A stretch of DNA of 43,534 nt from Phycisphaerales bacterium. GTDB lineage: Bacteria; Planctomycetota; Phycisphaerae; Phycisphaerales; SM1A02. Location of the stretch: the NCBI GenBank assembly GCA_009691705.1, contig SIAR01000020.1:1-43534 (forward strand). Reading direction: 5' to 3'. The notes below the pieces were generated by a model that worked only from the letters and a program-made list of their open reading frames with translations, was not told the DNA's origin and did no database searches. The position numbers and the translations under genes were made by a program. Shown here piece after piece: positions 1 to 43,534 of the stretch (position 1 is its first letter; each line of letters starts with the position of its first letter).

Positions 1-330
1 CTGCGCGAGGCACAATCACTCATCGGTCCTGCGATGACGATCATGTTCATCCCACTGATCCTCTGGCTGCCAATCTCGGAGAACCCCACGGGATGGCTCG
101 CGACGGTAGCAAGTTTCATCCCGCCGATTGGTCCATTCATTATGGTTCTACGAACAACGGGCGCAGTCGAGCAGATTCCTGGATGGCAAATCGTCACCGC
201 GCTGCTCGTCAATGCGGCTGGAACTTGCGTGCTCGTGTGGTTGGCGGGACGGGTCTTTCGCATCGGAGTGCTCATGCAGGGAAAGCCCCCCACTCCGATG
301 GAACTGATTCGCTGGGCGCGCGCCCGCTGA
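1..330 (+). CDS. ABC-2 type permease, C-terminal end (partial)
   Basis: The reading frame is open from base 1 and ends at TGA 328-330, so only about the last 109 codons are here. The visible part begins REAQSLIGPAMT, which resembles the loop before the last membrane segments of NatB/YhaP-like ABC-2 permeases. Two hydrophobic segments follow, around the residues coded at 34-100 and 190-260. The FIPPIGPF stretch between them and the short basic C-terminus (MELIRWARAR) also fit that family. The likely role is the membrane half of an ABC exporter (sodium, drug or peptide); the substrate cannot be read from this fragment. The ATPase partner would lie outside the window. Confidence 0.75.
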   Translation: MREAQSLIGPAMTIMFIPLILWLPISENPTGWLATVASFIPPIGPFIMVLRTTGAVEQIPGWQIVTALLVNAAGTCVLVWLAGRVFRIGVLMQGKPPTPMELIRWARAR

Positions 331-344
331 GTTCTCGCCCGTTC

Positions 345-350
345 TAAGAT
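345..350 (+). promoter_or_regulatory. -10-like box for leaderless HIT gene
   Basis: TAAGAT ends 7 nt before ATG 358. There is no purine-rich ribosome site in the 27-bp gap after the permease stop. If this is a -10 box, transcription would start at or next to the A of the ATG. No clear -35 box is visible. Confidence 0.5.
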
Positions 351-357
351 TGCCCGC

Positions 358-879
358 ATGGCACATCAGGATCTTTGGGCGCCTTGGCGCATGGCATATC
401 TGCACCAACTCGAGTCACAAGAGTCAGACGCGCGCGTGGGTACTGCGCCTGCCTCTGCGAACTTCCTGCGCGCCGCGTGGGATGATGAAGCAAACGCCGC
501 CGCGCATCACGTGGTCTTTCGCAACGCGCATGGACTGGCCCTGCTCAATCGATACCCCTATGCCAATGGTCATGTGTTGGTCGCTCTCGCAGATGCGCGA
601 CCAACTTTGATGGATTACACCCCGGAGCAGCGCGCGCAACTCTGGCAACTCGTCGATGTCGCGGTCGATCTCGTCGAGCGCGCCTTTCATCCGCAAGGCA
701 TCAACGTTGGATTCAATCAAGGCCGTGCGGCGGGTGCGGGACTCCCCGAACACTTGCATGTGCATGTGGTCGCCCGCTGGGGAGGAGACACGAATTTCAT
801 GGCGTCCATCGGTGCGATTCGGGTGGTTCCAGATTCGCTCGAGAACAGTTGGAAAGCTCTGTGCGCCGTCGCGCGATAG
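358..879 (+). CDS. HIT-family Ap4A phosphorylase-like protein
   Basis: A 173-residue histidine-triad protein. The catalytic triad HLHVHV lies at residues 132-137 (His132, His134, His136). The N-terminal LWAPWRMAYL, the central NRYPYANGHVLV and the WGGDTNFM segment after the triad match the branch containing mycobacterial Ap4A phosphorylase (Rv2613c-like). That family cleaves diadenosine tetraphosphate with phosphate or moves AMP between nucleotides in the cytoplasm. The length fits a single HIT domain. ATG 358 is chosen because MAHQDLW leads directly into the conserved region and a -10-like box sits 7 nt upstream. Exact substrate specificity is inference; membership of the HIT superfamily is secure. 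Confidence 0.88.
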   Translation: MAHQDLWAPWRMAYLHQLESQESDARVGTAPASANFLRAAWDDEANAAAHHVVFRNAHGLALLNRYPYANGHVLVALADARPTLMDYTPEQRAQLWQLVDVAVDLVERAFHPQGINVGFNQGRAAGAGLPEHLHVHVVARWGGDTNFMASIGAIRVVPDSLENSWKALCAVAR

Positions 880-1158
880 CCATGCCTCGTTGGGTCCCGC
901 CGGAGCGATCCGAGCGAACTCGCAGTCGAGACCCGAAGGTCAAATGACTGAAGTTGGCGAAAGCTCTCGAACCCAATTCGTAAGTGGGTTCGCCTTCAGT
1001 CGATCCCGATCTTCCACTCGGTGAAACCGGAGGCTTGATCTTCGTCGCCGAGGGGCGATCCCTTGGGTTCGCGCAAGGTTCGAGCGCATGTGTGCCAACT
1101 GTCGTCCGGCGGGACCGAACGAGGCTCTAATACTGTAACAATCAGCACGATCCCACCC
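880..1158 (+). other. Intergenic gap with a two-part hairpin
   Basis: No convincing gene lies here. Two nested inverted repeats stand out. GACTGAAG (946-953) pairs with CTTCAGTC (994-1001), and inside it CGAACCCA (968-975) pairs with TGGGTTCG (985-992). There is no T-tract, so this is not a classic intrinsic terminator. TAATAC at 1128-1133 is a possible -10 box for the downstream transporter. The TGGGTTCG part looks superficially like a tRNA T-arm, but no cloverleaf can be built around it. Confidence 0.45.
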
Positions 1159-2514
1159 GTGCGCTTTCCTCTGACCAAATACTTTTTTTCGGCGCTCAAC
1201 GACTTCGTTGCGGGATTCCATCCCCGCTCGCTTCCGCCGATGTTGCGGGCCAATTATGCGCGCGAACTCTTCTCTTGGTTGCTGTTGCCGCTGATGCTCG
1301 GAGCCGTCGAGGGGGGCACGATGGCCATAATCGTGAAGAAGATGTTTGCCGGAGTGGATGGCATCTCTAGCGAGCAACTCGACTTCGCGGTCGCGGCCGT
1401 GAGTGCCGCGCCAAACATCGCCAACCTCTCGAGTTTCATTTGGGCTTCACTCGCCCACGGACGCACAAAGATCAGTTTCATCAGCGCGCTGCAACTTGTG
1501 ACGTGCGCCTGCGTCGCGCTCATCGCGGCAATCCCTATGAGTGCGCTCGGATTGCTGCTGCTCACGCTGCTCATTTTCATCGCCCGCGTCGCGTGGACCG
1601 GCGTCATCACCGTACGCACCGCGGTCTGGCGCAACAATTATCCCCGCGCCAATCGCGCGCTCATCGCCGGAAAGATGGCGATGGTGCAATCAGTCGTGCT
1701 CGCCATCGGCGGGCTTGCCATCGGCGAGACGATGGACATCGCCCCGGGAACTTTTCGCTTTCTCTTTCCAGCGCTCGCACTTGCCGGATTCGGCGGCAAC
1801 ATGATCTACCGCAAGGTTCGCTTGCGGGGACAGCGGCGCTTGCAACGTGCCGAACAAGATGGTCGCGCCCGAGGTGAAGCGCAAGTCGATCCACGCAGAC
1901 TTCTGGGGCTCTTGCGCGAAGATCGCCTCTATGCAAAGTTCATGTGGTGGATGTCTGTCTTTGGACTCGGCAACCTCATGATGGGGCCGCCACAAGTCAT
2001 CGTTCTCAACGAGCAGTTTCATACCTCATATCTCGAGGGAATCCTCGCCACCACCGTCATTCCACTCACGGTGATGCCGCTGGCGATTCCCGCTTGGTCG
2101 CGCTTTCTCTCGCGCACACATGTGATTGCATTTCGCGCCGTGCACGGCTGGACGTTTGTGTTCGCCGCCGCCGCGATGTGGATCGCCGTTCTACTGCACT
2201 CGCTTGCGTTGATGTACGGCGCAAGTGCGCTGCTTGGCTTGGGCTTCGCCGGTGGATCGCTCGCCTGGAATCTTGGGCACCACGACTTCGCCCCAGCCCA
2301 CCGCGACAGCGAGTACATGGCGCTTCACGTCACCCTGAACGGTCTGCGCGGGGCGGTCGCCCCGTTCCTCGCCGTCGCGCTCTATGTGCCAATGGCATCC
2401 GCAGGATGGGGGGCGTGGTTCTTTTTCATCTGCTTCCTGATCAATCTCATCGGATTGATCGGATTCATCTCGATGCGAAAGCTCATACCTGCCCGAAAGA
2501 GCGCGGAAACTTGA
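1159..2514 (+). CDS. MFS-like multi-pass transporter
   Basis: A polytopic membrane protein of about 451 residues with roughly ten to twelve hydrophobic segments. It has a basic central loop (around KVRLRGQRRLQRAEQDGR) between two halves, as in the major facilitator superfamily. The conserved-looking MFS loops are weak, so the substrate is unknown. The frame extends upstream to TTG 1063. I prefer GTG 1159 because the stretch before it (1063-1158) is non-hydrophobic and contains a possible -10 box (TAATAC, 1128-1133). The start remains uncertain. The stop codon overlaps the predicted rpsA promoter. Confidence 0.7.
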   Translation: MRFPLTKYFFSALNDFVAGFHPRSLPPMLRANYARELFSWLLLPLMLGAVEGGTMAIIVKKMFAGVDGISSEQLDFAVAAVSAAPNIANLSSFIWASLAHGRTKISFISALQLVTCACVALIAAIPMSALGLLLLTLLIFIARVAWTGVITVRTAVWRNNYPRANRALIAGKMAMVQSVVLAIGGLAIGETMDIAPGTFRFLFPALALAGFGGNMIYRKVRLRGQRRLQRAEQDGRARGEAQVDPRRLLGLLREDRLYAKFMWWMSVFGLGNLMMGPPQVIVLNEQFHTSYLEGILATTVIPLTVMPLAIPAWSRFLSRTHVIAFRAVHGWTFVFAAAAMWIAVLLHSLALMYGASALLGLGFAGGSLAWNLGHHDFAPAHRDSEYMALHVTLNGLRGAVAPFLAVALYVPMASAGWGAWFFFICFLINLIGLIGFISMRKLIPARKSAET

Positions 2515-2520
2515 TATATT
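2515..2520 (+). promoter_or_regulatory. Predicted rpsA -10 box (TATATT)
   Basis: TATATT follows the stop codon of the upstream transporter gene directly and lies 90 bp before the rpsA ATG. It would give a 5' leader of about 80 nt. No clear -35 hexamer is seen. Confidence 0.4.
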
Positions 2521-2533
2521 CATCGACCCGCCA

Positions 2534-2548
2534 CTGAGATGGTCTCAG
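2534..2548 (+). promoter_or_regulatory. Hairpin in the rpsA 5' leader
   Basis: CTGAGA-TGG-TCTCAG is a perfect 6-bp stem with a 3-nt loop, near the predicted 5' end of the rpsA mRNA. S1 regulates its own translation through leader structure in some bacteria, so a regulatory role is plausible but unproven. A hairpin with the same 9-nt core occurs before ptsI (32661-32673). Confidence 0.35.
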
Positions 2549-2610
2549 GGGCATTCGCCTTGCACTCGAGCACTGTGCTCGTCTGCGCATTTTGGAACGC
2601 ACCCCCCACC

Positions 2611-4395
2611 ATGGTTGATTACAACTTAATTGAAGACATCGCACTCGATCTTGACGCCGTCACGCTGCAATTGCGCGAGGCATTCGGCGACCGAGCCATT
2701 TCAGAAGACCTCAGCGCAATCCTCGAGAAGGCCGGCGCCTCGATCGGTGCTCCCAATAGTGTCATCAAAGGAACAGTTGTTTCGATCAGCGGCGACTTCG
2801 TCATCGTCGATGTTGGACTGAAGAGCGAAGGACAGATTCCAAAGGAAGAGTTCGATGATGCCGGCGGCGTTTCGCCTGGCGACCAAGTCGACGTCTTGCT
2901 TGAAGAAATTGATGACGGTGAGGGCAACATCGTCATCTCGAAGCGCAAGGCCGATCGCATCCGCGGTTGGGAACAACTCCTGCAATCGAAGAAGGAAGGC
3001 GACGTCGTTGAAGGCAAGGTCTTGCGAAAGATCAAGGGCGGATTGCTCGTCGACATCGGCGTACCAGTCTTCTTGCCGGCATCACAGGTTGACGTCCGCC
3101 GTCCCGGCGATGTTGGCGACTTTGTTGGACGCACGATTCGTGCCGCCGTTTTGAAGATCGATCTCGAACGACGCAATATCGTCATCAGCCGCCGCAAGTT
3201 GATCGAGGTCGAACGTGAAGATGCCCGCCGCAATTTGCTCACCAAAGTCAAGGAAGGCGACATCGTCAAGGGAACCGTTACGAACATCGCGGAGTTCGGC
3301 GCATTCGTCGATCTCGGCGGTATCGACGGCCTTTTGCACATCACCGACATGTCTTGGGGACGGGTCAACCACCCAAGCGAGATCGTTCGCATCGGACAGG
3401 AAATCGAAGTCAAGGTGCTCAACATCGACCGCGAACGCGAGAAGGTTGCCCTTGGTCTCAAGCAGCGCGAACCAAGTCCGTGGGAAGAGATCGAGAAGAA
3501 ATACCCAGTCGGCGCTCGCGTGCACGGCTCGGTTGTTAGCTTGATGTCGTACGGCGCGTTCGTTCGCCTCGAAGATGGCATCGAAGGACTCGTGCACGTC
3601 AGTGAAATGTCGTGGACGCGTCGCGTGAACCATCCAAGTGAGATCGTCCAAGTGAATCAAGAGATCGACGTTGTCGTTCTTGACTTCAACAAAGACAAAC
3701 TAGAAATATCGCTGGGCATGAAGCAGTGCGAAGTGAATCCATGGGACCTCGTTGCCGAGCATTACCCTGTTGGCACCGTCATCTCTGGAAAGGTGCGCAA
3801 CCTCGCCAACTACGGAGCGTTCATCGAGATCGAGGCAGGCATCGACGGATTGCTGCACATCTCGGATATGTCGTGGACCAAGAAGATCGCCCATCCAAAT
3901 GAGATTCTCAAGAAGGGCGACGAGATCAAGTGCGTTGTCATCGAGGTTGATCAAGAGAAGCAACGCGTCGGACTCGGCGTGAAGCAACTCACCGAAGATC
4001 CATGGGTCGAAGCGATCCCAGGCGCATACCGTCCAGGGATGATCGTTAAGGGAACCGTTACCAAGATCACCAACTTCGGTGTCTTCGTCGAACTCGAGGA
4101 TGGCCTCGAAGGTCTCTTGCACATCTCAGAGCTCAGCGACCAAAAGGTTGAAAACCCGATGGATATCGTCAAGGCCGGCCAAGAAGTCGATGTCAAGATT
4201 CTGCGCGTCGACACCGACGATCGCAAGATTGGTCTCAGCCTCAAGCGCGCTCAGTGGGGCAACGCCACCGCGGGTCGCGACGCTGCGCCTGCGACCGAAG
4301 ATGACGCGTTCATTCTGCCGCGCAAGTCCAAGCCAACCAAGGGTGGAATGGACAGCCACGGGGCACTCGGTACCGACAAGATTCAGCTGGACTGA
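2611..4395 (+). CDS. rpsA: 30S ribosomal protein S1 (six S1 domains)
   Basis: This 594-residue protein carries six consecutive S1 RNA-binding (OB-fold) domains. They begin near residues 51, 134, 218, 303, 390 and 477. Domains 3-6 have the classic pattern GxVxxIxxFGAFVxL, then GLLHIS(D/E)MSW, then a (K/R)VxLGxKQ end. Domains 1 and 2 are more divergent, as in the ribosome-binding end of bacterial S1. The role is mRNA binding and unwinding at the 30S subunit during initiation. ATG 2611 is chosen because MVDYNLIEDIALDLDA starts the helical N-terminus; the frame extends to ATG 2539, but that addition is not S1-like. The short C-terminal tail after domain 6 is Lys/Asp-rich. A strong terminator follows. 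Confidence 0.95.
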   Translation: MVDYNLIEDIALDLDAVTLQLREAFGDRAISEDLSAILEKAGASIGAPNSVIKGTVVSISGDFVIVDVGLKSEGQIPKEEFDDAGGVSPGDQVDVLLEEIDDGEGNIVISKRKADRIRGWEQLLQSKKEGDVVEGKVLRKIKGGLLVDIGVPVFLPASQVDVRRPGDVGDFVGRTIRAAVLKIDLERRNIVISRRKLIEVEREDARRNLLTKVKEGDIVKGTVTNIAEFGAFVDLGGIDGLLHITDMSWGRVNHPSEIVRIGQEIEVKVLNIDREREKVALGLKQREPSPWEEIEKKYPVGARVHGSVVSLMSYGAFVRLEDGIEGLVHVSEMSWTRRVNHPSEIVQVNQEIDVVVLDFNKDKLEISLGMKQCEVNPWDLVAEHYPVGTVISGKVRNLANYGAFIEIEAGIDGLLHISDMSWTKKIAHPNEILKKGDEIKCVVIEVDQEKQRVGLGVKQLTEDPWVEAIPGAYRPGMIVKGTVTKITNFGVFVELEDGLEGLLHISELSDQKVENPMDIVKAGQEVDVKILRVDTDDRKIGLSLKRAQWGNATAGRDAAPATEDDAFILPRKSKPTKGGMDSHGALGTDKIQLD

Positions 4396-4416
4396 TCAGT
4401 TTTCCTCTGCGGTTCC

Positions 4417-4453
4417 AAACCCGGCTCCACCATCAGGTGGGGTCGGGTTTTTT
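4417..4453 (+). terminator. Intrinsic terminator of rpsA
   Basis: AAACCCGGCTCCACC pairs with GGTGGGGTCGGGTTT around an ATCA loop, with one mismatch and one G-T pair over 15 positions. The stem runs straight into a run of six or more T. It begins 22 bp after the rpsA stop. Confidence 0.93.
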
Positions 4454-4782
4454 ATCTTGCCGCGCGAGCCCGTGACGGTGCGACGCAAATCAGTCGTTGC
4501 AAAAGCAACGACGACCCGCGATAAATCGCAGGCCGTCGCGCTTTTCGGCACATCCTGCACTCGCATGCTGGGACGTGTCTCCCCATCCGCCCTGCCGCCC
4601 CCCGAAGGGGGGTGTCAGTGCCGAAAAAGGCGATTGTGTCAGAGGATTGCCAAGAATGAAAGAATCGTGAGCAGCACTAGTCGCTGCTGGGTGACCTCAT
4701 ATGGGATGATTCGGTGTATCAACATCGCAACACTCGTATATATCGTCACTTGAGGACCGACCACACGCATGGTCGCCCCACA
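4454..4782 (+). ncRNA. Structured non-coding region, candidate RNA
   Basis: No gene covers this stretch of more than 300 bases between the rpsA terminator and the next operon. It holds several inverted repeats. GTCGTTGC-AAAA-GCAACGAC (4493-4512) is a perfect 8-bp hairpin. A long-range stem joins 4535-4551 to 4618-4634: ten consecutive pairs (CTTTTCGGCAC side), two mismatches, then five more pairs. Inside that stem is CCCCCC-GAA-GGGGGG (4598-4612). AGCAGC (4670-4675) pairs with GCTGCT (4683-4688). It lacks the signatures of RNase P RNA, SRP RNA or tmRNA that I could look for. Strand is assumed from the flanking genes. It may instead be an untranslated or decayed region. Confidence 0.35.
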
Positions 4783-4788
4783 TACACT
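4783..4788 (+). promoter_or_regulatory. -10-like box for leaderless operon start
   Basis: TACACT ends 6 nt before ATG 4795, with no Shine-Dalgarno sequence between. It fits the leaderless pattern seen at other genes in the window. Confidence 0.45.
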
Positions 4789-4794
4789 CGCAAG

Positions 4795-6621
4795 ATGGCG
4801 CGGATTCGGCAGGTTTCCACATTTTGTTTGAGTTTTCTGACTGTAGTTTGTTCCGCCCTGGCGAGCGAAAGCCAATTTCAACCCCCCCGTGCCGAATCGG
4901 CACTTCGTGCGTGGCAAACCCTTCGCAAATGGGTAAATGCAGGGAAGATCGGGGCTAATGCTTCAGAATTGACCCCCGGCGAGTGCTGGTCTGCGGTGGT
5001 CATCTTGCGACTTGATGGACGGGTGGTCGGCGTTGGCGAGGCTCATGATTCTGAGCCCATTGAGCACGCTCTCTCAGCAGCCATCGCCGATGCGAGGCAA
5101 CGCAGCTCAAGTTCGAAGAGTGAGCCAGAGGTTGCCAGTTGGCAGCGCATGACGCTCGAACTTGAGCTGGGATCGAAACCAGAACCTCTCATCGGCGCCG
5201 ACTACGCGCAGGCAGCGCAAGAGGTCGAGCCAGCACTCGACGGGATCGCAGTGCGCAGAGGCGATCAGTGGGCGCTCGCGCATCCTTGCGTCCTTCAGTC
5301 GCTGAATGCTGCCGCGTCGCCCGAACAATCATTGCTATCACTTGTACTGCAACTTGGACTTCCCGCCCGTGAACTTGCCGAACTCACCCCGACCGAAAAA
5401 GTTGGACTCTATCGATTTCACACGACGCGCATCGTGCAGCCTGCGTTGACAATGACGCCAACGCTGGCATTGCGTGGGGCACGAACACAACCCATCCTGT
5501 CAGCAACAAGCGCGTGCATCGAAGCAAATGCGGTTGCCGACTCGATTGTCGAGTGGTTTGATCGGTCGATGATTCGCGCTCCCTCTGGCGATGCGACGCA
5601 CCCTGCCGGCGAACGAGCCGCGCTGATTTCGCTGGGAATTCGTGGGGACTATCTCCCCGCCGATGGGGTTGACGCGACGCTGTGCGCGCCACCTGCCGAG
5701 CAGGCACTCAGCGCCTACGCACTGGCGCGATTTGCGCGACTCAATGCCGCAGAGAGCCCGCTCACATCCAAGGCGCGGGCACTCGCGCGCGAAGTAATCA
5801 ACGCGCTCGGTGAGGTCTCAGAAATTGAGAGTGACCCGCTCACCAATCGCAAGGCTGTTGCGTGGATTGTCATGGCCGCGGTCGAACTGGGCGGCGATTT
5901 CTCGGACGCTCCCAAGGCACGCGCGCTCGTGGCGCAAGCGACAGAAACATTGAAGACACAAGGAATCCAAGGGGATCCGCTCGAGCAAGCGCTCGCTGCG
6001 GTTGCGCTCACGGCACTCGATCAGGCTGGCCGACCGGCAGTCGATCGCGCAGTGCTCGTGACAAGTGTTGACAAACTTTGGCAAGCGCAATCACGGGCAC
6101 AACTCGTTGGGGTGCTCGGATGGATGCTCATTGCCGATGGGCACCTGGGCGTGAATGACCCAACACACACAGAGCTCGCCCGGGCAGCGCGCGTAGCGCT
6201 CTCGCGTGCCCAACTCGCAGTCGAAGAGAGTCTCGATGTAGCGGCGGCGACGAGAACACCCCCCGATCTCATCGGAGGATTCGCTCTCTCTGGCATCGGC
6301 AGCAAGGGCGCAACGGCTCAATCTGCGCGTCCTGGGCATGCGCTCGCGCTAATGCTTGGCGATCCTCAGGTGACCCCGGTCGGCGAACAGTTCCGTGCGC
6401 GCGCCATGCAAGTCGGGCTCGTGCGTTTTATGCGCCAGCTCACGTATGACGAAGTCTCTTCATACCTCGCACCCGATCCGCGACGCACAATGGGAGCGAT
6501 TCGGACGGCTCCATGGGATTCGCGCGTCTCAGTCGCTGGAAATGCGATGGCGCTTCTGTGCCTCAAGGAGTCTGCGGTCTCACTCGCACGCATCAATTCG
6601 TTGCTCGAAACCGCGCCTTAG
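4795..6621 (+). CDS. Exported protein with AMMECR1-like N-terminal domain
   Basis: A 608-residue protein with an N-terminal signal peptide: a basic start (MARIRQ), a hydrophobic core to about residue 22, then a probable cleavage site after ALA. Residues of about 60-230 follow the layout of AMMECR1/MEMO domains. In order they show a strand pair around AVVILRLDGRVVGVGEA, a helix of about 15 residues, a WQRMTLELELGSKPEPL strand, a GIAVRRGDQWAL hairpin, and finally LGLP followed by GLYRFHTTRI. The family's LRGCIG motif is degenerate here (VVGVGEA), so any catalytic role may be lost. The remainder is Ala-rich and helical, without a recognisable domain. It is first in a probable operon with the next two genes. 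ATG 4795 is preferred over an upstream GTG because it begins the signal peptide. The function is unknown and the domain call is tentative. Confidence 0.55.
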   Translation: MARIRQVSTFCLSFLTVVCSALASESQFQPPRAESALRAWQTLRKWVNAGKIGANASELTPGECWSAVVILRLDGRVVGVGEAHDSEPIEHALSAAIADARQRSSSSKSEPEVASWQRMTLELELGSKPEPLIGADYAQAAQEVEPALDGIAVRRGDQWALAHPCVLQSLNAAASPEQSLLSLVLQLGLPARELAELTPTEKVGLYRFHTTRIVQPALTMTPTLALRGARTQPILSATSACIEANAVADSIVEWFDRSMIRAPSGDATHPAGERAALISLGIRGDYLPADGVDATLCAPPAEQALSAYALARFARLNAAESPLTSKARALAREVINALGEVSEIESDPLTNRKAVAWIVMAAVELGGDFSDAPKARALVAQATETLKTQGIQGDPLEQALAAVALTALDQAGRPAVDRAVLVTSVDKLWQAQSRAQLVGVLGWMLIADGHLGVNDPTHTELARAARVALSRAQLAVEESLDVAAATRTPPDLIGGFALSGIGSKGATAQSARPGHALALMLGDPQVTPVGEQFRARAMQVGLVRFMRQLTYDEVSSYLAPDPRRTMGAIRTAPWDSRVSVAGNAMALLCLKESAVSLARINSLLETAP

Positions 6622-6649
6622 TGCCTATCCTCTGCTTTGGAGGTTTGCC

Positions 6650-7762
6650 ATGGTCTCGACCAATCATTGGATTACCAGTGCCCTAACCATCGGTCTTCTC
6701 AGCACGACTATCGCCGCTCACGCGATGGCGCAGAGTGCTGCGCCGAAGTCTGCCGCGCCGGCGCCTACCCCGAGCGCATCTTCAAAGCCGGCCCCATCGC
6801 CAAAGCCAGCGCCACAATCGAATTCGCCTACCCCGAGCGCATCATCAGTCGAACTGCTCAGTGACGCTCCAGACATTCTCTTCATGCTGATGCACGCCGA
6901 GATCTCCGTCGACTTCGACGAGACGCCAGCGAAGGAAGCACTCGCGTACATCCAAGATGTGCTTCAAGTGCAGATGATCGCGCGCTGGCAGAGTGACAAG
7001 AATTCAACGGGGATGGATCCGCAAGAACTAGTCTCTCTGAAACTTCAACGCGTCTCGGCACTGACCGCACTCGAAGCAGTGCTCGAGCAACTCTCAACTG
7101 AGGACTCCTGCACTTGGCAATTGCGGCGCGGGTTTCTTGAAGTCGGCACGAAAGCGAACCTTTCACGCGCTGGTGCACGCGAGACCAAGCTATATCCCAT
7201 CAAAGACCTGCTCTACGAAGTTCCCTATTTCGATAACGCGCCGAATTTCAACATCGATGCGGCGTTCAATCAAGGCAGCGGAGGTGGCGGCGGCGGATCG
7301 GGTGGCGGTGGTGGCGGAATGGGCGGTGGCGGCGGATTCGGTGGAGGCGGCGGTGGCGGATCGGGTGGCGGCGGTGGCGGCGGAAACTTGTTCGGGAATG
7401 CAGGAGCAAGCCCCGAACGTGAGACCGATGCTGCAAAGTCGATGCGATTGATCGAACTCATCAAGACCCTCGTCGAGCCCGAGGCATGGATCAACGATTG
7501 GGCGTTCATCGACTACACACAGGGATGCCTCGTCGTGCGCGCACCTGACTACGTGCACCGCGCCCTTGGGGGATATGACTTTCTTCCTCCACCCAGAATG
7601 GTGAACCAAAGCGGCACGGGACGGTACGTCTCGATGAGTGTTCCAATGACATTTTCGCAGTTGCGCGGATTCACTCCAGCGAGCGTGACCGGATCGGCTG
7701 GCGGCGGCGGATTCGGTGGTGGTGGCGGCGGGGGCGCAGGTGGAGGCGGACCGACTCCGTGA
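6650..7762 (+). CDS. Exported STN/secretin-N-like Gly-rich protein
   Basis: A 370-residue secreted or periplasmic protein. It has a signal peptide ending near AHAMAQ, then a Pro/Ala/Ser linker of about 40 residues. Next is a domain (residues about 75-170) with ISVDFDETPAKEALAYIQ and LVSLKLQRVSALTALEAVL. This paired 'induced by low-rank partners' pattern is like the STN domain of secretins and TonB receptors. A central run of glycines (bases 7276-7387, Gly with a few Ser, Met and Phe) splits the protein, and a second Gly-rich tail ends it. A good ribosome site, TTGGAGG, lies 6 nt before ATG 6650. The gene sits 28 bp after its neighbour and overlaps the next by 4 bp, so all three are probably co-expressed. 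No secretin barrel domain is present, so it is not a complete secretin. Confidence 0.55.
   Translation: MVSTNHWITSALTIGLLSTTIAAHAMAQSAAPKSAAPAPTPSASSKPAPSPKPAPQSNSPTPSASSVELLSDAPDILFMLMHAEISVDFDETPAKEALAYIQDVLQVQMIARWQSDKNSTGMDPQELVSLKLQRVSALTALEAVLEQLSTEDSCTWQLRRGFLEVGTKANLSRAGARETKLYPIKDLLYEVPYFDNAPNFNIDAAFNQGSGGGGGGSGGGGGGMGGGGGFGGGGGGGSGGGGGGGNLFGNAGASPERETDAAKSMRLIELIKTLVEPEAWINDWAFIDYTQGCLVVRAPDYVHRALGGYDFLPPPRMVNQSGTGRYVSMSVPMTFSQLRGFTPASVTGSAGGGGFGGGGGGGAGGGGPTP
7276..7387 (+). repeat. Poly-glycine coding repeat
   Basis: Short GGTGGCGGC-type units code almost pure glycine in the middle of the STN-like protein. The tract is prone to slippage and probably forms a flexible linker. Confidence 0.85.
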
Positions 7763-9465
7763 GAATTGGTCGGGATCTGCTCAGCCCGCGCCAGATTGTC
7801 ATTCTCGTCATCGCGTTGAGTTTTCTCGCGCTTGCCTCGCTTGATACAACCCAACTTGCGCTCTTCTTCTCGCATGAACTCTTGACTCAGCGCGCGCGCC
7901 TCGCGATTCGGCCCGTCACACTGGATGGGGCGCAACTCTTTCGAATCATGTCAGTTGTCGCCGCGATCGCATGGTTGATCGTTCCCCGTCTCTTCATCAC
8001 CAACGATGCGCCTCGCAGTTGCGGGCGCCCCAGCATTTCATGCTCGCGCGACACAGTGTTGCTGCTCTGCGTCGTGCTCCTGCTCGGTCTCACCGAGCGC
8101 GTCTGGAGAGTTAGCGAGAGTTTTTGGTTTGATGAAATCTCTGCACTCGTCGACTACGCGCAGTACGGTCCAGGAGCGATCGTTGCGACGTACTTCGTGC
8201 AGTCCAATCATGTCTTGCACACGTTGCTTTCGTGGTGCGCAATCACACTCGCCGCTGGAGCTAGCGAGCCCATCCTGCGACTTCCTGCGCTGCTGTGTGG
8301 GCTCGCCGCGATCCCGATAATTGCTCTGCTCGCCGGCGAGTGCGCGATCTGGCGTGGCGTCTCGCACTCAGTTGCCGTGTCGATCGCCTGCGCCCTCGCG
8401 GCACTGAGCCCCATCATGGTTGTCGAGTCAGTCGAAGCGCGCGGCTATTCAATGATGATTCTCTTCGCCGCCCTCGCGTGCTGGCAGTTCTTGCGTGGAT
8501 GGCGCACCGGCGAATCTGGCGCGTGGATCATCTATGCAATTGCATGTGTGCTTGGAGTCTGGACACACTTCACATTTGTCGCGCTTCCCATCAGCCACGG
8601 AGTGATTGCGGCGTGGTTCTTGATTCGCCGCGGAAGTTCTGCGATCGATCGCCGCGCGGCGCGCACTGCCATCGCTGCCCTTGTGCTCGGTGCAATCACG
8701 ACGCTCGCCTTGCTCGCTCCCCTGCTGCCAGACCTGCTGAGCATTAGAAGCGAGTTTCAGGCACTTGACGGCAACGAGCCATCGCTCATCTCTCGCGAGG
8801 GATTTCATCTGCTCATCGGTCTTGGTGGATCATGGACACCGCTGTTCGCACTGCCTGGACTTGCGCTTTTTCTGCTTGGAGTGTGGGGATCGATCCACGA
8901 CACCGCGCGCCGATTTCCGCTCGCCGTCACATTGCTTGCGCTTCCACTCATGATCGTTGGCACGACGCTCGCTGGCAGTTGGATGTACGCGCGATTCGGC
9001 CTGTTTGCATTGCCAGGAATCCTGCTTGCGATCGCGCTTGGGCTCTGCGACCTTCGAACGAAGCGGCTCATGACTGTCATTGGCGTCATCCTTGCATTCG
9101 TATGGACCGCCGACCTGTACACGCTTCCTGCTAAGCAACCGATTCGAGACGCAGTCTTCTTCGTGCGCGATCAAGATCGCTCAGTCACCTCGCTGGCGAG
9201 TGCGGGACTCGCCGACAACGTCGTCGCCTACTACGGAGTGGTCGCTAAAATTGATGTTGCGAACGCTGGCAGCGCCGGCAGCAATCTTGCCACACTTTCG
9301 CCCACGATCGTCTGGCTAATAGTGCTCTATCCCGAGTCACTCACCGAAGAGGCACGGGGACTCATTGAGCGCGACTGGACGCTCGTGCAGAGATTCGAGG
9401 GATGGGTCGACTGGACCAACGGCGATGTGCTTGTGTATTGCCGCAAACAGAGTGCGACGCGCTAG
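7759..9465 (+). CDS. GT39-like membrane glycosyltransferase
   Basis: A 568-residue polytopic membrane protein with about ten or more hydrophobic helices. The first large non-membrane loop carries FWFDEISALVDYAQYG followed by SNHVLHTLL. This is the pattern of GT-C fold glycosyltransferases (GT39/GT83, ArnT-like), where the Asp of the DE pair is catalytic. Such enzymes move a sugar from a lipid carrier to a protein or lipid on the outer face of the cytoplasmic membrane. The C-terminal 90 residues are soluble. GTG 7759 overlaps the TGA of the preceding gene (GTGA), and GGAGG in the Gly-coding tail can serve as its ribosome site. Its stop shares the palindrome CTAG (9462-9465) with the stop of the convergent gene. 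The acceptor is unknown. Confidence 0.72.
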   Translation: MRIGRDLLSPRQIVILVIALSFLALASLDTTQLALFFSHELLTQRARLAIRPVTLDGAQLFRIMSVVAAIAWLIVPRLFITNDAPRSCGRPSISCSRDTVLLLCVVLLLGLTERVWRVSESFWFDEISALVDYAQYGPGAIVATYFVQSNHVLHTLLSWCAITLAAGASEPILRLPALLCGLAAIPIIALLAGECAIWRGVSHSVAVSIACALAALSPIMVVESVEARGYSMMILFAALACWQFLRGWRTGESGAWIIYAIACVLGVWTHFTFVALPISHGVIAAWFLIRRGSSAIDRRAARTAIAALVLGAITTLALLAPLLPDLLSIRSEFQALDGNEPSLISREGFHLLIGLGGSWTPLFALPGLALFLLGVWGSIHDTARRFPLAVTLLALPLMIVGTTLAGSWMYARFGLFALPGILLAIALGLCDLRTKRLMTVIGVILAFVWTADLYTLPAKQPIRDAVFFVRDQDRSVTSLASAGLADNVVAYYGVVAKIDVANAGSAGSNLATLSPTIVWLIVLYPESLTEEARGLIERDWTLVQRFEGWVDWTNGDVLVYCRKQSATR

Positions 9466-10787
9466 TCGTGACGAAGCGCCACGACTGGATCTTTGCGACT
9501 GGCAATGATCGCCGGATACATGCCGAAGATCAGTCCCACTGCTGCGGCGACCCCAAAGCTGACGATGATCGACCAGAGTGTGATCACAGGTTGCAGCGAG
9601 AATCCGCCGCCGAATGCGCCGCGAAACATCGGCCACTTCTGAATGACTGGGATGATCTCACCCAGTCCGATCGACACGCCGATTCCGAGCGCGATCCCTA
9701 GCACCCCTCCCACCGTCGAGAGTGAACCAGTCTCGACCAGAAACTGCAGCGTGATGTGGCGGCGTGTCGCGCCGAGCGCACGACGAATGCCGATCTCACG
9801 CGTTCGCTCGGTCACACTCGCGAGCATGATGTTCATGATTCCAATTCCACCCACGAGCAGACTGATAGCGGCGATCGAGACAAGCATCACATTCCAGACC
9901 AGCATTGCGCGACGAGCGTTCTCGAGCAACTCCCAAGGCACGACGATTTGCACATCGGTGAGCCCTGGATGCCCGACGGTCATGATGCGCTCGACACGCT
10001 GCGAGACTTGATTGACAGCCTCCGTGGATGGCGCCGCAACATAGACCTCGCTCAATTGAATCTCTTCTGCGCTAAATGTTCCCGACGTGCGCCGCTGCAC
10101 AACGTCGCCAAACTGACGCTCAGCGGTCGAGAGAGGGATGTGCAGATCTCGATTGAGATCGCGTCCCACTAGGGCACTGCCAGCTCCCCCTGCGAACCCC
10201 TGCTCTTCGAGCAATCCCACCACGCGAAAGACTTGTTGGTCGATGCGAAAGTCCTGTCCGAGCGCATCGCGCGCAGGAAAGAGTTGCCGCGCCGTCTCTG
10301 CACCAAGCACCGCCACGGGCGCATGCGTCTCGATGTCTTGGGCGGTGAGGTATCGACCGCCCCGCGCGACGCGCAGATTGGCGGCGACTGCGAGTTCAGG
10401 AACCGTTCCAAATGTCTGACTGTTCGTGCGAAATGCGCCGCGACTGATCTCACTGCCAACTGCCTTCAACGCCACCACCAACTTCGCATCACCGAGCGCC
10501 AGTTGCAAACGCCGCGCATCTTCGTAGGTGATTCCGTACCGAGAGATAAACGTGCGCGCTTGGGTCGAGCTAGCGGCATCGGGAGGCTTTGAACTGCGCA
10601 CAATGATGTTGGTTGCACCAAGCGCCGTGATATCGCGCAGCGCAGACTGTTTGTTGCCCTCCCCGATTGAAACGACCACGATTACTGCGGCGACTCCGAG
10701 AATGACTCCAAGACACGTCAGGATCGAGCGCAGTGCGTGTCGGCGCAGGTTGCCCAGTCCGAGGCGAAAAGTCTCGACGAAGAACAT
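9462..10787 (-). CDS. MacB/FtsX-type ABC transporter permease
   Basis: A 441-residue permease. It starts MFFVETFRLGLGNLRRHALRS, with a first membrane helix (LTCLGVILGVAAVIVVVSIG) followed by GEGNKQSAL. A periplasmic MacB-like core domain of about 220 residues comes next. The C-terminus has three helices with the FtsX motif (IGIRRALGATRRHI). The family exports antibiotics, lipoproteins or peptides, or acts as a mechanotransmitter. No ATPase or membrane-fusion gene is adjacent, so its partners must be elsewhere. ATG 10787 is preferred to GTG 10865 because it begins the conserved N-terminus and avoids overlap with the divergent gene at 10840. TACGCT (10797-10802) lies 9 nt upstream as a possible -10 box. 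Confidence 0.85.
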   Translation of the reverse strand: MFFVETFRLGLGNLRRHALRSILTCLGVILGVAAVIVVVSIGEGNKQSALRDITALGATNIIVRSSKPPDAASSTQARTFISRYGITYEDARRLQLALGDAKLVVALKAVGSEISRGAFRTNSQTFGTVPELAVAANLRVARGGRYLTAQDIETHAPVAVLGAETARQLFPARDALGQDFRIDQQVFRVVGLLEEQGFAGGAGSALVGRDLNRDLHIPLSTAERQFGDVVQRRTSGTFSAEEIQLSEVYVAAPSTEAVNQVSQRVERIMTVGHPGLTDVQIVVPWELLENARRAMLVWNVMLVSIAAISLLVGGIGIMNIMLASVTERTREIGIRRALGATRRHITLQFLVETGSLSTVGGVLGIALGIGVSIGLGEIIPVIQKWPMFRGAFGGGFSLQPVITLWSIIVSFGVAAAVGLIFGMYPAIIASRKDPVVALRHD

Positions 10788-10839
10788 CACCGCGAAAGCG
10801 TAGAAGATTCTGCGCGATCCGTGGCTATCCTTCGGCGCG
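10788..10839. promoter_or_regulatory. Divergent promoter gap, permease and small protein
   Basis: This 52-bp gap separates the starts of the MacB-type permease (-) and the small protein (+). TATCCT (10826-10831) ends 8 nt before ATG 10840 on the + strand. TACGCT (complement of 10797-10802) ends 9 nt before ATG 10787 on the - strand. Neither gene has a ribosome-binding site. Confidence 0.4.
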
Positions 10840-11151
10840 ATGAATGGACGACTTGAAGTTGCCACCGAGCGCGAAGGGTCAGCCTGTTGGATCTTCGAGA
10901 TTTGCAGAAGCGGCCAGACCGCTCCAGTCTCGACATTGACTCTGGCGTGGGCCGACTACGACTGGTGGTCACCCGACGGACGTCACACTCCGTCACAAGT
11001 CGCACTTGCCGTCGTTGAGGTAATGCAGTGTGCGCCTTCGGTTGACGGAGTTGCGAGCGTGCTTCCCGCAAAGTTCGATGCGAGCACGATTCGAAGGCGC
11101 ATCAGTCAGGCGGACCGTCTCATCAACGAACACCTTCAGATTTGCCCATGA
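10840..11151 (+). CDS. Small conserved-looking protein of unknown function
   Basis: A 103-residue soluble protein with no signal peptide or membrane segment. It contains WADYDWWSPDGRHTPSQVALAVVEV, then PAKFDASTIRRRISQADRLI near the end. The layout (YD-W-S, helix, FDA-(S/T)-(I/L)-RR) resembles small uncharacterised planctomycete proteins as I remember them, which I cannot confirm here. Codon use matches the neighbours, and the start is supported by a TATCCT box 8 nt upstream. Its last 29 bp overlap the convergent kinase gene. No function can be proposed. Confidence 0.6.
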   Translation: MNGRLEVATEREGSACWIFEICRSGQTAPVSTLTLAWADYDWWSPDGRHTPSQVALAVVEVMQCAPSVDGVASVLPAKFDASTIRRRISQADRLINEHLQICP

Positions 11152-12700
11152 GCGGCTGGCGTTCTTTCACGCGGAAATAGACGGGAACTTCGACAAAGAA
11201 TGTGGCGCCGCGCCCTGGTTCTGAGACGACTCCGACGGTTGCGCCCAGCATGTGGGCGAGTTCGCGGCAGATGGCGAGTCCAAGCCCTGTGCCTCCGTGC
11301 ATCTTTGTGTGACTCGCGTCGACTTGTCGAAACTTCTCGAAGATCGTTTCTTGCAGATCGAATGGGATGCCCTCTCCCTCATCGCGCACCGAAATGCGCA
11401 CTGCTGGGCGCGTCTCGACTGTGATCGACTGCGCCTCAATTCGGATCTTGCCTCCCGCGGGCGAAAATTTCACCGCGTTCGATAGAAAGTTGTACAGAAT
11501 CTGCTGCAGTTTTCCTGGATCGGTCTCGACTGTCGTGAGGTCTGGGTCGACACTCGCCAGAAACTCGATCTGCTTCGCCATCGCTTGCGGTCGCATAATC
11601 GTTTGCAGTCCCTCGAGGATGTCTGCAACGCTGGCTGGCACGACGGCGAGTGACATACGCCCCGCCTCGATCTTCGCCATGTCAAGCAACTCGTTGATCA
11701 TGTCGAGCAACAGGCGCGCGCTCGTAAGAATGTTCGATATGTAACGCACCCGCTTTGGATCGGCGCTCGCATCGGTGCGGGCAATTTCGTCGAGCAGTTC
11801 GGCGAATCCAATGATCGAGTTGAGTGGCGTGCGAAGTTCATGGGAGACGTTGGCAAGAAACTCGCTCTTCAATCGGTTCGACTCGAAGAGACCGACATTC
11901 ACCTCCGAGAGTTCAACCACCTTCAGATCGAGCGACTCATTCATCGATCGCAGCGAAGACTGCACATTGTCGACCTCGTCGAGCATGACATCGAATGCCC
12001 GCGATAGTTCTTCAAGTTCATCACCCGTACGCAGCGCACTTCGAACGTGCAACTCTCCTCGGCGCACCTTCTCGGCACTCGCCCGCAGGCGCCGCACGGG
12101 CGAAAAGATGAGCTTGGTCAGAATCAGAGAAAAGACAACGACCGCGAGTGCGACCGCCACCACGCCACCGACCACGAGGTACCAGCGATTCGACTGGATT
12201 TGCTTGGAAGCGAATGAACTTGTCCGCTCAATCACCAGAATTGCACGCAGTGGATCGCCCAGCGACAACTCCGACGCGTGTGGAGCAAAGTTGACAAACT
12301 GACGATCCTGAATCGCACGCCACTGACTCTCGCGCAGCGCATGGGCATACCGATAGAGCACTCCGCCCTCAGTCGAAACGGTCGAGAAGAACTCTGCGAC
12401 TGCAGGCTCAGCAACAAACTGTCGGTAGGACTGCTCAACAAAGATGTCGGCGATTCCTCCCTCTTCGATGCGTTCGACCATGACAACCCGAATCGGTATC
12501 GGAATGCCCTCGGTGCGATTGAGATCGAAGCCATTGCGCAGCCAGGTCTCGGCAAGTTGGCGCGACATCTCCCGCTGACTCTCCTCAACACTCTGCTCGA
12601 GGCGCATCCACGGAACACTCAATGCCCCCGCAAGAATGAGCAATATCGCACCTCCAAAGAGAATCTGGCATTTGTTGGCGAGAGAGGGTCCACGTGCCAT
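11123..12700 (-). CDS. Membrane sensor histidine kinase (orphan)
   Basis: A 525-residue kinase. One transmembrane helix lies at about residues 12-30, a sensor region outside the membrane at about 31-172, and a second helix at about 173-198. A HAMP linker follows (PVRRLRASAEKVRRGELHV to DELEELSRAFDVML). A HisKA domain carries the phospho-acceptor His287 in SHELRTPLNSIIGF. A HATPase_c domain shows an N box (LYNFLSNAVKFS), a G1 box (DEGEGIP), an F box (FEKFRQVD) and a G2 box (GGTGLGLAI). It senses an unknown signal at the envelope and phosphorylates a response regulator. None is encoded nearby, so it is an orphan kinase in this window. The sensor region shows no heme motif or known fold. TAGGCT lies 7 nt before the ATG. 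Confidence 0.95.
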   Translation of the reverse strand: MARGPSLANKCQILFGGAILLILAGALSVPWMRLEQSVEESQREMSRQLAETWLRNGFDLNRTEGIPIPIRVVMVERIEEGGIADIFVEQSYRQFVAEPAVAEFFSTVSTEGGVLYRYAHALRESQWRAIQDRQFVNFAPHASELSLGDPLRAILVIERTSSFASKQIQSNRWYLVVGGVVAVALAVVVFSLILTKLIFSPVRRLRASAEKVRRGELHVRSALRTGDELEELSRAFDVMLDEVDNVQSSLRSMNESLDLKVVELSEVNVGLFESNRLKSEFLANVSHELRTPLNSIIGFAELLDEIARTDASADPKRVRYISNILTSARLLLDMINELLDMAKIEAGRMSLAVVPASVADILEGLQTIMRPQAMAKQIEFLASVDPDLTTVETDPGKLQQILYNFLSNAVKFSPAGGKIRIEAQSITVETRPAVRISVRDEGEGIPFDLQETIFEKFRQVDASHTKMHGGTGLGLAICRELAHMLGATVGVVSEPGRGATFFVEVPVYFRVKERQPLMGKSEGVR

Positions 12701-12742
12701 CGGGTACAGCCTAGCGGGATCATTCTCTGCCTATCCTGCCAC
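12701..12742. promoter_or_regulatory. 42-bp divergent leaderless promoter region
   Basis: The kinase (-) and zinc-ribbon (+) starts are only 42 bp apart. TAGGCT (complement of 12708-12713) ends 7 nt before the kinase ATG. TATCCT (12732-12737) ends 5 nt before ATG 12743, or 8 nt before the adjacent ATG 12746. Both mRNAs would be leaderless, and each promoter's upstream contacts would overlap the other. Confidence 0.5.
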
Positions 12743-13114
12743 ATGATGCGCCGCGAAGGAACCAACACACAATCTGTCGAGATGTCTGACGTGTTGTGCG
12801 ACTACTGCCACACGCCATGGACCGCGGATCGGCCCATGATCGAGGGTCACCAAGGCGCGTGCATATGCGGCAACTGTCTGCGTCAGGCATTCTGTTCGGT
12901 GAAACTTGCTGGGTGCGATGACGCCATCAGCGGGCAACCCTCGAAGTGCACGATGTGTCTTGAAGAGCGCACCGATGCGTGCTTTCGAAGCCCCGCCTAT
13001 GGCGACGCACTAATCTGTCAGCGGTGCATCACGATGGCGGCGAAGGCACTCGCGCGCGATCCAGATTCGAATTGGATTCTTCCCAAAGATGGGGAGAGCA
13101 GCGCGCCAAGCTGA
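12743..13114 (+). CDS. Cysteine-rich zinc-ribbon protein
   Basis: A 123-residue cytoplasmic protein rich in cysteine. CxxC or near-CxxC pairs occur at residues 19/22 (CDYC), 40/42/45 (CICGNC), 69/72 (CTMC) and 92/95 (CQRC), with single Cys at 51, 58 and 80. This suggests two zinc-binding modules, each a ribbon or treble clef, similar in layout to the C4 finger of ClpX. Both ATG 12743 and ATG 12746 could start; ATG 12782 (MSDVLCDYC) is a third option. The gene lies 20 bp before trmB and is probably co-transcribed with it. It could bind nucleic acid or protein; no specific function is visible. Confidence 0.72.
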   Translation: MMRREGTNTQSVEMSDVLCDYCHTPWTADRPMIEGHQGACICGNCLRQAFCSVKLAGCDDAISGQPSKCTMCLEERTDACFRSPAYGDALICQRCITMAAKALARDPDSNWILPKDGESSAPS

Positions 13115-13134
13115 GCCGGTTCGAGAAAACAACA

Positions 13135-13863
13135 ATGGATGCGGCACGCGGAAAACAAATGGACGTCGGCGAAATCGGACTCGATCGCTCGCACTTGCCG
13201 GCGCATGATGCGGGAGCGTTCGACGCCCGCACGCTTTTTGCGCACCCCGAGCGAGCATTCGAGCTCGAAATCGGCTCAGGAAAGGGCACTTTTCTCGTGC
13301 AGCAGGCGGTCCTTCAGCCCGAAACAAATTTTCTGGGAATCGAGTGGACCGCTGAGTTCTGGCGCTACGCAGCAGACCGCGTGCGACGAAATGAACTTTC
13401 CAACGTGCGACTGCTGCATACCGATGCCACCGAGTTTTTTAGGTTTTGGTTGCCCGATGGCATCGCACGCGTCATCCACCTCTACTTCAGCGACCCTTGG
13501 CCCAAGATGCGTCACCACAAACGACGTGTCATCCAGGATGAGAGTCTGCGCCACTTCCACCGCGTGCTCGCCGATGGTGGTGAACTGCGAATCGTCACAG
13601 ATCACCTTGAACTTTGGAAGTGGTACGAGGAACACGCCGCGCGCAATTCGCACCTGTTTGCGGTGCACCCATTCGTCTCCCCCGATTCAGCGAAAGCGGG
13701 CGAGGTCGTAGGAACAAATTTCGAACGCAAGTTCGCCCGCGAGGGGCGACCTTTCATGGCGATGACTTTGGCGAGACTGCCGGTGCCGTCGGCATCGCGC
13801 TCGTCGTGCGAACAATCCACTGGGCGACCAAGATCGGCACCGCCGGATCCATCGTCTCCTTGA
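13135..13863 (+). CDS. trmB: tRNA (guanine-N7-)-methyltransferase
   Basis: A 242-residue class I SAM-dependent methyltransferase that forms m7G46 in tRNA. Motif I is ELEIGSGKGTFL (residues 43-54), followed by GIEWTAEF. The TrmB signature LYFSDPWPKMRHHKRRVIQ lies at 116-134, and GTNFERKF(A)REGRPF sits near the end. The conserved protein finishes around residue 214 (MAMTLAR). The last 28 residues are Ser/Pro/Arg-rich and lie in a 110-bp overlap with the convergent hydrolase gene, so they look like run-on coding. ATG 13135 is chosen because it gives a normal N-terminus, whereas the longer frame reaches into the zinc-ribbon gene. Confidence 0.93.
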   Translation: MDAARGKQMDVGEIGLDRSHLPAHDAGAFDARTLFAHPERAFELEIGSGKGTFLVQQAVLQPETNFLGIEWTAEFWRYAADRVRRNELSNVRLLHTDATEFFRFWLPDGIARVIHLYFSDPWPKMRHHKRRVIQDESLRHFHRVLADGGELRIVTDHLELWKWYEEHAARNSHLFAVHPFVSPDSAKAGEVVGTNFERKFAREGRPFMAMTLARLPVPSASRSSCEQSTGRPRSAPPDPSSP

Positions 13864-14953
13864 TGGTTGCGTACTCGTCGGGCATCCCAGTGACTGCACT
13901 CTGAAAGAGATGGTTTGCCTTTGCGATCACCACGATTTCTGGCTTGACGGGGCTCTTGTCTGCGCCATTTTCAAACGGTTTGAGACTGTGCTGGGGCGAG
14001 ACTTGCACATCGCGTTCACCAAAGAGCACGAGTGTCGGCACGCTGATCTTCGCAATCGCGGGGGCTGGGTCGAGCGGCAAAAACGTGCGCATCCATGGCG
14101 AATTGACTTGCTGCATCCCCTGCTGCACAGCTGATTCGACCAGCGCAGCGGACGGCTTAGTCTTCATGACCACCGCACATTGTGCCTCCACGAGTTTCTT
14201 CATGATCGGCGTCAACGTTGCGTCGTCGCTGCCACTCATGACTGCGTCGAGCATCTCGCGGTGGCATTCGATTGCGTAGGCAGCATCGCCCGGGACGGCG
14301 CCCATCTTGACATACATGTCAGCGGATTGCCGCACCAGCACCTCGGCACCTGTGATTCCAGGCGGCGCGAGTAAGACTGCAAAGTTCATCGCTGCGTCAG
14401 GGCCCTGCGCCATCAGCGTGCCAATCAACCCCCCTTCGCTGTGACCAACGATTCCCACCCGCATCGGATCGATCTCAGGTCGCGCGCGTAACCATGCGAC
14501 CTGTGCCTTGGCATCGCTGAGAAAATCGAGAGTCGTCGCGAACGATGGATTGCCTGTCGACGCTCCGAAACCACGATCATCGCAGCGCACCGATGCGATG
14601 CCGTGCTCGGCGAGTGCTGCGGCGAGCACTCGAAATGGCTTGTGTCCAAAGACCGTCTCGTCGCGGTCCTGCAAGCCACTGCCGGTAATGAACACGACCG
14701 CAGCAAGTTTTGTTGGTGCTCCCTGACCATCATGGGACGGCACGACGAATGTTCCGGCGAGCGTGACCCCCTCACCACTGGCAATCGTGACTTCGACACC
14801 CTCGCCGTGCGTGATTGCGGGAGTGATCTTGGCAGCGGCGACGGTTGCGGCGGCGACGGTTGCGGCTGCAGCGGTTGTGGCGGCGGTTGGGGTTCGCTCT
14901 TTTTGTCCCCCAGCGCAGATCGACACGCCAAAGACGAGGGCGAGTGCAATCAT
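13754..14953 (-). CDS. Exported alpha/beta hydrolase
   Basis: A 399-residue secreted serine hydrolase. The N-terminus (MIALALVFGVSICAGG) is a short signal peptide. It has a Cys but no good lipobox, since Ile sits at -1. An Ala/Thr-rich linker partly coded by 15-bp repeats follows. The alpha/beta fold has an oxyanion-side GSGLQDRDE, the nucleophile elbow GHSEGG (Ser172), a likely Asp in FGERDVQVSP and a likely His in KANHLFQ. It resembles the DUF/peptidase-like hydrolases related to S9 and S15 families. The substrate is unknown. ATG 14953 overlaps the rsfS stop as ATGA, so it is translationally coupled and third in the rpsU-rsfS operon. The last residues overlap trmB on the other strand by 110 bp. 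Confidence 0.85.
   Translation of the reverse strand: MIALALVFGVSICAGGQKERTPTAATTAAAATVAAATVAAAKITPAITHGEGVEVTIASGEGVTLAGTFVVPSHDGQGAPTKLAAVVFITGSGLQDRDETVFGHKPFRVLAAALAEHGIASVRCDDRGFGASTGNPSFATTLDFLSDAKAQVAWLRARPEIDPMRVGIVGHSEGGLIGTLMAQGPDAAMNFAVLLAPPGITGAEVLVRQSADMYVKMGAVPGDAAYAIECHREMLDAVMSGSDDATLTPIMKKLVEAQCAVVMKTKPSAALVESAVQQGMQQVNSPWMRTFLPLDPAPAIAKISVPTLVLFGERDVQVSPQHSLKPFENGADKSPVKPEIVVIAKANHLFQSAVTGMPDEYATIKETMDPAVPILVAQWIVRTTSAMPTAPAVSPKSSP
14835..14864 (-). repeat. 15-bp tandem repeat in hydrolase linker
   Basis: Two perfect adjacent copies of GCGGCGACGGTTGCG (given on the + strand) code the Ala/Thr/Val linker after the signal peptide. Copy number could change by slippage. Confidence 0.85.
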
Positions 14954-15345
14954 TTCTTTGACGCGGGACGCCACGAAAGTCGCGGTGCGTCTGACCACAA
15001 TCCCTCAATGTCGTAAAAAGCCCGCTGATTTGGCTCAAAGAGATGCACCACCACATCGACGAAATCAACAACGATCCAACTCGTCCCAGAATCTGCGCTC
15101 GTGCGCCAGGCGGGTGATCCAAGGGTCTTGCCGAGTTTGTCGATGTCTTCACCGACCGACTTCATTTGCCGCTGACTCGTTCCGCTGGCGATGATCATGT
15201 AGTCGCAAATCTGCGAGCGACCGACCAGATCCAGCACAATGATGTCTGAACACTTCAGTTCAGACATGCGAACAGCCGCTCCGACCGCGAAGGTCTTCGT
15301 TCGCGCAGCATCTGACTTCAAACTTGTTCGACTCATCACGATCAT
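14950..15345 (-). CDS. rsfS: Ribosomal silencing factor RsfS
   Basis: A 131-residue Iojap/RsfS family protein that binds uL14 on the 50S subunit and blocks subunit joining when nutrients are short. The family pattern is clear: CSDIIVLDLVGRSQICDYMIIASGTS, then RQMKSVGEDIDKLGK, then WIVVDFVDVVVHLFEPNQRAFYDIEGLW. About 20 extra N-terminal residues precede the domain. ATG 15345 is used; a TTG just before it and ATG 15336 are alternatives. It lies 9 bp after rpsU and its stop overlaps the hydrolase start, giving a three-gene operon. Confidence 0.93.
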   Translation of the reverse strand: MIVMSRTSLKSDAARTKTFAVGAAVRMSELKCSDIIVLDLVGRSQICDYMIIASGTSQRQMKSVGEDIDKLGKTLGSPAWRTSADSGTSWIVVDFVDVVVHLFEPNQRAFYDIEGLWSDAPRLSWRPASKK

Positions 15346-15354
15346 CAAATCGAA

Positions 15355-15750
15355 TCAGCGAGCGCCGCCACCAGTGCGTCCGCCGCCACCAGTGCGTCCG
15401 CCGCCACCAGTGCGTCCGCCGCCTGAACGACCAGCACTCGGACGACCGCCGCCCGTGCGACCGCCACCTGCTCGTGCGCCGCCGGTCGAACGACCACGCG
15501 CGCCCGATGATGATCCACCTGAACTTGAACCACCGCCGCCCATGCCATCGCGGCTCGATGAGTCAGTACGAACCGTGAAGGTGCGCTGCGGGCCGCGAAT
15601 TGTCTCGCGGCGCTTGATTTCAGAGGGCTTCTCGTGATACTGCCGACGCTTGAGATCTTTGGTGATGCCTTCGCGCTCGCACATCTTCTTGAAGCGGCGC
15701 AACATTTGCTCGGCGGTTTCGTTTCCTCTGCTCTTGACTCGAATGGGCAT
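15355..15750 (-). CDS. rpsU: Ribosomal protein bS21 with Gly/Arg-rich tail
   Basis: A 131-residue protein; typical bS21 is about 60-70 residues. Residues 1-60 are a normal bS21 (MPIRVKSRGNETAEQMLRRF, then the helical KKMCEREGITKDLKRRQYHEKPSEIKRR). Residues of about 66-131 are an added low-complexity tail of Gly, Ser, Arg and Thr with RTGGG-type repeats, resembling RGG-box RNA-binding tails. bS21 sits by the 16S rRNA 3' end, near the anti-Shine-Dalgarno site, so a tail there could affect start-site choice; this is inference. ATTAGA at 15783-15788 (TCTAAT on the - strand) is a possible -10, and AAGGAT in the short leader is a ribosome site. It is first in the operon with rsfS. Confidence 0.92.
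   Translation of the reverse strand: MPIRVKSRGNETAEQMLRRFKKMCEREGITKDLKRRQYHEKPSEIKRRETIRGPQRTFTVRTDSSSRDGMGGGGSSSGGSSSGARGRSTGGARAGGGRTGGGRPSAGRSGGGRTGGGGRTGGGGRTGGGAR
15364..15423 (-). repeat. 18-bp tandem repeat in the bS21 tail
   Basis: Three perfect copies of the 18-bp unit GCCGCCACCAGTGCGTCC (+ strand, 15364-15417) and a 6-bp partial copy code the hexapeptide repeat at the protein's C-terminus. Degenerate copies continue to about 15490. Confidence 0.9.
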
Positions 15751-15861
15751 GCGTATGGATCCTTGTATGGGGTGAGTCCCGAATTAGAGCATGTTTTCAG
15801 CCTCAAGGCAAGCGGGTGGAGAAGTTGGCAAAATGCCCCCACCAACCCTCTCAACGATCCC

Positions 15862-16440
15862 ATGCCTCTCGTCATCGATCTCAACAACCTCATGCATGTA
15901 ACTGGCGTTCTCCCCAGTGATATTGCGGGTCTGAGCGAGCGCGAGATGGCCGTCCTCGTCATGCAGAGTCGTTTTGGTGGCGAGGCAATCTGCTTTGTCT
16001 GTGATGGTCCGGCCCGCGGCCGACCGAGTGCCGACATCGGATCGATCGTCTTTCATTACGCGGGAACGGGAGTTTCAGCTGATTCGGTGATCGCGCAGAT
16101 GGTTGAGGATTGCACTGCACCGCGGCGGATGACTGTCGTTTCGAGAGATCGTGCCATTCTCAAACACGCAAAGCGCAGGCGATGCCCAACCATGAAGTGC
16201 GATGATTTTCTTGAGATCATCGCGCGCGACTATTCGAAGCGCTCCCAATCGAACCGAAAGGGATCATCCCTCGTCGATCGGTCGACCATCGATCCGCTCA
16301 CCCAAGATCAGATTGATGCGTGGAAGCGCTACTTCGGACTCGACGATGCCCAGAAGGTCGAGTCGCTGCGCCAGGCGGCGCGCGAGGGTCCCGCCCACAA
16401 AAAGCCTCACGACCGGCGTGAACCACGCCGCCTTGACTAG
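15862..16440 (+). CDS. YacP-like NYN domain protein (putative RNase)
   Basis: A 192-residue cytoplasmic protein of the NYN/PIN-like fold. MPLVIDLNNLMHVTG supplies the first acidic residue and the paired Asn. FVCDGPARG, then GTGVSADSVIAQMVEDC, then MTVVSRDRAILKHAKRRRC match YacP (Rae1-like) proteins. These are RNases that cut mRNA on the ribosome in Firmicutes. The acidic residues Asp6, the Asp of CDGP, the Asp of ADS and the Asp of SRDR form the expected metal site. The C-terminal 60 residues are charged and may bind RNA. ATG 15862 is chosen because it begins the first strand; the longer upstream frame overlaps rpsU. It is divergent from rpsU. Confidence 0.8.
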   Translation: MPLVIDLNNLMHVTGVLPSDIAGLSEREMAVLVMQSRFGGEAICFVCDGPARGRPSADIGSIVFHYAGTGVSADSVIAQMVEDCTAPRRMTVVSRDRAILKHAKRRRCPTMKCDDFLEIIARDYSKRSQSNRKGSSLVDRSTIDPLTQDQIDAWKRYFGLDDAQKVESLRQAAREGPAHKKPHDRREPRRLD

Positions 16441-16451
16441 TCGCGCACCTC

Positions 16452-16457
16452 TATTCT
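16452..16457 (+). promoter_or_regulatory. -10-like box for leaderless pdxH
   Basis: TATTCT ends 7 nt before ATG 16465, in a 24-bp gap after the preceding stop. No ribosome-binding sequence is present. Confidence 0.5.
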
Positions 16458-16464
16458 CTTGCGC

Positions 16465-17142
16465 ATGAGTGATGCGGCTGACAATTCCCAGCGGTTCATC
16501 GGCAGCGCACAGCGACCCTTGCCGACGCTCGACTTCGAACCAGTCGCCATGGATTTCGACACACCGCCGAGTGATCCAGTGTGTGAGTTTCATCGTTGGC
16601 TCGCAGAAGCAAACCAACTGGCGGTCTTCAATCCAAATGCGATGTCGCTCGCGACCGTTGACGCGGATGGAACTCCATCTGTTCGCACCGTCTTGCTCAA
16701 GGCATTCGATGAACGCGGAGCAGTCTTCTTCACCAATCGCATGAGTCGCAAGGGACGCGCGCTCGACAGCCATCCGCAGGCAGCGCTTTCTTTTCACTGG
16801 GACAATCTTGCCCGTCAGATTCACATCGTTGGGCGGGTCTCACGCACGGGCGATGCATTGAGCGATGCATACTTTCAAACGCGGCCGCGCGCGAGCCGCA
16901 TCGGCGCTTGGGCGAGCCTCCAGAGCCAACCGGTTGCCGATCGCGCCGCGCTCGACCGACACGTTGCTGAAACAGAAGCGCGATTCGCTGGCAGCGATGT
17001 ACCGCGCCCTCCGCATTGGGGTGGATATCGCGTTGCGCTCGACTCAATCGAATTCTGGCAGGGAGATCTCTTTCGACTGCACGATCGCGTCGTCTACAAG
17101 CGATCAGAGTGCGGCTGGAACATCACCCGTTTGTTTCCGTGA
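16465..17142 (+). CDS. pdxH: Pyridoxamine 5'-phosphate oxidase
   Basis: A 225-residue FMN enzyme that oxidises pyridoxamine or pyridoxine 5'-phosphate to pyridoxal 5'-phosphate. Conserved FMN- and PLP-binding segments are present: NAMSLATVDADGTPSVRTVLLK, FFTNRMSRKGRAL, AALSFHWDNLARQIHIVGRV, SRIGAWASLQS, then PPHWGGYRV, IEFWQG and R(L)HDR. It ends in the canonical WxxxRLxP (WNITRLFP). The length is normal. ATG 16465 is chosen over TTG 16459 because of the -10-like box 7 nt upstream. Its last 39 bp overlap the dnaE 3' end on the other strand. Confidence 0.96.
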   Translation: MSDAADNSQRFIGSAQRPLPTLDFEPVAMDFDTPPSDPVCEFHRWLAEANQLAVFNPNAMSLATVDADGTPSVRTVLLKAFDERGAVFFTNRMSRKGRALDSHPQAALSFHWDNLARQIHIVGRVSRTGDALSDAYFQTRPRASRIGAWASLQSQPVADRAALDRHVAETEARFAGSDVPRPPHWGGYRVALDSIEFWQGDLFRLHDRVVYKRSECGWNITRLFP

Positions 17143-20100
17143 ACCAAAACGGTTTTCGCGCTCGCGCTTGGGCGGAACCCAACCCCCGCGCACAATCACG
17201 CGGCCGGGTCCGGCGATTTCAGTGAGTTTGCGCAGCAAGTTCTTTTCGGCGACGACGCGCATGCCGTGAGGCAAGAGTGTCGCAGAGCCCGCCGCAACCT
17301 CGAGAATCACTGCAACTTCGACGGGACGCCCCTTCAGACTCAGCACACTTCCCGCTGCTTGTCGCAGCACGCCTGCCAACATTGCCAGCGTGCCACTCAG
17401 TTCTGCCTCACCCGCCGCACCTAGCGCAGGATCGCTCAGGCGAATCTCAATGCGACTCGCAAGGTGTGCCCCTGCATCTTCGATTGCGAACACGCGGTCG
17501 ACGATCACGCCAGCCGCTGCGCGCGAACGGTCGATCGATCCAGCGAGCAGCACAACTTTGCCATCCTGCATTAACTCGCCGTACGAAGCAAAGGTCTCGG
17601 CAAAGAGCACCGCATCAAAGTTGCCAGTGCGGTCTGCAAGGGTTGCGATTGCCATGCGTTGATTCGCGCTCGCTCCCCGCTGCGTAATGATCTGCCGCAC
17701 ACGGGTGATCAGCCCCGCGATGATGATCGTGCCATTGGCCGAGGAATCGGCGAGGCGCGCGCTGTCACTGTTGCAAAACGATGCGATTTCACTGCGATAG
17801 TCATCGAGTGGATGGCCCGAAACGTGAAACCCGAGTGCCTCGCGTTCGTAGCTGAGTGCGGTCATTCGATCCCATGGATCGGTTCGCCGAAGGTTCATTC
17901 CCACCGGCGCGCTCTGAGTCGTTGCCACTTCCTCGGGTTGCGAGAACATCGCCATCTGTCCAGCCGCCCGGTCGCGGGCTGATGTCGCCCCCGCCCGCAA
18001 CGCATCGTCAAGCGATGCAGCGACGGCGGCGCGTTGGGGAGTGCCATGCAGCGAGTCCAAGACCCCGGCCTTGATGAGCGTCTCGAGCGACGAACGATTC
18101 ACTGCCCGCAGATTGACTCGTGCGCAAAGATCGAACACATCGCGGTACGCCCCACCCTGGGCGCGCTCTTGTGTAATGGCAGTGATCGCGTTGTCGCTAA
18201 CACCCTTCATCGCGCGTAGTCCGAAGCGCACATGACCATGCAGGTGATCCTGTGGTTCGTCGGGCGCAAAGACCACTGCAAAATCAGCCGTCGACAGATT
18301 GATGTCTGGTCCCTTCACCTCAACTCCGATGTGGCGATGTGCGCGCGTCGAATCAGACCAAGGAATGCGCTTGCATTCTTCGAGATAAACCGCCCAATCT
18401 TCGACCTTTTGCGCCTGACTTTCAAACGTCAGCACTGCCGCCATGTAGTGCGCTGGAAAGTAAGTCTTGAGATACGCCGTTTGGTAGGCGATGATCGCGT
18501 ACCCCGTCGAGTGACTCTTGTTGAACCCATATCCCGCAAACTTCAGAATGAGATCAAAGAGTTCGTTCGCCTGTTCTTTCGCAAGACCGCGCGCTCCAGC
18601 GCCGCGAATGAAATCTGCGCGCGCTGCGTTGATGACATCCTGCTTCTTCTTCGAGATCGCCTTGATAATCGTGTAGGCGGTGCGCAGCGGAATATCGCCC
18701 AGCTGATGCAGCACCTGCATGATCTGCTCTTGATAGACCATTACGCCATAGGTCTCTGCGGTGAGCCGATCGACGACCTCGTGCACGCGCGGCACCGGCT
18801 GCGTTCCTGCCTTGCGCTGGCAATACTCTGGGATGAGTTCCATCGGACCAGGTCGAAAGAGTGCATTGGCTGCGATCAAGTCTTCAAGACGGTCTGGCTG
18901 CATCTCGGCGATGGTCTTGCGCATTCCACCAGATTCAAATTGAAACACTCCCCCAGTCTCGGCACGGCGAAAGAGTGCAAAGACGCGCTGATCTGCGAAG
19001 TCAATGCGATCGAGATCGAGTGGATCGGCGCCGCGTTTCGTCGCGTCATCCGAAAACTCTGCCCCGCGACCGACCGCGACCCACTGCGCACGGGCAGTCA
19101 GCGAACCACGGATGAGACTCTTGGCGCACTCGATTGTCGAGAGTGTGCGCAGTCCCAAGAAATCCATCTTGAGCAGACCGATTTTTTCGCACGTGGGACC
19201 ATCCCACTGGGTGATCACATCTTCGCTGCCCCCCGTTGCTCGGCAGAGTGGCACGATGTTCTCAAGCGGTTGGGTTGAAATCACAACTCCTGCGGCGTGC
19301 ACGCTCGAATTGCGGGCATGATCCTCTAGGCCTTGGGCGTGCTCGAGCACTTTGCGCACGACTGGATTCTCGTCGCGCGCCGCGCGCAGGGCGGGCTCGC
19401 GCTCGAGCGCCTTCTGAATCGTGATGTGCAACTCGGCGGGAACGAGGTCGCTGAGACGTTGCCCCTCTGAAACAGACAAGCCCATCGTGCGGGCGACATC
19501 TTTGATCGCCGCCTTAGCCTTGAGCCGTCCGAAGGTAATGATCTGTGCAACGTGACCGTACTTGTTGCGCACATAGTCGAGCACCGCCGCGCGCCCGTGC
19601 TGGCAAATGTCGATATCGATATCGGGATACTCGCTGCGATCGGGATCGGTAAATCGCTCGAAGAGCAACCCAAACTTTTCGGGGCAGGCGTTTGAGAGAC
19701 CAAGCACATAGCCCACCATCGTGCCAACGCCAGATCCACGCGCGGTCGCTGGAATGCCCTGCTGATGGGCCCAATTCACAAAATCCCAGACGATCAAGAA
19801 GTACGCGCTGATCGACTTGTTGGCGAGAATCTGAAGTTCTCGTTCGAGCCGCGAGCGAATTGTTGGAGTGATTCCGTGCGGTCCATAGCGCCAGACCAAT
19901 CCAGCTTCGCACAACAGAGTCAGTGCGCGATCGCACTGCAACTTGGTCGCTTCGCGCGCCGCATGGTCGCCACCATCGAAGGGGCTCAACTCAAACAAAC
20001 TGCAGTACCCCTCGAACCACTCGGTCAGATCGCCTCCGTGGTAGCTGGCCGCGTCGGCGGGAATCTTCACCCGAACCATCGGAGCGTGGTTTTCTCCGTG

Positions 20101-21006
20101 AGGGAGTTCGACCGAGCAGCGGGCGGCTATGCGCACGGTGTTGGCGATTGCGTCTTGCTCATCATCTTCACAAAACGTTGCCGCCATCTCGGCGGGACTC
20201 TTGACATACAGCTGCGCCGGATAGCGCATCCGTTCAGTGTCATCCTTGTTCTTTGCCATCGATATGCAACAGAGTGTGTCATGCAGATCGTGATCGCTCT
20301 CAAGCAGAAAGTGCGCGTCGTTGTCGACGACGAGCGGCAAGTTCAATTCGCGCGCGAGTTTCTTGAGCAGTGGATTGATCCGCTCCTGCTCTGCTACGTG
20401 ACGCTGCAACTCGATGTAGAAACGGGGCTCTCCATGTTCGTCGGGTGCAAATGTTCGCGCGTGCCAACGCGCCTCTTCAAGCGCCATTGCCCAGTGCGTT
20501 GCCTGACCAGTCTGCACATAGTTCGTTAGGTGAAAGGCGACGCTTGATCCGAGGTGGCCGTTGATCGCAATGAGCCCGTCGTTCCACTGCGTTAACGTCG
20601 ACTTATCCATGCGCGGGCGGTGATAGAACCCTTGCAAGAAGGCGTCGCTCGACAGCTTCATCAAGTTGCGCCATCCAGTCAGATTCAGAGCCAACAAAAC
20701 CAAATGAAACCCGCCATCTTGCGCCTTTCCAACCGTTGGCTTAATCGCAACGCGACCGCGTCGATCACCCTCCATCCCCTCGTGGTCAGGCGCAACGTAG
20801 GCCTCGATACCCAAGATCGGTTTGATCCCATTCTTGCGCGCGAGTTCATAAAATTCCATCGCGCCAAAGAGATTGCCGTGATCGGTCACTGCAACCGCAG
20901 TCATCCCAAGTTGCTTTACACGCTTGACGAGTGCTTCAAGTCGATTGCCCCCGTCGAGCAATGAGTACTCAGAGTGCAGGTGAAGATGAACGAATTCGCC
21001 CGCCAT
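17104..21006 (-). CDS. dnaE: DNA polymerase III alpha subunit
   Basis: A 1300-residue replicative polymerase, slightly longer than the E. coli enzyme (1160). The PHP domain opens at HLHLHSEYSLLDG (residues 7-19) with AVTDHGNLFGAMEF after it; its metal ligands look intact, so it may have exonuclease activity. The palm aspartates are in YPDIDIDI (about 461-466) and KMDFLGLRTL (about 615). The FNKSHSTGYAIIAYQTAYLK fingers motif, a helix-hairpin-helix region and an OB-fold (IIAGLITRVRQIITQRG) follow. It is DnaE1-like, with no intein. ATG 21006 is preferred to ATG 21015 because TACTAT (complement of 21014-21019) ends exactly 7 nt before it, as at other leaderless genes. The gene converges with pdxH. 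Confidence 0.97.
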   Translation of the reverse strand: MAGEFVHLHLHSEYSLLDGGNRLEALVKRVKQLGMTAVAVTDHGNLFGAMEFYELARKNGIKPILGIEAYVAPDHEGMEGDRRGRVAIKPTVGKAQDGGFHLVLLALNLTGWRNLMKLSSDAFLQGFYHRPRMDKSTLTQWNDGLIAINGHLGSSVAFHLTNYVQTGQATHWAMALEEARWHARTFAPDEHGEPRFYIELQRHVAEQERINPLLKKLARELNLPLVVDNDAHFLLESDHDLHDTLCCISMAKNKDDTERMRYPAQLYVKSPAEMAATFCEDDEQDAIANTVRIAARCSVELPHGENHAPMVRVKIPADAASYHGGDLTEWFEGYCSLFELSPFDGGDHAAREATKLQCDRALTLLCEAGLVWRYGPHGITPTIRSRLERELQILANKSISAYFLIVWDFVNWAHQQGIPATARGSGVGTMVGYVLGLSNACPEKFGLLFERFTDPDRSEYPDIDIDICQHGRAAVLDYVRNKYGHVAQIITFGRLKAKAAIKDVARTMGLSVSEGQRLSDLVPAELHITIQKALEREPALRAARDENPVVRKVLEHAQGLEDHARNSSVHAAGVVISTQPLENIVPLCRATGGSEDVITQWDGPTCEKIGLLKMDFLGLRTLSTIECAKSLIRGSLTARAQWVAVGRGAEFSDDATKRGADPLDLDRIDFADQRVFALFRRAETGGVFQFESGGMRKTIAEMQPDRLEDLIAANALFRPGPMELIPEYCQRKAGTQPVPRVHEVVDRLTAETYGVMVYQEQIMQVLHQLGDIPLRTAYTIIKAISKKKQDVINAARADFIRGAGARGLAKEQANELFDLILKFAGYGFNKSHSTGYAIIAYQTAYLKTYFPAHYMAAVLTFESQAQKVEDWAVYLEECKRIPWSDSTRAHRHIGVEVKGPDINLSTADFAVVFAPDEPQDHLHGHVRFGLRAMKGVSDNAITAITQERAQGGAYRDVFDLCARVNLRAVNRSSLETLIKAGVLDSLHGTPQRAAVAASLDDALRAGATSARDRAAGQMAMFSQPEEVATTQSAPVGMNLRRTDPWDRMTALSYEREALGFHVSGHPLDDYRSEIASFCNSDSARLADSSANGTIIIAGLITRVRQIITQRGASANQRMAIATLADRTGNFDAVLFAETFASYGELMQDGKVVLLAGSIDRSRAAAGVIVDRVFAIEDAGAHLASRIEIRLSDPALGAAGEAELSGTLAMLAGVLRQAAGSVLSLKGRPVEVAVILEVAAGSATLLPHGMRVVAEKNLLRKLTEIAGPGRVIVRGGWVPPKRERENRFGSRKQTGDVPAAL

Positions 21007-21013
21007 TACAGCC

Positions 21014-21019
21014 ATAGTA
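21014..21019 (-). promoter_or_regulatory. -10-like box for leaderless dnaE
   Basis: On the - strand TACTAT is followed by 7 nt and then ATG 21006. It overlaps the alternative upstream ATG 21015, so the box and that start cannot both be used. Confidence 0.5.
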
Positions 21020-21093
21020 GGCAGTCGCTCGACCCCCACAACACACCACGTTTCGCCGCTGTTTGGGCGCATTTCTGCTCTACTACTTGCCCC

Positions 21094-21363
21094 GTGCAAC
21101 TTCCCCCTGCCACCGATCCCACGCGTTCACGTCCGACGTTGCTGCGACTGATTCGATGGATCATCATGCTGCTCTTCATTGCCGCAGTCGTCATCGTATT
21201 GCTCGTCGTTGGGATGGCACTCGTTGCGGCAGTCATCGCGCTCAGCCTGATCGTTTGGGTCGTTCGCAGTATTGGTCGAGCGCGCGCACCTATTGCGGCA
21301 GGTGAGAGTTTCTCGCGCGACAACCAAGGTCGCGAAAACGTGCGAGTCATTCGCAATCAATAG
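21094..21363 (+). CDS. Small two-helix membrane protein
   Basis: An 89-residue protein of unknown function. A soluble, basic N-terminus of about 25 residues is followed by a long hydrophobic stretch (about residues 26-58) rich in Val, Leu, Ile and Ala, probably two helices or one long hairpin. A charged C-terminal tail follows. GTG 21094 is the best start, with TACTAC 7 nt upstream; the frame continues upstream into the dnaE 5' end, which is less likely coding. It ends 5 bp before the convergent aminotransferase. No family is recognised. Confidence 0.5.
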   Translation: MQLPPATDPTRSRPTLLRLIRWIIMLLFIAAVVIVLLVVGMALVAAVIALSLIVWVVRSIGRARAPIAAGESFSRDNQGRENVRVIRNQ

Positions 21364-21368
21364 CACGA

Positions 21369-22277
21369 TCACCCATCCGACGCAGCGGTCTCGCTCTCGA
21401 CCACCTCGAGGTAACTCTTGCGCAATGATTGGGCAACTCTTCCGGGAGTTCCTGCCCCGATCGAGGTGCGTTCGACCGCAACCACTGGCAGCACTCCCCA
21501 ACTAGAATTCGTGAGAAATACCTCGTCTGCCGCCAACAGATCGTCAATGGTGAGTTCACCAGTTTCGGCGGTCAATCCCAACTCTTTTGCGCACTCGAGC
21601 ACAACGCCGCGCGTCACTCCCGGCAGCACTGGCGATTGCGCCCGACCGGTTCCCTCGCCGCGGGCGGGCGGTGTTCGAACGACGCCCGAACTCACCACAA
21701 AGATATTGCTTACGGCACCGCACGCAACGCGATTCGCAGTAGTAAAAAAGATCGACTCTGCACTTCCCATCGAAGCTGCCAGTTGCAACTCGGCGAGTCG
21801 TGGCCAGTACCAAACTGTCTTGTGCCCAGCAAAGGGATCGTGCCCATTCAGTTTCGCCGCAGCGACGCAGACGCGCACACCGCGGGCAAAGAGTTCAGCT
21901 GGATAGGGAGTCGGTGGTTGAACGACAATCGCAATGGTTGGATCACTTCGCGGCGCCTCACTCGCAACGCCCGGCGACTTGAGCATGCGTAAGTCACCCG
22001 CAGTCAGTGTCAGCCGCACCCGCGCCTGCGTTGCCTGATTCTTGTCGAGCGTCAACGCGATCGCATCCGCGAGTGGCTCGAGTTGCAGCACCTCGAGCAA
22101 TCCCAGTTGCACCGCCGACTCCTTGAGTCGCTCAAGGTGTGTCATCGCCCGAAAGACGCTTCCATTGCGAGCAGTCATCGTCTCGAATAGCCCGACGCCA
22201 TGCTGAAATCCGGCATCGAAGAGTGAGACTTTGGCATCGGCGAGTTCGACGAATCGGCCGTTGAGCCAAATCTTCAT
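21369..22277 (-). CDS. Class IV aminotransferase (BCAT/ADC lyase-like)
   Basis: A 302-residue PLP enzyme of fold type IV. It begins with the family's IWLNGRFVELADAKVSLFDAGFQHGVGLFETM. The Schiff-base lysine is Lys153 in GHKTVWYWPRLAELQLA. AVSNIFVV and LPGVTRGVVLECA complete the cofactor-phosphate region, and DEVFLTNSSWGVLPV closes the site. The family includes branched-chain aminotransferase, D-amino acid aminotransferase and 4-amino-4-deoxychorismate lyase; the sequence alone does not separate them securely, so no symbol is given. Its ATG overlaps the stop of the upstream gene (ATGA), indicating translational coupling. Confidence 0.88.
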   Translation of the reverse strand: MKIWLNGRFVELADAKVSLFDAGFQHGVGLFETMTARNGSVFRAMTHLERLKESAVQLGLLEVLQLEPLADAIALTLDKNQATQARVRLTLTAGDLRMLKSPGVASEAPRSDPTIAIVVQPPTPYPAELFARGVRVCVAAAKLNGHDPFAGHKTVWYWPRLAELQLAASMGSAESIFFTTANRVACGAVSNIFVVSSGVVRTPPARGEGTGRAQSPVLPGVTRGVVLECAKELGLTAETGELTIDDLLAADEVFLTNSSWGVLPVVAVERTSIGAGTPGRVAQSLRKSYLEVVESETAASDG

Positions 22278-22765
22278 GGTGCGACCTCTGGCGAAGGCGC
22301 AAAATCGCGCAATTCTGGCGTAAAAACACCCACTAGGCGCAACTGTGCATCGCCGGGAGTCGCGATCACCCGTACGGCGATTTCTGACCCACCCTCATAG
22401 CACGCCAGCGCCGTATGGCTCGCGCTTCCGAGGGCGCCCGCCCCGAAGTCGCCCACGCGCACCACCACGCGCGGCACCTTGTGTGTGGACTCCCGTGCAA
22501 CGCGTTGCAGTCGCGCTCGAAACTCATCGACCAGAAGTGGATCGCTTGCGCTCAGAGCATTCGAGAGTTGATCAGGATCGCGCGCCGTCTCTTCGAGCAC
22601 CTGCGTCAAGAAGAGTCGCACTCGGTCTGTCTCGCCTTCGGCACTGCGCGATTGCACCGACGAGATCCACAATCCAGCCCCCACAATCACCAGTGGCATC
22701 ACAAACAACCGCATCCCACGCCAGCGTGCGATCCAACTTCGTGGTTGATTCAACATTGCACTCAT
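22274..22765 (-). CDS. Single-pass membrane protein of unknown function
   Basis: A 163-residue protein with a basic N-terminus (MLNQPRSWIARWRGMR), one transmembrane helix at about residues 19-35 and a soluble part expected outside the membrane. That part begins with a charged helix (ETDRVRLFLTQVLEET) and then a beta-rich region (VPRVVVRVGDFGAGALG). No family is recognised. ATG 22765 is chosen because TACCCT lies 6 nt upstream and the frame further up runs into the divergent ABC-F gene. It is coupled to the aminotransferase gene by an ATGA overlap. Confidence 0.65.
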   Translation of the reverse strand: MSAMLNQPRSWIARWRGMRLFVMPLVIVGAGLWISSVQSRSAEGETDRVRLFLTQVLEETARDPDQLSNALSASDPLLVDEFRARLQRVARESTHKVPRVVVRVGDFGAGALGSASHTALACYEGGSEIAVRVIATPGDAQLRLVGVFTPELRDFAPSPEVAP

Positions 22766-22796
22766 CGACACAGGGTAGCCGCCGTAGTATCGGCGG
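22766..22796. promoter_or_regulatory. 31-bp divergent leaderless promoter region
   Basis: Only 31 bp separate two divergent start codons. TAGTAT (22785-22790, +) ends 6 nt before ATG 22797. TACCCT (complement of 22772-22777, -) ends 6 nt before ATG 22765. There is no room for leaders or separate -35 boxes, so use of the two promoters may be mutually exclusive. Confidence 0.55.
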
Positions 22797-24800
22797 ATGC
22801 CGATTGCCACGTTGACGAATGTCCGCTTTGGACATGGAACCCGCCTGCTTCTTGATGGAGCAACGCTCACGATTGAGCCTGGAGAAAAACTTGGTCTCGT
22901 GGGACGAAATGGATGCGGCAAGAGCACGCTCATGCGCCTGCTCGCGGGGCAATCGAAGCCCGATGCTGGAATCGTCGGCATTGCGCGCAATTGTCGGATC
23001 GGATTCCTGACACAGGATCCCACGATCGAACCCACCGACACACTGCGCGAGGCTGCGGCGCGGGCATTCACGAGACTGCACGAGATTCGCCATGAGCTTG
23101 AGGGGGTGTATGAAGCACTTTCGCACGCAGGAGCTGATGATCTCGATCGACTCCTTGCGCGACAAGCAGCGCTCGACGCTGAGTTTGAACGGGGCGGTGG
23201 CTACGCGGTCGATCACAAGATCGATGCGGTGCTGCACGGTCTGGGCTTCGTCGATGCGCAGTTCTCAACGCTCGTCAGCAAACTCTCAGGAGGTCAACGG
23301 GCGCGTGCCGGCCTCGCCCGCTTGCTGCTCGAAGAACCCGATCTCCTTCTGCTCGACGAACCGACGAATCACTTGGATATCGAGGGACGTGTCTGGCTTG
23401 AGGACTTTCTTGCGGATGAGTTTCCTGGTGCAGTGGTCGTTGTCAGCCATGATCGATGGCTTCTCGATCGTGTCGTCTCGCGCATCATCGAGATTCACGA
23501 TTCGAGCATTCGCGAGTATCCCGGCAATTACGCAGACTTCACTGTTTTGCGGCGCGAGCGCGCACTCACCCAGCAACGCATCCACGAGAAACAGCAAGAC
23601 AAGATTTCGCGTGAAGAGTCATACATCGCGCGCTACAAGGCTGGGCAGCGCGCGCGACAAGCCAAGGGGCGCGCGACGCGGCTCGAACGATTTCAACGAG
23701 ACAATCTCGTCGAACGACCAGTCGACTTCGATGTCATGCGACTGCAACTGCCCCGTGCAGAGCGGGTGGGCGACATCGTCGTCTCGGCGCACGAGGTTTT
23801 CAAGGCATTTGGACCGCGCGTGCTTCTGCGCGACTTCGAACTCACGCTAAAACCAGGTGATCGTCTCGGGGTTGTTGGCGCGAATGGCACTGGAAAGACC
23901 ACGCTTTTGCGCATCTTGATGGGTGACGAACGGCCAGATACTGGATCGCTCAAGCGCAGTCCGCGACTATCTGTTGGGTGGTTTCGACAGACACACGATC
24001 ATCTCGACAAGACGCTCGAAGTCTGGCGCCACTTGCAACTCACCGTTCCACCGCGGGCCAACGGCGTGCGACTCTCTGAGCAAGAGGCTCGTGATCTCGC
24101 GGGCGCCTTCCTCTTTTCTGGCGGGGCTCAAGAGTCACTCTTGGGATCGCTCTCAGGTGGCGAGCGCGCGCGCGCGGTGTTGGCTGGACTCGTGGCTGGT
24201 GCGCACAATCTGCTCATCCTCGACGAACCCTCAAACCATCTTGACATTCCTAGCGCTGAACGACTCGAGCAGGCACTCTCGCTTCCGCCTGATGAGGGGG
24301 GATACGACGGCACGCTCATTCTGGTGAGCCATGATCGCGCGCTTTTGACGGCAACCTGCGATCAGATTCTCGCGCTCGATGGTGACGGAAAATGGCGGCT
24401 CTTTCAAGGCACCTACGCAGAATTTGATGCCCAGCGTGTTGCGAGCGAGGCGGCACCCGCTACCACGTTGGCTGTGGCGGCAAAGACTGTGGCGGTCGCC
24501 AAGCCGGTACCGGCCGCTAAGCCTGCCCATAAACAAACTGCACCACGAAAGAAAGAGACCGTGCGCTCGCAGGCGCATACCAGCGCGTCGCGCAATCCAC
24601 TTTCCAGTTTTCCGCTTGATGAACTCGATGCGCGCGTGCAAGCCATCACCGCAAAACTCGCTGCGATCGATGCGAAACTTGGCGATCCTGAGGTCTATGC
24701 AGACCGAAAGAAAACCAACGCACTGCTCGATGAACGCACGATGGTTGAAGGCCAGAAGTCTCGCCTCGAAGAGGAATGGCTGCGACGATCAGATGTCTAA
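22797..24800 (+). CDS. ABC-F family ATPase, Uup-like
   Basis: A 667-residue soluble protein with two ABC ATPase domains and no membrane segment. The first has Walker A GRNGCGKST (residues 36-44), signature LSGGQRARAGLARLL and Walker B LLLLDEPTNHLD. The second has GANGTGKTT (about 361-369), LSGGERARAVLAGL and LLILDEPSNHLD. The interdomain linker is Arg/Lys-rich (RYKAGQRARQAKGRATRLERF), as in ABC-F proteins that enter the ribosomal E site. A Lys/Pro/Ala linker leads to a C-terminal coiled coil (DELDARVQAITAKLAAIDAK), typical of Uup. The likely role is relief of ribosome stalling; Uup also binds branched DNA. The - strand neighbour ends 15 bp downstream. Confidence 0.93.
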   Translation: MPIATLTNVRFGHGTRLLLDGATLTIEPGEKLGLVGRNGCGKSTLMRLLAGQSKPDAGIVGIARNCRIGFLTQDPTIEPTDTLREAAARAFTRLHEIRHELEGVYEALSHAGADDLDRLLARQAALDAEFERGGGYAVDHKIDAVLHGLGFVDAQFSTLVSKLSGGQRARAGLARLLLEEPDLLLLDEPTNHLDIEGRVWLEDFLADEFPGAVVVVSHDRWLLDRVVSRIIEIHDSSIREYPGNYADFTVLRRERALTQQRIHEKQQDKISREESYIARYKAGQRARQAKGRATRLERFQRDNLVERPVDFDVMRLQLPRAERVGDIVVSAHEVFKAFGPRVLLRDFELTLKPGDRLGVVGANGTGKTTLLRILMGDERPDTGSLKRSPRLSVGWFRQTHDHLDKTLEVWRHLQLTVPPRANGVRLSEQEARDLAGAFLFSGGAQESLLGSLSGGERARAVLAGLVAGAHNLLILDEPSNHLDIPSAERLEQALSLPPDEGGYDGTLILVSHDRALLTATCDQILALDGDGKWRLFQGTYAEFDAQRVASEAAPATTLAVAAKTVAVAKPVPAAKPAHKQTAPRKKETVRSQAHTSASRNPLSSFPLDELDARVQAITAKLAAIDAKLGDPEVYADRKKTNALLDERTMVEGQKSRLEEEWLRRSDV

Positions 24801-24814
24801 CGTGCCGAAATGAT

Positions 24815-25696
24815 TCAGTACGTTGGGCGAGATGTAAAAAGCATTGACCCGCGCTGATCTAGAACGCGCCAATCTGAATTGGCATTCGCGATGCCGACTG
24901 GAATCTTGAATCCGGTACCGCCGAGGCGATGTTCGGCTACAAAGTTTCCGACGGTTTGAACGACCCCAGATTGGCGGTCAACCGATTGCAGCGAAAATGT
25001 CTGCCGAAGTGCAGGGTCGACCCAGAGGATGAGCACCTCGTCAAATGTGGGAGCGAGTGCCACGGTGAAAGACCCGTTATCACGAGCAGTGGCACCCACG
25101 AGCCCTCTGATAATGCGGCCTTCTTCGAGAATCTCTGGGAGATCTTTTCCCAAGAGGTCTCTCAATTCGTCGGAATATGAGTTTTGGAGTGCGAGTTCAC
25201 CGATTCGAGCAGCTTGGCGCGCGGTTGCGACCTGAAACACCATGACTGCGGCAAGACCTGCAATCGACGCGATGCACGCGGCTCGCCAGTACCGGGCGGA
25301 CTTGCGCCAACGACCATCTATCAGTGATGGCAGCGGCTCATTCGTTTGAGCTGTCGCGCTCGAGTCTCGGTCAAATGGACTCGTGAGTGAGCGTGAAGCC
25401 GAAACAGGACGGCCGATCGACGCAATTGGTGCGAGTTCAGCATCGGTTGCTTCGACTGCCTGGGCGACAGACGCCAGAACGCGCAGGCGCAGTGATCTCT
25501 CGGGCTCGATCACGGGAAGTAAGAGCGACTCCACCGCCATTGAGGCTTGCAGGTCAACAACTTCGCGCTGTAGTGCAGGTAGAGCCTCTCGAAAGAGACG
25601 TTCGAGTCGTACGCCATCGGCGTTTTCAAGTGCGCCGAGAACTTCCAACTGTGCGAGTTCGATGATTTCTTCACGATTTGATGGACAACTTGCCAT
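24815..25696 (-). CDS. Membrane anti-sigma factor (RskA-like)
   Basis: A 293-residue protein directly downstream of the ECF sigma gene. A cytoplasmic helical domain (residues about 1-140) is followed by one transmembrane helix (WRAACIASIAGLAAVMVFQVA). The C-terminal domain, expected outside the membrane, has the beta-rich layout of anti-sigma-K (RskA) C-terminal domains, with VALAPTFDEVLILWVDPALRQTFSLQ and GFKIPVGI. It probably holds the sigma factor inactive until an envelope signal releases it. No zinc-binding HxxxCxxC motif was seen, so it is not of the ZAS type. ATG 25696 is chosen over the longer frame because AGAGGTG lies just upstream. Confidence 0.75.
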   Translation of the reverse strand: MASCPSNREEIIELAQLEVLGALENADGVRLERLFREALPALQREVVDLQASMAVESLLLPVIEPERSLRLRVLASVAQAVEATDAELAPIASIGRPVSASRSLTSPFDRDSSATAQTNEPLPSLIDGRWRKSARYWRAACIASIAGLAAVMVFQVATARQAARIGELALQNSYSDELRDLLGKDLPEILEEGRIIRGLVGATARDNGSFTVALAPTFDEVLILWVDPALRQTFSLQSVDRQSGVVQTVGNFVAEHRLGGTGFKIPVGIANANSDWRVLDQRGSMLFTSRPTY

Positions 25697-25920
25697 ATAC
25701 ACCTCTGGCGAATACTGAGGATCCCTCAACCCTCAGTCCGGGATGTATGGCGAACCGATCGCCAGTCCCTTTTTCCCACTGCGAGCCCAGTGGCGCACAG
25801 TCCTCCTGAGGAGGCTGACACATAGTCAGCCATTCCCTCTGCGAAACCGATACGGATCGCGGCTCCCAATTGCCGCAACATTCCCTCAACCTTTTACAAA
25901 CATGGCAATCAATCTCTTGA
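25697..25920 (-). promoter_or_regulatory. Gap between sigma and anti-sigma genes with hairpins
   Basis: This 224-bp gap is unusually long for a sigma/anti-sigma pair. Two hairpins stand side by side: CAG-TCCTCC-TGA-GGAGG-CTG (25798-25817) and GGCTGAC-ATACA-type loop-GTCAGCC (25813-25831). They share bases, so only one can form at a time. This could be an attenuator or an mRNA processing site controlling the ratio of the two proteins. No coding region was found. Confidence 0.35.
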
Positions 25921-26475
25921 TCAGCCAGTTTGTTCGATGCCAAACTTGTCGCGCAACCGGGCCAAGCCGCGGCTGAGCGCACTCTTGATCGTTCCGACGG
26001 GCATACTTCGCTGTTCCGCGACCTCGCGAAGCGAATAACCCTGCAAATAAACTCGTTCGATGACTTCGCGCTGAAGCTCGGGAAGTTCGCTCATTCGACG
26101 GCGAACTGTCGCGCTTCCTTCCTTGACTTCAGAATCCTGCACTGGTGCGGCAGAAGCGTCATGCAACCCTTCGTCGAGCGACAGCGCGGTGGGCCGCACC
26201 ATTCGGCGGCGCAAGCGGTCAATAAGCATTCGGCGAGAGATCAGCATCACCCAGGTAACGAGTTTCGCGCGTGCTGGGTCGTAGCGGTCCGCTGTTCGCC
26301 AGATCTGCACAAACACCTCTTGGGTGGCGTCTTCCGCCTCTGCGACCGAGCCTAAAACTTGGCATGCATTGCGAAAAACGAGGCTTCCAAAGCGGTCATA
26401 CAGCGTTCGCACAGCAACTTCGTTGCCCTGCGCAATCCTCTGCATCAAGATCCAGTCTTCGTTTTCGATTCCCAT
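25921..26475 (-). CDS. ECF RNA polymerase sigma factor (SigK-like)
   Basis: A 184-residue sigma-70 family factor with only regions 2 and 4. Region 2 runs from LYDRFGSLVFRNACQVLGS through EAEDATQEVFVQIWRTADRYDP to WVMLISRRMLIDRLRRR. Region 4 is ELPELQREVIERVYLQGYSLREVAEQ, then MPVGTIKSALSRGLARLRDKF, a clear helix-turn-helix. The linker is short and acidic. It directs transcription of an envelope-response regulon, held by the anti-sigma factor downstream. ATG 26475 is preferred to the longer frame because GGAG lies 7 nt before it. It is divergent from the pseudopilin gene. Confidence 0.92.
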   Translation of the reverse strand: MGIENEDWILMQRIAQGNEVAVRTLYDRFGSLVFRNACQVLGSVAEAEDATQEVFVQIWRTADRYDPARAKLVTWVMLISRRMLIDRLRRRMVRPTALSLDEGLHDASAAPVQDSEVKEGSATVRRRMSELPELQREVIERVYLQGYSLREVAEQRSMPVGTIKSALSRGLARLRDKFGIEQTG

Positions 26476-26837
26476 TTCCACTCCAAACGCCTCAAACTCG
26501 CGAGGCGCCAAACACTTGATGGAAAAGCAGTTCCTTCCAAACAACTTTGAAGTTCTCCCCCACGGAGAACGACCAACGAGAGGTCCATCTTCTCCTCTCT
26601 ACTACCCAAGATGCCTCAACAACTGGCAAAAGCAAATCCAAAGCGACTTTTTTCAGTCTTGGTGTGGTTCTGGGTGTGGTTCGTGTGGTTCTGGCCAACC
26701 CCCAATAGTGCCATTTCGTCCCAAAACAATTACTCAGAAATCGATAAAAGCGGCAACGAATACTTCACACCAGACCATTGCTGTGGCACAATACATCGGC
26801 GTTAGGGAAAGTGGACCGTATTTGCGGTGGAGACACG
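26476..26837. promoter_or_regulatory. 362-bp AT-richer divergent intergenic region
   Basis: No gene was found in this region between the sigma factor (-) and pseudopilin (+) starts. It is richer in A and T than its surroundings. Three direct copies of GTGTGGTTC occur at 26662-26670, 26674-26682 and 26683-26691, and their complement is GAACCACAC. They may be protein-binding sites. The sigma gene probably also has its own promoter here, but no single promoter can be assigned. Confidence 0.45.
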
Positions 26838-27617
26838 ATGTCCCTGAGATCGATTGGTGATCTTCGCTTACGACCAAAGTGCGCGCAACAACGTGCAACT
26901 GAGGTGTCGATCTCGAATCGCGGATTTACAATTGTTGAGTTGCTCGTGACGCTCACGATCGTCGCGATACTCATGGGAATTCTGTTGCCGGGACTGAGTA
27001 AGGCGCGCGCAGGAGCGCAGCGCCTCCAGTGCAGTTCAAATCTTCGCCAGATTGGAATTGCGCTCTATCTCTACGCGCTCCACAATGAAGAGCAACTGCC
27101 GGCGACGATCTTCGACGACGACGATTATCCCAAGCCTCAGGAAATGATGGCGCTCACGACTGGAGTGGATGTCGCTGGAAGTTCTGGCCATTGGGATGGA
27201 CTCGGACGATTGGTGGGAGATTCAAGAATGTTCGTCGACTCGCCCGCCATCATGTTTTGCCCCTGCCATCACGGCGATCACCCTCTGCATGTTCACGAAA
27301 ACGAGATTCACGCATCCTCAGTCGAACGCATCTTCGGCAACTATCACTTCGTTGGCGACAATGACCGCCGCAAAGAACAAGTGCGCAAGCTCTGGCAGTG
27401 CGGATCAGAAGTGCTCGTTGCCGACGGCATGCGCGCCGCATCCGACATCAACCACACCACTGGTGCGAACCGCTTGCGCGCCGATGGTTCGGTGAGTTAC
27501 TGGTCTGACACATCATTCGTGCTTCGAAACACGTTCATCTTGTCTGCGGCTGATGGCGCCCCCGGCCAAGATTCATACGATCGGATTTGGGATGAGTTCT
27601 CGAAGCTCGAACCCTGA
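26838..27617 (+). CDS. Type II pseudopilin-like protein, H-x9-DG type
   Basis: A 259-residue protein. The prepilin signature [20 protein letters not shown] has the cleavage site at Gly29/Phe30 and Glu at +5. The hydrophobic helix ends in [25 protein letters not shown], as in the DUF1559-type secretory proteins abundant in planctomycetes. The C-terminal motif [12 protein letters not shown] has exactly nine residues between His and DG, matching the H-x9-DG pattern. The pre-cleavage leader is 29 residues, longer than the usual 6-10. A ribosome site (GGTGGAG) lies before ATG 26838. It is probably a cell-envelope protein processed by PilD-like peptidase; no secretion gene is adjacent. Confidence 0.88.
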
Positions 27618-27637
27618 CCCGGTGGTTGGGATTGTGT

Positions 27638-28594
27638 TCACTTTTTGAATTGAATAATCGCAGCCTGCAGGCGGTGCCTTCCAATTCCCAAGTCAATAGT
27701 CTCATATCGTTTCGCACACACTTCTGGCGCGAGCAGAATGTGATCGATGTGCCATAGTGGCCAGTTGCGCGAGTACGTGGCTCCAAAGCCAATTCCCCCC
27801 TCGTCGAAAGCGTGGTGCATCTGTGGAGCGAACGAGTGCAACGCATACCCGCCGCGCGCGGTGTTGAAGTCACCAACGATCACCTGAGGAGATGGCAGCG
27901 ACATCCCGTCAATGCGCGCGCGCATCGATGCAAGCGCTTCGAGTCGTGGAACCCACGGGTCGGACGGAAGATCAACGAGCAGCGCGCTCCAAGATGGATT
28001 GCCTTGCCAAGCCGCGAAGCGAACGAGGGCGGCAGTGCTCTTTCCATCGTCAAAGATGGGAACAGCCTCGACGATCGGCACCACTGAAACCACGCCGAAT
28101 CTGCCGACGCTCGTACCCACAGCGTTGCGAGGCGAAAACGCGCCGATAGCTTCACCACCAAGCAGCGCTCCATACTCAGAGATAAACAAGACATCGGGTG
28201 CAGTCCCTCGAAATGCGCCCGCAACACCGCGAGCCATTGCATCGGCGAGCCGCAGCGACTGCTTCCCAGGCCAATTGGCGTTGAAGTGGGCGATCCGAAC
28301 AATTGGCTGATTCAGTAACTCGCTCTCAGCATGGGCGCGCCCAATCGCGACATCTTGCCACAACAGTGTCGCAAACTGCACAAGTGCCAACACCCACAGC
28401 GTGTTCCTCATCCAACGATGCTTTGACGCGATCAATGCGCACGCGCATGCGAGCGTGATTGCCATGGCTAACAGTGTTGGAATCCAATGCAGGTACTGCA
28501 CGATCGCAAATTGATCGGTTGCGATGCGGCCGACCATCCAAGCGAGCCAGCCGGCACAGCCAATGGCAAAGATTCCCCGCACTAAGACTCTCAA
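27638..28594 (-). CDS. Membrane endonuclease/exonuclease/phosphatase-family protein
   Basis: A 318-residue protein. Two or three transmembrane helices occupy the first 100 residues. An EEP-fold domain follows with IAHFNANWPG (strand 1, Asn), DVLFISEYGA (Glu), VIVGDFNT (metal-binding Asp and Asn) and WHIDHILL (catalytic DH). Membrane-anchored EEP proteins cleave phosphodiesters in nucleic acids, lipids or inositol phosphates; the substrate here is unknown. TTG 28594 overlaps the stop of the upstream gene (TTGA), suggesting coupling; GTG 28582 is an alternative. It converges with the pseudopilin gene, 20 bp apart. Confidence 0.82.
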   Translation of the reverse strand: MRVLVRGIFAIGCAGWLAWMVGRIATDQFAIVQYLHWIPTLLAMAITLACACALIASKHRWMRNTLWVLALVQFATLLWQDVAIGRAHAESELLNQPIVRIAHFNANWPGKQSLRLADAMARGVAGAFRGTAPDVLFISEYGALLGGEAIGAFSPRNAVGTSVGRFGVVSVVPIVEAVPIFDDGKSTAALVRFAAWQGNPSWSALLVDLPSDPWVPRLEALASMRARIDGMSLPSPQVIVGDFNTARGGYALHSFAPQMHHAFDEGGIGFGATYSRNWPLWHIDHILLAPEVCAKRYETIDLGIGRHRLQAAIIQFKK

Positions 28595-29619
28595 CCCAAC
28601 GCCCCTCGCCCGCCAAACTGTTGCGCAGCCACCTTGTGGATGATCGGCGCGATCTCTCGATCGCACGCGAGTGTTCCAACATTTCGATCGAGCGATTCAC
28701 CCATGAAAACCAGTGGATTTCCACACAAATCGCTGACGGCAGCCCCTGCCTCTTGTGCGACCACCACCCCAGGCGCGTGGTCCCACACTTTTTCTGCACC
28801 TCGCGAACCAGGGACGCGCATGAAACAGTCTGCCGCCCCCTCCGCGACGAGCGCGTACTTGCATTGGCTATCGAGTGCGATTGAGTTCCAGGCCAGTCCT
28901 GTAGCAGTCATCACCCCGCGCATGCGCTCGGCGCGCGATCCGCCTTCGATCGAATCACAGACGCGAAGTGTGGTTGCAGTGCGCGCGGGTCTGCGCAAGA
29001 TGTTCATCGCATCTACCACCCGGCGCTGACCATCGGCTGGTGGAAACTTCCACGCCCCTTGCCCGTGCACCGCCGCGTAGATCGTTCCATTCTGCGAGTC
29101 GGCGCCGATCTCTAGCGGATCGCGTCCCATGACAAGTGTTGGGCAACTCAGCACTCCGACGGTTGCACTGCCAGATTCAACAAGCGCCAAACACAATGCG
29201 TAGTGCCGGGCGCTACGAAAGCCCTTTGTGCCATCAATGGGATCGACCGTCCACCACTTTTCCCCGGGCTGCTTGGGAGGCTGCATCAGCAGCGCGAGTG
29301 GGTCCGCCGGCGCATCAGATCCCATGGACGCACGCACGGCCGCGACTGCGCGAGCCAAGAGTTCATCTCCGCCCGCTCCGTTGACGCTGCCTTCTCCCTC
29401 TTCGCCGACCACAGCAAGTTCGGGCGATCGCTTCGCCAGCACCGCGCACACTGCCATTTGGACGGCGAGGTCGCCGGCGGTCACCGGTGACCCGTCCGCC
29501 TTGATGAGTGGATCGCGCGCGCGAGGATCCTGCAGAACTACTCGAAGAGCGCTGAGTCCTGCCAATATTGCCTCGAGAGCGATGTCCAAACGGTCGTCAT
29601 GAGGATTCTGATGGGCCAT
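28591..29619 (-). CDS. cysQ: 3'(2'),5'-bisphosphate nucleotidase (CysQ/Hal2-like)
   Basis: A 342-residue Mg-dependent, Li-sensitive-type phosphatase of the inositol monophosphatase superfamily. The metal-site motifs are VGEEGE (residues 71-76), WTVDPIDGTKGF (123-134) and KVWDHAPGVVVAQEAG near the C-terminus. The longer, Hal2-like loops (KPPGEKWWTVDPIDG-type spacing) favour 3'-phosphoadenosine 5'-phosphate as substrate over inositol phosphate. The role is removal of PAP made in sulfate assimilation. ATG 29619 is chosen over the longer frame because TATTCT ends 6 nt upstream. It is divergent from dnaK and coupled to the EEP-family gene. Confidence 0.88.
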   Translation of the reverse strand: MAHQNPHDDRLDIALEAILAGLSALRVVLQDPRARDPLIKADGSPVTAGDLAVQMAVCAVLAKRSPELAVVGEEGEGSVNGAGGDELLARAVAAVRASMGSDAPADPLALLMQPPKQPGEKWWTVDPIDGTKGFRSARHYALCLALVESGSATVGVLSCPTLVMGRDPLEIGADSQNGTIYAAVHGQGAWKFPPADGQRRVVDAMNILRRPARTATTLRVCDSIEGGSRAERMRGVMTATGLAWNSIALDSQCKYALVAEGAADCFMRVPGSRGAEKVWDHAPGVVVAQEAGAAVSDLCGNPLVFMGESLDRNVGTLACDREIAPIIHKVAAQQFGGRGALG

Positions 29620-29625
29620 TCTTTG

Positions 29626-29631
29626 AGAATA
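29626..29631 (-). promoter_or_regulatory. -10-like box for leaderless cysQ-like gene
   Basis: On the - strand TATTCT is followed by 6 nt and ATG 29619. No ribosome site is visible. Confidence 0.5.
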
Positions 29632-29670
29632 GCGTCGATTGGTGCGCGTTTTGATGCCATCAACCCGTCC

Positions 29671-29692
29671 CATGCCGGCGGGTGCTGGCATG
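29671..29692. promoter_or_regulatory. Palindrome upstream of dnaK, operator candidate
   Basis: CATGCCGGC-GGGT-GCTGGCATG is an inverted repeat with eight matches in nine positions. It lies 8 bp before TCTACT (29701-29706), the likely dnaK -10 box, and so covers the -35 area. It is not CIRCE (no TTAGCACTC) and not the HspR repeat. A repressor site for heat-shock control is a reasonable guess. Confidence 0.4.
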
Positions 29693-29750
29693 AACTTTGC
29701 TCTACTGCGCCCGCCCCACCCCAAAGGGCAGAAACGGAAGGACTAGCTAC

Positions 29751-31658
29751 ATGTCGAAAATCATCGGTATCGATCTTGGCACCACGAACTCTGTGGTTTC
29801 AATAATGGAAGGTGGAACCCCAAAGGTTCTCATCAACTCTCAGGGCAATCGCACCACTCCATCGGTGGTTGGCTTCACCGAAAAAGGTGAACGCCTCGTT
29901 GGTCAGCCCGCTCGCCACCAACAGATCACCAACCCAAAGAACACGGTCTTCTCGATCAAGCGATTCATGGGTCGGCGCGGAAGCGAAGTCAAGGAAGAGC
30001 AGACCCGCGTGCCATACACCGTGACCGGTGGTCAAGACGAACTCGTCAAGGTTGACATCCGTGGCAAGAGCTTCACGCCGCCCGAGATCTCTGCGATGAT
30101 TCTGCAAGATCTCAAGAAGGTTGCCGAGGATTATCTGGGCGAAAAAGTCGACCGGGCAGTAATCACGGTGCCCGCGTACTTCAACGACGCGCAGCGGCAG
30201 GCCACCAAGGATGCTGGCGAAATCGCTGGTCTCAAGGTTGAGCGCATCATCAACGAACCAACCGCTGCTGCGCTTGCCTACGGTCTCGAAAAAAGAAAGA
30301 ACTCACGCATCGCGGTCTTTGATCTTGGTGGTGGAACATTTGACATCTCGATTCTCGACGTTGGCGATGGTGTCTTCGAAGTGCTCGCATCAAATGGCGA
30401 CGGCCACCTTGGAGGAGATGACTTTGACCAGCGATTGATCGACTTTGTCGGCGAGGAGTTTCGCAAGCGTGAAGGCATCGACGTGCGCAAAGACCCGATG
30501 GCTCTTCAGCGCCTGAAAGAGGCTTCAGAAAAGGCAAAAATTGAACTCTCGACCCAACTCGAGACAACCGTCAATCTGCCATTCATCACGGCCGATCAGA
30601 ACGGTCCAAAGCACTTGCAGGTCACTGTCACGCGCGCAAAGTTTGAAGAACTGTGCGCCGATCTCTTCGATCGATTGCGCGGACCCTGCCAGGCATGCAT
30701 CAAAGACTCGAAGCTCAGGGCCAAGGACATCCAAGATGTTGTCATGGTCGGTGGATCGATTCGCATTCCAAAGGTGCAAGAGATCGCCAAGGAGATTTTT
30801 GAGACGACCGAACTCGATCGCAGCATCAACCCAGACGAAGTGGTCGCGGTCGGCGCAGCAATTCAGGGCGGCGTGTTGCAGGGCGAAGTGAAAGACGTTC
30901 TTCTGCTCGATGTCACGCCACTCTCGCTCGGCGTTGAGACTCTTGGCGGCGTCATGACGCGACTCATCGAACGCAACACCACAATTCCTGCAAGCAAGAA
31001 AGAGGTCTTCTCGACCGCCGCAGACAATCAGACTTCGGTCACGATTCATGTGCTGCAGGGAGACCGTGAATTCGCCTCAGACAATCGCAGTCTGGGACGG
31101 TTCGACTTGACCGGCATTCCATCCGCTCCGCGCGGAGTTCCCCAAGTTGAAGTTGAGTTCTCGATCGATGCCAACGGAATCATGACCGTCAGCGCAGCCG
31201 ACAAGGCCAGTGGCAAGAAGCAAGAGATTTGCATCACTGGTTCAAGTGGACTGAGCAAGGACGAGGTCGAACGTATGCGGCGTGAAGCTGAAGAGAACGC
31301 CGGCGCTGACAAGAAACGCCGCGAACTCGTCGATGTGCGCAACCAGGCTGAGCAGGCGATCTACGCGACCAAGAAAGCGCTCGAAGAGCATGGTGCGAAG
31401 ATCAGCCCAGAGGGTCGCGGCAAGATTGAAAGTGCCGTGTCGAATCTCGAGTCGAAGGTGAAAGAAGATGACCGTGCCGCAATCGAAGCGGCGGTCAAAG
31501 CGCTCAACGACGCATCGCTCGAACTCGGCAAGGCCGCGTATGAGGCGACAAAGAACGCCAAAGCAGAGGGTTCTGCCTCGGGCGAAACTGGCGCCTCTGC
31601 GGCAAAGGGCAAAGATGATGTGATCGATGCCGAGTATGAAGTGAAGGATGGCAACTAG
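29751..31658 (+). CDS. dnaK: Hsp70 chaperone DnaK
   Basis: A 635-residue chaperone of normal length. The ATPase domain has [13 protein letters not shown] at the N-terminus, [26 protein letters not shown], the phosphate-2 motif [14 protein letters not shown] and [14 protein letters not shown]. The linker [18 protein letters not shown] leads to the substrate domain, then a helical lid and an acidic [12 protein letters not shown] tail. In place of the usual GG(S/M)(T/S)R, the sequence is GGSIRIP, a small change near the nucleotide site. ATG 29751 has the ribosome site GGAAGGA upstream; the frame extends further but lacks Hsp70 sequence. No dnaJ or grpE is adjacent. A terminator follows. Confidence 0.98.
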
Positions 31659-31692
31659 CCGCGTCGCCTACGGATCCAATCAGATTGAAAAG

Positions 31693-31730
31693 AGAACGCC
31701 CCCGACAAATGCCAGGGGCGTTTCTATTTC
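31693..31730 (+). terminator. Intrinsic terminator after dnaK
   Basis: AACGCCCC (31695-31702) pairs with GGGGCGTT (31715-31722) around a 12-nt loop. It is followed by a T-rich tract. It may also serve the convergent PEP-CTERM-like gene. Confidence 0.85.
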
Positions 31731-31759
31731 AAAGGTCAACGAGCTGAGTGGCGAGTCGT

Positions 31760-32458
31760 TCAGCGGCGACGACGACCGATCAAGCCGGCGAGACCGAGAA
31801 GAGCGATTGCTCCGGGAGCTGGAACCATGTTGCCAGATACGACAACATTGTCGATGCGGTTCGTTCCAGCAGCGGTTGTTGTCACGAGCGAGCGCATGCG
31901 GAAGATGACATTCCCTGCATTCGCAGCACCAGCAGCACTCGCGGTGGTTGTGAAGGCGGTTTGGTAGGCGCCGGTAGGACTCCACGAAAGTGTGTTTGAG
32001 CCTGCAGCCCCAGCCTGAACGACTGCATAACTTGCGACCAATGTTGACCATGATGAGCCGCCGTTTGTGCTCATGACAAGTTCAAACGTCGAAGGTCCAG
32101 TGCTGCTGCGGGTTTGATCCCACGAGATCGAGACGCCTTCGTATCCAGTCGTCGCAACGCTGACTTGGTAGTAGTTGCCAGCGGTCCAGTTGTTGCTGCT
32201 GAACGAATAGGTCGATCCGTTGCCTGATGGGGTGGAGTACGCAGTCACGACCGCGGTGTGGGAACTCGAGAGCATCGACCCAGCCGCGGCGTCGCCGCTA
32301 TCTGCCGCGCCGTAGTTGTATGAAGTTCCAACTGTTCCAGCGGCAATCGCCGTCGCCATCGACCAACTTGCGATGACTGCATATGCCCCAGATGCTGAAA
32401 GCGAGAGCGCAGATGCCGCAACTGCCGCAACGATGGTCGACTTTGAAATGTTTTGCAA
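31760..32458 (-). CDS. PEP-CTERM-like exported protein
   Basis: A 232-residue secreted protein. A signal peptide (hydrophobic AAVAASALSLSASGAYA) starts at TTG 32458, which has GGAG 7 nt upstream. The body is Ser/Thr/Gly/Ala-rich and beta-like, with SISWDQTRSSTGPSTFELVMS and a fold reminiscent of carbohydrate-binding jelly rolls. The C-terminus is VPAPGAIALLGLAGL then IGRRRR: a PEP-like motif, a hydrophobic helix and a basic end, the tripartite exosortase signal. It is probably displayed on or released from the cell surface after cleavage. No exosortase gene is in the window. The leader contains a hairpin. Confidence 0.82.
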   Translation of the reverse strand: MQNISKSTIVAAVAASALSLSASGAYAVIASWSMATAIAAGTVGTSYNYGAADSGDAAAGSMLSSSHTAVVTAYSTPSGNGSTYSFSSNNWTAGNYYQVSVATTGYEGVSISWDQTRSSTGPSTFELVMSTNGGSSWSTLVASYAVVQAGAAGSNTLSWSPTGAYQTAFTTTASAAGAANAGNVIFRMRSLVTTTAAGTNRIDNVVVSGNMVPAPGAIALLGLAGLIGRRRR

Positions 32459-32484
32459 GGAAAGGCTCCAAAGACCAAAAGCGT

Positions 32485-32503
32485 CGATCAGTTCGACTGA
32501 TCG
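32485..32503 (-). promoter_or_regulatory. Hairpin or operator before PEP-CTERM-like gene
   Basis: CGATCAG-TTCGA-CTGATCG is a perfect 7-bp inverted repeat in the 5' leader, 27 nt before the start. It could be a hairpin in the mRNA or a DNA-binding site. Confidence 0.4.
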
Positions 32504-32527
32504 CCCAATGCCTCGCCTTCCGCATTC

Positions 32528-32533
32528 AATGTA
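32528..32533 (-). promoter_or_regulatory. Predicted -10 box for PEP-CTERM-like gene
   Basis: On the - strand TTGCAG, 16 nt, then TACATT gives the only plausible paired -35/-10 promoter I could find in the window. The leader to TTG 32458 would be about 60 nt. Confidence 0.4.
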
Positions 32534-32618
32534 GCCCAAGGAAACACCTCTGCAAATCGAGTTTGTCGGTTTTGTATTCATTTTTGGAGTGTGCCACGGA
32601 TGAGGATCTCCAAATCGT

Positions 32619-32624
32619 TATGAT
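32619..32624 (+). promoter_or_regulatory. Predicted -10 box for ptsI
   Basis: TATGAT lies 82 bp before ATG 32707. The leader contains the hairpin CCAGA-TGG-TCTGG (32661-32673), which shares the core AGATGGTCT with the rpsA leader hairpin. Confidence 0.35.
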
Positions 32625-32706
32625 TGACCCGCAGACCCGATTCGACCGACACTTCAGATTCCAGATGGTCTGGGATCGCAGTGACTGACTCACCTCGGAA
32701 GCCTAA

Positions 32707-34464
32707 ATGGAAGCGATAAAAGGCATTGGCGTCAGCTCCGGAATCGCCATTGGCAGGGCGTTGTTGCTGTGCGAACCCGCGGGCGGTGCGTCATTTCGTA
32801 CTGTTGATCCCGAGAAAGTTCCAGAGGAAATCGCGCGGATGGAGCGCTCCCTCGAGGACGCCAAGCAACAGATTTTGCAGATACGTAATAAAATGACCCT
32901 GCGTGGAGGTGAAGAAGCCGCTCGAATCTTCGATTTTCACCTCGAGCTTCTCGGTGATGAGTCCTTGATCCAGCCGATTCGCCAAGACATTCGTCGAGAA
33001 TGTGTGGTCGCGGAATACGCTGTCGCAGAAAACTTCGCCAAACTTGCAGCGCGCTTTCGGGGGTTGGCGAGCGAGATTTTTGTGCAGAAGGCATCGGATG
33101 TGATCGACCTGCAGCGGCGCGTGCTCATGAGGCTGAGCGGTCGAGCGACCGATCGGCTAGTGGGCTTGAAGGGTCCTGTCATAGTGATTGCCCATGAATT
33201 GACTCCGAGTCAAACCGTTGAGTTACACCGCGCGCACATCGTCGCCTTCGCGACCAACGGCGGTGGACTCACAGGACACACATCTATTCTCGCCCGCGCA
33301 CTCGGCATGCCAGCGGTTGTTGGTTGCACGAAGGTAACTACAGACATCGAGGATGGCGACACAGTGATTGTCGATGGTGACGGTGGGGTCGTGATCGTGC
33401 GACCCGACGACGTGCTCTTGGCGCGCTACCAGTTGCTTGCGCGCGAGGGGCAACAGCGCCAGCGAGAGTTGCGCAGCGATGCGAGTCAACCATCCGTGAC
33501 TCGTGATGGCATGCAGATCACTCTGCTCGGAAACATCGAGTTTCCCGAGGAAATTACGACAGTTGTCGAAAATGGCGGCGCTGGGGTTGGGCTCTACCGC
33601 ACCGAGTTTCTCTATCTCATGAGCGATCTGCCACCCACTGAAGATGATCAACTGCAGAGTTACCGCCGCGCGATCGAACTTTCCGAGGGTCGTCCATTGA
33701 TCATTCGAACACTTGATCTCGGCGCGGACAAGTACACACAAGGGCAACTCGTAGAAGCTGAGCGCAATCCATTTCTTGGATTGCGGAGTATTCGGTTTTG
33801 CCTCGCGAACCAAGAGATGTTCAAGACACAGTTGCGCGCACTCTTGCGGGCGAGTGCATTTGGGCCGATCAAGGTCATGCTTCCGCTCGTCACCCACGTG
33901 ATGGAGTTGCGTCAGACGCGCATGCTGATCAATGACCTCGCCGAAGAGCTCGACGAAGCGGGCGTGGCCTTCGACCGCAATATTCCCATCGGGATCATGG
34001 TTGAGACCCCCGCTGCGGCGCTTATGTCGCGCGCCTTCTCCCACGAGGCGCGGTTCTTCTCGATCGGTACCAACGATCTCATTCAGTACACACTCGCCGT
34101 TGATCGAGGCAATGGACAGGTGGCGGGGCTCTATAACGCGGCTAATCCGGCTGTTTTGATGCTCATCAAGATCATTGTGCGCGCTGGAAGACACGTCGGA
34201 ATCGATGTCAGCGTCTGTGGTGAGATTGCCGGGCAACCTCTCTTCACGGCGTTGCTGCTTGGGATGGGAGTGCGTACACTCTCGATGTCACCTGGACAGA
34301 TCCCCGCAGTGAAGCGGGTGGTTCGGGGGCTTGAGATCGAACACTGTGAGGCGCTCGCGAGGCGAGTCGGCTCGTTTGACTCAGACCGACAAGTGCTCGC
34401 ATGCTTGCGTGACGAACTTAGAAAAATCGACCCAGATGCACTGGCGAGCTCAGAAGGCGGCTAG
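32707..34464 (+). CDS. ptsI: PTS enzyme I (PEP-protein phosphotransferase)
   Basis: A 585-residue enzyme I that transfers phosphate from PEP to HPr. The phospho-acceptor His191 is in GGGLTGHTSILARALGMPAVVG. The PEP-binding region has GVGLYRTEFLYL, RTLDLGADK, a MVETPAAAL strand, FSIGTNDLIQYTLAVDR and the active-site Cys in SVCGEIAG. The length and order are normal for PtsI, with no GAF domain, so it is not PtsP. No HPr or EII gene is adjacent, so it may serve a regulatory phosphorelay or an unlinked transporter. The ATG has GGAAG upstream. Confidence 0.95.
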   Translation: MEAIKGIGVSSGIAIGRALLLCEPAGGASFRTVDPEKVPEEIARMERSLEDAKQQILQIRNKMTLRGGEEAARIFDFHLELLGDESLIQPIRQDIRRECVVAEYAVAENFAKLAARFRGLASEIFVQKASDVIDLQRRVLMRLSGRATDRLVGLKGPVIVIAHELTPSQTVELHRAHIVAFATNGGGLTGHTSILARALGMPAVVGCTKVTTDIEDGDTVIVDGDGGVVIVRPDDVLLARYQLLAREGQQRQRELRSDASQPSVTRDGMQITLLGNIEFPEEITTVVENGGAGVGLYRTEFLYLMSDLPPTEDDQLQSYRRAIELSEGRPLIIRTLDLGADKYTQGQLVEAERNPFLGLRSIRFCLANQEMFKTQLRALLRASAFGPIKVMLPLVTHVMELRQTRMLINDLAEELDEAGVAFDRNIPIGIMVETPAAALMSRAFSHEARFFSIGTNDLIQYTLAVDRGNGQVAGLYNAANPAVLMLIKIIVRAGRHVGIDVSVCGEIAGQPLFTALLLGMGVRTLSMSPGQIPAVKRVVRGLEIEHCEALARRVGSFDSDRQVLACLRDELRKIDPDALASSEGG

Positions 34465-34724
34465 TGCAAGCAAAAGAAAGAACTCTCAGACAGAATGCAT
34501 GACTGATATCGGGATGGACCCGCGAAGTGCCGCACGTGAATCACGCTGCCGCACCTCGGACCTGAGGACCCCCATCAGCATGTGGACGGAACAGACACGA
34601 TGAAGTTTGAACAACTACCGCTTCACTCGACCTTGTTGGTCGAATTGACCACAAATGCGCGTCATTGCACGCACGTTTGTGCCGAGGCTCATCGATGCGC
34701 GTTCCGTCATTACGCGCCGCAAGA
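34465..34724 (+). promoter_or_regulatory. 260-bp gap, probable leader of RNase E/G gene
   Basis: No convincing gene is present. A short frame (34600-34767) has no family resemblance and overlaps the next gene. TGCCGCAC is repeated at 34528-34535 and 34547-34554, with the imperfect palindrome CGTGA-A-TCACG (34535-34545) between. RNase E controls its own mRNA through the 5' leader in E. coli; similar control here is only a guess. Confidence 0.3.
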
Positions 34725-37700
34725 ATGCGGCAGGATGACAACGTGCCAGAAGACAACAAGCCAGTAAACGAAGACGCCGACGCGCCCCTTCCAATTGAGA
34801 TTCCCCTCGATGAGGTCGCAGATATCTCATTCGATGAACGACGACCACTCCCCCCCGAGAGCGGCGAAGTCAATATCGACGACTACGCCGAAGAGGCGCA
34901 CGAGCGCGCAGAACAACAAGAACGCACACATGATGAGGACGATGTCGACGCAGACGCGCTGAGCAACGAGGCGCATACTGAACTTGATGGCGAGCCTGAG
35001 TTGCTCGAGTCTGAAGAGGCGCAACCATCCGACAACGCGCTTCGATCCAGCAGCGACGCGACGCCGAGCGACGAGTCAGTGCCGGGTGCCGATGGCGAAG
35101 CCGATGCGGATTCTCCGGCAGCGGCGAGCGGCGATGCCGTGGCTACACCAAAGCCCAAGACGCGCACTCGCGCCAAGGCCCTTCCCGCGCGCACCGTTCA
35201 ACTCGTCGTCAATGATGAGCCTGGCGACGAATGCCGCATCGCCATCCTTGCCGATGGCCGCCTCGACTCGTACTTCTCTGAACGCGAAGCAACCGCGACG
35301 AACGTCGGGAGTATCTACAAGGGGCGCGTCATGAATATTGAAGGGGCGATCCAAGCTGCCTTCATCGATTTCGGCTCTGGACAAAATGGCTTTCTCCACA
35401 TCAGTGACTTGCACCCGAAGTATTTCCCGGGCGAAGAGCGCACCGAACAGGTCGGCAAGAAGATCGCGCGAAGCGAGCGACCGCTCATCCAGCAGGCGCT
35501 GCGCAAGGGGCAAGAGATTCTTGTGCAGGTCATCAAAGAGGGTCTTGGATCTAAGGGACCGACGCTGACGAGTTACCTGAGCCTTCCTGGGCGACTTTTG
35601 GTGATGATGCCAGACATGGACCGCGTTGGTGTTTCGCGCCGCGTCGAAGATGAAGATCAGCGGCGTGAGATGCGTCGCATTCTCGACTCACTCCAACTTC
35701 CTGAAGGATTTGGATTCATCCTTCGAACTGCTGGCTTTGACAGCACCAAGACTGAATTGCAGCGCGATGCGGCATATCTGCAGCGACTCTGGGACGCGAT
35801 GGAGAAGCGCAGCTCAAAGACTGGCGCGCCGTGCGAGCTATACACCGAGAGCGATGTGCTCGTGCGAACACTGCGCGATCAAGTCGACTCAACGGTCGAG
35901 TCAATCATCGTCGACAGCCCAGGTGCATTCGAGCGGGCCAAGATGTTTCTCGATGTGATCGCCCCCAAGAGTTCGGGAAGCGTGCAGTATTACAACGGAA
36001 AAGTGCCTGTTTTTGAGGCATTTGGTATCGAACGGCAGATTGACGAGATTCACTCGCGGGTCGTGCCTCTGCCCTCGGGCGGCGCGCTTGTCTTTGACCA
36101 GACCGAAGCACTGGTGGCCATCGACGTCAACAGCGGACGCAGCCGCAGCGCACGAGACTCAGAAACGAACGCGTTTCAGACTAATCGCGAAGCGATTGAA
36201 GAGGTCTGCCGTCAGCTGCGCCTGCGAGATCTTGGCGGATTGATTGTGGTCGATTGCATCGACATGCGATTCATCAAGCATCGCCGTGAAATCGAAGAGC
36301 GACTGACTGCACTTCTGAAGATTGATCGAGCGAAGAGTTCATTCGCTCCAATCAGTGAGTTCGGAATCATCGAGATGACCCGCCAACGCATGCGTCCGAG
36401 CTTGCGAAAGATGCACTACGCAGATTGCACGCACTGCACCGGAAGTGGTGAGATTCGCGTTTCGGGTGCCGTGGCGGCTGACGCGATGCGCCGCATCGCC
36501 CTGTTGTTCAGTTACACCAACGTGCACCGCGTCGAACTCGTGTGCTCTGTGCGGGTTGCTGGCGAATTGCTGTCGAATCGTCGGCGGGCGATGCATGAAC
36601 TCGAAGAACGCGCATCCAAGCGAATAGACGTGCGGATCAGCGAAGCATTTGCCGCCGATCGCATCGAGTTTTACGCCTACGACGAGCAGAATTCTGACCT
36701 TGAACTCGATCGACTTCCCGCGGCACCACGTCCAGCAAAGAGCGCGCTGCACGATGAACTTCCCGAAGAAGAAGTAGTCGAACTTTCCCCCGCAGAAGTC
36801 TTGGCGCGACGCCGACGGCGAAAGCGACGACCCGCCCCTGCCGACGCAACTGCCATCGCGCTCGCTGGCGGATTCGAAGATCTCCCCGACGTCTCTGACG
36901 ATGAGTTGTCAGTGCGCGAGGCGCTTGCGCAGCGCACTGACAATGAGGAACCATCTCAACAACAAGATCGTGGACAACGTAGTGGCGGTCGCGATGGACG
37001 GCGACGGCGTGGTGGCCGCGCCGATCAACCAGTTCGAGGAGCAGGCGAACGACCTGCGCAAACCGGCGCAGGCAACGAAAGACCAGCGCACGGTCAACCA
37101 TCCAATCGACGCCGACGAGGACGCGGGCGGCGCGGTATTGACTCGATCATCGACATGGTGGCCGAGAATGCGGCGTTCGAGACAACGCGCGTTGCCGCGA
37201 TTCTGCAGACCTCGGTCGAAGAACTAATTTCGAAGTTGCGCAGTGATGCTGACCCTGAAGTGGCAGCTCTGCTGACACCTGGCACCACGATGCTTCCGCC
37301 TGAATTGATCGCGCGGGCGCAAACGCTTTATCCAGAAGTTTGGGCTCAATCGAGTGATTCTGGCGCTCCAGAGTCAGATACTGCTGAGCGCCAAGAAAGT
37401 GCGAGTGATGGCACCTCGGCAACGGTGCAACCGTCGCGGGGAGATTCGCGGCGCCGATCCAGTCGCGAAAAACAAGTCCCGGCGAGAGGCAATGATGGTG
37501 AACGTAGTGGACATGGTGGACATGGTGGACATGGCGGGCATGGCGGGCATGGCGGACATGGCGGGCATGGCGGACATGGCGGGCATGGCGGACAGACTGG
37601 ACAGACTGGACAGGGTCGCCGTGGCAGCCGGCGAGGTCGCGGCGGACGCGATCGTGTGGCACGCGATGGCAATGATCGCGGCACTGCGCAACCACGAACT

Positions 37701-37964
37701 GAGCCTGCCAATGAATCTGTGCAGACCGGCACAGACGGGTCTCCAACCAAGGCTGTGCAACCTCGCCGCGAGCAACGGTCAGACACTCCACAACCTGCGC
37801 GAGAGTCAACCGCGACTCCGTCCGTTCCAACCGCGCCAACACCAGCTGCGCCATCCGCGGCAACTGACGCGCCAGCGAAACCAAAGCGCCGCTCGCTTTA
37901 CGGTGCGGCCGTGCGATTGCTCTCTTCGCTCGAACGAACGAAAGCCAAGGGGCGTCCTGAGTGA
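34725..37964 (+). CDS. RNase E/G family ribonuclease with long tails
   Basis: A 1079-residue endoribonuclease. An acidic N-terminal extension of about 150 residues precedes the S1 domain (GSIYKGRVMNIEGAIQAAFIDFG). The DNase I-like catalytic part has Asp467 in VAIDVNSG and Asp510 in VVDCIDM, the same 43-residue spacing as E. coli D303/D346. The Zn-link is CTHC (568-571). The C-terminal 480 residues are disordered, with Arg/Gly-rich stretches, acidic patches, a helical block (FETTRVAAILQTSVEELISKL), nine HGG repeats and a Pro/Ala-rich end. Such tails often scaffold a degradosome and bind RNA or membrane. ATG 34725 is used; GTG 34743, with AGGAT upstream, is possible. dxr follows after 18 bp. 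Confidence 0.92.
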   Translation: MRQDDNVPEDNKPVNEDADAPLPIEIPLDEVADISFDERRPLPPESGEVNIDDYAEEAHERAEQQERTHDEDDVDADALSNEAHTELDGEPELLESEEAQPSDNALRSSSDATPSDESVPGADGEADADSPAAASGDAVATPKPKTRTRAKALPARTVQLVVNDEPGDECRIAILADGRLDSYFSEREATATNVGSIYKGRVMNIEGAIQAAFIDFGSGQNGFLHISDLHPKYFPGEERTEQVGKKIARSERPLIQQALRKGQEILVQVIKEGLGSKGPTLTSYLSLPGRLLVMMPDMDRVGVSRRVEDEDQRREMRRILDSLQLPEGFGFILRTAGFDSTKTELQRDAAYLQRLWDAMEKRSSKTGAPCELYTESDVLVRTLRDQVDSTVESIIVDSPGAFERAKMFLDVIAPKSSGSVQYYNGKVPVFEAFGIERQIDEIHSRVVPLPSGGALVFDQTEALVAIDVNSGRSRSARDSETNAFQTNREAIEEVCRQLRLRDLGGLIVVDCIDMRFIKHRREIEERLTALLKIDRAKSSFAPISEFGIIEMTRQRMRPSLRKMHYADCTHCTGSGEIRVSGAVAADAMRRIALLFSYTNVHRVELVCSVRVAGELLSNRRRAMHELEERASKRIDVRISEAFAADRIEFYAYDEQNSDLELDRLPAAPRPAKSALHDELPEEEVVELSPAEVLARRRRRKRRPAPADATAIALAGGFEDLPDVSDDELSVREALAQRTDNEEPSQQQDRGQRSGGRDGRRRRGGRADQPVRGAGERPAQTGAGNERPAHGQPSNRRRRGRGRRGIDSIIDMVAENAAFETTRVAAILQTSVEELISKLRSDADPEVAALLTPGTTMLPPELIARAQTLYPEVWAQSSDSGAPESDTAERQESASDGTSATVQPSRGDSRRRSSREKQVPARGNDGERSGHGGHGGHGGHGGHGGHGGHGGHGGHGGQTGQTGQGRRGSRRGRGGRDRVARDGNDRGTAQPRTEPANESVQTGTDGSPTKAVQPRREQRSDTPQPARESTATPSVPTAPTPAAPSAATDAPAKPKRRSLYGAAVRLLSSLERTKAKGRPE
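37509..37616 (+). repeat. 9-bp tandem repeats coding (Gly-His-Gly)n in RNase E/G
   Basis: Nine copies of GG(A/G)CATGG(T/C) run from 37509 to 37589 and code His-Gly-Gly repeats. Shorter QTG units follow to about 37616. The frame is kept throughout. The repeats are DNA-identical enough to vary by slippage and look recently expanded. Confidence 0.95.
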
Positions 37965-37982
37965 CCACGCTGTGATACTGGC

Positions 37983-39188
37983 ATGACTCAACAGCGCAGA
38001 CTCTTTGTTCTCGGTTCTACTGGATCGATCGGTGAAAACACCCTCGAAGTCGTGCGGCATCTCGCCGCCGAGGGATCGATCAACTATTCAGTCATCGGAC
38101 TCGCCGCGGGATCAAACGTTGAGAAACTCGCCCTGCAAGCGAACAAACTCGGTTGCGCCGCGGTTGCGATAGCGCACAGCAATGCGGCGCGCCAGTGGCG
38201 CGGTCCAACAGCATGCCAACTATTTTCTGGGGCAGATTCTGCGCTCGAGTTGGTCAAGGCGCACGCCCGCCCCGGAGACCTCGTGATGGGGGCGATGGTC
38301 GGTGCCGCGGGCATTGCGCCGATCTTGGCCGCAATTGAAGCGGGATGCGACATCGCACTCGCCAATAAGGAGACGCTCGTCGCCGCTGGTGAGATCGTGA
38401 CCGAGGCTGCGCGCCGGCGCGGGGTGTCGATCATTCCGGTCGACAGCGAACACAGCGCAGTCTTTCAGTGTCTGCGGGCGGCGACGACGCCCAAAGAAGT
38501 TCAACGAATCGTTCTCACGGCGAGTGGCGGTCCATTTCGAAACACCCCCAAGGACATCATGAACTGCGCCGTACTTTCGGACGCGCTGAAGCATCCAACG
38601 TGGTCGATGGGGCGCAAGGTCACCATCGACAGCGCATCGATGATGAACAAGGCGCTCGAGATTATCGAAGCGCACTGGCTCTTTGATCTTCCCGCCGAGA
38701 AAATCGATGCGGTCATCCATCCGCAATCGATCGTGCATTCGTTTGTCGAGTTTGTCGATGGCAGCGTGGTGGCGCAGCTCTCGCCGCCCGACATGAGATT
38801 GCCGATTCAACTTGCATTGACCTGGCCGGCGCGCGCTCCCCGGTGCGCCAAGGCGCTCGACTGGACGGCACTGCGCACGCTCGAATTCGAACCGATCGAC
38901 GTCGATCGGTTTCCTGCGGTGCAACTCGCGTGGCGGGTGATTCGCGCTGGAGGCACTTCTGGTGCGATTCTCAACGCCGCCAACGAAGCCGCGGTTGACG
39001 CATTCTCATTGGGATCGATTCACTTTGGAGAGATAAGCACGCTCGTGCTCGCTGCACTTGATGCGATCCCAGCAACGGCTGTTGGCGATCTCTCGACCAT
39101 CTTGCACGCTGATGCTCAAGCGCGCGCATGGGTGCAAAGCGAAGTCTGTCGACTGCGCGTTGCAGACGCACACTCGGGCGCGCAATAA
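37983..39188 (+). CDS. dxr: 1-deoxy-D-xylulose-5-phosphate reductoisomerase
   Basis: A 401-residue enzyme that makes 2-C-methyl-D-erythritol 4-phosphate, step two of the MEP isoprenoid pathway. NADPH binds at LFVLGSTGSIGENTLEVV. LANKETLVAAGEIV and PVDSEHSAVFQCL carry the metal and substrate residues. SGGPFRN, then HPTWSMGRKVTIDSASMMNKALEIIEAHWLF, are family hallmarks, and HPQSIVHSFVEFVDGSV closes the site. The length is normal. It begins 18 bp after the RNase E/G gene. A possible box (TGTGAT or GATACT) lies just upstream, but the spacing is ambiguous. Confidence 0.97.
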   Translation: MTQQRRLFVLGSTGSIGENTLEVVRHLAAEGSINYSVIGLAAGSNVEKLALQANKLGCAAVAIAHSNAARQWRGPTACQLFSGADSALELVKAHARPGDLVMGAMVGAAGIAPILAAIEAGCDIALANKETLVAAGEIVTEAARRRGVSIIPVDSEHSAVFQCLRAATTPKEVQRIVLTASGGPFRNTPKDIMNCAVLSDALKHPTWSMGRKVTIDSASMMNKALEIIEAHWLFDLPAEKIDAVIHPQSIVHSFVEFVDGSVVAQLSPPDMRLPIQLALTWPARAPRCAKALDWTALRTLEFEPIDVDRFPAVQLAWRVIRAGGTSGAILNAANEAAVDAFSLGSIHFGEISTLVLAALDAIPATAVGDLSTILHADAQARAWVQSEVCRLRVADAHSGAQ

Positions 39189-39224
39189 ACCAGTCGCATT
39201 CGCTCGCACTTCTCCACACTCGCC

Positions 39225-39230
39225 TACCCT
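39225..39230 (+). promoter_or_regulatory. -10-like box for rseP
   Basis: TACCCT ends 9 nt before ATG 39240, so the mRNA leader would be only one to three nucleotides. No ribosome site is present. Confidence 0.4.
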
Positions 39231-39239
39231 CCCAAGACG

Positions 39240-41375
39240 ATGGAACTTCTCGGAAACGGCGCGAATGTATTGCTCGTACTCATTGGCTTTGGACTGCTTG
39301 TTGCTGTGCACGAGTTTGGGCACTTCATCGCCGCGAAGTGGGCATGTGTTCGGGTCGATAGTTTCGCTGTTGGCATGGGACCCGTGCTCGTCTCCTACCG
39401 CACCGGAATCGGAATGCGCTTTGGATCGACCGATCCAATCGTTCTGAAGCAGACTGGAAAACGCCCGATCGAACTCTCAGACAGAGAGATGGAAAGGCTC
39501 GAACTTGGCGAGACCGAATACTCGCTTCGCGTGCTTCCACTTGGTGGCTTCGTAAGAATGCTTGGCCAGGATGACCTCGACCCATCCGCCGCGAGTTCTG
39601 ATGTTCGTTCGTACAACCGTGTCGCGGTGTGGAAACGGATGATCATCGTCAGTGGCGGAGTGGCGTTCAACATAGCGACAGCCGTGCTGTTCTTCGTGAT
39701 CGCATTCATGATTGGAGTTCGCTTCGAAGCGCCACTCGTCGGCGCTGTGATGCCTGCCGCGGCTGCTGCAACCGCTGGAATGCAAGCTGGCGATCTCGTC
39801 GTTGCGATCGACGGATCACCTGTGTCGACTTTCGCAGATCTACAGATTGCCGCGGCAATGGCGAAACCAGCCGAACCGCTGCTCATGACCGTCGACCGTG
39901 CGACTGAAGGCGTGCACAAACAATTGACGCTCGAGGTGACCGCGCGACAAGACCCCATTGCCGGAGTGATGTCCATCGGCATCGCTCCTGCCGCGAGCAC
40001 TGCCCTAGTCAACAACGATGAGGCGCGTCCGTTTCTCTTTGGCGCACTCGCCCGCGCAGGATTCTGGAATCACGCTCCCGATGGGATGCCATCCACGCAG
40101 CAATGGGGAGTGCCAGGCGCACCACCGTCGCGCGAAGAATTCGCATCTAGTTTTCAGGGCGCAACATTGCTCACCGTGAACGGCAGCGCAGCGACTTCGT
40201 ACGACGCACTAGACCGAGCCGCAATACTTTCTGCAGGACAACCACTCGCGACCACCTGGGCATTCGCGTCGGGCGGCGATGTTGCCGTTGCCCTCAATTG
40301 TGCGCCGATTTGGCAGATTCTTGTGCACACAAGTAAACCTCCGACCGCGACGATCGATTACGAGCCGGGACTACTCGGGATGGCGCCGCTCGTGCGAATC
40401 GGTCGGGTGCTCGACAGTTCTCCCGCACTTGGCGCGATAGAAGAGGGTGATGTCATCCTGCGCGCTGGTGAGGTGACTGGACCGCGACAAATGGAGTTTC
40501 GTATCGAGTTGCTCAAGCATGCCGGCAGAACAATTGCGCTGCGTGTTCTGCGCGCTGGCGTCGAGATTGACACCACGCCCCGCGTGGGACGCGACGGAAA
40601 GCTCGGCGTCGAAATCGGATTCGCATGGGAGACTCCACTCATCGCGCAACCGTTCGCCGTGACGGGCGCTCCGCCAGGAAAGGCGACCGCAGTTGCGCCA
40701 TTCAATCTGATGCCACTGACCCGCATCGACTCAGTCAACGGTCATTCGATCGGCGATTGGACCGACATCTTTCGCGCAACCATCGATTTCGTCGGCGAGT
40801 CGCCTGCCGCGAGCAATCTTGTGGTGATCATTACTCCGCCGACGCCATCGGCGCGCGCCGAACAGTCAACGATCGTCATTGACAGTGCACAACGGCAAGA
40901 ACTCGCGACAATTGGATGGCGGCCAGCACTCGGACCTGAGTGGTTCGCGCCTGCCGAGGTCGTGCTCACCGCTGGTGGCGATCCAATCAAGGCAATTGGG
41001 ATGGGTTTCACCGAGACGAAGAAGATGGTGTTGCTGACGTACCTCACCCTCGATCGACTCTTTCGAGGCACGGTGGGCGTATCGCAGTTGCGCGGTCCAG
41101 TTGGAATCGTGCACATCGGCACGCGCGTCGCCGATCGCGGAGTGACCTACTTGCTCTTCTTTCTCGCGATGATCAGTGTCAATCTCGCCGTGATCAACTT
41201 CTTGCCGATTCCCATTGCCGACGGCGGGCTCATGGTCTTTCTGGCGTACGAGAAATTGCGCGGCCGACCACCGAGTCCATCCTTTCAGAATGGAGCCATG
41301 ATTGCTGGATTGGTTCTCGTGGGAGCGCTCTTCGCCGTCACCTTCTACAACGATGTCATGCGTTTGGTGACCTAA
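39240..41375 (+). CDS. rseP: Site-2 protease RseP, enlarged
   Basis: A 711-residue M50 intramembrane metalloprotease; E. coli RseP has 450. The zinc motif HEFGH is at residues 24-28 in the first helix. The third ligand motif NFLPIPIADGG lies at about 653-663. The C-terminal helices, TVGVSQLRGPVGIV and GVTYLLFFLAMISVNLAVINF, fit the family. The extra 260 residues lie between the first two membrane parts and contain at least two PDZ-like units (AGMQAGDLVVAIDGSPV and IEEGDVILRAGEV), with other GD-like motifs suggesting more. It probably cuts anti-sigma or other membrane proteins and may act on the anti-sigma factor at 24815-25696; that link is inference. Confidence 0.93.
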   Translation: MELLGNGANVLLVLIGFGLLVAVHEFGHFIAAKWACVRVDSFAVGMGPVLVSYRTGIGMRFGSTDPIVLKQTGKRPIELSDREMERLELGETEYSLRVLPLGGFVRMLGQDDLDPSAASSDVRSYNRVAVWKRMIIVSGGVAFNIATAVLFFVIAFMIGVRFEAPLVGAVMPAAAAATAGMQAGDLVVAIDGSPVSTFADLQIAAAMAKPAEPLLMTVDRATEGVHKQLTLEVTARQDPIAGVMSIGIAPAASTALVNNDEARPFLFGALARAGFWNHAPDGMPSTQQWGVPGAPPSREEFASSFQGATLLTVNGSAATSYDALDRAAILSAGQPLATTWAFASGGDVAVALNCAPIWQILVHTSKPPTATIDYEPGLLGMAPLVRIGRVLDSSPALGAIEEGDVILRAGEVTGPRQMEFRIELLKHAGRTIALRVLRAGVEIDTTPRVGRDGKLGVEIGFAWETPLIAQPFAVTGAPPGKATAVAPFNLMPLTRIDSVNGHSIGDWTDIFRATIDFVGESPAASNLVVIITPPTPSARAEQSTIVIDSAQRQELATIGWRPALGPEWFAPAEVVLTAGGDPIKAIGMGFTETKKMVLLTYLTLDRLFRGTVGVSQLRGPVGIVHIGTRVADRGVTYLLFFLAMISVNLAVINFLPIPIADGGLMVFLAYEKLRGRPPSPSFQNGAMIAGLVLVGALFAVTFYNDVMRLVT

Positions 41376-41390
41376 CCGCACCGGCGAGCG

Positions 41391-42095
41391 ATGCACGCGC
41401 CAGTCACGATCATCACCGGTGCAGGCAGCGGCGTCGGACGCGCCACTGCGCAGTTGCTCGCGCGCGCTGGGCACCGACTCGCGCTCGCTGGCCGTCGCCA
41501 TGAGGCACTGCTAGAGACCGCCGAATCATGCGTCGGTGCCCCTGAGATTCTCTGCCATCGGGCTGACCTCAGCCTCGACCTCTCGGCAAGTCAACTTATC
41601 GAAGCGGTCGTTGCAAACTTTGGGCGCATCGACAACTTGGTGAACTGCGCGGGTATCGCACCAATGGTGCCAATCGCGCAGACGACCGAGCAACATCTTT
41701 CCGATTGCTTCGGCATCAACACGTTGGGGCCCGCACTTCTCATCATCCGCTGCTGGCCGCACTTCGCAGCGCAGAAGTCGGCACGCATTGTGAACGTCTC
41801 GTCGCTCGCGACGAGCGATCCATATGCAGGATTCTTCGCCTACGCCGCATCGAAGAGTGCACTTGATTCACTCACCCGCAGCGCCGACAAAGAAGGTGCT
41901 GCCATCGGCGTGAAGGCGTTCTCGATCAATCTTGGCTGCGTTGAGACGGCACTCTTGCGGTCGTTCGCTGATGAGCAACTCGTGCCGAAGTCGCGGGCAC
42001 TCGCTCCCGAATATGTCGCGCAAGTCATCGCGCAGTACCTCAGTGGATCGCGCGACAGCGAACATGGCACCTGCATCGCTCTGCCAAGCCCATGA
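41391..42095 (+). CDS. Short-chain dehydrogenase/reductase
   Basis: A 234-residue classical SDR. The cofactor motif TGAGSGVG lies at residues 9-16, the NAG motif is NCAG, the catalytic Ser is in NVSS (137/138) and YxxxK is YAASK (Tyr151, Lys155). The Arg after the second strand (AGRR) favours NADP(H). The substrate is unknown; a role in a small-molecule or lipid pathway is possible. It starts 15 bp after rseP and is probably co-transcribed with it. It converges with smpB. Confidence 0.9.
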   Translation: MHAPVTIITGAGSGVGRATAQLLARAGHRLALAGRRHEALLETAESCVGAPEILCHRADLSLDLSASQLIEAVVANFGRIDNLVNCAGIAPMVPIAQTTEQHLSDCFGINTLGPALLIIRCWPHFAAQKSARIVNVSSLATSDPYAGFFAYAASKSALDSLTRSADKEGAAIGVKAFSINLGCVETALLRSFADEQLVPKSRALAPEYVAQVIAQYLSGSRDSEHGTCIALPSP

Positions 42096-42103
42096 ACGAG
42101 CCG

Positions 42104-42589
42104 TCACCGCCGGCGATGCATCGCGCGGTCGATGTCGCGTTGACTATCGCGCTTTGAAATCACCTGTCGCTTGTCACCCTTGGTACGTCCCGTGCCGACC
42201 CCTACCAGCAATTTGGCGAATCCATTCTTGAAATAAATCTTGAGCGGAACGAGCGAGACACCCTTCGCCTGCATCTGCCCGGCGAGTTTTTCGATCTCGC
42301 GACGCTTGGCCAGAAGTCGTCGTACACGAATCGGCACATGTTGGCGGTCGCGTCCCGCTGGCGCGTACTCGGCGATATGAACTCCGTGAAGATTCAGCCG
42401 CAGCGGATTGAGCTCGGCCATGACCCACCCCTCAGCAAGGCTGACCTGTGACCCACGAACTGATTTGACCTCAGTTCCGAGCAGCTCTATGCCGCATTCA
42501 ATCGTTTCTCCTATTGAGAAATCATGAAAAGCCTTGCGATTATCGATCATTGGTGATTGATCGGATGTTTTTTCGCGCTTTCTCGCCAC
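42104..42589 (-). CDS. smpB: tmRNA-binding protein SmpB
   Basis: A 161-residue protein that brings tmRNA to stalled ribosomes for trans-translation. Family motifs: IDNRKAFHDFSIGETIECGIELLGTEVKS, then LNLHGVHIAEY, then RRLLAKRREI and VPLKIYFKNGFAKLLVGVGTGR. The Lys/Arg-rich C-terminal tail that enters the mRNA channel is present. GTG 42589 is chosen because TATGTT ends 6 nt upstream and the protein then has a normal length; the longer frame adds Cys-rich sequence not seen in SmpB. The tmRNA gene is not in the window. Confidence 0.95.
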   Translation of the reverse strand: MARKREKTSDQSPMIDNRKAFHDFSIGETIECGIELLGTEVKSVRGSQVSLAEGWVMAELNPLRLNLHGVHIAEYAPAGRDRQHVPIRVRRLLAKRREIEKLAGQMQAKGVSLVPLKIYFKNGFAKLLVGVGTGRTKGDKRQVISKRDSQRDIDRAMHRRR

Positions 42590-42804
42590 GGGTGAAACAT
42601 ACCCGCGAGCGACTGCGCAACTGCAAATCGACCGAATCTGCCACGAGATAGTTTGCACTAATCAAAGAATGCAGCATAATGACTGCGTACGAATGGCTTG
42701 GCTATTCGTATGCGTTTGTGCTGGGCGAGAGTTGTGCCTCGCTCGGCTGTGTTTTCGTTCCAACTCTTGTGAAGCCCACCCCCCCACCAAAGGCACTCTG
42801 ACCC
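42590..42804. promoter_or_regulatory. Divergent promoter region of smpB and the last gene
   Basis: TATGTT (complement of 42596-42601) is the predicted smpB -10 box. GCGTACGAAT (42685-42694) and ATTCGTATGC (42704-42713) form an inverted repeat with nine matches in ten. It could be an operator or a hairpin in the leader of the + strand gene. I searched for a tmRNA next to smpB and found none. Confidence 0.45.
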
Positions 42805-43534
42805 ATGAAGACCCGTGTACTCCTCGGCATCCTTTCGACAGTTGCGACCTCCATTTACTTTGGCGCGAGCGTCCACGCCGATGCGCCACGCGTGCAACCT
42901 GCCGCAGCGCTCTCACTCATTGGAACGACGCAAGGACCGCACGATGTTTCAAGTGCGCGTCGAGATTTCTTCGATGCCAACCCAGGCGCTGACTTCTTCG
43001 AGCGCGGAGAGCGAATCACTCGCGTTTTCGGACGCGCCTTCTCGCAAGGCCGCGGAGCAAGCGAAAGCGCCAACGCATTCATCGCGCAACACTCTGACAT
43101 CTATGGGGTTCCTGCTAATCAGATCTTGCCCATTGGAGCATTTCCCGATGGCAGCCACGCCGTCGATGTCTACTGGGATGAAGCCACCGAAGCCTATCGC
43201 TTCACTTTGCTCGGATACTCGCAGTTCGTCGCGGGGGTGCCGGTCTTTCGCAGTTCGCTCAAATTGCTGATGCGCAACGAAGCGGGATTTCCACTCGTCC
43301 TCGCATCGTCAGACTTGCGCAATCTTGGAGCATTTGCCAGCACACTCGTCGGTCGTCCAACGCTTGGCGACTTCAATCAACGCACTTGGTCTGGCCAAGC
43401 GATTCGTATCGCGGCGCTCGCTGAACCAACCGATCCACAACTCGTGATCTTCGCCGGCGTCGATGACTCGCCAGCCAAGCCGACACTCGCGGTGAGTTTC
43501 ATTGTCACCCGCGGAGTTCCTGGTTCAGGACTCT
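42805..43534 (+). CDS. Exported protein, N-terminal part (cut by window end)
   Basis: The frame is open from ATG 42805 to the window end (243 codons), with no stop. A signal peptide covers about the first 25 residues. The next 200 residues are soluble. The segment around YRFTLLGYSQFVAGVPVFRS and SSLKLLMRNEAGFPLVLASSDL resembles the FTP/PepSY-like propeptides of secreted thermolysin or fungalysin metalloproteases. If so, the catalytic domain would lie beyond the window. No ribosome site stronger than AAAGG (19 nt before the ATG) is seen, and the inverted repeat at 42685-42713 lies upstream. Confidence 0.7.
   Translation, partial: MKTRVLLGILSTVATSIYFGASVHADAPRVQPAAALSLIGTTQGPHDVSSARRDFFDANPGADFFERGERITRVFGRAFSQGRGASESANAFIAQHSDIYGVPANQILPIGAFPDGSHAVDVYWDEATEAYRFTLLGYSQFVAGVPVFRSSLKLLMRNEAGFPLVLASSDLRNLGAFASTLVGRPTLGDFNQRTWSGQAIRIAALAEPTDPQLVIFAGVDDSPAKPTLAVSFIVTRGVPGSGL

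Follow-up and report, generated by a model that had tools for sequence, protein, structure and literature searches.

The closest described counterparts of the gene starts analyzed here are the TA-led genes of Zheng et al. (2011; PMC3160421), in whose main text Actinobacteria and Deinococcus-Thermus stand out as the rich groups (over 20%). As in our case, the TANNNT signal of these genes lies some 12 bp upstream of the start, its middle three bases carry little information in high-GC genomes, and TA-led genes occur mixed with SD-led and atypical ones. A second counterpart comes from Deinococcus-Thermus, where, according to the main text of Zhong et al. (2025; PMC12340547), a −10 element adjacent to the open reading frame is found in about a third of Deinococcus radiodurans genes, and the promoter works without a −35 element but is enhanced when one is added. 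The starts described below share with this system a TANNNT just before the start codon and the lack of a −35; they differ in belonging to another phylum, and the −10 role is experimentally established in Deinococcus. Mycobacteria, which are high-GC bacteria as well, likewise have many leaderless mRNAs beside leadered transcripts (PMC3898074, PMC4633059).

Planctomycetes go unmentioned in the main texts of Zheng et al. and Zhong et al., the latter of which also includes a bacteria-wide motif scan by phylum (Fig. S7). The passage of the StartLink paper (PMC9581028) that refers to leaderless transcription as predicted by GeneMarkS-2 for 21.6% of bacterial species does not name them either, and the relevant portion of PMC10783764 names Phycisphaerae solely for their anti-Shine-Dalgarno type. 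In the open literature on planctomycetes or Phycisphaer- together with leaderless, transcription start sites, or Shine-Dalgarno, we came across no title in which leaderless genes of the order are mapped or described, and subscription papers and supplements (e.g., the GeneMarkS-2 survey) may hold an entry. The kind of gene start that we describe is already known, but we found no earlier description of it for this lineage. The feature is real, strong, and conserved, and its comparative pattern is the more interesting part.

We analyzed a stretch of 43,534 nt, referred to in full as the window, which is contig 26 of a 1.99-Mb Phycisphaerales genome (46 contigs, 93% complete). The gene starts that follow a TAnnnT box are very probably those of leaderless or near-leaderless mRNAs, which would be transcribed from −10-only promoters and begin at the start codon itself or at most about 3 nt away from it.

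TAnnnT boxes in the window and in its congeners

Twelve TAnnnT boxes, spread over positions 345 to 42601 on both strands, had been predicted in the window, and all 12 sequences and spacings match the DNA. The 15 nt upstream of each of the 12 starts contain no GGAG, GAGG, or AGGA, in agreement with the predicted lack of a Shine-Dalgarno sequence. Conservation was assessed in 16 congeneric genomes, using stretches around dnaE from 11 and dnaE loci from five more. The start of each orthologue was set by projecting the window start through the protein alignment to the nearest in-frame ATG or GTG, with no box sought. The closest relatives of the window's DnaE (83–86% identity) come from Planctomycetia bacterium F1-60, Phycisphaerales bacterium Baikal-deep-G163, and one further bin.

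On the plus strand, TAAGAT (345–350) lies 7 nt before ATG 358 of a HIT-domain protein and is kept in the single usable orthologue (1/1), and TACACT (4783–4788) lies 6 nt before ATG 4795 of a 608-aa protein without a Pfam match (kept in 5/5). TATCCT (10826–10831) precedes ATG 10840 of a 103-aa protein without a Pfam or NCBIfam match by 8 nt (6/7), TATTCT (16452–16457) precedes ATG 16465 of the pyridoxamine 5'-phosphate oxidase gene pdxH by 7 nt (15/15), TAGTAT (22785–22790) precedes ATG 22797 of an ABC-F family ATPase by 6 nt (11/11), and TACCCT (39225–39230) precedes ATG 39240 of an M50 peptidase with PDZ by 9 nt (2/2). A second TATCCT (12732–12737) is located 5 nt before ATG 12743 and 8 nt before ATG 12746 of a ClpX-type zinc-finger protein (9/10). 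Because the orthologues point to the latter codon, the real start of this gene is probably 12746, one codon downstream of the start that had been listed.

On the minus strand, TAGGCT (12708–12713) is found 7 nt before ATG 12700 of a sensor histidine kinase (10/10), and TACCCT (22772–22777) is found 6 nt before ATG 22765 of a 163-aa protein without a Pfam or NCBIfam match (9/10). TACTAT (21014–21019) lies 7 nt before ATG 21006 of a gene that we take to be dnaE, a name that comes from the original prediction and the N-terminus rather than from a family-library scan (13/15). TATTCT (29626–29631) lies 6 nt before ATG 29619 of a cysQ-like gene of the bisphosphate nucleotidase/inositol monophosphatase family (8/8), and TATGTT (42596–42601) lies 6 nt before GTG 42589 of smpB (2/2, with the start moved by one codon in one of the two). 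The claim that the box decides the starts of dnaE, smpB, and cysQ is backed by the usable orthologues of dnaE and of the cysQ-like gene, whereas smpB has the backing of two orthologues only.

In total, the box (TAnnnT at 5–9 nt) is present in 91 of the 96 usable orthologue starts of the 12 listed genes, compared with 1, 0, and 1 of 96 in control windows at 15–19, 20–24, and 25–29 nt (2/288 in sum). For the six listed genes with a blind-called start (see below), the count is 51/51. At the other 19 genes of the window, five of which have no usable orthologue, a box was found in 1 of 69 orthologue starts. Examples of conserved boxes are TAGGCTGT before the histidine kinase gene, CTATTCTC before the cysQ-like gene, and GTAGTATC before the ABC-F gene.

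To this we add the comparison of flanks in 65 boxed pairs with less than 90% protein identity that align from residue 1. Between −45 and −15, base agreement per column is 0.15–0.46 with a mean of 0.34; the box is thus preserved, whereas the sequence around it mostly diverges. This result bears on the possibility that the box is a real −10 but a secondary one, most transcripts starting at promoters further upstream and so carrying longer leaders. Bacterial genes commonly have dual promoters, and the sequence is compatible with longer leaders, but since only about a third of the bases between −45 and −15 are shared on average, no second conserved promoter shows up within that reach, and we regard such an arrangement as very unlikely. 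When columns are anchored at the start codon, positions −12 to −7 of boxed genes share 0.51–0.63 of bases, and positions −10 to −6 are raised too (0.49–0.73) in 41 pairs of unboxed genes, as Shine-Dalgarno sequences would give. As such, start-anchored column conservation is a weak footprint.

Several further observations concern individual genes. For the gene at 9462–10865 (−), seven of nine orthologue alignments start at residue 19–27, and GTG 10865 is probably placed too far upstream; a later start would do away with its overlap with the boxed gene at 10840. Before rpsA (window 2510–2539, +; TGATATATTC), TATATT ends 18 nt upstream of the ATG, with a similar stretch in genome G012, and is possibly a −10 with a short leader of about a dozen nucleotides. 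Counterparts to the boxed genes are the starts at 25696 (−) and 26475 (−), with a Shine-Dalgarno-like AGAGGTG and with GGAG or GGAGGAG, respectively, kept in several congeners. Rfam gave no matches in the window at gathering thresholds. The in-frame TGA seen in dnaE of four congeners proved to be an ordinary stop near the 3' end. In a same-family genome (L044, G020), and in that genome alone, the dnaE homologue has one in-frame TAG inside a conserved stretch, which may be a sequencing or assembly error.

Excess over chance at blind-called starts

Because the original prediction had placed some starts by the box itself, which is circular, the excess was re-tested with our own gene caller, which uses codon-pair statistics and start-codon type only and is blind to promoters and ribosome sites. 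On the plus strand of a 50-kb stretch of Escherichia coli K-12, this caller recovered 25/25 annotated stops and 19/25 annotated starts. The first sample consisted of the window and 20 stretches of the same genome (386,897 nt); the second consisted of 20 fresh stretches (400,000 nt), called with a model trained on the first sample alone. Expected box counts were derived from TAnnnT counts at 15–44 nt before starts.

A box at 5–9 nt precedes 54 of 291 starts in the first sample (6.7 expected) and 58 of 295 in the fresh one (7.5 expected; p = 1.5e-33). The original prediction had proposed a genome scan for such an excess, and both samples show it, with 112/586 starts against 14.2 expected when pooled (p = 5e-64). 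The empirical background of about 2.4% per gene (14.2/586) is close to the 3% that had been estimated. Within the window, 6 of 30 blind-called starts (4795, 12700, 16465, 22797, 29619, and 39240) are boxed at 5–9 nt, with p = 7e-5 against the empirical background. The same pipeline gave 15/121 against 3.3 expected on 150 kb of a Deinococcus radiodurans plasmid, and no excess on 100 kb of E. coli K-12 (3/76 against 4.8 expected).

These counts also address a selection effect, in which start codons were picked that happen to follow TAnnnT. Six of the 12 listed starts were indeed not chosen blind, as the caller placed those at 358, 21006, and 42589 elsewhere and left the small genes at 10840, 12743, and 22765 uncalled. 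However, the excess appears with blind calls in the window and in both samples, the first as well as the fresh one, and orthologue starts set with no box sought keep the box in 91/96 cases, so that chance or circular start choice is ruled out and a selection effect is scarcely credible.

The pooled spacings peak sharply, with 2, 57, 22, 14, and 17 boxes at 5, 6, 7, 8, and 9 nt, i.e., a mode of 6 nt. Counts at 10 and 11 nt are also raised (12 and 9); given that spacings 9–11 are all elevated, some leaders would be a few nucleotides long or some starts misplaced. Counting without gene calling gave 48 (first sample) and 41 (second sample) occurrences of TAnnnT-N6-ATG, against roughly 18 at most other spacings. 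For TAnnnT-N6-GTG, the first sample had 37 against about 17 and the second only 19, and the GTG excess is thus unreplicated. By the tests used, 351 of the 586 starts have neither box nor Shine-Dalgarno, which is partly start error, since the caller matched 19/25 annotated E. coli starts.

The box as a probable promoter element and its gene context

The alignment of 93 boxes with spacing 6–8 in the window's genome has the consensus TA[G/C]n[C/A]T, preceded by a weak C-G (CG in 23/93). The fifth base is C at a frequency of 0.52 and the central bases are not rich in A and T, by which plain AT-richness near starts is ruled out. The T, A, and final T of a sigma-70-type −10 are present and are those kept in the orthologue starts. 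TTGACA-like −35 sites (15–19 nt upstream, at most two mismatches) occur with 17 of 93 boxes against 13.0 in shuffles, 15% of which reach 17, and are thus not clearly commoner than in shuffles, as expected from the prediction that no −35 is evident. An extended −10 (TGn) was sought as well, and TG one base before the hexamer was found in just 8 of 93 boxes.

With a sigma-70 −10 whose last T lies 6 nt ahead of the start codon, transcription usually starts at the first base of that codon. We propose that TAnnnT serves as the −10 element of housekeeping promoters that have no recognizable −35. RNA polymerase would open the DNA at the box and start transcription about 7 nt downstream of the last T, which would fall on or close to the start codon, and the ribosomes would bind the 5'-terminal start codon of the resulting mRNA directly. 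About a fifth of the genes are boxed closely enough that their mRNA would start on the start codon or only a few bases away from it. We infer the RNA 5' end, the sigma-factor use, and the ribosome route from sequence. The sequence-testable features agree with the predicted leaderless expression, namely the 6-nt mode, the TAnnnT core, the orthologue conservation, the freer flanks, the depletion in tightly coupled genes and at Shine-Dalgarno starts described below, and the lack of a −35.

Stand-alone CarD acts at mycobacterial promoters. Here, unlike in mycobacteria, the sole match to PF02559 lies in a protein of Mfd size. The window's genome has a single match to the family, as do 19 of 20 relatives (G007 has none), in open frames of 649–1210 aa that we read as Mfd by size, not as stand-alone CarD. 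CarD was therefore rejected as a helper.

Gene context, which stands in for transcription units, was divided into leader-type (divergent, or a co-directional gap of more than 15 nt) and tightly coupled (a co-directional gap of at most 15 nt), omitting 28 of the 586 starts that have no called upstream neighbor. Boxes precede 87/377 leader-type genes compared with 20/181 tightly coupled ones (p = 6e-4), the latter boxes counting against the leaderless reading. Shine-Dalgarno sequences show the reverse, with 69/377 and 59/181, respectively (p = 2e-4). The two signals also avoid each other: both occur together at 11 of 586 starts (odds ratio 0.31), i.e., a Shine-Dalgarno is found in 11/112 boxed compared with 123/474 unboxed starts (p = 1.5e-4). 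We note that, in 4 of the 35 genes of the first sample with co-directional gaps of 0–15 nt, the box takes its TA from the stop codon (TAA or TAG) of the upstream gene.

An alternative is that the box is a translation signal, an S1-binding or AT-rich non-Shine-Dalgarno site within a longer leader, and not a promoter. The window does encode S1 (rpsA, 2539–4395), and Nakagawa et al. (2017; PMC5397173), in the part of the text concerned, leave S1 and leaderless mRNA open for their one planctomycete. Against such a site, the definition fixes just the T, A, and last T, and the three remaining positions, with C at the fifth, are not AT-rich; an S1 site would be expected to be U-rich and to lack the sharp 6-nt mode; and tightly coupled genes, which need translation too, carry boxes less often. 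Altogether, we consider a translation signal to be highly improbable and retain the reading of the box as a −10 element.

Among 11 16S loci found in 25 genomes, nine reach the 3' end, and all nine, of which four are congeneric, carry the anti-Shine-Dalgarno CACCTCCTT (9/9 in the order); no 16S was matched in the genome of the window itself. Loss of the anti-Shine-Dalgarno (CCTCC) was thus rejected as a cause for the relatives. Two initiation routes, leaderless and Shine-Dalgarno, appear to coexist, because box and Shine-Dalgarno are split by context, few starts have both, and the anti-Shine-Dalgarno is intact in the relatives. Tightly coupled downstream genes would more often take the Shine-Dalgarno route with the same ribosomes.

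Distribution across Planctomycetota

As a proxy that needs no gene calling, TAnnnT-N6-ATG was compared with TAnnnT-N18-ATG across the phylum in 294 whole genomes, with excess defined as binomial p < 1e-4. The window's own genome has 214 (N6) against 77 (N18). All 15 sampled genomes of its order, Phycisphaerales, show an excess (ratios 1.33–6.79), compared with none of seven genomes from other orders of the same class (summed counts 7896 vs 7881). Among the 272 genomes of other classes, 101 have an excess, clustered by family, and one has a significant deficit. Examples of families with an excess are f64 (2611 vs 675, 12 genomes) and f35 (1291 vs 415, 5 genomes); f50 (33888 vs 33681, 15 genomes) and f32 (16543 vs 16186, 16 genomes) have none. 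The prediction that leaderless genes are a major class in this planctomycete lineage is therefore supported for the order, and does not extend to the whole phylum, given the other orders of the class and several families elsewhere without excess. Outside the order, none of 42 sampled genomes with a completeness of at least 98%, most of them presumably from cultured strains, reaches p < 1e-4, and this may explain why the trait escaped notice.

Outside the order, the N6 excess is a proxy only, and gene-level counts in other lineages are small and mixed. Boxed among called starts (expected in parentheses) were 5/51 (0.2) in G054, 0/10 (0) in G253, 2/40 (0.5) in G086, 2/61 (3.5) in G261, 6/73 (2.8) in G143, 7/55 (1.7) in G139, 10/66 (0.8) in G195, and 3/49 (0.5) in G300. 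On balance, we lean toward the view that −35-less leaderless expression is an old, order-wide trait of Phycisphaerales that has been gained or lost several times in Planctomycetota, with a working Shine-Dalgarno system kept and no stand-alone CarD.

If the leaderless reading is true, about a fifth of the genes, by blind calls, are expressed without a 5' leader. Starts from gene finders that seek Shine-Dalgarno sequences may therefore often be wrong in the order, for which the dnaE start of the window is a suggestive case, and expression in these planctomycetes, which are largely uncultured, would need different modeling. In addition, the sharp contrast between orders of one class offers related genomes with and without the trait in which to test why bacteria use leaderless mRNAs. 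If the trait has been gained or lost repeatedly, the phylum would serve as a natural experiment on the causes of switching between leaderless and leadered initiation.

The proxy was also applied to 24 of the 80 genome records from the DnaE comparison. Four Phycisphaerales relatives, one titled Planctomycetia and one deposited as Leptolyngbya, have N6/N18 ratios of 2.9, 4.4, 4.9, and 3.8, and the other 20 records (other planctomycetes, Omnitrophota, Bacillota, Bacteroidales, and others) have ratios of 0.89–1.50. The highest of the 20 is the Planctomycetia record L094 (333 vs 222, p = 1e-6), itself positive, followed by the Singulisphaera record L085 (348 vs 266, p = 5e-4). The record deposited as Leptolyngbya sp. 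PLA1 (L054, QWIH01000059.1) looks mislabelled, because its dnaE is 54% identical to that of the window and it shows the same box excess.
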